Origin: Deltaproteobacteria bacterium
Lineage (GTDB): Bacteria > Desulfobacterota > Binatia > HRBIN30
Length of the DNA stretch: 42,984 nucleotides
Assembly (NCBI GenBank): GCA_016200585.1
Contig: JACQEN010000200.1
Coordinates: 1-42,984, forward strand
Direction of reading: 5' to 3'
The notes under the pieces: generated by a model
What the model was told of the DNA's origin: nothing
The model's input: the letters and a program-made list of their open reading frames with translations, nothing else
Databases searched by the model: none
Position numbers and translations under genes: made by a program
Shown here: positions 1 through 42,984 of the stretch, piece after piece
How the letters are laid out: each line of letters begins with the position of its first letter
Numbering within the stretch: position 1 is the stretch's first letter

Positions 1-613
1 ACAGACGGAAGAGGAAACGGTCGAAGTGGCCGAGATCGATTCCATCGAGCATGTAGAACGGCTCGAGCGGATCGCCGCCTCGCCCCTCTGCGTCGATGAC
101 GACGCGCCGCGCATCTTTCAGCGTTGCCAGGTACTCGGGCGCACCGAATAAGCGTTCGCCGGGATACTTGAGGATGGCGTCGAGCTCGGTGTAGCGCGTC
201 AAGACGCGCTCGGCGTCGTAGTCCATGTAGTGCTGGCCGCCGACGTAGCCGTCGGCAAGCAGCAAAACCGAGGTCGGGTAGCGCTGGCGCAGCGCCGCGA
301 TCAAACGCTCGGTTTCCGGATACGGCGACTCGATCCGCACGAACACCGAGGCGCCGAGCACGACGACGTCGTACGGTTTGTCGGGCAAGCTCGAAATCAG
401 CTCGTCGAACGGCGCGCCGAGGACGAAGCCGCCTGCGGGCCGGCGATGACGTCCCGAGTCGGACAGAGCGAATGCATCGTGGATGTCGACCTGCGCCCCG
501 GAGCGCGCCGCCAAACCGGCGCACGCCAGCATTCCGTGATTGGCGAAGTAGGGGTAGTCGATGAAGTCCTCGTCGAGGACGAGCGGCGGATTGACGAACA
601 GGAAGCGTGGCAT
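1..613 (-). CDS. B12-binding-type radical SAM protein, N-terminal part (runs off left edge)
   Basis: Manual reverse translation from ATG at 613: MPRFLFVNPPLVLDEDFIDYPYFANHGMLACAGLAARSGAQVDIHDAF..., typical N-terminus of B12-binding rSAM proteins (VNPP, 'G..LA..L...G..V...D'). The rSAM core would lie outside the window. Confidence 0.7.
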   Translation of the reverse strand, partial: MPRFLFVNPPLVLDEDFIDYPYFANHGMLACAGLAARSGAQVDIHDAFALSDSGRHRRPAGGFVLGAPFDELISSLPDKPYDVVVLGASVFVRIESPYPETERLIAALRQRYPTSVLLLADGYVGGQHYMDYDAERVLTRYTELDAILKYPGERLFGAPEYLATLKDARRVVIDAEGRGGDPLEPFYMLDGIDLGHFDRFLFRL

Positions 614-616
614 CGT

Positions 617-1654
617 CTACAGCGGCCGCAGCATCGCCTGCTGCCTCTTTTCCATCGAAGGCTGTTCGGTTCTCGAGCGCCGGCCGCGCCGCCGCTGCAA
701 TCGTTCCAACAACTCCGGTGAAGGCTCTCGACCCAATACCTCCACGATCACGTCGGTTGGATCTTCGAAAATCGGCGAGAGCTCACGTTCGTCGTAGGTC
801 TTGGCCATCGAGAACATGCCGGCACAGATCGGATCGAAACGGCAAACGTCGCAGGCGTAGCCCTTGCCGTGCAGGAACTCTTTCTGGTGAATGAAGCCTT
901 TGAAATCGAGGAAACGGATGCAGCGCTCCTCTTCCTTGATGATCTTGCGGGTCTCGGTCGACGCCCAGGCGAAACGGCGCATAAAGCACAGCGGCACACG
1001 CTCGGCGCGGAAGCTGCGGCCGTTGCGCACCAGGTAGTCCATGGCCTTTTCGAGCGACACTTGAAACTCATAGTGCCGCGGGATGCAGTCGGGATTCTCC
1101 TCGGCGCGGTTGCCATCGGGATCCATGTTGTTCCAAACGAAGTGACGGATGTGCGGGAAGCTCTCGCAGATCCACTGCACGTTCTCGTGCAGGTGATCGC
1201 AGTTGTAAACGTTGATGACGGTATTGATGTCGGAGGTGATGCCCATCTCGGGAACGTGTCCAAGGCATTTGACCAGAAGATCCCAGGCGCCGCGGTACTG
1301 CGTGATGAAGTCGTGGACCTCGCGCCGGTAGCTGTGCAGCGAGACGTGGATGTGCGACAGACCGGCATCGACGCAACGCTTGAAGAAGTCCTTGTCGGCC
1401 AGCTTCTGGCCGTTGGTGATCACGCGGCTGAACAGATTGCGTTCGCGGGCATACTGCAACGCCGGAAGGAAGAGCTCGGAAATCGTCGGTTCGCCGCCGG
1501 TGAGAATCACGCCGTCGTAACCCATCTCGACCAGACGATCGATGTTGGCGCGCATCTCCTTGTCGTCGAGATGCACGCCGCTCGGCGGGTTACTACAGAA
1601 CTGGCACTTCTGGTAGCAATTGCGCGTGAGCTGCAGGTAGCCGAGATTTGCCAT
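617..1654 (-). CDS. Radical SAM protein with SPASM-like C-terminal Cys cluster
   Basis: CYQKCQFC (CxxxCxxC), GGEPTIS, ITNGQKL, C-terminal CDVCRFDPICAGMF; 345 aa; nearly abuts the 613 start of the next gene. Confidence 0.9.
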   Translation of the reverse strand: MANLGYLQLTRNCYQKCQFCSNPPSGVHLDDKEMRANIDRLVEMGYDGVILTGGEPTISELFLPALQYARERNLFSRVITNGQKLADKDFFKRCVDAGLSHIHVSLHSYRREVHDFITQYRGAWDLLVKCLGHVPEMGITSDINTVINVYNCDHLHENVQWICESFPHIRHFVWNNMDPDGNRAEENPDCIPRHYEFQVSLEKAMDYLVRNGRSFRAERVPLCFMRRFAWASTETRKIIKEEERCIRFLDFKGFIHQKEFLHGKGYACDVCRFDPICAGMFSMAKTYDERELSPIFEDPTDVIVEVLGREPSPELLERLQRRRGRRSRTEQPSMEKRQQAMLRPL

Positions 1655-1674
1655 CGTTGCGGTTGCCTCGCGGG

Positions 1675-3642
1675 CTAGGCCGGCGGCGCAACTTCCTTCT
1701 GGAACTCGAGACGGCGACGTTCACGGGCCTCGCGTACCTTCTCGCCGAGCAGCATCAGTGGCTCAACCGGTGCAGGCTGCGGCCCTTCATATCCCGGCAA
1801 GCTCGGAGCAACCTTTTCGACCGGACGTCCGTCGCGCAAACGTGCCGGCGGTGTGGGTCGCAAGCGCAGCATCTGCTGCTCGGCGTCTTGTGCCCATTCC
1901 CCCTGGCGCAACGGTTCGAGCTGAACGAAGCCTTGATCGCGGATGAAGTTGATGTGCGCTCCGTCGCAGCGGTCGTTGAGACGGCAGTCACGACAACGGA
2001 CCGACTTACCCCAATACCCGTTGACGACGTGCTCGCGTGCCAGCTCACGGATCGCCAGCCGTCCGCTTTCGCTTTCGAACATGTTCTGGCGCAGCACACG
2101 CGGCTCCTCGGCGAGCTGTGTCATCGGCGTCAGACAGCCCGGCAAGCCGCTGACCTTGATGGCCAGCGCCAGTTGCTCGAAGAAGGCCTTCGGAGCGCGA
2201 ACATCGTTGGCACTAGCGTCTTTCAAAAACTCATACGACGGCTGGTGCAGACGCACGTACGGCAGAACCTGCTGAAGACGGTCACGATGGGCGAGCAACC
2301 ACGGAGCAGTCTTTTGATTGAGCTCGATCTCGAGCTCGACCCCGGAAGGCAGCTCGGCACACGACAGCAGCACGTCGAGCTGCTCGGCGTCGCGGGCAAC
2401 AATCAGCAGCGGGTTGGTCACCCGCGAACGATCGATCGGGCGCGACACCTTGCCCGCCTTCACGTAGATCCCGACCTCCGGGTTGAGGGGCAGTCGCTCC
2501 AGCGTCGCAAGGTCATCCACCTCGACGCCGAGGGAGCGAGCGCCATAGGGCAGATCTGCCAAGGTCAGGCGCGCATTTTCGCCCCAGGTGGTTTCGTCTA
2601 CCGGACCGATGGCCCAGACGTCCCACTGCGCCTGATTCTGGCGTTCGATGACACGGTCGGCGGTGTTGCAGAACGGCTCGATGAAGCAATACTGGCAACG
2701 TTCCTTCTGCCGGCACTCGAGCGGCACCCCTTCGTCCAGGTAGCGCCGCACCTGGAACCGACGGCCGTTGACCTCGTCGAGCATCTTGTGCGGGTCCTGA
2801 ATCAAGTCCTCGAGGCCTTCGAGAAATTCCACCGGAAAGCGATTGGTCCAAATGACGACGCTGGGATGGCGGTTGAGCCGGAACACCTTCTGCAGGCGCG
2901 GCAGGAACTCGATCGGATCGTAAAAGAGGTCTTCACGGTTTTCATAAGCGGCACCCTGCGGAATGACGTGCAGGAGATCGAACTCACGCACCCCGACCTG
3001 CAGGCAGAGCTCGACGATCTGATCGATATACCCGACGTTTTGCTTGTTGATGCAGACATCGACGTTGACGATGATGCGATCCTCGCGAATCGCTCGGATC
3101 ATTCCCTTCATCAGTTTCTTGAAGGCCCCGGGCGTTCCCGTCAGCCGATCATGGAGCTCCGGCGTATGTCCGTGCAAGCTGTAGGTGATTTCGCCGAGAC
3201 CGGCATCGACCGCCGCACTATAGAAGTCGCGCTTCGCAAGCATCACGCCGTTGGTCACGGTCTGGATCCGGTTGTAACCGACACTGTTGGCGTAGGCGAT
3301 GAAGTCGACGAACTTCGGATGAATGGACGCCTCGCCGCCGGACAAGATGATCTTGTCGGCTTTGAGTTGCTCGCGGCCGCGCAGGATCTCGCGTTTGACC
3401 TCGTCTTCGGGAATGTAGACGTTGCGGGGGGTGTCGGTATCGAGACAGAACACGCAGCGACTATTGCACGCAGTGACCAGACGTACCCAGTGTTTGCGAA
3501 TGTTGGCGACGCGCTCGCGCTCCAACATCCGATCTTTGATCAATGGCTCAAGTTCCATCTCTTTGCCCTCGCTACGCTTTGCCACCCGACGGCGATTCCA
3601 GGGCAACTGGACCAAGCGCATGTCCCTGCCCCTTCGTTGCAT
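1675..3642 (-). CDS. Radical SAM protein with auxiliary Fe-S-type Cys clusters
   Basis: CNSRCVFC motif, GGEASIHPKF, TNGVML, SLHGHTPELHDRLTGTPGAF; extra Cys clusters CRQKERCQYCFIEPFC and CRDCRLNDRCDG. True start may be internal, e.g. ATG at 3558 (MELEPLIKDRML). Confidence 0.9.
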   Translation of the reverse strand: MQRRGRDMRLVQLPWNRRRVAKRSEGKEMELEPLIKDRMLERERVANIRKHWVRLVTACNSRCVFCLDTDTPRNVYIPEDEVKREILRGREQLKADKIILSGGEASIHPKFVDFIAYANSVGYNRIQTVTNGVMLAKRDFYSAAVDAGLGEITYSLHGHTPELHDRLTGTPGAFKKLMKGMIRAIREDRIIVNVDVCINKQNVGYIDQIVELCLQVGVREFDLLHVIPQGAAYENREDLFYDPIEFLPRLQKVFRLNRHPSVVIWTNRFPVEFLEGLEDLIQDPHKMLDEVNGRRFQVRRYLDEGVPLECRQKERCQYCFIEPFCNTADRVIERQNQAQWDVWAIGPVDETTWGENARLTLADLPYGARSLGVEVDDLATLERLPLNPEVGIYVKAGKVSRPIDRSRVTNPLLIVARDAEQLDVLLSCAELPSGVELEIELNQKTAPWLLAHRDRLQQVLPYVRLHQPSYEFLKDASANDVRAPKAFFEQLALAIKVSGLPGCLTPMTQLAEEPRVLRQNMFESESGRLAIRELAREHVVNGYWGKSVRCRDCRLNDRCDGAHINFIRDQGFVQLEPLRQGEWAQDAEQQMLRLRPTPPARLRDGRPVEKVAPSLPGYEGPQPAPVEPLMLLGEKVREARERRRLEFQKEVAPPA

Positions 3643-5381
3643 ATCTCGAAAGCACCCACCGGATCAGAACTTTTAGGCTCGTACGCGGTCCTTTTGCCAC
3701 AGACAAGATGCTCCTGCGAACCTAGGGCTGTGTTTGGACCGCCCACCTCGAGCCCTGCCTCGGCGCACAAACAGCTCGGCAACACAGCCACCAATGCGGC
3801 CTTGGACGGGCCTTGCGGCAACGCCCGCGCACAGTCGATCAATTCGTCGAGTGACGCCCCTTGTGCCGACAGGCGGAAACGCGGCTCTCCCGGCAAGCGG
3901 CCGCTCGCCCACGCTTCGGCAAAAGCCGAAACCAAGCGGGCATCGTGCAATACCGCGTAGGCACCGACGGGAATCGCCGTTTTGGCGCAAATGTTGGCTA
4001 CCCCGCGCAGCATCGCCGAGAAGGCACCGGGAATACCGCAATGCGCATCGTGCGTCGCAGCATCCGGACCGTAGAGCGCGACGTCGATGCGGCGCAGGTC
4101 TTTCAGGCGGCGTAGATCGAGATCCGACCAGTCGACCAAAGCACTGGCCTCGCCGGCAACCTCGACGTGCGCAAACAGACGCACGGCATCATAAATCAAC
4201 AACGCCGCCTGCGGGTGAGCGAACAGATCCGTTCCAACCAAGCGCAGGCGCGACGGTCGATAGCGCGCTGCTTGCACCAACCGAGCCCTCACCCGGCGCG
4301 TCGGTTCGTAGGGCTGCTGGAGCTTGACTGCGTCGGCAGCAGCGTCGCCGCAGGCTTCGCAGCGCACGCGGTGTGGTCCGCGCCAATCAAAGACCATCCG
4401 CTCCACGCTGTTCTCACCGGCCGCAGTCTCGGCCGGACGCTCGATGCTTTGCGCGCGCGGGCCGGGCTCGTGCTCGGAGAACTCTTCCCAACCGAAGCGC
4501 GCCGCGTAGTCGGAAGGTACGCCGGCGCACTGTGGTCGCTCTGGACACGCGGCACATCCCTGTCCGGAGGCGTTGCGGCTGCGCAGCGAACCGTCCGCCA
4601 TCACCCAAAGCTCGCTGTCGGCGGCGGCGAACAACGGGCGCAAGCGCGGTGCGACGCATACGGGCAAGTCGCGTAAGCTCAGGCGGACTCGCCGTTCGAG
4701 CGCAACCGTCGCCGCTTCTTCGAGGCTGTCCCCGAGGAGAGAAAGCCGCGGTGACAACGACACGAAGGTCGGCCCGTCGACATCGTCGGCCGTCAACCGG
4801 CGCACGTGCATCGTGCGCACGCCCAGCCGCGCCAGCACCAGAATGGTCTCGGCGAGGTGCGCCACCGTCGGTCGGGCGAGAGAAATCTCTGCCGTCACCG
4901 GGATCTCGGCTTCCACGCAAGCACGGATGGCACGGTGGGCCGCCTTCAGTGCCCCGTTTTGGCCGACCAACCAATCGTGCGCGTCTTGCCGCGCACAATG
5001 AAACGGGACGTGCACCCGTTTTACTCCCGCCGAACGCAGGCGCAACGCCGTATCCTTGGAGAGCCCGCGTCCGACTGTATAGACACCGAGATTTGTCGGC
5101 CGCTGCCGCGCCAAGTCGTCCAGCAGTTGCGGCAGATCGTCGCGCTCCAGCGGCTCCGCTCCACCAATCAAAAGGCTACCCGGACGCCCCGCCAGCGACG
5201 CGGTTAGCGCGACGATTTCACTTCGTGTCAGAGATTTTGGCGGACCGGATGGGTCGTAGCGCCAGAGGAAGCTGGCACCACCATGGACGAGCGAAAGGCG
5301 TAGATCGACGTTGGATTTGGTCGGCTGCGGCGGCGGACGTTGCAAGCTTTCGTCGCTCAACGGCATAAGACAAACGGACAC
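3540..5381 (-). CDS. Radical-SAM-like protein lacking the CxxxCxxC motif; apparent tandem degenerate rSAM/SPASM halves
   Basis: 613 aa; IGGAEPLERDDLPQLL resembles GGEP; VHVPFHCARQDAHDWLVGQNGAL and IDVALYGPDAATHDAHCGIPGAF both resemble the rSAM 'SLHG..HD...G.PGAF' strand; CAACPERPQCAG SPASM-like; no Cys triad where expected (LRLSLVHGGASFLWRYDP). Confidence 0.75.
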   Translation of the reverse strand: MSVCLMPLSDESLQRPPPQPTKSNVDLRLSLVHGGASFLWRYDPSGPPKSLTRSEIVALTASLAGRPGSLLIGGAEPLERDDLPQLLDDLARQRPTNLGVYTVGRGLSKDTALRLRSAGVKRVHVPFHCARQDAHDWLVGQNGALKAAHRAIRACVEAEIPVTAEISLARPTVAHLAETILVLARLGVRTMHVRRLTADDVDGPTFVSLSPRLSLLGDSLEEAATVALERRVRLSLRDLPVCVAPRLRPLFAAADSELWVMADGSLRSRNASGQGCAACPERPQCAGVPSDYAARFGWEEFSEHEPGPRAQSIERPAETAAGENSVERMVFDWRGPHRVRCEACGDAAADAVKLQQPYEPTRRVRARLVQAARYRPSRLRLVGTDLFAHPQAALLIYDAVRLFAHVEVAGEASALVDWSDLDLRRLKDLRRIDVALYGPDAATHDAHCGIPGAFSAMLRGVANICAKTAIPVGAYAVLHDARLVSAFAEAWASGRLPGEPRFRLSAQGASLDELIDCARALPQGPSKAALVAVLPSCLCAEAGLEVGGPNTALGSQEHLVCGKRTAYEPKSSDPVGAFEICNEGAGTCAWSSCPGIAVGWQSVARAKRWNLSH

Positions 5382-5493
5382 TTTCAGGGCGCCCCCCTCA
5401 CGAACTGCCCAACATCGACTTTTGGTGAATCCGTATCACAGCGTTGAAGAGAAACGCTACTACTTTCTAGGGGATTGGGTCAAGTTGGGGATG

Positions 5494-5511
5494 CGGCCGG
5501 GTCCCCGGCCG
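5494..5511. promoter_or_regulatory. Perfect 8-bp inverted repeat CGGCCGGG-TC-CCCGGCCG in divergent intergenic region
   Basis: Read directly; overlaps the palindrome CCCCGGCCGGGG (5503-5514) and is followed by GCGTTTT. Confidence 0.4.
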
Positions 5512-5521
5512 GGGCGTTTTC

Positions 5522-5541
5522 GTGACTCCGGCCGGCGTCAC
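5522..5541. promoter_or_regulatory. 20-bp near-palindrome GTGACTCCGGCCGGCGTCAC
   Basis: 18 of 20 positions symmetric; about 29 bp centre-to-centre from the dyad at 5494-5511. Confidence 0.35.
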
Positions 5542-5742
5542 GGACCGACACCTCCCGAACACCGACGGCAGCGACCGTTTCGGCGGATTCCGGGGCGCCG
5601 TCCGAATATCGGATGCGAGTCTGTTGGATTGACGCCTGCAGCGCTTTGTATGGGCATCGATCATGGCTGACCGGTGCGCAGATCACCTACTGAGGATTGC
5701 TACAGGAGGAGAGCTTCGCCATAGTCTGGGATCCGTGGTGAT

Positions 5743-6255
5743 TTGTATTTCAGACGACTCGAACGTCGGCGCCGACCGTCGACCGCGCTCCACCTGAATC
5801 GGGGGGAAGCGGCGATTCGCTCCGATCGATTTCGCTTCGGAATTCTCTGCGTTCTGGCCTACGTCGCCCTCTCGTGGGCTGTTCGTTTCGACATGCGCCT
5901 GGGCGACCAGATTGCCTCGCTCGTCTATCCGCTTGATACTTTCTCGATGTACTCCGGTCTTCCGGGCGAGTCCGTCAGCCACTTACTGGTGCGCGACGAT
6001 CAAGGGCGTGTGCACCGCGTCACAGACTTTCAGACCTTCGCCTGTTCAGGGCCGGTTGCCAGGAGCTCCTCTCCGTGTGCCAACGACGTGGCGATCGCCT
6101 ACCACTACGACGACCTCGCCCACTACATCGCCGACCACCCGGGGCCAGGCGATCGCCAGGTCGACGTCATTGATCGCACCTGGCGCATCCGGCCCGGCGG
6201 AGGGCCCGAACCAGTCGCCGATTGTTTGGTCGCGCATTGCAAGGTATCGCGCTGA
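5743..6255 (+). CDS. Small membrane-anchored hypothetical protein upstream of HTTM-like gene
   Basis: One predicted TM helix (FGILCVLAYVALSWAVRF); stop TGA (6253-6255) overlaps ATG of next gene (6255); start uncertain (TTG at 5743). Confidence 0.65.
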   Translation: MYFRRLERRRRPSTALHLNRGEAAIRSDRFRFGILCVLAYVALSWAVRFDMRLGDQIASLVYPLDTFSMYSGLPGESVSHLLVRDDQGRVHRVTDFQTFACSGPVARSSSPCANDVAIAYHYDDLAHYIADHPGPGDRQVDVIDRTWRIRPGGGPEPVADCLVAHCKVSR

Positions 6256-7598
6256 TGAGTCGAAACCGCACCGCGTTTCTGCGAACGACTCTGGCCATCG
6301 TTGTCGTCGCCGACTTGCTGTCGTTCTACTTCTTCATCGGCGCGGCGCGCGCCAACGCGCTAGCCGACGGCTTGGCCCTGACCTGGCTGACCGATTTCTT
6401 GTCGCACCCCGCCGTACGCGGAACGATCGTGTTATTCGGGATTGCCGGCGCCGCGACCTTCGCTGCGCGTCCGGGTCGCCTGTGGCATGGATTGCTGGCG
6501 CTCGCGGCACTGTCCTTCCTCAGCTCGACGCACGCGCAGTTGTTCGGATCGCCGTGGCGACACCTGTTCTACAGCGGTCTGTGCTTGAGCGGCTGGCTCG
6601 CCGGTTTGGCGTTCGGTCGTTGGCGCGGTCAGCCGGAAGACGAAGCGTATGCTCGCACCGGCAGCATCGCGCTGCTCGGAACGGCGTATTTCAACGCCGG
6701 GCTCAGCAAGCTTGTGTACGGCGGATTCGGTTGGGCGTCGGGACGAATGATTCAAGCCATCATCGTTGGGCAGGACGGTCTCGTCGCCGACGGCGTTCTG
6801 AGCATCTATCGTTCTTGGGTTGTCGGTATCCCTGCGATTGCTGCGATGTTCTCGATCGCCACGCTGGCATTTGAGTTGGCCGGCCCACTGATGATCCTCG
6901 ACCGCTGGGTACGTCCGTGCGTTGCCCTGGGTTTGTTGGCGATGCACGGCAACATCTACCTGCTTTCCGACATCCTGTACTGGGAATCCATGGTGTTCCT
7001 GATCGTTTTCGGGTTGCTCCCAGAACCATCCCCACAACAATCGTCGGCTGACACCGGCGACGCCGGTCGGCACGGCCAATGGTTCACTCCGCTGTCGCTG
7101 GCGCTGGCCGTCTGCGCCGTCGCCGGCGTCTACCATCAAGGCCAACGCTACGTTCTGCGACAAATGCCGGTGCCGCCAAACGGCCCGGTCGTCCCCGTTC
7201 CCGACGCGGCCGCCCCGGTTATCAACTCGTCGCCTCCGGCGGTCACTCCGGCACAGCAAAGGCTGTCGCAGATCGGACCCTTCGTAGTCGGACAGACGGT
7301 CACCGACGGCTGGACCATTCAGACGATCGACCTCAGCCGGGAGGGTTTCGCGATCGAGCTGGGCGGAATACCGGGGCGCGTCCGTTTTGGTTTTACGTGC
7401 ACGACGATCGGATCCCCCAGCCCATTCGACGTCGGTGCGGCACACATCTTTTACTACAAGAGCGACCTCGATCCAGAGAAGATTGAAGCACCCGGTCGCG
7501 CACTGCAGAAGCGTGTACAGGCCGTTGCTGCCGGCCACGATCTTTGCGCCAGCATCGACGCCTGGCGTGCTGCCGCACCTTCCACGACGCCGCAGTGA
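6255..7598 (+). CDS. HTTM/vitamin-K-dependent-carboxylase-like multi-TM protein with C-terminal soluble extension
   Basis: ORF 6222..7598; ATG at 6255 (MSRNRTAFLRTT...). Multi-TM with YFNAGLSKLVYGGFGWASG and FELAGPLMIL, reminiscent of HTTM/DoxX-like families; about 115-aa non-TM C-terminus. Confidence 0.65.
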   Translation: MSRNRTAFLRTTLAIVVVADLLSFYFFIGAARANALADGLALTWLTDFLSHPAVRGTIVLFGIAGAATFAARPGRLWHGLLALAALSFLSSTHAQLFGSPWRHLFYSGLCLSGWLAGLAFGRWRGQPEDEAYARTGSIALLGTAYFNAGLSKLVYGGFGWASGRMIQAIIVGQDGLVADGVLSIYRSWVVGIPAIAAMFSIATLAFELAGPLMILDRWVRPCVALGLLAMHGNIYLLSDILYWESMVFLIVFGLLPEPSPQQSSADTGDAGRHGQWFTPLSLALAVCAVAGVYHQGQRYVLRQMPVPPNGPVVPVPDAAAPVINSSPPAVTPAQQRLSQIGPFVVGQTVTDGWTIQTIDLSREGFAIELGGIPGRVRFGFTCTTIGSPSPFDVGAAHIFYYKSDLDPEKIEAPGRALQKRVQAVAAGHDLCASIDAWRAAAPSTTPQ

Positions 7599-7600
7599 TC

Positions 7601-7633
7601 CCGAACGCAGTGCCTTGTTCGTTCGGTCCTTTT
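7601..7633 (+). terminator. Candidate Rho-independent terminator or attenuator hairpin
   Basis: CCGAACG (7601-7607) pairs with CGTTCGG (7620-7626), followed by TCCTTTT; begins 2 nt after the stop at 7598. Confidence 0.4.
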
Positions 7634-7707
7634 GAACGATAATGTTCGAGAATACCATGCACCTCAGATCATACGACCCAACGATCCATCGGGGAGTGTC
7701 CTAATCG

Positions 7708-8592
7708 ATGGCGGGGCGCGCCGCGTTCGATGCTATCCTGCGGACAATTCATCGGGGCCTGCCACCGCCGCAACCGCAATCCCTCGAACGCCTCCTTCGT
7801 CCATCTTTGGAACGTTTTGCCGCACTCCGGCAAAAGGCCACGCCGGTGCTTCTCGACGGCCTTATGGCGGATTGGCCGAATCGTAAGTGGTCGCTAGCCG
7901 GCCTGCGCGAGAGATTCGGCGACCGCCTGATCTCAGCAATTCCAACCACCAACGGACGACTCAACAGCGACATCCGCACTGGAGTGCAGTTCGAAGCGAT
8001 CCGTTTCGCCGATTACGTCGATCAGATTGAGCGCGGAGAACGGCCTGACTACTACCTCGCCGCTCCCGGCGATGTCTGGGTCCCGGAGCTGAAACAAGAG
8101 ATCCGAACGCCCGAGTATTGCCGCGACGCACCGTGGCAGAACTCCCGTCTGTGGGTCAGCGCCCCCGACACCTCGGCCCCGCTCCACCGTGACGTTGCTG
8201 AGAACATCTTCTTCCAACTCGTGGGACGAAAGCGTTTCTTTCTGTACGCCCCGGCTGCGTCGCCGTGGCTCTATTCGAATGGCTTCCGCTCGGCTCTGCC
8301 AAACTACACTCAGTTCGATCCCGAAACCCCCGACTACGATCGTTTCCCCCTCAGTCGCCACGTCGAACCGATCGAAGTCATTCTCGAGCCCGGCGACGCG
8401 ATCTATCTGCCGTCGCGCTGGTGGCATCAGGTGCGATCGCTCGACATCAGCGTCTCGTTCAACTTCTGGTGGGCGCAGGGCCTGCTCGCACCGATCGTCA
8501 AGGCGGCTGAATTCGTGAAGCGCACGCGCGGCCTTGAAATCTACGGCCTCGAGGCAAAGCTCCGTGCCAGTGGCAAGCTCGGCGGGCGCTGA
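7708..8592 (+). CDS. Cupin_8/JmjC-like Fe(II)/2OG oxygenase
   Basis: PLHRDVAENIFFQLVGRKRFFLY (HxD plus Lys) and PGDAIYLPSRWWHQV (distal His). Confidence 0.88.
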   Translation: MAGRAAFDAILRTIHRGLPPPQPQSLERLLRPSLERFAALRQKATPVLLDGLMADWPNRKWSLAGLRERFGDRLISAIPTTNGRLNSDIRTGVQFEAIRFADYVDQIERGERPDYYLAAPGDVWVPELKQEIRTPEYCRDAPWQNSRLWVSAPDTSAPLHRDVAENIFFQLVGRKRFFLYAPAASPWLYSNGFRSALPNYTQFDPETPDYDRFPLSRHVEPIEVILEPGDAIYLPSRWWHQVRSLDISVSFNFWWAQGLLAPIVKAAEFVKRTRGLEIYGLEAKLRASGKLGGR

Positions 8593-9637
8593 TTCCAGGC
8601 AATTCCGCGCCGGTCGAGTCGTGGCGGAGCGCATCGAAGAAGCGTCGAACCTCGATCTTTGCGAAGCACCGAACCGGTCGACCGGGCTCATCTCCGAATT
8701 CGCCCACAGCCGGGGTGAGCTGTTCAATCGTTCCGGAGCTTCCTATCTCGAATTCAAGCTCAGCCTGGCGCCGCGATATCCGCGCACCTGGTTGAACATC
8801 ACGGGCGGTTATCTCGCTTTGATCATGACGGCGGTTGCCATGATGGTCGTGCACGCTGTTCCGTTGCTACCTGCAGCGGTCGCCGTTCTGCTCGGCGCCT
8901 TGTCGTTCGGCTGGTGGATTCACTACCTGATTCTATTCTTCCACGAAGCACTGCACTTCAACCTCGCGCCAACGAAGCAGTGGAACGACCGACTGGCCGC
9001 AGTGTTCATCAGCCCGTTGCTGGGTTTCAACGTCGCAACCTTCCGCGACGCGCACTTCGAGCACCACCGCCACTTGGGCACACCGCAGGACAACGAGGTC
9101 TCCTACTTCTCGGCGCTGACGCCGCGGTTCATTGTCGAATCCATTCTCGGCATCCGTATTGTACGCGCCCTTGTCGCAAAGCGACGCTATCTGCAACACA
9201 CACAAGCGCCGAGCGCCGTCGCGTGGCCGACGCTCCTGAGTAGTGCCGCGTTTCACGGATCCGTCATCGGCGCCAGCCTCGTAGCCGCTCAATACGCCCT
9301 GGCGATCGCCTGGGTTGCGGCGATGATTTCCGTTGCCCCGGCGCTCAATCTCATCCGCCAGATCCTCGAGCACCGCGACTTTGCGGCCCAGTCGAGCACG
9401 GACTATTCGCGGGTCGTGCACGGTCCGGTGGCGCGCATCTTCGGTGACGGTCCGCTTGCCAGCACCTTCGGCGCCGCTGGTTTCAATCGCCATCTCCTGC
9501 ACCACCTCGAACCGCAGATTTCATGCACCCGCCTGCGCGAGTTGGAGTCGTTCCTGAACGACACGGCGCTGGCAACGCGTCTCGCGGTCTGCCGCACCAC
9601 CTACTGGACGACCTTCGTCAGGCTGCTTCGAGCTTGA
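8534..9637 (+). CDS. Membrane fatty acid desaturase family protein
   Basis: Histidine boxes HEALH, HFEHH, HLLHH; several hydrophobic segments; start may be internal (e.g. GTG near 8621). Confidence 0.87.
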   Translation: MKSTASRQSSVPVASSAGADSRQFRAGRVVAERIEEASNLDLCEAPNRSTGLISEFAHSRGELFNRSGASYLEFKLSLAPRYPRTWLNITGGYLALIMTAVAMMVVHAVPLLPAAVAVLLGALSFGWWIHYLILFFHEALHFNLAPTKQWNDRLAAVFISPLLGFNVATFRDAHFEHHRHLGTPQDNEVSYFSALTPRFIVESILGIRIVRALVAKRRYLQHTQAPSAVAWPTLLSSAAFHGSVIGASLVAAQYALAIAWVAAMISVAPALNLIRQILEHRDFAAQSSTDYSRVVHGPVARIFGDGPLASTFGAAGFNRHLLHHLEPQISCTRLRELESFLNDTALATRLAVCRTTYWTTFVRLLRA

Positions 9638-9657
9638 AGCCGAGGACGAAAGCAGCG

Positions 9658-11358
9658 TCAGATCTCCGGCGCTTCGTCGGCGAGATGACTCAGAGCCGCC
9701 GGCAGATCGGCTGACGCCGGTTGATTCTCGACGGACGCTCTGAGCCGTAGGAGGCGGAGCGCTTGTTCGAACATGCGGCCCTTGGGCATCGCATGGCGCG
9801 CATACCAATCCTCGGGAACAGCGAGAGGCGAGACCGGCAAAGGCATCCGCGTGGGCGACGATCCACGGGTGAGGCGACGGATCAGAAACTTCGCGAAGGC
9901 CTTCACCGAGCGCGCCCCCTCACGCGGGCGACGCAAGGCCTGCGCGAGCTTCCACCCGATGTAACGCGGCCGGAAGAAGAAGCGCCGGTAGGCGTCCTCG
10001 CAAAAGGCCTCGATCTCTTCCGCGCGCAAGCCCGGTAGGTTCAGGACACAACGATGTCCGCCTTCGGCGTTGAGCCAATCGCTAAAGCGGTCGCTGGCGA
10101 GGTAACCGTTTTCGCGTGCCCATTTGTAGTAGGTCGTCCCGGGAAACGGCATGACCGGGTAGAACTGAGCGCTGTCGAGGCGCAGCGACATGGCAAGCGC
10201 CAGCGTCTTTTCCATCGTATCACGTGTTTCACCCGGAAAGCCGACCATGAAGCAGCCGTGCACGAGGATGCCGAGGTCGCGCGCCGCATCGACGAAGGTT
10301 TTCGCCTGCTCGATCGCTTGTCCCTTCCACATGTTCTTCAAGAGCAAGGGATCGCCGCTCTCGAAACCCGTCGCACAGCAGCGGAACCCCGCTGCGGCCA
10401 TGTGCGCCAGGGTTTCCTTGTCGACATTGACGCGGACATTGGCGAACCACTTGAGACGAACACCCTGCTCTTTGACGAACCGTGCAACCTCCTTGGCGAA
10501 TCGGCGGTCGGCGGTGAACGTGTCGTCCTCGAAAACAATCTCCCGAACCTCCGGCATGCTGTCCTGAATCCACTTCATTTCACCGACGATCGAAGCCGGC
10601 GAACGCGTGCGGTACTCGTGCCCGTGCATGACCTGCGGATAGACGCAGTACGTGCACTTCGCCTGACAGCCGCGGCCGCCGATGAGCATCACCATCGGAT
10701 AGCTGGCGAGGGAGAAGGAATAGTGGCGCGGGTCGAGGAAGCGCTTGTAGATCGGCGCGATCCACGGCAGCTCGTCGACGTTGGCAATCGGCGGACGCAC
10801 CGGGCCGCGCACAACGCTGCCGTCGCTACACCGCAACCCGAGGGCAGCAATGCGCCGCAGCCGATCGAACAACGCAGCGCTCGACGCGGCGGGCTCGGCT
10901 AGGGCGCTGGCGAGATCGCGGACGGTGTAGTCGTATTCGCCGATGGCAACGAAGTCGATCTCCGGGAACGCCGTCAGCGTCTCCCGCCACAGTGCGGTGA
11001 CGTGCGTTCCCACCATGCAGACACGGGTCGACGGCAGCCGTCGTTTGATTTCCGTAGCCAGCCGCAAATCGTTCTCCGCACTCGCCGTCGACGTCTCGAG
11101 AACACAGAGATCCGGCCGATAAGCGTCGAGCCGCGCATAGAGAACGTCCGCCGAGATGTCCGCCGCCGGACAGTCGTAGAGAAAGATGTCGAACCCCGCG
11201 GCATCGAGCACCGCCGCCGCGTGCGCCAGCCAGTAGGGGTAGTACAACGCGCCCGACTGGATGACGCCGGGGCTGCGCTGGCTGCGCGAGTAGCGCTTGT
11301 AGTATGGCGGATTGATCAGCGCGACCTTGAACGGCGCGTCGGCACAACGCATCGGCAA
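9658..11358 (-). CDS. B12-binding domain radical SAM protein
   Basis: N-terminal VALINPPYYKRY...; GGRGCQAKCTYCVYPQ (CxxxCxxC); FMVGFPGETRDTMEKTL. Confidence 0.92.
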   Translation of the reverse strand: MPMRCADAPFKVALINPPYYKRYSRSQRSPGVIQSGALYYPYWLAHAAAVLDAAGFDIFLYDCPAADISADVLYARLDAYRPDLCVLETSTASAENDLRLATEIKRRLPSTRVCMVGTHVTALWRETLTAFPEIDFVAIGEYDYTVRDLASALAEPAASSAALFDRLRRIAALGLRCSDGSVVRGPVRPPIANVDELPWIAPIYKRFLDPRHYSFSLASYPMVMLIGGRGCQAKCTYCVYPQVMHGHEYRTRSPASIVGEMKWIQDSMPEVREIVFEDDTFTADRRFAKEVARFVKEQGVRLKWFANVRVNVDKETLAHMAAAGFRCCATGFESGDPLLLKNMWKGQAIEQAKTFVDAARDLGILVHGCFMVGFPGETRDTMEKTLALAMSLRLDSAQFYPVMPFPGTTYYKWARENGYLASDRFSDWLNAEGGHRCVLNLPGLRAEEIEAFCEDAYRRFFFRPRYIGWKLAQALRRPREGARSVKAFAKFLIRRLTRGSSPTRMPLPVSPLAVPEDWYARHAMPKGRMFEQALRLLRLRASVENQPASADLPAALSHLADEAPEI

Positions 11359-11464
11359 GACGCTAACACGAGCCCCGAAGTGTGTAAAATCCGATCTCTA
11401 CGCTGGCTTGAAATCGCGCGCGGAGGTGGATCGAGCCCGGGTCCTGTGCCATCAAGAGGTCCGC

Positions 11465-12202
11465 ATGGCCATCGATCGCAGCGGCGTACACGGCTGGAAG
11501 CGCCACGCCATCGACCTCGTCGATCAGCTGGTTTTGCGGCTGCCTTTCGTCAGCGAGCTCTTCAATCAAGGGCTTTCGAAGACGATGGGGCTGCTGGCGG
11601 CGTTCCATTTGCTCAGCCGTCTGGAGATCGAGGGAGACTATCTCGAGTTCGGTGTCTTCCGCGGCGAGACCTTTCGCAACGCCATTCGCGCCGCACAACA
11701 AGGATTCCGCGCCACAAAGGAAGGGCGCTTCGGCGGGCGCTTCTTCGCCTTCGATTCATTTTCCGGTCTGCCGCAAGTCGAGTCGATGGGCGACGGCGTC
11801 AACCTCTACGCCGCCGGTGAATTCGCCGCTTCCCGTAGGACATTCGAACAAACCCTGGGAACGCTGCTGCAGCGATTTCCGATCGAGATCGTTGCCGGAT
11901 GGTTCAGCGAAACGCTGACGCCGGAGACGACGCAACGCCTGCGTCTGGTGAAGGCCGCCTTTGTGAACGTCGATTGCGATCTGTACGAATCGACCGTGCC
12001 GGTGCTCGAGTTTGTCACGCCGTTGCTGCAAACCGGCACAGTCCTCTACTTCGACGACTGGTTTTCCTATCGCGGATCGATCAGCGAAGGTGAACCGCGC
12101 GCCGCCCAAGAATGGCTGCAGCGCAACCCGCGAATCCGACTCGTCGACTACCGCAACGTCGGAATCACCGGCAAGATGTTCATCGTCAACGTCGCTCGCT
12201 GA
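11465..12202 (+). CDS. TylF/MycF-type (macrocin O-methyltransferase family) SAM-dependent methyltransferase
   Basis: Within ORF 11312..12202: GDYLEFGVFRGETFRNAIRAA, FFAFDSFSGLPQ, GWFSETL, NVDCDLYESTVPVLEFVTPLLQTGTVLYFDDW. Start chosen at ATG 11465 (MAIDRSGVHGWK). Confidence 0.85.
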   Translation: MAIDRSGVHGWKRHAIDLVDQLVLRLPFVSELFNQGLSKTMGLLAAFHLLSRLEIEGDYLEFGVFRGETFRNAIRAAQQGFRATKEGRFGGRFFAFDSFSGLPQVESMGDGVNLYAAGEFAASRRTFEQTLGTLLQRFPIEIVAGWFSETLTPETTQRLRLVKAAFVNVDCDLYESTVPVLEFVTPLLQTGTVLYFDDWFSYRGSISEGEPRAAQEWLQRNPRIRLVDYRNVGITGKMFIVNVAR

Positions 12203-12215
12203 TCGCGGCCGGGGC

Positions 12216-13232
12216 TCACCGAACAAACCTGTCACGCCGGCGCGGCAACTCGAACAACAAGCCGGCTCCGAAGCTCAGGTGGGTGAACCAGACAACCAGC
12301 GACGCTGCCAACCACACGACGGCCCCTTGCCCCTGGCGCCGGGCCTCTCCGAACAAGAGCAGCGCAATCGCCGCGAGATGCACGCCCGCAAGCAATGCAA
12401 GAGGCAACCAAGCTCCTCCGCCGGCGACACACCAAACACTGGCGCTCAGATAGGCCAACACCACAGCCGCAGGGGCAAGGAACTTCGGATGGAACGCCTC
12501 CGGGTGCCGCTTCATGTGAAAGCAATTGCCGCGACCGTAGAGAAACATATTACGCAGCCAGCTGCGTAGCGTTGGGCGTAGCGCGTGATCGACCACCATA
12601 TTGGGGTTCACCCACAGCGTGTAGCCCTTGCCAATCAGGCGGCGACTGACTTCCAGATCTTCACAAACCCGGGTGTAGGCTTGGTCGAAACCGCCGACAT
12701 CCTCCAAGGCGGAGCGCCGATAGACGACGTTCAATGTCGGACAATGAGCAACGGGCATGCGCACGGTGAGCGGACGGTTGAGGATCGAGTCGTGTCCGCC
12801 CACATAGGTAGGAAGCAACACCGCATAGGCACGATACAGAAGCCGCCCGTCTTGCGGCACGCGATTCGTGCCGCCAAAGGCGCCACAATGCCGATCCGCA
12901 GAACAAACCTTCAACGCTTCGGACACCGCAGCTGCCCAGCCCGGTTGCACGACGCAATCGATGTCGACGAAGGCAACCCACGGCGTCCGACTCTGCCGCC
13001 AGGCAAAGTCGCGCGCCGCCGCCAGACCATCGCCTTCGAAGCGCAGGACGCTCAGCCGCTCCCCCTGTTCGCTTGCCCAGCGCGCCAACAGCTGCGGGGT
13101 GTGGTCGCGCGAGGCGTGGTCGACGACCACAATCGGTGTCCGGAACGGCGCGGTCTCATCGACGAGTGCCTGTAGGCACTTGTCAACGTAGGCCGCTCCG
13201 TCGCGGACGCAAATGCAAACCGTCAGCTCCAT
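12216..13232 (-). CDS. Glycosyltransferase family 2 protein with C-terminal TM segments
   Basis: VCICVRDGAAYVDKCLQAL, PIVVVDHASRDHT, VAFVDIDCVVQPGW, VCEDLEVSRRLIGKG; ATG at 13232. Confidence 0.87.
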   Translation of the reverse strand: MELTVCICVRDGAAYVDKCLQALVDETAPFRTPIVVVDHASRDHTPQLLARWASEQGERLSVLRFEGDGLAAARDFAWRQSRTPWVAFVDIDCVVQPGWAAAVSEALKVCSADRHCGAFGGTNRVPQDGRLLYRAYAVLLPTYVGGHDSILNRPLTVRMPVAHCPTLNVVYRRSALEDVGGFDQAYTRVCEDLEVSRRLIGKGYTLWVNPNMVVDHALRPTLRSWLRNMFLYGRGNCFHMKRHPEAFHPKFLAPAAVVLAYLSASVWCVAGGGAWLPLALLAGVHLAAIALLLFGEARRQGQGAVVWLAASLVVWFTHLSFGAGLLFELPRRRDRFVR

Positions 13233-13313
13233 CGTTTCATTCTACTCGAAGCGATCGTCGCACAAACTCAGGAGTCGAGCGATCAGCCCGGCCAGCAACC
13301 GGAGAAACTTTGA

Positions 13314-13343
13314 TTGACCGGAAACTCGCGAGTCGAATAGGAT
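13314..13343 (+). promoter_or_regulatory. Candidate sigma70 promoter TTGACC-N18-TAGGAT
   Basis: Ends 12 nt before ATG at 13356. Confidence 0.4.
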
Positions 13344-13355
13344 GAAGGGCGAGTC

Positions 13356-14201
13356 ATGACTGCCGAGTTCCTGTCGCGCCACAAGCACGGCCTCTATTGG
13401 TTGCACATCAGCTTGGTGGTGGGCACCATTTGCCTGATCGTACCGGTTATCGCCTGGACGGGTGGTGCCGTTCCATCCGGCTTTCGAGCGCTGATCATCT
13501 TCGTCCTCACAACGGTTGCCTTTTGTCAGAATCAGGGGCTGGTCCACCATTGCGCCCATCATCTGCCGAAGGGACCTTACCCGCTCGGCCTCTACGCGGC
13601 GCGCTTCCTCCACTATCTGGGAGGGCTGCCATACACCAAGACACGCTTCGCCCATCGTTTGCACCACGCCCATTTGGGAAGCTCCTTGGACCCAGATCGC
13701 GTCGGCTACGAGAGCACGACGACCGTAATGAAACGGCTGCGCTATCTCGTACTGATCGGACCGTTGCGCGCACGCTTTGCTCCGGTCGACACGTCCTACG
13801 CGCTCAACGCCATGTCGCCCGACCGGCGCGCCCAGCATGAGCGTTCGTGCCGTCGCGATTGGCGCTTGGTGGGGCTGACTCATCTCATCCTGATGGGGCT
13901 CTGCGGACTCTATTATCCGGTGGTTTTCGCGGCGTTGTTGTTCGCCAATGTCCTGTCGAATGTGCGCGAGATGGCCGAGCACGGCAACCGTGGCCAAGGT
14001 GCGTACATCAACCTCGACGTGTCGGTACCCGGCGTGCTCTTCTTCTCGACGCCCGGCTTCTGGTTCCACGCCGTTCACCACATGGACGCGAGTATCCACT
14101 ATCTCGACTTGCCGAGCGTTGCGCGCCGGTTCACGCCGAAGACCAACCTACCGTTTCTTCAGCGCCACAGCGCCGTCGCCTACCTGTTTACAGGTCGCTG
14201 A
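13356..14201 (+). CDS. Membrane fatty acid desaturase family protein
   Basis: Histidine motifs HHCAHH, HRLHHAH, HAVHH; multi-TM. Confidence 0.85.
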   Translation: MTAEFLSRHKHGLYWLHISLVVGTICLIVPVIAWTGGAVPSGFRALIIFVLTTVAFCQNQGLVHHCAHHLPKGPYPLGLYAARFLHYLGGLPYTKTRFAHRLHHAHLGSSLDPDRVGYESTTTVMKRLRYLVLIGPLRARFAPVDTSYALNAMSPDRRAQHERSCRRDWRLVGLTHLILMGLCGLYYPVVFAALLFANVLSNVREMAEHGNRGQGAYINLDVSVPGVLFFSTPGFWFHAVHHMDASIHYLDLPSVARRFTPKTNLPFLQRHSAVAYLFTGR

Positions 14202-14207
14202 GCCGAC

Positions 14208-15365
14208 TCAGCTGGATGTACCCGCGACGAGATCGTGGATCAGCCAGCCAACGTCGATGATCGAAGCGAGGATCGCTGCCGCCATCCATGCGGTCACCAA
14301 CCGCGGCCAACGCTGCCATAGCCACTCCAAACCTTCGACAAGCAACCTCAGGATCGGCACGATCACCGGCAGGAAATAGATCGCCTTCATCCAGGTGAAC
14401 AACATCCATTGCCGGTGATAGTTGACGATCAGGACCACCATCGCCGACACCATGACGCCCAGATAGAAGAGCGGCGGCCAATCGTTCGTCCGGACGGACG
14501 AGAGCAAGCCGCGAGCCGCAGCCGTGCTCCACAGCGATCGCAGGAGCTTCGCGGCGCCGATCAGAAGTGCCGACAGCGGCAACAGACCGAACAGCAGACA
14601 CCAGCGTCCCAGCCATGCAAGAAGCGGGCTGGGGTTGTTCCAGATTGCATTGTCGAAACGCAAGAACAGCGCCCGGCCGTAGACCTGCGACCACAATGAT
14701 TCACGGTGTAGCGGGTAAGGTGGTTTGCCGAAGTCGTCGTCGAACGGCACGCGTAGAAGCTCGATGATACGAAACGTGAAGAATATCTGAGGCAGCCAAT
14801 CGTCCCCGCGCGGCACTTCGACCTGCAGCATGGGCACTTCGAACTCGTCATTGACGAACGGCGTGTGGCGCTCCGCGATGTTGTGCCGGTAGGGATCGAC
14901 CCAAGGCACAACCAGCAGGAACCCTAGAATGAACACCGCGGCGGCGGTCGTGTAGGCGCGACGTTGATCGGCAGAGGCCGCAGCCAACTTGAGAAGCAAG
15001 CTTGCCGCACCGACGGCGAAGATGATCCAGCCGGTGGCCTTGCTGAGCGCCGCGAGGATGGCAAACAACGTCGCCCCGATGACGGGCCTGAGCGTTGCCT
15101 CGGAGAGACAGCGGTCGAGGCAAAGAATCGCCAGCGACGAGAACAAGATGCAGAATCCGTCGTTGGTTGCCTGGGAAAAGATCCCCACCACGGCGGCGTT
15201 GAAGGAGAGAAACGCAATGGACAAGATTCGCACCGCCGAGCTGCTGCGCAGTCGGCGCGAATAGACGTAGACGGCGACGAGCAGCACCGTACCGGCAAGG
15301 AAGTTCAGAAGGTTTCCCCACATGCGTAACCCCTGGCCGTGCACCAGCTCGGCAATCGCCGCCAA
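14208..15365 (-). CDS. GT-C/ArnT-PMT-like membrane protein, C-terminal fragment (in frame with 15396..16199 across a TAG)
   Basis: 385-aa multi-TM ORF; starts at an in-frame TTG; upstream codons CAHPKLYHYA continue the frame to the TAG at 15396-15398. Confidence 0.7.
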   Translation of the reverse strand: MAAIAELVHGQGLRMWGNLLNFLAGTVLLVAVYVYSRRLRSSSAVRILSIAFLSFNAAVVGIFSQATNDGFCILFSSLAILCLDRCLSEATLRPVIGATLFAILAALSKATGWIIFAVGAASLLLKLAAASADQRRAYTTAAAVFILGFLLVVPWVDPYRHNIAERHTPFVNDEFEVPMLQVEVPRGDDWLPQIFFTFRIIELLRVPFDDDFGKPPYPLHRESLWSQVYGRALFLRFDNAIWNNPSPLLAWLGRWCLLFGLLPLSALLIGAAKLLRSLWSTAAARGLLSSVRTNDWPPLFYLGVMVSAMVVLIVNYHRQWMLFTWMKAIYFLPVIVPILRLLVEGLEWLWQRWPRLVTAWMAAAILASIIDVGWLIHDLVAGTSS

Positions 15366-15395
15366 CGCATAGTGATACAGCTTCGGGTGCGCACA

Positions 15396-15398
15396 CTA
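15396..15398 (-). other. In-frame TAG codon joining two halves of one apparent membrane glycosyltransferase
   Basis: Codon-by-codon reading of minus strand: GTC TGC ATG TAG TGT GCG CAC CCG AAG CTG TAT CAC TAT GCG TTG GCG GCG ATT. Confidence 0.85.
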
Positions 15399-16199
15399 CA
15401 TGCAGACCGACGAAGCCGGCTGCACCCAGCCGGCATTGCGTATCAGCGCGACAACCTGGAGGTGATCATCGTTCGCCTCGGTGTTGATCACGCAGAGCCA
15501 TGCACGCGCGACAGCACTGGCGAGGAGAATGACGAGGATCCAGCGCTCCTCACGGCCGAGGTTCCGGCGCCAGGCGCGAAGTCGCCGGTACAGCTCCGTC
15601 AATCGCGTCGCGGCAGTCTGGACAGCGTAGCGCAACCCGCGCGCGACGAGAGTCAGGCACCAGCGCAAGCCTTGCACCGTAGCGACCGCGAGACGGAAAC
15701 TTTCCCGGCGCAAGGCAAGCGCCAACAATCCCCAACCGGCCGACAGGATCAGGCCGCGAGCGTGACGCTTCCACCAGGGTCGCGGCGGCAGCCCCGACCA
15801 CTCCCAACCGAAAGCGGCTTCGCGCGAGCGAACATTGGACGCCAGGGCCGCAATCAGGTCGGCAGGCTCTACGCCGCGTGACACAACGATGGCAAAGCGC
15901 GAAGTCCGTACGGCCGTAGACGTCCCCTGACTCGGGTGACGCAGCTCGATTTCGAGTCGGCTGCCGCCGCACTCGTAGGTACTCACGACCCTTCCACGCT
16001 CCGCATGGGCGCCCTTCCAGAAACACGAGGGAGGAAGTCCGCCGTCGCGGCCCAACATCGCCGCAAGCAGATCCTCCTGGCCCGGCGGAATGACGGCGAC
16101 GCGATCAGCGCTCCACTGGTCGAGTGCGATGATGCCGAGAGAAAGCCCGAGCAGGCAGACCAGGGATGCTTGAACGACGCGAATCAACACCTTCCACAT
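15396..16199 (-). CDS. GT-C/ArnT-PMT-like membrane protein, N-terminal fragment
   Basis: Within ORF 15396..16703; ATG at 16199 (MWKVLIRVVQASLVCLLG); ends ...VINTEANDDHLQVVALIRNAGWVQPASSVCM followed by TAG. Confidence 0.65.
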   Translation of the reverse strand: MWKVLIRVVQASLVCLLGLSLGIIALDQWSADRVAVIPPGQEDLLAAMLGRDGGLPPSCFWKGAHAERGRVVSTYECGGSRLEIELRHPSQGTSTAVRTSRFAIVVSRGVEPADLIAALASNVRSREAAFGWEWSGLPPRPWWKRHARGLILSAGWGLLALALRRESFRLAVATVQGLRWCLTLVARGLRYAVQTAATRLTELYRRLRAWRRNLGREERWILVILLASAVARAWLCVINTEANDDHLQVVALIRNAGWVQPASSVCM

Positions 16200-16225
16200 C
16201 GCTCGCTCACGCACTGCGACGCAGC

Positions 16226-17449
16226 TCAACGCGCGGTAGCCGCCGGGTTGCGCCGCGGCACCAGAAGCATGCTCAAGAAGAACGACGAGAAGATCGTCTG
16301 AGCCCCGACGATCATGAGCGTCGAGGCTTGAATGGCAGGCCGCAGCGCGTCGAGCGCTCCGCGGCCGCTCGCCAGCCAACCGATCAGAACCATCGCGTCG
16401 ATGAAGAATCCCCAGACGAAGAGGATCGTGCCGAGGACCAACCCACGCTCCAGCGTGAAGAAACGCAGGAGCCAGTTGATGGTCCGATCGTGCGTGTAGA
16501 GACGGGCGGCGTGCGAATACACCTTGGCAAACAAGCCGGTGCTGACGATTTGATAACCAAGGACGATCAACAGGCTTCCGAGAGCCATGTAGTGAACGTC
16601 GAAATTGAGGCCGAAGAGAACGCGGGGTCCCGACGAGAGAAAAACCACCGGAAGCACACCGAGGACGATGCACAGCGCGCCCGGCAGCAAGAAGAGAGAC
16701 CATGGCGAGAACAGCAACATCAGTCGCAGGGTTCGCCAGCCATCGCGAAACGGCCGCAAATGCGGCCTGCGGTTGCGACCGTCACGATAGAGCGAGATCG
16801 GAATTTCGACGATGCGCATGCGCGCCAGCGCCGCCTTGATCACCATCTCACAGGCGAAGTCCATACCGGTCGTCTGCAGCTGCATCCTGCGATAGGCATC
16901 TTTCGTGAAAGCCCGCATGCCGCAATACACGTCGGAGATGCCGGCGCGAAACAGCAGGTTCAACAACAGCGAGAAGAACGGGTTGCCGACCCACCGATTG
17001 AGCTTGGGCATCGCTCCGCTTTCGATCCGACCGCGTAGACGCGTACCCATGACGAGATCGGCGCCCCGACGTAATTCTTCGACAAAGCGGCCGAGGTCGG
17101 TGAGGTCGTACGAATCGTCCGAGTCCGCCATGAGAATGTACGGCGCACGACACGCCTCGATTCCCGTGGTCAGGGCGTTGCCATACCCAGGATTCGGCTC
17201 GTCGACAACGCGGGCGCCGCAATCTGAGGCGATGTCCCGCGAGCCATCGGAAGAACCGTTGTCGACGACAACGATTTCACCGCGGATCCGAAGCTCATCG
17301 AAGGTCCGCAGCGCCTTGGTGACGCAGGTACCGACCGTCGCCGCTTCGTTGAGGCACGGCAGGACGACGCTCAACTCGTAGGACGCCGAGTCTTGATCGC
17401 GGACATCGGCTCTAGTGTCTTCGAGCGCCTGCATAGCGATCTTTGGCAT
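16226..17449 (-). CDS. GT2 dolichol/polyprenyl-phosphate sugar transferase-like (DPM1-type) with C-terminal TM helices
   Basis: LSVVLPCLNEAATVGTCV, EIVVVDNGSSDGS, LMADSDDSYDLTDL, VMGTRLRGRIE; ORF given to 17467, ATG at 17449. Confidence 0.88.
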   Translation of the reverse strand: MPKIAMQALEDTRADVRDQDSASYELSVVLPCLNEAATVGTCVTKALRTFDELRIRGEIVVVDNGSSDGSRDIASDCGARVVDEPNPGYGNALTTGIEACRAPYILMADSDDSYDLTDLGRFVEELRRGADLVMGTRLRGRIESGAMPKLNRWVGNPFFSLLLNLLFRAGISDVYCGMRAFTKDAYRRMQLQTTGMDFACEMVIKAALARMRIVEIPISLYRDGRNRRPHLRPFRDGWRTLRLMLLFSPWSLFLLPGALCIVLGVLPVVFLSSGPRVLFGLNFDVHYMALGSLLIVLGYQIVSTGLFAKVYSHAARLYTHDRTINWLLRFFTLERGLVLGTILFVWGFFIDAMVLIGWLASGRGALDALRPAIQASTLMIVGAQTIFSSFFLSMLLVPRRNPAATAR

Positions 17450-17649
17450 AGGTAAACCGTCGGCCAAAGGTCAAGCTGATTCGCTGGCCACGCAATGGAA
17501 CGGCACTTCCTTACGAGGTAGCAACCGCAACGGATCCAACCAGGTTGGGCGGCGGGGGGCGCTCCACCGCTGCGGAGCCTCGCCGCTCATGCACGGGCAA
17601 GCGCGATGGGCGCAACCCACAGGGATTGCCACCCACACGGTCTTCAATC

Positions 17650-17680
17650 TTGACACGGCGCGTCGCCAACGTGGTAAGGT
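17650..17680 (+). promoter_or_regulatory. Candidate promoter TTGACA ... TAAGGT
   Basis: TTGACA at 17650-17655; TAAGGT at 17675-17680 (19-nt spacer); ATG at 17688. Confidence 0.35.
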
Positions 17681-17687
17681 GCGGTTG

Positions 17688-19352
17688 ATGCTCAGTACAT
17701 CCGAGCCGGCCGCGCAGGGCGCGTCGGAGTCGACTGCCAGGTCGGCTGCGCGCATCGCACTGATCCGGCCACCGGCGGTGTCGTCGTTGCACGCTTACAG
17801 CGCCGCGGTGGTACCGCCATTGGGTCCGGCATACATCGCCGCCGCCCTCGAGACCGCCGGCCACGAAGTGCACGTCGTCGATGCGTTGGGCGAAGCTCCT
17901 CTGTCGCGCTACCCGAGCGCTCATCCGCGGCTGGTGGCGCACGGCCTTACCATCCCGGAGATTGTCGCGCGGATTCCGCTCGACATTCAGGGCGTCGGAG
18001 TTTCGGTGATGTTCTCGCAGCAATGGCCCCATGTCGCGGCCTTGCTACGCGCCATTCGCTCAGCCTTTGCGGACGTTCCGATCTTCATCGGCGGCGAGCA
18101 TGCAACCGCAGCGTGGCGTTACGTTCTGGAAAACTGCCCCGAGGTGACCCTGTGCGCACTCGGCGAAGGCGAGGAAACGGTCGTCGACGTCGCCGACTGG
18201 ATTGCCGACGGCGGTTCGCTGGATAGGATACCGGGGATCGCCTTCCGACTGGACGATGGCATGGCGCACAAGACGCCGCCGCGCCAACGAATCCGCAGCG
18301 TCGATGAAATCCCGCGGCCGGCCTGGCACCTGTTCCCGCTCGAAAACTATCTGTCGAAGGGGTTCGGACACGGTGTCCACCTCGGGCGTTCGATTCCGAT
18401 GCTGGCGACGCGCGGTTGTCCCTATCGCTGCACGTTCTGCTCGAGCCCCGACATGTGGACGACGCGTTACTACGTGCGCCCCGTCGCCGCGGTTGTCGAC
18501 GAAATCGAATACTACGTCGAACGCTACGGAATTTCGAACATCGACTTTGAAGATTTGACGGCGTTCATCAAGCGCGACTGGATCCTGGCCTTTTGCCACG
18601 AGCTCGAGCGGCGCGGCTTGCGCGTCACCTACCAGCTGCCGAGCGGCACGCGTTCCGAGGCTCTGGACGCAGACGTCCTAACGGCCTTGGCGCGCAGCGG
18701 TTGTCGCAATTTGACGTACGCGCCGGAATCGGGCTCGGCGCGAACGCTCAAGGACATCAAGAAGAAGGTGAATCCCAAGCGCGTCCTCGAATCCATGCGT
18801 ATCGCCAAGAGCGTCGGGGTCAACATCAAGGCCAATCTCATGATCGGATTTCCCGACGAGACGCGCCGCGACCTGCTGAAAACTTTGTGGTTTGGACTGC
18901 GCGCCTCGTGGATGGGAGTCGACGACATCCCGCTCTTCCCGTTTTCGCCGTATCCCGGAACCAGTCTGTACGAAGACCTGCGGCGCGAGGGGAAACTCCC
19001 GGCGCCGGACGACGACTACTTCGCCGGGCTCGGGTACATGGACATGATGCGCGCTCCGTCGTCGTCGCGGCATATCGGAACTCTCGAGCTCAACCTCTAT
19101 CGCATCCTCGGAATGAGCGCGTTTTATGTGCTCAGCTATGCTCGGCGTCCGTGGCGAGTATGGCGGACGATTCGCAACGTTCGCGCCGGACGGAGTGAGA
19201 CGGTACTCGAACAGCGCCTCGTCGAATCAAAACGTCGGCGCGTCATTCGCAAGTGGCCGGTGTCGGGATTCCATGAATCAGCAAATGGGGCGTCGACGGC
19301 AACTGCGGACACCGCTCGCCTGGCGCCGTCCCTTCCATCCGCAGCGCAGTGA
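17688..19352 (+). CDS. B12-binding domain radical SAM protein
   Basis: Within ORF 17415..19352, ATG 17688 (MLSTSEPAAQG). IALIRPPAVSSLHAYSAAVVPPLGPAYIAAALETAGHEVHVVDA; RGCPYRCTFCSSPDMW; NLMIGFPDETRRDLLKTL. Confidence 0.92.
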   Translation: MLSTSEPAAQGASESTARSAARIALIRPPAVSSLHAYSAAVVPPLGPAYIAAALETAGHEVHVVDALGEAPLSRYPSAHPRLVAHGLTIPEIVARIPLDIQGVGVSVMFSQQWPHVAALLRAIRSAFADVPIFIGGEHATAAWRYVLENCPEVTLCALGEGEETVVDVADWIADGGSLDRIPGIAFRLDDGMAHKTPPRQRIRSVDEIPRPAWHLFPLENYLSKGFGHGVHLGRSIPMLATRGCPYRCTFCSSPDMWTTRYYVRPVAAVVDEIEYYVERYGISNIDFEDLTAFIKRDWILAFCHELERRGLRVTYQLPSGTRSEALDADVLTALARSGCRNLTYAPESGSARTLKDIKKKVNPKRVLESMRIAKSVGVNIKANLMIGFPDETRRDLLKTLWFGLRASWMGVDDIPLFPFSPYPGTSLYEDLRREGKLPAPDDDYFAGLGYMDMMRAPSSSRHIGTLELNLYRILGMSAFYVLSYARRPWRVWRTIRNVRAGRSETVLEQRLVESKRRRVIRKWPVSGFHESANGASTATADTARLAPSLPSAAQ

Positions 19353-19437
19353 GTCGCACCACAGCCACCGAGGCTTCGAGGCAACGCAGCGCCTGGACCG
19401 TTCACCTAACGGGCGGATCTAAGCCTGCATTGTCACC

Positions 19438-20913
19438 ATGAAGGTTCTAACTTGCATCCGCGACGAGTTGCGACTGCGGCCTTGGAAGGCAATCGAGATC
19501 CTGCTCGCTCTCGTCTTCCTCATCGGCCTCGTCGAAAATCCAGGCGTCTGGACATTCGCTCGCATTTGGCTGACTGCCTTCTCCTTTTCAGCTGAGGCAC
19601 TGATTCCGCTGCTTGCCGCGGACAGCGCCGCGACTTTCGTCGAGCTGGCGCGAGTGCTGTTGCGAATACTCCTGGCGTTTGCACCGGCCGTCTTGGCGAT
19701 CTACCGGGCGCCATGGCATCGACGTCTGTGGCTCGTACCCGTAGTTCTGATCTTGGTGGTCGTCAGCTCGCCGGTGTCGCTGGCGGCTGGTGCAACGGCT
19801 TTGCGCTGGCTGTTGTTAGTGAGCGCCTCGGCAATAGCCCTCCTCGCGCAACGTTTCCGATGGTTCGGCTGGGTACTTCTGGTGCCCGTCCTCCTGCTTT
19901 TCGAGTGCGCACCGAGTCACGTACTGGCACCGTGGCGCACGGCAAAGCGCGCCGACCGAGAGCAACTGCTTGCCCGGTGCCAGCAACACGACGGGGAGCG
20001 AGCCGAAAATCTCACCAGCGACCAATTGATGCCTTACCATGGCGTCAACGCCCTCACAGACGATCTTGCCTTGCTCAGTGGCGAGGGCGCCGAAGACGGC
20101 GACATGCGCGGGTGGGCCGGAGATCGGCGTGTTGGCTCGTGGTGGTTGCGACGCGTCAACGGGCGATTTCGCTTCGAGCTCCCATCGAGCGCTAGTGGGA
20201 ACCTGTGGCGTGGCTGTATCTTGGACGGGACGATCTGGATTGCGCGCGCCAACTTCGCGGTCGGCGTAAAACGCTTACCGGAGGGGGGAAGCGTGCCCGA
20301 AGAGGTCTACCGCATCGGCATCCCTTCCAGGGACATCGATTTCGGGGAAACGGCATGCGACCCGCAGCACCATCGCGTGTACATTTCCGAGGCCACCGAA
20401 GGTGGCCTGTGGTCGTTCGATCCGCTGCACCAGGATTTCCGGCGCGTTCAAATCGGCGGCATCGTTCTCTTGCCCAAGTTCAGACGGGATGGTCAATTGG
20501 TTTTGACCAACACCGGCACGTTGATGACTTTCGATCCGGGCGGGCAGCGCATCACGCAGAGCCTAGCGGCAGGCCTGATGATCAGCGGTTTCGACATTTG
20601 CGACAAGGACGGTTCTGTCGCCGTCGCCGATGTCGCGGGGCGCCTGCGGGTGTTCCGCTTGAGCGCTGGCGGGCGATATGAATTTGCATGGGGGGTTTCG
20701 ATGTTTGCGCCACGCCGTGTGGCTTGGGGCCGGGACTGCACCCGGCTGGCTCTGACCTCCGGCGACGATCGACGCGTCTTCATGGTCGATACAGACAAGC
20801 ACAGCATCAACCAGACGTTCACCGCCGGCCCAGCGCTACGCGAAGTCGCCGCAACCGGGCCTCGCGAGCTTTCGGTGACAGATGTGTGCGGCGTTACCAG
20901 CTACCGCTGGTAA
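19438..20913 (+). CDS. Membrane-anchored beta-propeller-like hypothetical protein
   Basis: N-terminal multi-TM region followed by about 300 aa of repeated beta-rich segments (HHRVYISEATEGGLWSFDP, GQLVLTNTGTLMTFDPGG, CTRLALTSGDDRRVFMVD). Confidence 0.75.
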   Translation: MKVLTCIRDELRLRPWKAIEILLALVFLIGLVENPGVWTFARIWLTAFSFSAEALIPLLAADSAATFVELARVLLRILLAFAPAVLAIYRAPWHRRLWLVPVVLILVVVSSPVSLAAGATALRWLLLVSASAIALLAQRFRWFGWVLLVPVLLLFECAPSHVLAPWRTAKRADREQLLARCQQHDGERAENLTSDQLMPYHGVNALTDDLALLSGEGAEDGDMRGWAGDRRVGSWWLRRVNGRFRFELPSSASGNLWRGCILDGTIWIARANFAVGVKRLPEGGSVPEEVYRIGIPSRDIDFGETACDPQHHRVYISEATEGGLWSFDPLHQDFRRVQIGGIVLLPKFRRDGQLVLTNTGTLMTFDPGGQRITQSLAAGLMISGFDICDKDGSVAVADVAGRLRVFRLSAGGRYEFAWGVSMFAPRRVAWGRDCTRLALTSGDDRRVFMVDTDKHSINQTFTAGPALREVAATGPRELSVTDVCGVTSYRW

Positions 20914-20937
20914 CCTAACCCTAATCTGACAAAAGAT

Positions 20938-20976
20938 TTCACCGCAAAGGCGCGAAGACGCAGAGAAGAGAAGGCT
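20938..20976. repeat. Likely remnant of a dispersed intergenic repeat (TTTCACCGCAAAGGCGCGAAGACGCAGAGAAGAGAAGG)
   Basis: Resembles widespread 'caccgcaaaggcgcgaagacgc' intergenic repeats whose spurious translation gives 'LCVFAPLR' (seen here in minus ORF 20939..21121). Recognised by resemblance only. Confidence 0.4.
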
Positions 20977-21044
20977 CAGGGTGTGAAATGGCCGGAAACG
21001 GAGAGCTCATTTTCAATGGGCTTTGATTTGCCACACTCGGTGGT

Positions 21045-22109
21045 TTGGCGAGCTGCGGGGCACGGATGGAAGCTTTCCCCGGAATGAATCGTATTCCCGC
21101 AGGGGAAAGAGCAGCGTTCAACCTGCTCTTTCTCCTCGAGCACTACTTTCCCAAGAGCCGCCGCATCCAGCACATGCGCGAATCGGCGCGCCGGCGTGCC
21201 GTTGCGCATCTTCAACGCGGCCCCAAGGGCAAACTGATCGAAGTCCAGAGAGTCAAGGACATTTCCGCGAGCGATTTCCGCAAATCCTTTCTGTCCAAAG
21301 GCATCCCTCTGATCATCGAAAACGGATCGGCAAACTGGCCCTTGGCCAGCCGCTGGTCGTTCGAAAAGTTCCACCAACGCTACGGCCACGAAACCATCAA
21401 ACTGGTGCAACGCAAAGGCGTCGCGGCCGATGACGAAATCATCGAAGGCAAGGAGTTCTCCGAAGAAATCCAGTTCGGTGCATTTCTCGACCAGGTCACG
21501 AACGGCGGCACGAAGTACATGCGTTTCTCGCCCCTGCTCGAGAAATTCCCTGAATTGCTCGACGACTTCGATCACGACTTCTTCAAACGAATGGCCGGAA
21601 ACAGTTGGGGTCTGACCTACCAGTTGTTCATGGGCGCCACCGGTACCTTCACGCCGATGCACAACGCCATGACCTCATTCTTCTTCGTCAACGTCTGCGG
21701 CATCAAACGTTGGGCCCTGATCCCGAACCACTACTTGCCGATCTTGAACCCAAGTGCCGACGGCTTCGGCTACAACCACTCAAAGGCGCAAGCCGATCTC
21801 TCCAACGTAACGGACTTCCCGGGTCTCGAATGCATCGACAGGATGGAAGCGGTCATGCAACCCGGGGATATCCTGTTTCTGCCTTCCTGGATGTGGCACT
21901 CGGTCCGCAACGAAGCTCCGACCATCGGCGTACGCTGCGGATTCATCTACCCGAAAGGGATGGCAACCGAAGCAACAACCCTTTCGTTCATCCGACTCTT
22001 CGCGGCCCGCAACCCATCGACGCTCGAGGCGCTGTACTACGTCTTGTTCAAGCGCAACCTGCCGGAGCGCGACAAGTGGCTGCTTACGGCAAAGCTAATC
22101 CGCAGGTAG
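21045..22109 (+). CDS. Cupin_8/JmjC-like protein with HxA in place of HxD
   Basis: FTPMHNAMTSFFFVNVCGIKRWALIP and QPGDILFLPSWMWHSVRNEAP; otherwise same layout as 7708..8592. Confidence 0.85.
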   Translation: MASCGARMEAFPGMNRIPAGERAAFNLLFLLEHYFPKSRRIQHMRESARRRAVAHLQRGPKGKLIEVQRVKDISASDFRKSFLSKGIPLIIENGSANWPLASRWSFEKFHQRYGHETIKLVQRKGVAADDEIIEGKEFSEEIQFGAFLDQVTNGGTKYMRFSPLLEKFPELLDDFDHDFFKRMAGNSWGLTYQLFMGATGTFTPMHNAMTSFFFVNVCGIKRWALIPNHYLPILNPSADGFGYNHSKAQADLSNVTDFPGLECIDRMEAVMQPGDILFLPSWMWHSVRNEAPTIGVRCGFIYPKGMATEATTLSFIRLFAARNPSTLEALYYVLFKRNLPERDKWLLTAKLIRR

Positions 22110-23786
22110 CCGCGGATCTCGCAACGCAATCCGACAGATCCCATCGTCGGTCGCGGCCCACAGGGTTTTGTGTGCCGGGTCGAGAAACAGATTCCTGCAC
22201 AAGCGACCGCACCAGGCGATGCGTTCGGCGCTCTGCGTCGTTGCGTCAACCCGGAAGACGTCGCCATACAGCGAGCACGTGTAGAGAGCACCGGAGCCCG
22301 GATCGCGCTGCAGGTCGCGCGCCCCGAATCCTGTGACGATACGGTACAGAACGCGGTAAGAGCTCGTGTCGACTCCGATCACCTCTCCGGTGAGCGGTCG
22401 GGCACCCCAGAGCACATGGTGTTGCGAATCAAGCACCGTCTCATACACATCGAGGGTCGACGCCCTCTGCGTCAGGGCCAGAGAGTCGAGGTTCCATTCG
22501 TACAAGCCTCCGTCCTCCATCGCGCTCGAGACGTAGATGAGGCGCGAACGGAGATCGGGGGTAAAATGCCAAACGCCCCAGTAGGCAGCCGAAAGATCCC
22601 CGCTAGAACCGGCCGCCCCGGTGTCGCGATTCATGACGACATAGTGCGACTTCCACTCGCTCACGGTGAAGACATTCCCGGTGGCCGGATCCTCGGCAAA
22701 GGCCCACGGCGACCCCTTGTGCAACAAATCGTGGCGCAGCTCCGCAGCCGGAAGAGGCGCAATGCGCTGCCCCGGCGCTGGACTCTTCCACCAGCCCAAA
22801 CCACCGAGCAATTGAACATAGAAACCGTTCGTCGGAGACTCCCAAATTCGCTGCGGATACCTGAGATCCGCCGCCCCGATCACGTAGCTCTCGTGCGCTT
22901 CGCCATAGGGATTTGTCAGGACATGAATCTGCTCTCTGTCCGTCCACAGCAACTCGGCAGGCTGACCAACAAGATGGAGGTCATAGGTCCAATGGTTGAG
23001 GATACGTTCGGGCGGCGCGCCTCTAGGCCGCAAGCGAGCTGTCGTGACTCCCACCGTAACCAGGGAAGCAGCGCATACGACCGAGAGCCCCCACATTCGA
23101 AGGGCACGGCTGGCGGAAACCGAAGATGCTGGCGTGGTTCGCAGCGCCACCAACCAAGACCCCAGGAGAGACACAAGAGCGGTCGGAACGAAGCGATGCA
23201 GCGGGCTGACAATTTCCGGCACGTCGTGTTGCATGGGCACACCGATCGTGAGCCCAAGACAAAGTCCACACGCAAGAAGGATCATCGATAAGATCGGCAA
23301 GCGCCGGCAACGCCAGAGATAGAACGCCGGCAGAAGTGCAAGCGGGAAGCAAAGTGCTCCCCATGAGTGGTCCATCACGTAGCCAAAGAAGCAAACCATT
23401 GCCGATAGCCACGCCGGGATAATCACCAACAGCGTATCCACCAAACCGACGGTGATCGGCCGCGTCCGACGCCAGGCAAGAAGTACAGCGGTGACGAGTA
23501 GCCACACGTAGCCGTGGTGCACTACGAAGAAATCGAAGGTACCCACCAGGACCCTAGGTCCCGATCCAAGCACCTCAAGAAGGATTCTTTCCGGAATTGA
23601 AATCCAGTTTCGGCCCCACTGTAGGGCCGCAGAGTAGGCAAGCAGCGAGAGGAACGCTGCGGTCGTGCCCAGAAATACGCCATTCCCGACCAGGCGTTCG
23701 AACGTCGCGCGCAGCCCGCTCATCGTGCCTGTGGATGTCAAAATCGGACCAAGCCCAAGAAGCAATCTGCGGCTACTGCGCCGCAA
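22095..23786 (-). CDS. Multi-TM protein with C-terminal beta-propeller-like domain
   Basis: N-terminal TM block, then LLWTDREQIHVLTNPYG, AFAEDPATGNVFTVSEWKSHYVVMNRDTG, LIYVSSAMEDGGLYEWNLDSL, GALYTCSLYGDVFRVD, LWAATDDGICRIALRDP. Start may be internal (MSGLRATFERLVG). Confidence 0.75.
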   Translation of the reverse strand: MRRSSRRLLLGLGPILTSTGTMSGLRATFERLVGNGVFLGTTAAFLSLLAYSAALQWGRNWISIPERILLEVLGSGPRVLVGTFDFFVVHHGYVWLLVTAVLLAWRRTRPITVGLVDTLLVIIPAWLSAMVCFFGYVMDHSWGALCFPLALLPAFYLWRCRRLPILSMILLACGLCLGLTIGVPMQHDVPEIVSPLHRFVPTALVSLLGSWLVALRTTPASSVSASRALRMWGLSVVCAASLVTVGVTTARLRPRGAPPERILNHWTYDLHLVGQPAELLWTDREQIHVLTNPYGEAHESYVIGAADLRYPQRIWESPTNGFYVQLLGGLGWWKSPAPGQRIAPLPAAELRHDLLHKGSPWAFAEDPATGNVFTVSEWKSHYVVMNRDTGAAGSSGDLSAAYWGVWHFTPDLRSRLIYVSSAMEDGGLYEWNLDSLALTQRASTLDVYETVLDSQHHVLWGARPLTGEVIGVDTSSYRVLYRIVTGFGARDLQRDPGSGALYTCSLYGDVFRVDATTQSAERIAWCGRLCRNLFLDPAHKTLWAATDDGICRIALRDPRLPAD

Positions 23787-25926
23787 CCAAGGGCCCGGGA
23801 ACCTGAAGCTCTACAGTGGCCAGACGGTGCGAAGGAAACACTTTCATTTCATCGCGCCAGGCCCAGCGACTGAACGCAGGTTTGTAACGACGATAGCGCC
23901 ATTGAGCTCTCACCTTTGCACCTGCAGGAGCTTCCTCCGAACGCAAAACGATCTCATGGACGAGCGCGCGCTCAAAACCGATGGTCGACAGTTCGACGCG
24001 CGCTACACGGTCGATCGCGTGCTCAGACAATTCATTGCCGTCCGTATCGAAAACGCTTCCACCGAGACGAGGCGCGCGTGGATCGATCGCGCCAGTGATA
24101 GGATCGCAGCCGATCACGGTATGCCATTCACCTTGCGGCACCTGAACGAGCACCTCGAGCCAGTATTGGGAAAGATCGGGTGGACCGCTCGGGAAATCAT
24201 GGCCAACCTTGTGGTTCGTGCTGGTCACGGTCAGTACGACCGCTCCGTCACCCGCTGGCTTTATCGTCGCCGACATGTCCAGCACTTTCCGATGCTCGAC
24301 ATAGTCCTCAAATGCGTTAATCCGCGTGTCGCGGATCAGGTGGAGATAGTTACGTTCCCAGTCCGAAACCTTGTGGTCGCCATCGAGAAACAGCCGGAGG
24401 AAGTCCGCCGTCTCGCGAAGATCCTCAGCGAGGAAGGGTTCGTCCGGGGAGAAGTCGTTGGGAATCGCCTCCGGGAGATCGAGCGCGATGCCCGGAAAAA
24501 CGTGATCCGGTCGGGCATGCATGCTCTTTTCTTCCAGGTGCGGGTAGGCGTCGAGGTTGTTGTGGCATTTTTGACAGGTAACGCCCCGCTTCTCGAGCTC
24601 ACTGCGTTGCCAACCGAGAAGCTCGTCGAACATGACGACGTCGTTGCCGGCGACGTCGACGTGGTGCTCACCGTGACACGCCCCGCACATCTCGGAGCTG
24701 TGCATGTATTCATGGAAGTATTTCCGGCGGTGAAAATACGCATCCTGGTTGAGGTATCCGCGCCGCAAGTCGTCGAGGTCGGCGCGATCCGGAACCCACG
24801 GGAAGGGGGTATCACGCTCAATTCGAAAATTTGCTGAGAAGCGTCCATACTGCGGAAGCGGAGGCGCCCGAAAGTGACAACCTTCGCAGCTCACACCGTC
24901 GCGCGCGTAGGCTTTGACGGCAGACCAGTCCTGCCGCGCATACGCACCGCTCGCTACAGCAAGTGGGTTGTGACAGGTCGCGCAGAACATCTCGGCATCG
25001 CGACCCCTTCGTGCAACGAAGGCTTCCGAAGCGCGAAGATAGGCAACTGTTTGGGAGGCAAAACGGTGGGCACTGCCGTGCCATTGCCTGTAGGGACCGA
25101 CGTGACACTCGGCCTGCGCACAGCTCCGGGAGGCTTGGAACAATTCCGGGTCGAGGGAGCCGACTAATGTCACCTGCTCTTTTGCGATGTGTACCGAAGC
25201 CTGCGGCATGGTTCGGTAACTCAGGTCTTGCGGCACCGCCCGCGCCAACGACCGAGTCTGGTATGCAACCCACCCAGCCTGCACCACAAGCAGTCCGGCA
25301 ACCGTAGCGTACCAAACGCGCGGCAAACGATACGCGGCGCTGGACGGCGTGCGCCGCCGGCGCGCGCGCGCGTGTGCCCACATGAGCAAGGGGACCGCCG
25401 GCGTGAGCGCGAGATGCGTCCAGTGGTAGAACGTCGTACGCATCGACGTCCATCCCGCTGCCATGACGTAGCCGGTGTCGATCACCCCCCCGAGCGCCAG
25501 CATCACGCCGACCGCGGTCGCGTAGCTCTGCCACGCATAGCCGCGGCGGGAGCGCCACCACAGCCATGCAGCGAGTACGCCGCCCAAAAGGATGCCGATG
25601 ATCGTCGCTGCTTGAAATGGAACTTCGATGAAGAACAGACAAAAGAATACTACGACCCAAACGACCAACCAGGGCAAGAAGGTCCACGGTGCACCAATGC
25701 GCAGAGTGTGGGCTGCCAGGTACCAGACACCAAGCGGCACGAAAAGGATCCCCAGCAGGACGTGCAGCTTCGAAAGGACGTAGAACGGAAGGTTGGGTTC
25801 CAAATGCAGCAGGGCAAGAGCCGCACCGCTGGCGATGAGCAATACCAGCAATGCCAACAGGACCGCCAAGATCACGGGCGGTACCGGGCTCCTTCTGACA
25901 GCTGACGGAGGACCGCCCAACGCCAT
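23773..25926 (-). CDS. Multiheme c-type cytochrome with N-terminal multi-TM (His-rich) domain
   Basis: CATCH, CEGCH, CGACH, CQKCH plus CAQAECH (CX4CH). ORF to 26001; ATG at 25926 (MALGGPPSAVRRS). Confidence 0.9.
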   Translation of the reverse strand: MALGGPPSAVRRSPVPPVILAVLLALLVLLIASGAALALLHLEPNLPFYVLSKLHVLLGILFVPLGVWYLAAHTLRIGAPWTFLPWLVVWVVVFFCLFFIEVPFQAATIIGILLGGVLAAWLWWRSRRGYAWQSYATAVGVMLALGGVIDTGYVMAAGWTSMRTTFYHWTHLALTPAVPLLMWAHARARRRRTPSSAAYRLPRVWYATVAGLLVVQAGWVAYQTRSLARAVPQDLSYRTMPQASVHIAKEQVTLVGSLDPELFQASRSCAQAECHVGPYRQWHGSAHRFASQTVAYLRASEAFVARRGRDAEMFCATCHNPLAVASGAYARQDWSAVKAYARDGVSCEGCHFRAPPLPQYGRFSANFRIERDTPFPWVPDRADLDDLRRGYLNQDAYFHRRKYFHEYMHSSEMCGACHGEHHVDVAGNDVVMFDELLGWQRSELEKRGVTCQKCHNNLDAYPHLEEKSMHARPDHVFPGIALDLPEAIPNDFSPDEPFLAEDLRETADFLRLFLDGDHKVSDWERNYLHLIRDTRINAFEDYVEHRKVLDMSATIKPAGDGAVVLTVTSTNHKVGHDFPSGPPDLSQYWLEVLVQVPQGEWHTVIGCDPITGAIDPRAPRLGGSVFDTDGNELSEHAIDRVARVELSTIGFERALVHEIVLRSEEAPAGAKVRAQWRYRRYKPAFSRWAWRDEMKVFPSHRLATVELQVPGPLVAAQ

Positions 25927-26255
25927 GCTCAACGGCTCGCCGGAGACGCGGGTGCGACGGCGTCGGCAAGATACGCGAGCCGTCGCAAAGCCGCCTTGCA
26001 AGCCGAGGACAGGCCAGCTCCAGTCGTCTCCTTGCCAGGCGGAAACATTACCCCAGCGACACTCGCGTCAGGGCTGTGAACGCGGGCCAATCGGCACATC
26101 TCGTTAATCTATCCACGTCGTGCGACGCTAACAAAGGCCTGCCGAACGTGTCAACGCACCAGACCTGGCACCAGACCTCGAGGACCAGTCTGCGAGCACC
26201 AGCGCTCGTCGACAAAACCCCGGGCTGCGTCACGCGATGCCAAGCAAAGTCGGCC

Positions 26256-26284
26256 TTGACAGCGGTCTGACGGTCCTAGTACAG
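26256..26284 (+). promoter_or_regulatory. Candidate promoter TTGACA with weak -10 (TAGTACA region)
   Basis: TTGACA at 26256-26261; TAGTAC at 26277-26282 (15-nt spacer, suboptimal); GTG start at 26295. Confidence 0.25.
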
Positions 26285-26294
26285 CTGCCCTATC

Positions 26295-28433
26295 GTGCTC
26301 GATCAGCGTGGTTCGGAGTCGGTGAGCCGCCGTGCCATCGTTCAGGCGCTCGTTCTAGGTTTGTGCTCGGGCGCGTTGTTCTGGGTATTTTATCGCGTCT
26401 TCACGGTGAAGTTCCCGCTCAATTTCGTCAGCCCGATTTATTCAGCGGTGCCGTTGTTCGGAATCCCGCTGGGCCTTGCTCTGGCTCGCCGTTCGCCCGC
26501 TCCCGGTTTGCGCGCCACGATCTTGATGGGCGTTGGAATCGCCCTCTTTGCCGTTTCTGCGCTCGCCTACAAGGACAAGTCCGTTCACTATCTGCTTTTC
26601 GGCGCCTACTACGACTATCCAGCCCCGACGAGCGCGTGGGTGACCCGTGGGTTGCTGGCATCGGTCCCACTGGCGATCGTACCCTTTTTGGTGACCACCT
26701 GGACGTTCGCGCGGCTACCGAGCTTGTCGCGTCGGTTCACGACACAGGTGCTCGTCCTCGGTATCGGTGGCGGTGTCTTGTTGGCAGAGCTCTTCACCCC
26801 GACTCTCGGTGCCTATTCGATTCTCATCGCGATGTGCGCTCTTTGCGCGGTCTTCCTACCCGACTGGCGCATCGGGCTGGCCACGGCCGCGATAGTCGGG
26901 GTCGCAGGGACCGCCATGTATCACCCGCTCGAAGCCATCTTCACTTGGCAGCTCAGAGAGTACAAGCGGGTCGAGACGTATTGGACGCACCACTACAAGT
27001 GGGATTGGATCGAATTCGACAAAGGGCATTGTGTCGGCGGCGTGCACAACGAGATCATGATCCACTACTCGTGCGACGTGCCGGAGAAGCTGCCGCTGAC
27101 GCACTTGAAGATGGCCGACGCGATCTCGAATGGTCCGATCCGGCGCGAGCACGTGGCCAGTCTGGGACGTTCCGACGGCATCATCGCGGCAGCTCACAAA
27201 TTCAAGAACCCGAACCTCAAGCACTTCGTGGCGGTCGAAAACGACGAGCGCGTCGTCCACGACATGCTGGAGCGCTACACGCATCACGAAGGCGACATCT
27301 TCACGACCAGCCCCAGCATCGAGCTGGTGGGCGGAAGCGAACGACTCTGGCTCCAACGCACGAAGGAAAAGTTCGACGCGATCTACCTCGATGGTATCGG
27401 CTTGATGCTCGTACCGTTCCCGTTCACGGTGATTCAGCAGGAGAACTATCTGTTCTCGGCCGATGCCTATCGCCGAATCTTCGATGATCTCTTGACACCG
27501 AACGGCGTGCTCATCGTCGATCGCGGCACCACGGTAAACGGCGAGTCGAAAGATCTGGCGGCCGGACTACCCGAAGACGTTCAAGTGCGAACCCTGTTCA
27601 CCAAGATTCCCACCTACCCGCTCACCGGTTTGCCGCTCGTTTATATCATCGCTTCACGGAACGGAGCAGAGCTCGACCGAATCGTCGGCGAGCTGGTCAA
27701 GGGCAACCTCTATGGGCGAGATGATTTCCTCGCCGCGGAATCGCGCCGGCGCTGGAGCTCGGACGATCGGCCGATGTTCCAACCGGGCTCGATCAACGCC
27801 ATGATGGTAGTTATGTCGCCGGTCGCACTGCTGACGCTCGTCTTCGTCGTGTTGATCCTCAACAAGCAGGTTGGCAGTTGGGTGAATCGCGATGTCGGGC
27901 AGCAGCTTCTGCTGGGCGTTCTCTTTTCGACGATTGCCATATGGCTAACGGCACGTGGAGCGCGTGCGTTCGTGGCCGGTCCGCAAATGGGCTTCGCCTA
28001 CTCCTTCGCATCGATGTTCGCCGGAGTTGGCTGCGGGCTTCTGGTCACGCGGAACTGGCGTTCACAGGCTTCGACGATTGCAACTTTGGCGGCATGCGCG
28101 GTTGCTTTCGCGATTCAACTCGTCTGGCCGTTCGAGCCGGCGGTCGCGTTGGGCGCTTCGGTGTGCGGCGGCTTAGGCCTTGGCGCACTGGCCACCGGAA
28201 GTCGGTCATCGACATCATCGTCTCCGGAAGGTCTCGAGCTGATGCTCGGAATTCTGCTCGGCATTTGGGTCTTTCAGTTGGCCCTCTTGTTTGCCGGCTT
28301 TACGCTGCTGGCGGTCTGCGTTTCCGCGATTCTTGCGTTACAAGCTGTTTACCTTCGGCAAGCGCCCCTTGCCTCACGCTCCTCCTCGACAGCCACCGGC
28401 TTCGCGCCACGCATCTCTGCGTTCGGAGATTGA
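26295..28433 (+). CDS. Membrane protein with central spermidine-synthase-like (Rossmann) domain
   Basis: N- and C-terminal TM blocks flank HFVAVENDERVVHDMLERY...GDIF...KEKFDAIYLDGIG...YLFSADAYRRIFDDLLTPNGVLIVDRG; the usual GGGDG is replaced by GRSDG. Confidence 0.75.
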   Translation: MLDQRGSESVSRRAIVQALVLGLCSGALFWVFYRVFTVKFPLNFVSPIYSAVPLFGIPLGLALARRSPAPGLRATILMGVGIALFAVSALAYKDKSVHYLLFGAYYDYPAPTSAWVTRGLLASVPLAIVPFLVTTWTFARLPSLSRRFTTQVLVLGIGGGVLLAELFTPTLGAYSILIAMCALCAVFLPDWRIGLATAAIVGVAGTAMYHPLEAIFTWQLREYKRVETYWTHHYKWDWIEFDKGHCVGGVHNEIMIHYSCDVPEKLPLTHLKMADAISNGPIRREHVASLGRSDGIIAAAHKFKNPNLKHFVAVENDERVVHDMLERYTHHEGDIFTTSPSIELVGGSERLWLQRTKEKFDAIYLDGIGLMLVPFPFTVIQQENYLFSADAYRRIFDDLLTPNGVLIVDRGTTVNGESKDLAAGLPEDVQVRTLFTKIPTYPLTGLPLVYIIASRNGAELDRIVGELVKGNLYGRDDFLAAESRRRWSSDDRPMFQPGSINAMMVVMSPVALLTLVFVVLILNKQVGSWVNRDVGQQLLLGVLFSTIAIWLTARGARAFVAGPQMGFAYSFASMFAGVGCGLLVTRNWRSQASTIATLAACAVAFAIQLVWPFEPAVALGASVCGGLGLGALATGSRSSTSSSPEGLELMLGILLGIWVFQLALLFAGFTLLAVCVSAILALQAVYLRQAPLASRSSSTATGFAPRISAFGD

Positions 28434-28524
28434 CACAGAAATTGCGACGAGCCCCGTAATGCATTGGGCACAGGTTTCCCGCCGGCTATCGTGACCGAAC
28501 CGCTCCTCGTTTTGCTCTAACCAG

Positions 28525-30282
28525 ATGAACGTACCGATTGGCGAAAGGATCTTTGGTCCTTTCTTGAAGGTTGCGCCGCGACACACGTGGTCCCGATTCC
28601 TGGTGCTCGCTGTCGATGTGGCGGTCTTCAACCTCATCTTCTACGAGACACTCCGGTCGCTGCTGCTGGAACCCCTCGGCTACACGACAGCCGCCGGTAC
28701 GATGGCGTGGCTGGCAGCATTCGCGAGCCTCCTGTTCCTTCTACACGGATTGAAACCGCGCCAGGGAGCCCCACGTCTCGCCGGCTTGATGTTCGAGATC
28801 GTCATCTTTGCCGGGATCTTCGGTCTCGCCGCGTACGCCGCCAGCTTTACAACCACGGACAAGGGCGTCGACTTTTCGTGGTTGCGCATCGAGATCGTCA
28901 AAACCCCGCTGTGGTTCAAGATGTTCGTGAAGGCATGTCCGGGCTTCACAACGTTCGCCGTCGTAGCGGTATCTGTTTTGGCCTGGCGCTGGGTGTCGTC
29001 GCCGCAGAGCAGATTTGTCCGGCTTGCACCCGGTATCGCCGTCGCGGCCTTCATCCCGGCGATTGTCGCCACCTTCCTGCCGATGACCGACGACGGCTCG
29101 AAGTGGCAGTTCTATGTCGTCATGTTCACCGGGCCATTGATCGGATTTTGGATCCTGCTCGCGTGCCGCGCCTCCGTTCTGGCGTTCCGCATGTTTCCCT
29201 TCGTCCTCCATACGGCGTTGATCGCACTCAGCTACATCGGCCTCATACCGGTCAACGCCCTGTCGCCGGAATTCGTCTGCGAGGGCGGCGCATCCCAGCC
29301 AAATCAATTTGGTGTCGCCCGGCTTTTCCCTCCCGACGACAAGAAGCCTGATCCGTCCTTCCGATTCTTGCGCAAGATGATTCTTTCCGACGATCGCGCC
29401 TACTTCAGCTACGGTCCGACCTGCGGCATCTATTCCGTGCAGCGCGACACCGGAGCGCTGCAACAGCTGCCGATGCGCGGTCTGCTGCGCGACATCGGAT
29501 GGAGCAAGGACGGAAACAGTCTTTTTGCGACGAACTGGATGCGCGGTGACTTCATGGCCATCAATGGGGCCACCCTGAAGCCGGTCTGCTCGGCCGATAT
29601 CTTCCACCAAGGAATGGCGACTCCGTGGAGTTTCGTCGTCGATGACACGAGCGACCACGTCTACATGTCCAATATGACTCTGCCGATCGTAGCCGAGCTG
29701 ACGGTGCACATGGATGCGGACGATTGCCGCGTGCACATCGACCGTAGCATCGATTTTCACGCAACCGGCTACACTGGTTTTACGGACGGAGCATACGGAC
29801 TGCACGTCGATCGTAAGCGCGACCGGTTGTACGTCCTCGTCGGCATGCTCGAGGGTAGATTCGAAATGAGCCTCGTAGAGATCGAGTTGAGCTCGTTCAC
29901 GGTTCTGCGCAACGTTCGCATGCCGGCCGGCGCGACGCTGGTGCCGGTACGCGGACGCGACACCGTACTGCTGCCGAGCTACTACCTCGATACGATTTAC
30001 GAGGTTTCGCTGCCGGACATGAAGCTCGTGCGCACGATCGAAGCCGCACCCACCATCACGGCGATCGAACAGGATGAAAAGAGGGGCGTGTTCTACGCAA
30101 CCTCGCGCACGACCGGGGAGCTGATGGTGATCGATGATGCCAGCGGGAAGGTGCTGCGTTCTTTCGCCGTCGGCGCGAAACCCGAAGCCCTGAAACTCGC
30201 CCGCGACGCCGATCAGCTCTTCCTAGGAAGCGGCCGCGGCATCTTTCGCATCGACCTGGCGCGCTTCTGGCCGGCGTCCTGA
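28525..30282 (+). CDS. Multi-TM protein with C-terminal beta-propeller-like domain
   Basis: About 240 aa of TM, then repeated motifs: CGIYSVQRDTGALQQL, GWSKDGNSLFATNWMRGDFMAI, RDRLYVLVGMLEG, KRGVFYATSRTTGELMVIDDASGKVLRSF, DQLFLGSGRGIFRIDL. Confidence 0.78.
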   Translation: MNVPIGERIFGPFLKVAPRHTWSRFLVLAVDVAVFNLIFYETLRSLLLEPLGYTTAAGTMAWLAAFASLLFLLHGLKPRQGAPRLAGLMFEIVIFAGIFGLAAYAASFTTTDKGVDFSWLRIEIVKTPLWFKMFVKACPGFTTFAVVAVSVLAWRWVSSPQSRFVRLAPGIAVAAFIPAIVATFLPMTDDGSKWQFYVVMFTGPLIGFWILLACRASVLAFRMFPFVLHTALIALSYIGLIPVNALSPEFVCEGGASQPNQFGVARLFPPDDKKPDPSFRFLRKMILSDDRAYFSYGPTCGIYSVQRDTGALQQLPMRGLLRDIGWSKDGNSLFATNWMRGDFMAINGATLKPVCSADIFHQGMATPWSFVVDDTSDHVYMSNMTLPIVAELTVHMDADDCRVHIDRSIDFHATGYTGFTDGAYGLHVDRKRDRLYVLVGMLEGRFEMSLVEIELSSFTVLRNVRMPAGATLVPVRGRDTVLLPSYYLDTIYEVSLPDMKLVRTIEAAPTITAIEQDEKRGVFYATSRTTGELMVIDDASGKVLRSFAVGAKPEALKLARDADQLFLGSGRGIFRIDLARFWPAS

Positions 30283-32397
30283 GCTCAATTCGAGCCCATC
30301 ACGACCGGCGAGCGGAATTTTCGCGGAGAACGACCCGACGACGACGGCCGGCACGGTCGTACTCGGGCCATACGCCCAGTCCAGAATTTCACGATTGAGC
30401 TTGCGGTACTTCCATTCGGCGGCCACCGTGAGAGGACCCTTCACTTCCTCCGGAATGGGGAAGGTGTAACGGTCGCGTATCGGCACACCGGGTTCCATGA
30501 CCCGGTCGACGACGTCGTGCTGCGTTTGCCATACACGGTAGTGTTCGATGCGCTTGCCGTCTTCCCCTACTACACTTCCACCCAGGCGGTGTGCGTCTCC
30601 GGGAATGTTCCCTTTACTATCGGCGAATCCTTGTTCAAAGATGACCCGATCGTCAGCATCGCGTACGCGCACCTCGAGCCAAGCTTCAACCAAATCGAGT
30701 GGCGCAGCCGGAAACCGGTGTCCGACACCGACGTCAGCAGTGAGGATTTCAATGGTGTAGTCGTGACCGGGTCGCGCATCATCCTTGGTTTCGTACAACA
30801 TCCACAGCCAAGTCGCCAAGGCGCGTCCTCCCAGACGCTCCCAGCCACGATTTTCCCAACCGGCGATCGAGAACGGAAATTTTCCATCCATCCAGCGGTT
30901 GACGAGCGCCGCCGCTTCCTGGCGTCCGGCGAAGATGGGAACGGTAACGTTGGCGCCGGGTAGCAAATGACTGCGTACCGAGCCCGACGCCCCGAACTCG
31001 TCGAGCGAACGCATGTGACAGTCGATACAACGCGGCTTGACGAGACCGGTCTGTTGCTCAACCGGAATCTGCTGATGATGGCACGAATCACAGAAGCGGT
31101 CCGTCGCCAACACCGGCGCCGAAAACTCACGAGCGTGGCCAATTGGATTCAGGCGTATGAGAATGGAATCAAGGAACGTCGGGGTGATTTCTTTTCCATC
31201 CCGAAGGAACAGGTTGAGATGCGCCACGGGCGGCTGCAGGGTGTAGCTCGATCGCAACGAATGCTCGGGACCAATCCACACGTCACGCACCATGTGGCAG
31301 AACGAACACGACATGTTTGGCCGTTCGGAGTGCGGCCGCGTATCGTTGGTCACCTTTTCGAATGTCGGCGGACTGTCGGCAGTCCTTTCAAAGAGAACCC
31401 CGGGCGTATGACACCCAGCGCAGATCTTGGTATTCGGCTCGCCAATCTCCGAACGCAGGAGCGCGAGACTCTTTTGCAGATGAGGCGTTTCCGCTGAAAA
31501 TGCATGGTTCGAGTGGCGGAAGCTTTTGACAATTGATTCGTGGCACCCTGCCCCGGTAGCGCATGACGCCGTCAGGTCGAGAGCGACCGGCTCGACACGT
31601 GGGTCGGCAAACGCGATGACGCGTTCGCTTTCGATGCGCTTCTCGATCGGGATGGTAGACAACGGAATGGTGAACGTCGGAGCCGTGGCGTCGGAAATGC
31701 GCTCGATCCCGGCCAACGCCGCCAGCACAAGCGCCGCGACCGTCGTCCATGTCAACGCGGTCCACGCTCGCGGCTGCTCGTCGCGGACTTCCATGCCGCG
31801 TGAGAACAGCGACACGACCGAAGCCCAGATGCGTGGTTGCTCATCGGCAAACGCACGCGACTTTGCAAATACACCTGCAAGCGACAGCAGGATCATCAAG
31901 ACGAACACCGCGGTGAAGGCGATGTTGATGTTACGGTGAAGCAGTACGATGTGCGTGATTCCGCCGCCACGTGACAGCGTCAGCACCGACAAGCCCGACA
32001 GAACGCTCATCGCCCAAAGCCCGAAACCGACGTAGTTGCAGGCGGCAACGAACCATTCCCCCAACTCCAACGCGCGACTCAAGCGCCATAGGCCAACCGT
32101 GAGAATCGCCACGAGGGCCGTCATCAGCCAATAGAATCGCGACGGATCCGCGGTTGCGATACCGGGCACCGCAAACAAGATGCTCAGGGCAATCGGTACA
32201 CCCACCCAGCGCGCCGCCGAGAAGTTCGGCCCGAGACGGCTGAAGCGGCGCCATGCGAAGTAGAACATCACGACCGTAAAGCCGACGCCGAGAAGGGGGT
32301 GCAGCAAAAGGTTCAGCTTGTAGAGTGGACCCCAGCTGTTCAACAACCAGGTAACGAACCCGGACAGAATGAGGGTCAATAGCGCTGGATGGGCCAT
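30223..32397 (-). CDS. Multiheme c-type cytochrome with N-terminal multi-TM domain
   Basis: CAGCH, CSFCH, CDSCH, CIDCH plus CATGAGCH (CX5CH); ATG at 32397; C-terminal GVGHRFPAAPLDLVEAWLEVRV...VAAEWKYRKLN. Confidence 0.9.
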   Translation of the reverse strand: MAHPALLTLILSGFVTWLLNSWGPLYKLNLLLHPLLGVGFTVVMFYFAWRRFSRLGPNFSAARWVGVPIALSILFAVPGIATADPSRFYWLMTALVAILTVGLWRLSRALELGEWFVAACNYVGFGLWAMSVLSGLSVLTLSRGGGITHIVLLHRNINIAFTAVFVLMILLSLAGVFAKSRAFADEQPRIWASVVSLFSRGMEVRDEQPRAWTALTWTTVAALVLAALAGIERISDATAPTFTIPLSTIPIEKRIESERVIAFADPRVEPVALDLTASCATGAGCHESIVKSFRHSNHAFSAETPHLQKSLALLRSEIGEPNTKICAGCHTPGVLFERTADSPPTFEKVTNDTRPHSERPNMSCSFCHMVRDVWIGPEHSLRSSYTLQPPVAHLNLFLRDGKEITPTFLDSILIRLNPIGHAREFSAPVLATDRFCDSCHHQQIPVEQQTGLVKPRCIDCHMRSLDEFGASGSVRSHLLPGANVTVPIFAGRQEAAALVNRWMDGKFPFSIAGWENRGWERLGGRALATWLWMLYETKDDARPGHDYTIEILTADVGVGHRFPAAPLDLVEAWLEVRVRDADDRVIFEQGFADSKGNIPGDAHRLGGSVVGEDGKRIEHYRVWQTQHDVVDRVMEPGVPIRDRYTFPIPEEVKGPLTVAAEWKYRKLNREILDWAYGPSTTVPAVVVGSFSAKIPLAGRDGLELSSGRRPEARQVDAKDAAAAS

Positions 32398-32681
32398 AGC
32401 GGACGCAGGCGCTCCTCGGTGCTCCTAGTGCGGGAGCACGACACGAACGAACTCGAAATTTCGGTGCACGGCCGCAGTATCTCCGCCGCTCTGCGGAACG
32501 TCAAGAGCATCGACAGCGGAACGCGGGGCGTAGCCGGAACCGACGAGATTGGAAACGGCCTGGGCTCCGGGCTTGCCAGACGCGACGTTGAGGCGGACCA
32601 GAGACTACCCACAACACGGCAAGCACCAAGCCTTGACTATGGGGAACGAGTCAGTCTACACGCGGCTCCGGGCATCGACTC

Positions 32682-34736
32682 ATGCGGTTCGAAGTCCCCG
32701 GTCGCATACGAATAGAGATGTGGCTACGGGCCTTGCTTCTCGGCTCGACGCTGTTCCTTACCTGCACGGGCGTATCGACGCTGATGTTCTCGGAGCCCAC
32801 AGTAGGCGTGCAGTTCACGCAACTTATGCACGCCCGGGTCGGGGCTGCCTGTGTTGCCCTGGGCACGGTCTATCTCCTTGTGCACATACTCAGCGTCAGC
32901 AGGGGCACGCGCCCGATCCTTCGCATGCTGCCATGGAGACAAGTCCTGCTGATCGCGCTGATTCCCCTGGTCCTCAACCTGCTGGTGTTCCCGCCACCGC
33001 TGGAAGCACATCCGATTTTCAACCGGCTACTGACGTCGACCGCCATCGCCCTTTCCATCGTGTTTGTTGGCTTGGCACGACAGGTGGTCGTGCGCGGCGT
33101 GCGTAGCGTCACCCGGAATGGCGTGGCAGCCTTTCTCGGCGCTGTCATCGCGGCTACGAGCGGCCTGGCTGTCTTCTGGTTACTGCCCAACCCTGCCGCG
33201 GTCGCCAGCAAGTACACCTCGCCGTGGTTCTGGCACGTCATGAGCTCGATGCTCACGCTCGTCCTGGTTCTGCGTCACATCCTCTCGTCGCGGCAACGAG
33301 CGGTCCGAGACCATGCCCTACGGCGATACCAATGGAACGGCAACGTACTGTCTACATCCTTGTCGTTGTCGGTGGCACTTGGCGTGTGGACGATTGTCGG
33401 TGCGAAGGCAGTCACCAGCAGCGTTCGACCGTTCTTGCCCGACCTCGACGCATTGGTGGCCGTCGATCAGGATTTCTTCCCGACGGTCCCATCCATCTGC
33501 CAGCAGTGTCACATTCAGATCGTCGATGGCTGGCGACGTTCGGCGCACGCGCTGGCTGCCGACAATCCTGTATTCACCGCGATGATTCGCGCCCGATCCG
33601 CACGTTTCGGCAACCACAGCGTACGCTTCTGCCTTCGCTGTCACGCACCGCACGCCCCGGATCCAACGCGAGTTGCCCTGGATGTCGTCACGTCGAGCGC
33701 CGGGTATCGCGCCGGTGTGCACTGTATGTCCTGCCATCGCACCAACCCGGGACCCCTGCCACGCGACGGGTCGCTGATTGGATTCCCGCGCGCAGCCGAT
33801 CCGGTGACCTCACTCGCCGAACACGCGGAAGCGGACCTGGGAATATCACTCGACAACGCCGCCTTGCCGTTGATTTCCAGCCGTCTCGATTCACATCGCC
33901 GGCTGTATCGCTTCGCATCGCATTCACCCGAATTATGTCGACCGTGTCACGTCCAGTCGCTCAGCGAGCCGAGCCACGGTCGCTTCGCTGTGCTGCTTCA
34001 GGACCAGTACGGCTCGTGGTCCACGTCACCCGCAGCGGCACAAGGTCGCGACTGCAAGGGATGTCATCTGCCGCGCTACCGATCCGACGGTGACGAGTAT
34101 CAATTTGCCGATCACCGTTTCCTGGCTGCTAGTACCTACATCGCTGCCATCATGCCGGGCGAGCCCGCGAGGGTCGCGGACGTGGTCTCGACTCTGCGCG
34201 GGCACATGCCCACGTTTGGCAGCCCCTTGGATGGCGGTGTCGCCGGCGATTCGCGGCCGCTGCTGGAAATGACGGTCGAACGTGCGCCGCCTGATTCCCA
34301 GAGCACCGTCCTACTCGTCACCACCGAGAACAGAGGCAGGATCGGCCATTCCTTCCCGAACGGCCCCACAGACTTGTTGGAGGTTTGGTTGTCGATTCGC
34401 GGTGTGGATGCAACAGGTCGAATCATCGTCGACCTTGGCCGCGATCGGCCACCGGGTGCGTTGCGCCTTGGTTCAACCTTCGAAGACGCAGCCGGGAATC
34501 CGATCCACGACCACCGCCTGGAAGATATCTCCCGCATCGTTGAACACGGAACCATTCCGGCAAGCGGACGCTTCGAGGTGCGGGTACCCATCGACGGGCC
34601 GGCGGTCTTCCCCGTACATGTAGTGGCCGAGTGGCACTACAGGCGTCTCAACCCGGAGGTCGTCGCCTCGCTCACCGGAATGGAGCTTGATTTGCCTATC
34701 GTCCCAATCGCGAGATTCGAAGGAGATGTCGGGTAG
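32682..34736 (+). CDS. Multiheme c-type cytochrome with N-terminal multi-TM (His-rich) domain
   Basis: CQQCH, CLRCH, CMSCH, CRPCH, CKGCH; C-terminal RIGHSFPNGPTDLLEVWLSIRGVD...VAEWHYRRLN. Confidence 0.92.
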   Translation: MRFEVPGRIRIEMWLRALLLGSTLFLTCTGVSTLMFSEPTVGVQFTQLMHARVGAACVALGTVYLLVHILSVSRGTRPILRMLPWRQVLLIALIPLVLNLLVFPPPLEAHPIFNRLLTSTAIALSIVFVGLARQVVVRGVRSVTRNGVAAFLGAVIAATSGLAVFWLLPNPAAVASKYTSPWFWHVMSSMLTLVLVLRHILSSRQRAVRDHALRRYQWNGNVLSTSLSLSVALGVWTIVGAKAVTSSVRPFLPDLDALVAVDQDFFPTVPSICQQCHIQIVDGWRRSAHALAADNPVFTAMIRARSARFGNHSVRFCLRCHAPHAPDPTRVALDVVTSSAGYRAGVHCMSCHRTNPGPLPRDGSLIGFPRAADPVTSLAEHAEADLGISLDNAALPLISSRLDSHRRLYRFASHSPELCRPCHVQSLSEPSHGRFAVLLQDQYGSWSTSPAAAQGRDCKGCHLPRYRSDGDEYQFADHRFLAASTYIAAIMPGEPARVADVVSTLRGHMPTFGSPLDGGVAGDSRPLLEMTVERAPPDSQSTVLLVTTENRGRIGHSFPNGPTDLLEVWLSIRGVDATGRIIVDLGRDRPPGALRLGSTFEDAAGNPIHDHRLEDISRIVEHGTIPASGRFEVRVPIDGPAVFPVHVVAEWHYRRLNPEVVASLTGMELDLPIVPIARFEGDVG

Positions 34737-34796
34737 CGATCTTTGGCGGCTACCCATTGGTCGTCGCATTCACCGCTCAATTCATTGCGGATGGTC

Positions 34797-34830
34797 GGAT
34801 CGGCTGATACGGAGGCACAGAGGAATACCG
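34797..34830. repeat. Possible second remnant of the same class of dispersed repeat (GATCGGCTGATACGGAGGCACAGAGGAATACC)
   Basis: Minus ORF 34637..34852 begins MIFRLSFPVFLCASVSADP, the kind of spurious peptide given by such repeats; weak resemblance only. Confidence 0.25.
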
Positions 34831-34833
34831 GGA

Positions 34834-35991
34834 ATGACAGGCGGAAAATCAATCCTCGAGCTTGCGCCAGGTTCGCCTCCGATACGGGACGTCGAGGACG
34901 GTGCTCCCAAGACGCGGGAGTTCAACACATCTCGCTACACATCACCCCAGATCTTAGAACGCGAGAAGGATCTCATCTTTCGCAAGACATGGATCGCGAT
35001 TGCCCGCGAGTCGGATGTAACGCGCCCGGGTGATTGCCTTCCGATCGACGAGTTGGATGAATCGCTGGTCGTTGTGCACGGCGAAGACAACGTCGTGCGG
35101 ACGTTTCGCAATTCGTGCAGACATCGTGGCACACGCATTTTCTCCGGCCCGTGTCACCTGCGGCGCATCGAGTGTCCGTACCATAGCTGGACCTATCACC
35201 TGGACGGGCGACTGATCGGCGTTCCGAAGCGTGAAGGATTTGCCAATCTCGACAAGCAAACTCATGGCCTCCTTTCTGTGCGGACCGAATGCTGGGGCGG
35301 GTTCGTCTGGATCACGTTCAATCCCGATGCGCCACCGGTGCGCGAGTACCTGGGCGCATTGGCCCCTCAGCTTGAGCCGTACCGGCTGACGGACATGCGA
35401 CCGCTTTACAGACGTACGCATGTGTTGCCGTGCAATTGGAAGGCCGTGCTCGATCAGGCGACGGAGTCCTATCACATCGAAGCGGTTCACAGTCATTCCA
35501 TCGGTCGGGTGATCGATACGGTTGCGACCTTCTACGGGCTCGATCCACATCATCTGCAGACCATCCCCATTGCCGACTATCGCTGGCGTGCCTGGCTGGA
35601 TCGATTGACCGTGCCTGCGGATCTGCATTTCGAACCCGATCAGGTCAGACTCTTTCACAAGTACGTCATCTTCCCGAACACGCTCATCAACGTCATGCCG
35701 TATCATCTGACCGTATTTCGCGTGTTCCCGATCACACCGGATACGTGCCGCTTCCACTACGAGTTCCACATTCGCCAGAAAGCCAACCTCGTCGACCGCC
35801 TGCGCGGTTGGCTCACTCTGATGGCCTCGCTCTACATTCTCCGTGAGGACTTCGGCGTACTCCTACCCTTCCAGGCCGGCGCCAAGGCGGCAGGTAACCA
35901 TCGCATCCCCTTCCACAGCGAGGAGCAGCCGCTGGCGTATTTCCATGGCGTAGTGGATCGATACCTTGAAGCCGGTACGAACCCGAACTAG
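34834..35991 (+). CDS. Rieske 2Fe-2S aromatic-ring-hydroxylating-type oxygenase, alpha subunit
   Basis: Within ORF 34687..35991; ATG 34834 (MTGGKSILELAPG). Rieske CRHRG...CPYHSW; DQATESYHIEAVHSH matches the non-heme Fe site pattern. Confidence 0.92.
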   Translation: MTGGKSILELAPGSPPIRDVEDGAPKTREFNTSRYTSPQILEREKDLIFRKTWIAIARESDVTRPGDCLPIDELDESLVVVHGEDNVVRTFRNSCRHRGTRIFSGPCHLRRIECPYHSWTYHLDGRLIGVPKREGFANLDKQTHGLLSVRTECWGGFVWITFNPDAPPVREYLGALAPQLEPYRLTDMRPLYRRTHVLPCNWKAVLDQATESYHIEAVHSHSIGRVIDTVATFYGLDPHHLQTIPIADYRWRAWLDRLTVPADLHFEPDQVRLFHKYVIFPNTLINVMPYHLTVFRVFPITPDTCRFHYEFHIRQKANLVDRLRGWLTLMASLYILREDFGVLLPFQAGAKAAGNHRIPFHSEEQPLAYFHGVVDRYLEAGTNPN

Positions 35992-36030
35992 CGAAACGCC
36001 GTATCGGTCGCCCCGCCCGCGCCACGCTCG

Positions 36031-36059
36031 TTGACCAAAAGATCATTCGGCAGTACCGT
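36031..36059 (+). promoter_or_regulatory. Candidate promoter TTGACC-N17-TACCGT
   Basis: Upstream of GTG start at 36108. Confidence 0.3.
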
Positions 36060-36107
36060 CCGTCGGACAAAATCGGGGCTTGTCTGAAAACACGACTGCA
36101 CACGCTA

Positions 36108-38006
36108 GTGGTCGCATTTTGTCTCGCAGGAACGATCTTCGGCGTGAAGATTGGCGGCGCATCTTCTCTAGCAGGTCGAGGGCCCCTGAGGTGGTCCGCG
36201 AGTACGGCCACCGTCACCTCGGACTGCTCCGGACAACCGGCCGTCACGCAAGTGATCTCCGATATTTTCGAAGCAAACGCTGGCTGTGATCTCAACTTCG
36301 ATCGTACCGTGAGCGCAGCAGACCTCGTCGCGGCCATCGCATCGCTCACAACTCCTTTGACGCCAACACCATCGAAGACACCGAGCGTCCCCCCTAGCGA
36401 CACGCCGACTCTTCCACCCTCGCAAACGCCTTCATTGACAACCACACCGTCAACCACGGCAACCGCGACTCCTTCCTCCTCGCCGACACCGCCGGCACCG
36501 AGCCCGACCGCAAAGCCGTTGAATCCGGCGATTGCATTCACCGACGTAACCAACGACGCCGGGTTGAACTACTCGGATGGCGCTGCTCTCAGGGGGAACG
36601 TCGCCGCCGGGGACTACGATGGCGACGGATGGACGGATGTGTATATGGTCCGCCGACAGATGGGCCCCAGCCGCCCTAACCCGCTGTTTCACAACCGCGG
36701 CGACGGAACGTTCGAGGAGGTGGCCAACTCCCCCGGAATGCTTGGAACGGGAGCGACATTTGCGGATATCGACGGCGATGGGCGGCTCGACCTTTACATC
36801 AGCGGAATATCCGGCAGCTCACCACAGCTGTACCGGAACGTCGGTGGTGGCAGCTTCATGGACGTCACCGCCAAAGCGGGCTTTGCGATTGACTACGAGG
36901 CGGATGAAAACCGCAGCGCAGCCTTCGGCGACTACGATCGCGACGGGTATCTCGATCTTTTCATGACGCACTGGGGAAGCCCGATATCGCCAGGCCGAAC
37001 GATCGAAAACTTGTGGCACAACAACGGCGATATGACTTTCTCAGGGGTAACCAATCATGCCAGCTTGCAGGGTCTTACGAGCGTTGTCCTCGGGCGGCCA
37101 GAATCGTCGTGGATGTACACCCCGAACTTCGCCGACATCAACAACGATGGTTGGCCCGATCTGCTCGTCGCCGCCGACTTCGCGACGAGCCGAGTTTATC
37201 TCAACAACCACGACGGAACGTTCACAGACGCTACGAATCAGGTGATCTCGGACGAGAACGGGATGGGAGCGGCCGTCGGGGACTATGACAACGATGGGAA
37301 CCTCGATTGGTTCGTCTCGAGCATCTGGGATCCGGTTGATGAACCGGAGCTGCCCTATCTCGGGGTCACGGGGAATCGGCTGTATCGCGGCCATGGTGAC
37401 GGCACGTTCGACGATGTAACGGACGCAGCTGGAGTGCGTGAAGGCTGGTGGGGCTGGGGCAGCTGTTTTGCCGATTTCAACAACGACGGAAACTTGGACA
37501 TCTTTCACGTCAACGGCCAGCTTCACTACGTACCCCTCTTCGTCACGGATCCCTCGCGGTTGTTCATTTCCAACGGCGACGGCACCTTCACCGAACGCTC
37601 ACATGAGCTCGGAATGGACGACCATGGTCCCGGACTCGGCGTCGTTTGTTTCGATTACGACGGTGATGGGGACATCGACATTCTCGTTGCCAACGATTCT
37701 CAGTCCGCACGGCTCTATCGCAACGATGGCGGGAACCAGAATGCTTTCCTCGATGTGAAACTGAGCGGCAGAGCTCCTAACACTGAGGCGATCGGCGCCC
37801 GCGTCTACGCAACATCAGGCGGCCAGACCCAAATGCGTGAACTGCGCGCCGGGAGCAATTTCGCTTCCCAGGATCCTGTGGTAGCTCATTTCGGCCTCAG
37901 CGATGCCACCGTCGTTGATTCCGTGCGCGTCGTGTGGCCGGATCAGACCTCGACAACGATGACGAACGTCACCGCAAGACAACATCTGGTCATCGTGCAA
38001 CCCTGA
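36108..38006 (+). CDS. Secreted FG-GAP/VCBS repeat protein with C-terminal ASPIC/UnbV domain, P/T-rich linker and dockerin-like motif
   Basis: Seven Ca-binding-type loops (DYDGDGWTD, DIDGDGRLD, DYDRDGYLD, DINNDGWPD, DYDNDGNLD, DFNNDGNLD, DYDGDGDID); UnbV-like GARVYATSGGQTQMRELRAGSNFASQDPVVAHFGLSDATVVDSVRVVWPD; N-terminal DLNFDRTVSAADLVAAI. Confidence 0.92.
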   Translation: MVAFCLAGTIFGVKIGGASSLAGRGPLRWSASTATVTSDCSGQPAVTQVISDIFEANAGCDLNFDRTVSAADLVAAIASLTTPLTPTPSKTPSVPPSDTPTLPPSQTPSLTTTPSTTATATPSSSPTPPAPSPTAKPLNPAIAFTDVTNDAGLNYSDGAALRGNVAAGDYDGDGWTDVYMVRRQMGPSRPNPLFHNRGDGTFEEVANSPGMLGTGATFADIDGDGRLDLYISGISGSSPQLYRNVGGGSFMDVTAKAGFAIDYEADENRSAAFGDYDRDGYLDLFMTHWGSPISPGRTIENLWHNNGDMTFSGVTNHASLQGLTSVVLGRPESSWMYTPNFADINNDGWPDLLVAADFATSRVYLNNHDGTFTDATNQVISDENGMGAAVGDYDNDGNLDWFVSSIWDPVDEPELPYLGVTGNRLYRGHGDGTFDDVTDAAGVREGWWGWGSCFADFNNDGNLDIFHVNGQLHYVPLFVTDPSRLFISNGDGTFTERSHELGMDDHGPGLGVVCFDYDGDGDIDILVANDSQSARLYRNDGGNQNAFLDVKLSGRAPNTEAIGARVYATSGGQTQMRELRAGSNFASQDPVVAHFGLSDATVVDSVRVVWPDQTSTTMTNVTARQHLVIVQP

Positions 38007-38074
38007 ATTTGGGCCGATCGCGTTACCCGGCCCCCGTGCCAGGGGACAGAAGCCACGGCGCCCTCGCCGGCCAT

Positions 38075-38090
38075 GAATCGACCTCGATTC
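38075..38090. promoter_or_regulatory. Perfect inverted repeat GAATCGA-CC-TCGATTC
   Basis: 7-bp arms, 2-nt spacer, intergenic, 55 nt upstream of ATG 38145. Confidence 0.35.
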
Positions 38091-38144
38091 GGCTCGACTG
38101 CCTTTCTCTTGATCTTCGCTGCAACGCCATGATAGCGCTCGCGC

Positions 38145-39695
38145 ATGTCGCACCAAGCCGCCGGCGTGGGAGACGGGGGGAACGGCAGCTCTGTGAATTC
38201 AGACCAGCGACCGTCGACTCTGCTGCTCTATCTATCCGTAGACGAGGAGTGGGAACGCTTGAAGACGCTTCAGGAAGTGCAGAGGCGTCCCTCGCTTGGA
38301 ATGCAGTACCTGATGGCCGCTCTGACCCGCGATGGGTATCCCTTCCAGTATCGCGACCAGGTAGTTCAGGATTTCACGTTGGAAGACGTTCTCGACGAGG
38401 TGAACGACCAGGGTCACAGCATCGTCGGAATCCACTGTAACGTCGTCTACTATCAAAAGGTCTGTCGCTACGTCGCGGCCCTCAAAGAGAAGACCAGGGC
38501 ACGCGTCATCGTCGGCGGCCCCGGGACGTCGCTCGCCTCGGAGTTCATCGCGGCCGGAGCGGATTGCGTCGTCAAGGGAGAAGCCGAGTTCCGCTTGACT
38601 GCCATCATCGATGCCCTGACCGGCAACGGCAACCTCGACGGTATCCCGGGCGTCGTATTTCGCAACCCGCTGGGCGAAGCTCGTGAAACTCCACCGGCGT
38701 CGCAGATCACCAACCTGGATACGCTACCGTTTCCCTACCGTCCGCCCGAGTTGGTTCCGCTCTACGGCGAGGAGATCAATCCGGTTTCGCACCGGCCGAA
38801 CATCAGCATCATGGCCTCAAGAGGCTGCCCTTTTCGCTGCAGCTTCTGTAGCTCGCATGAGGTTTGGCAATCGAGCGTACGCACCCGCTCTCCGGAGAAC
38901 GTTCTCGACGAGGTTGCGCACGTTCTGCAGCGCTGGCCGAATGCCTATTTCAGCTTCGTGGACGATATCTTTGGCCAGAACGCCGTCTGGGTGGAACAGT
39001 TTTGTCGCCAGGTTCTCGAGCGTGGGTTGCAGTTCAAGTGGATGTGCATTCTCCATCCGCTGTGCTTCCCGAAGAATCGTGCGAATCTGATCCCGCTCAT
39101 GAAGGCAGCCGGTTGTAACTGCATTTCCTTTGGCGCCCAATCCAATTCACCGGACATCCTCAAGAACATTCGGCGCTACGCACACGAACCGCGCGAGCTG
39201 GCGCAGGCAATTGCCCTTTGCAAGGCCAACAACATCATCGTCGTCGTAACGTACATCTTCGGCCTTCCCGGCGACACGCCGGAAACTTTGGAAGAGAACA
39301 TCCGCTTTGCCCTGATGCATCGACCTCACTTGGCAGATTTCCACCCGCTCAGCGTCTTGCCCACGTCCCATATCGACCGTGAATTTCGCGGACAGGACAA
39401 GCAGATCACTGCCCTTTCGCAGGACGAAATCGAGAGGCATTGCGCCGACGCGTTCCGTCGATTCTACCTGCGCCCGGCGGCGGTATGGTTGCTTCTTCGA
39501 ACGATTGTCCGAGATGACCCGCGGCATGTGATCAAGCTGTGGCCGGCAATCAAGAAGGGGCTGCAGCTCATGCTCCCACAGCGCGAATTCAAGCGTCCGC
39601 TCTCGACGGCTCAGCCCGACCGAGCTTGGGCGACCGAGGTGACAAAGCAGGTCGCTCCCGAAGGCGCTGTACCTGTCGCGTTCGAGGCGCGCTAA
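38145..39695 (+). CDS. B12-binding-type radical SAM protein
   Basis: RARVIVGGPGTSLASEFI; ASRGCPFRCSFCSSHEVW; YIFGLPGDTPETLEENI. Confidence 0.92.
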   Translation: MSHQAAGVGDGGNGSSVNSDQRPSTLLLYLSVDEEWERLKTLQEVQRRPSLGMQYLMAALTRDGYPFQYRDQVVQDFTLEDVLDEVNDQGHSIVGIHCNVVYYQKVCRYVAALKEKTRARVIVGGPGTSLASEFIAAGADCVVKGEAEFRLTAIIDALTGNGNLDGIPGVVFRNPLGEARETPPASQITNLDTLPFPYRPPELVPLYGEEINPVSHRPNISIMASRGCPFRCSFCSSHEVWQSSVRTRSPENVLDEVAHVLQRWPNAYFSFVDDIFGQNAVWVEQFCRQVLERGLQFKWMCILHPLCFPKNRANLIPLMKAAGCNCISFGAQSNSPDILKNIRRYAHEPRELAQAIALCKANNIIVVVTYIFGLPGDTPETLEENIRFALMHRPHLADFHPLSVLPTSHIDREFRGQDKQITALSQDEIERHCADAFRRFYLRPAAVWLLLRTIVRDDPRHVIKLWPAIKKGLQLMLPQREFKRPLSTAQPDRAWATEVTKQVAPEGAVPVAFEAR

Positions 39696-39738
39696 GCTAC
39701 CGAAAGCTCGCCAAGGCGCCGGTGTTTTACCGTCCGTT

Positions 39739-41715
39739 TCACTGCGACTCGACTGTTGGTTGTTGACGATTTGTAATGTCCACAACCGAGAGCCCAGCGC
39801 GCCCATCGGCGACGTAGAGCTGACCATCAGCCAGGGCGACGCCCCAGGCGCGGTCGCGTGTACGGGTGCTAGCCAGTAGTCGTGGCGCATCGGCGTCTTG
39901 CACATCGACTAACCATACCCCACTGTCGGCCGCCGCAACCGCCGCGAGGCCATCGCGTACCGCTAGTCCGAAGGCGCGGCCCGGAAGAGAGAGATGGGCG
40001 CGAACCACGGGGCTCACGGGATCGGCGACATCCACGACCTCGAACGTGCCTCCGTAGGTGACCAAGTACATGAGCGTACCGGCAGGCGCGAGGCTCATGA
40101 CTCGTCGCGGACCCTTCCAGAGGAGGCGCGGTTCGGCTTGCGATACGTCGAGCAGTCGCAATCCGCCGAAGAAATCCGCAACCGCCAGCATGTTGTCCAT
40201 CGCCTGAACGGTAAACGCGTAGCCGTCTTTGGGGCCCGTAGCGACGATGTGTGCGGCCAGCGGGTCCACCGCAGAATAGCCGTACATCCCCTCGGCTGTG
40301 TAGACACGCGTCTTCCCCATCGACACCGCCAGGGCACGTTCCGGCGTATCGACCGTCAAAAGGTCGCGCGGAGCTGTCGCGTCGGTCACATCAAGGACAC
40401 GCAGCCCAAGCTGGCCTTCGGCGACATAGGCGCGCGACGCATCGACGGAGACGTCATAAGCGTAGTCTCGGGTACCGGCATGTGACACAAGCCGTGGTGG
40501 GCCAGCGGCCTGAATGTCATAGATTTCGAGCCCGCCACTGCCACGAGCCACGTAGGCAAAGCCTCCCGCCAGTTGCACGTTGCGGGCTTCGGCATCGGGT
40601 ACATACTGGGACTCGAGCCGTGGGCTATCCATCTCGGATACGTCGAGGAGGGCAATTCCCTGACCGAGCAAACCGACGACGGCACGGTCGTTCGAAAACG
40701 CAATCGAATGAGCGCAGCCGGGCAACGCGAGAGTGCGCACCAGCCGCAGCGCAACCGGATCGGTGATGTCGACGATGGCGACGCCGTCTGGCTCCTGCGC
40801 CAGGTAGGCGCGGTTACCGTGCAAGCGCACGTCCATCGTCTCACCCGGCAGAGAGAGCTGGGCGACGACTCGGGGGGCGCTTGGATCGCTCACCTCGGCC
40901 ACAACGAGGTCGCGATCGACCGACGCCATATACACGAAACTACCACGTACGCGGATGCTCAGCGGAGGCGGGTCGATGGGCTCAAAGGGCCGCGAATCGA
41001 GGGCGGGAGGTAGCGTCAAAGATGCCCGCTCGGTCAGTTCCCCCGTAGCGGCTGCATCCAGCACGATGAGTCCTCTTTGCGCGTCGGTTACGTAAACGTG
41101 GGCACCATCCTCGGACACAGCGACGTTGTTGGCCCAACGAACACCTAGATACGAAGTAATCTGGTGCGGCCGGCGCGGGTCGGAGATATCGAACACGCGA
41201 ACGCCTTTGGTGCGCTCGGTAACGTAGAGGCGGTTTCCGGAAAAGGCAGCGCCAAAGGTGTATCCGAAGGTCCGTAGAGTGGCGAGGAGCGCGGGATGAG
41301 CCCGGTCGGCCACATCGATTACGACGAGCCCGCCGTCTCCGGCGCAGACGTAGAGCACGTCACCGCGCAGAGCCATGTCATGAACGAATCCCCCGACCGG
41401 CACGCGCGCAATCGGGGTCAGGCTTCCTCCGGCTTTGAGGTCGAAAACCAGCACCTCGAAGGCACCGCCTGCGAACGCATGGGTCGCGCTCGCCTCCACC
41501 CACAGGAGAGGACGACCCCAGAAGGTCAGCAGCGGGCCACGGAAATCGAAGGCCCACTGAAACCCGACTTTGACCAGATCCGCCAGCCCGGCTTCAAAGC
41601 TACCGAGGCCCCGCACGAACACCAGGCCGGCAAGGGTTACGATCAGCAGTCCTGCGACGATTGCGGCGCTGCCAAAGAAGCGCGCAACGCCGCGCGCTCG
41701 ATTGGTTAGGTGCAC
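39739..41715 (-). CDS. LVIVD-repeat beta-propeller protein with N-terminal TM anchor
   Basis: Many 'GLVVIDVADRAHP', 'GVRVFDISDPRRP', 'GVAIVDITDPVAL', 'GLRVLDVTDATAP' repeats; TM segment SAAIVAGLLIVTLAGLVFV; GTG start at 41715. Confidence 0.9.
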   Translation of the reverse strand: MHLTNRARGVARFFGSAAIVAGLLIVTLAGLVFVRGLGSFEAGLADLVKVGFQWAFDFRGPLLTFWGRPLLWVEASATHAFAGGAFEVLVFDLKAGGSLTPIARVPVGGFVHDMALRGDVLYVCAGDGGLVVIDVADRAHPALLATLRTFGYTFGAAFSGNRLYVTERTKGVRVFDISDPRRPHQITSYLGVRWANNVAVSEDGAHVYVTDAQRGLIVLDAAATGELTERASLTLPPALDSRPFEPIDPPPLSIRVRGSFVYMASVDRDLVVAEVSDPSAPRVVAQLSLPGETMDVRLHGNRAYLAQEPDGVAIVDITDPVALRLVRTLALPGCAHSIAFSNDRAVVGLLGQGIALLDVSEMDSPRLESQYVPDAEARNVQLAGGFAYVARGSGGLEIYDIQAAGPPRLVSHAGTRDYAYDVSVDASRAYVAEGQLGLRVLDVTDATAPRDLLTVDTPERALAVSMGKTRVYTAEGMYGYSAVDPLAAHIVATGPKDGYAFTVQAMDNMLAVADFFGGLRLLDVSQAEPRLLWKGPRRVMSLAPAGTLMYLVTYGGTFEVVDVADPVSPVVRAHLSLPGRAFGLAVRDGLAAVAAADSGVWLVDVQDADAPRLLASTRTRDRAWGVALADGQLYVADGRAGLSVVDITNRQQPTVESQ

Positions 41716-42984
41716 CCGGCTCCCGGACGCTCGACGTGGCAGCTGGCACTCGCAAGACGTGTCACCGGAAACGACGGCGCGGTTGGGCCGAACGTGTCAT
41801 CTACAAACGATCGACGGGCGCGCCGGTAGCGCAACTCGGCATGCACATCGAGCGGATAGCGCACGGCGACATCGGCCGGAAGAAAGAACGTCTCCTCGCG
41901 CGGCTCACCCGGTACAAGCAGGCGGCGTTCGCCAATCGCGGCGATACCAAAGATATCGTGATGCGCAAGCGGCGCACTGTTGGCGTCGAGCAGCGTCGCC
42001 CCGAAGCGATGCGCGCTTGCCGGAAGTTTGCCGACTTCGTCCAGCTCGCCCGAAGCGTATACGACACCGTCCGGATCGACGACTTCGGCAAAGAGCCAAG
42101 CCTCGGTCAGATCGGGCGCGCCGACAGGGAACGGGTGGCCAGCGCGCGCATTCTCGACGACGACGACGATCTGCAAAGGCGTACCGCTGACACCATTCAG
42201 ACGCAGATCAAACGCCGGCTGTGCCGTGGCGGCGCTATAGTTGCCAGTCGTACGGCGCTTACCTGCAAGCCACGCCTCGGTGCCTTGATCCCCTTCCGCA
42301 ACCGCGAGCCGTAGAGCCGGAGCCGTATCGCTAGGCAGCATCGCAGCCCACTGGGTGTTGACTCCGAACATGTGATGATTCGGAAAAGGGACGCCTTCGG
42401 TGCCGCGTGCATCGGTCGGCATGTGGCAGCTCTTGCACGGAGGTGCGGAACTCTGGCCTTGGCTGTCGTAAGGGTTCGGTAAGACGAGCGCAGCCTGTCG
42501 CGGAGGATGTCCCGGTAGCTCGATTCGATGACAATTGCCGCAAAACCCTGGCGAGCCAAAGAGCGGTGAATTCGAGAAGGCCTTGAAGTGCAGGCGAAGG
42601 TCATCCCGGATCTGTTCATCCGATGGCGCACGATACGACTCCCCCGGCACGACAGGCCCCAGAGCGCGCTCCTCCTCGCGAAAGAGCGCGATGCCATTGC
42701 GAGGTGGATTCCCGATCTCATAGGTCAGATGGCAAGCCTTGCAGGACACGCCCTGGTCGGCGTCCATGGCAGCCGGAGCGGTTGCGACGCGCCGACGGGC
42801 GGCGTTCGAGGCGCTCTCGCGGGAGCCCGCGGACGCCGTCCAGGTCTTGGCGACATAGGAGACCTGGCCGAGAAGGCGGTCGCTCGTCGTGGTCGGGGAG
42901 CCCCTTCCCGAGATTTGCCGCCGGTCGTACTCCGCAAGGAAATGCGGCCACTTCTCCGATTTCGTCCCGAATCGGGCGTAGAGG
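41706..42984 (-). CDS. Multiheme c-type cytochrome, C-terminal part (N-terminus beyond right edge)
   Basis: CKACH, CGNCH, CKSCH; shared C-terminal domain RAGHPFPVGAPDLTEAWLFAEVVDPDG...HAELRYRRARRSF. Frame stays open to the window edge (LYARFGTKSEKWPHFLAEYDRRQ...). Confidence 0.88.
   Translation of the reverse strand, partial: LYARFGTKSEKWPHFLAEYDRRQISGRGSPTTTSDRLLGQVSYVAKTWTASAGSRESASNAARRRVATAPAAMDADQGVSCKACHLTYEIGNPPRNGIALFREEERALGPVVPGESYRAPSDEQIRDDLRLHFKAFSNSPLFGSPGFCGNCHRIELPGHPPRQAALVLPNPYDSQGQSSAPPCKSCHMPTDARGTEGVPFPNHHMFGVNTQWAAMLPSDTAPALRLAVAEGDQGTEAWLAGKRRTTGNYSAATAQPAFDLRLNGVSGTPLQIVVVVENARAGHPFPVGAPDLTEAWLFAEVVDPDGVVYASGELDEVGKLPASAHRFGATLLDANSAPLAHHDIFGIAAIGERRLLVPGEPREETFFLPADVAVRYPLDVHAELRYRRARRSFVDDTFGPTAPSFPVTRLASASCHVERPGAGCT

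Follow-up and report, generated by a model that had tools for sequence, protein, structure and literature searches.

The DNA analyzed here (the window) is a 42,984-bp stretch that carries four multiheme cytochrome genes, each with a beta-propeller gene nearby. This raises the question of whether the propellers are extracytoplasmic partners of the cytochromes in a repeated module, as a sequence-only reading of the window had proposed. The window spans all of contig C358, from a 5.6-Mb genome bin that is 85% complete, and the tetranucleotide composition of the contig matches that of the rest of the bin (correlation 0.96), so a foreign or mis-binned origin is unsupported and unlikely. As described below, the pairing of cytochrome and propeller points to a widespread respiratory protein pair.

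Cytochromes and propellers on the contig

All of the cytochrome and propeller genes listed in the sequence-only reading are present, and we counted the heme motifs of the cytochromes. The cyt1 gene (23773..25926, minus strand) encodes four CxxCH motifs and one CX4CH motif, with a predicted FdnI-type membrane domain (HX17H, HX13H), a pentaheme c552-type domain, and a C-terminal Ig-like domain. The same predicted architecture is found in cyt2 (30223..32397, minus strand), where a CX5CH motif is the first heme motif and is accompanied by four CxxCH motifs, and in cyt3 (32682..34736, plus strand), which has five CxxCH motifs and keeps all four membrane histidines. The cyt4 gene (41706..42983, minus strand) is cut by the contig end and shows three heme motifs, and its heme and C-terminal region belong to the family of the other three. 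The identities of cyt1, cyt2, and cyt4 to cyt3 are 24-26%, indicating divergent paralogues (about 25%), and the four genes, which lie within 20 kb, are the sole family members detected in the genome. Pfam recognizes cytochrome c554 domains in them weakly. The window profile picked up no closer relatives above about 226 bits in 148 genomes from the class, nor in 48 genomes that carry the module, and two candidates were scored per genome in the phylum-level search for relatives.

Directly downstream of cyt1 lies TMprop1 (22095..23786), which has N-terminal TM segments and a predicted YncE-like propeller, and both genes are on the minus strand, in line with the co-directional arrangement proposed earlier. 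They overlap by 14 nt only with a TTG start, and the first ATG of TMprop1 is 49 nt past the cyt1 stop. TMprop2 (28525..30282, plus strand) also has TM segments and a YncE-like propeller, although the propeller assignment is weak (NCBIfam YncE, 2e-7; PDB YncE, 0.003). It converges on cyt2 with an overlap of 60 nt, as had been noted, and the two genes therefore do not form one transcription unit. TMprop1 has no Pfam match, and its AlphaFold model, built from a three-row alignment, is unusable (pLDDT 36). The soluble halves of TMprop1 and TMprop2 are related (Z = 6.7, 0/300 shuffles as good), and it is from this single similarity that we infer a propeller in TMprop1. Therefore, three propeller subfamilies lie near the cytochromes rather than the four different ones claimed from the sequence. 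No homologues of TMprop1 or TMprop2 were found in the 148 genomes of the class, and the putative pairing of YncE-like TM-propellers with cytochromes finds no outside support. TMprop3 (19438..20913, plus strand), a TM protein with a possible propeller domain, has no adjoining cytochrome and shows weak similarity to TMprop1 and TMprop2 (Z = 1.4 and 2.4).

The order of genes downstream of cyt3 is as the sequence-only reading gave it, with a Rieske-type ring-hydroxylating oxygenase alpha subunit (34687..35991, plus strand; its true start is probably further downstream than 34687) between cyt3 and an FG-GAP/UnbV propeller (36108..38006, plus strand; Pfam FG-GAP/UnbV, 3e-55 and 1e-19). However, the UnbV protein is not a partner of the usual type. 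It is one gene away from cyt3 and has no typical membrane anchor. Against the profile of canonical cytochrome partners it reaches 330 bits, whereas those partners themselves score 542-874, which rules it out as one of them; an anchored UnbV gene immediately downstream of a cytochrome is not found on the contig. Rieske oxygenases and desaturases are expected in the cytoplasm or on the cytoplasmic side, and a transfer of electrons from the cytochromes to those of the cluster was set aside on this ground.

The LVIVD propeller (39739..41715, minus strand; Pfam, E = 3e-51) has one N-terminal TM segment and lies directly downstream of cyt4. The overlap of the two genes seen in the earlier reading is 10 nt with a GTG start. 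LVIVD proteins are rare in this genome. There is just one more, L222:2420-6334, in which an LVIVD propeller and a ten-heme cytochrome form a fusion; the LVIVD-multiheme pairing therefore has independent support and goes beyond chance. The fusion is one chain with about ten hemes, whereas the cyt4 locus has a separate, anchored propeller gene. The fusion resembles ExtM at 90 bits, where the cut-off of 800 is not reached, and it has matches in 20 of the 148 genomes of the class, most of them spanning most of its length. No described LVIVD-cytochrome pair was found in the literature searched, though both words co-occur in some papers. Taken together, the contig's own cytochrome-propeller pairs are partly supported.

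Anatomy of the cytochrome family

In the best-supported view, two parts are fused in the cytochrome: a membrane domain of four helices that carries two pairs of histidines, as does the diheme cytochrome b FdnI, and a pentaheme domain of the c552/ExtKL kind. A profile built from 43 family members was compared with solved structures, and it matches T. tepidum pentaheme cytochrome c552 (3e-9), as well as DCYTB (1.3e-4) and E. coli FdnI (1.7e-3), the last two matches being modest. In the FdnI alignment, three of the four conserved membrane histidines coincide with histidines that are heme ligands in FdnI. Of 83 sequences, 76 have the HX17H and HX13H pairs ahead of the heme domain, and the five c-heme motifs and four further histidines are near invariant in about 120 homologues. 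All four conserved membrane histidines are present in cyt1 as in cyt3, and cyt2 has lost the second histidine of both pairs (R and M instead), the pattern that loss of one entire b heme would give. The membrane domain is predicted to hold b hemes.

The AlphaFold model of cyt1 (pLDDT 72.7, pTM 0.69) has a helical N-terminal region, where residues 17-156 contain the membrane helices, followed by a heme region that is mostly helical and by C-terminal strands. Its only significant fold match in the PDB is the pentaheme c552 structure 5ze8 (E = 1.9e-7, TM-score 0.56 by target length). The described pentaheme family includes T. tepidum c552, ExtKL, Gsu2801, and cable-bacteria PHC, and has an Ig-like C-terminal domain (PMC11976967). 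The contig cytochromes share with it the pentaheme fold and the Ig-like C-terminal domain, and the five c-heme motifs of the family are found in cyt1, cyt2, and cyt3, with the CX4CH and CX5CH motifs counted. The described members are soluble proteins outside the cytoplasm, and some are accompanied by a porin gene (extI), whereas the contig cytochromes have a fused diheme-b-like membrane domain and are linked to propellers.

A second comparison is with CbcL of Geobacter, in which a diheme b membrane domain of the HydC/FdnI type and a multiheme c domain are joined in one chain (PMC6295460). This combination is common to the contig cytochromes and to CbcL, MtrH, and MtoC, which are quinol oxidases or quinone reductases, but the domain order of these three, multiheme part first and membrane part second, is reversed in cyt1. 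CbcL has nine c hemes in its N-terminal part and six TM helices in its C-terminal part, whereas the membrane domain of the contig cytochromes is N-terminal, their c domain is of the pentaheme c552 type, and a propeller gene follows cyt1 and cyt4. By analogy, the contig cytochromes may work like CbcL. The components (FdnI-like b domain, c552-like pentaheme domain, and propellers) are of known kinds; what is new is how they are combined and that the propellers appear to be exchanged.

Linkage to UnbV propellers in other genomes

Recurrent linkage in homologues had been set beforehand as the test of the proposed module. Species genomes were scanned with a query derived from three members that are linked to UnbV, and the best 80 of 519 confirmed loci were kept, ranked by cytochrome similarity and not by UnbV. 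Together with L042-L044, this gave 83 loci, in which downstream genes were read with stop-to-stop frames; five of them (L088, L109, L137, L139, and L164) have no room downstream. An UnbV propeller gene lies immediately downstream on the same strand in 72 of the 78 loci with room. The exceptions are L127, where one 6-heme gene lies between, L151, where UnbV is upstream, L161, and three Poribacteria (L154, L157, and L162). The three Poribacteria sequences are also those missing one ligand of the second b-heme pair, and this tie between absence of UnbV and loss of a b-heme ligand, observed in one clade, is suggestive. The most frequent spacing of cytochrome and UnbV genes is a 4-bp overlap, an N-terminal TM segment is found in 57 of 69 UnbV partners, and no other neighbour family recurs comparably among the 80 loci. 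According to the submitters' labels in the record titles, the 80 loci come from about ten phyla, with Planctomycetota, Acidobacteria, Gemmatimonadetes, Bacteroidetes, Opitutaceae/Lentisphaeria, Marinimicrobia, Latescibacterota, Ardenticatenales, Proteobacteria, and Poribacteria named.

For the family, the cytochrome-UnbV pairing recurs better than chance. The pairing is real and is undescribed in the open literature searched, where the nearest report is of a CRTAC1-family FG-GAP gene in clusters of hydrazine-synthase homologues (PMC12758564). The statement that no described system has this architecture is uncontradicted by that literature. The contig cytochromes, with their membrane and pentaheme domains, belong to the same family; in the tree they are long branches with the membrane-anchored group, outside the UnbV-linked clades, and branch support there is modest. 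Because the query was UnbV-linked and the best 80 of 519 loci were kept, the divergent part of the family, including the contig cytochromes, is undersampled. In two loci from the same family and order as the source genome (L042 and L043), the cytochrome is flanked by two UnbV propellers.

Other genes were seen near some loci. At L090, a homologue of the hydrazine synthase (HZS) alpha subunit (PF18582, 9e-25) lies a few genes upstream of the cytochrome-UnbV module. In L042 the module comes after a barrel-like gene, and soluble pentaheme relatives adjoin barrel-like proteins at L046, L049, and L054. Barrels were called by eye, and two barrel-like proteins scanned with Pfam gave no match.

Possible roles of the cytochrome-propeller pair

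We consider it probable, though well short of certain, that the contig cytochromes are quinone-linked multiheme oxidoreductases with a b-heme membrane domain, a pentaheme domain, and the neighbouring propeller as cognate periplasmic subunit. The cytochrome would be an integral, quinone-linked electron-transfer protein, in whose FdnI/HydC-type membrane domain two b hemes (one in cyt2) would carry electrons across the cytoplasmic membrane. Quinol would be oxidized or quinone reduced at the membrane domain, the reaction and its direction being suggested by FdnI, CbcL, and the pentaheme family, and electrons would then pass to the fused periplasmic pentaheme domain of the c552/ExtKL type. The neighbouring, usually membrane-anchored propeller would most likely dock on the pentaheme domain and set the redox partner or substrate, with no redox groups of its own. 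On this reading, a two-gene module that is widespread elsewhere, with a diheme-b/pentaheme-c cytochrome gene and then one for an anchored FG-GAP/UnbV propeller, is present on the contig in four copies and in divergent form, and the place of the propeller after cyt1 and after cyt4 would have been taken by YncE-like and LVIVD propellers. Of the earlier proposal of partners in a repeated module, the linkage in homologues and the LVIVD-multiheme fusions support the main part, and the UnbV gene near cyt3 does not fit it.

The foremost alternative is that the propellers on the contig are chance neighbours, gathered through an accumulation of secreted and membrane proteins, and that only the UnbV pair found elsewhere is functional. 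FG-GAP proteins are frequent in the genome (about 18 contigs with matches), and the non-canonical UnbV gene, the convergence of cyt2 and TMprop2, and the lack of a cytochrome beside TMprop3 are consistent with this view. However, both of the rare LVIVD proteins are tied to multiheme cytochromes, and cyt1 and cyt4 are each closely followed on the same strand by a propeller gene, which is the arrangement in 72 of the 78 homologous loci. We regard this alternative as rather unlikely.

It is less likely still that the propeller does the catalysis and the cytochrome takes up or supplies its electrons, an arrangement known from hydrazine synthase and further enzymes with both c hemes and propellers. 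This is a real rival because hydrazine synthase joins c hemes with propellers, in its alpha and beta subunits, and CRTAC1/FG-GAP genes occur among its homologues (PMC12758564); the HZS-alpha homologue at L090 also speaks for it. However, no cofactor motif is seen in the propellers, no HZS domain, including the alpha middle domain, was matched by Pfam in the contig proteins scanned, and a shared catalytic site is unlikely if unrelated propellers occupy the slot. HZS also differs from the contig cytochromes in that it has no described b-type membrane domain. Equally doubtful is a route of extracellular electron transfer in which the module is the inner-membrane part leading to an outer-membrane porin-cytochrome conduit and the propellers are adaptors: CbcL would be a functional analogue (PMC6295460) and the ExtM-like fusion, though below its cut-off, and the barrel-like neighbours fit, but the barrels were judged by eye, and no barrel-like gene was noticed on the contig, nor did one recur near the 80 loci.

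The favored reading of a quinone-linked oxidoreductase with a propeller subunit can be taken further. We tentatively propose, at less than even confidence, a widespread and undescribed class of quinone-linked respiratory enzymes in which a diheme-b/pentaheme-c fusion works with an exchangeable periplasmic beta-propeller, UnbV in most phyla and YncE-like or LVIVD here. The pair is small and conserved and is therefore testable by complex modelling and expression. If the proposal is true, a new quinone-linked multiheme oxidoreductase joins the short list of CymA, CbcL, and ImcH, and the common, functionally unassigned bacterial UnbV/CRTAC1 propellers gain a concrete partner. The module occurs in phyla with few cultured members, Planctomycetota, Acidobacteriota, and Gemmatimonadota among them. 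The contig suggests that unrelated propeller families can occupy the propeller slot; if so, a change of propeller would direct one and the same electron wire to a different partner or substrate, with four such wires kept next to each other in a single genome.

Long, Poribacterial and soluble relatives of the cytochromes

The cytochrome family, in which a predicted membrane domain is joined to a pentaheme c-type domain, includes a longer subfamily of about 900-1000 aa with C-terminal TPR repeats (L044:7322-10156 and several of L147-L164; L numbers denote loci from other genomes, except L222), and the short and long forms co-occur in many genomes. Three Poribacteria members (L154:9911-12592, L157:3978-6674, and L162:2-2698) have no UnbV neighbour, and in each of them the second predicted b heme has lost one of its ligands. 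At L046:7805-9199, L049:11007-12368, and L054:13486-14982, the pentaheme relatives are soluble and lack the membrane domain, and all three adjoin genes that, judged by eye, resemble outer-membrane barrels. A Planctomycetota locus (L090:2-12067) carries the UnbV-cytochrome module, in which the family cytochrome is followed directly by an FG-GAP/UnbV propeller gene; a few genes upstream of the module are an HZS-alpha homologue and a pentaheme-like cytochrome of the soluble kind.

Propeller proteins of the same genome

The N-terminal stretch of the window UnbV protein (36108-38006) looks dockerin-like by eye and is followed by a Pro/Ser/Thr-rich linker; a Pfam scan of the protein gave no match in this stretch. 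On another contig of the genome (C168), L222:2420-6334 on the minus strand encodes an LVIVD propeller fused to a ten-heme, ExtM-like cytochrome; this fusion protein is matched in 20 of the 148 genomes of the class.

Other genes of the window

Between cyt1, the first window cytochrome, and TMprop2, a YncE-like propeller with TM segments, a plus-strand gene (26295-28433) encodes a polytopic membrane protein in which a spermidine-synthase-like domain is weakly matched. The window contains six radical SAM genes, one of them HpnJ-like (378 bits, below the cut-off). The stretch 617-19352 also has genes for two glycosyltransferases and two cupins of JmjC type, along with one that resembles fatty acid desaturases, and the gene set of this region is possibly a lipid or natural-product cluster.
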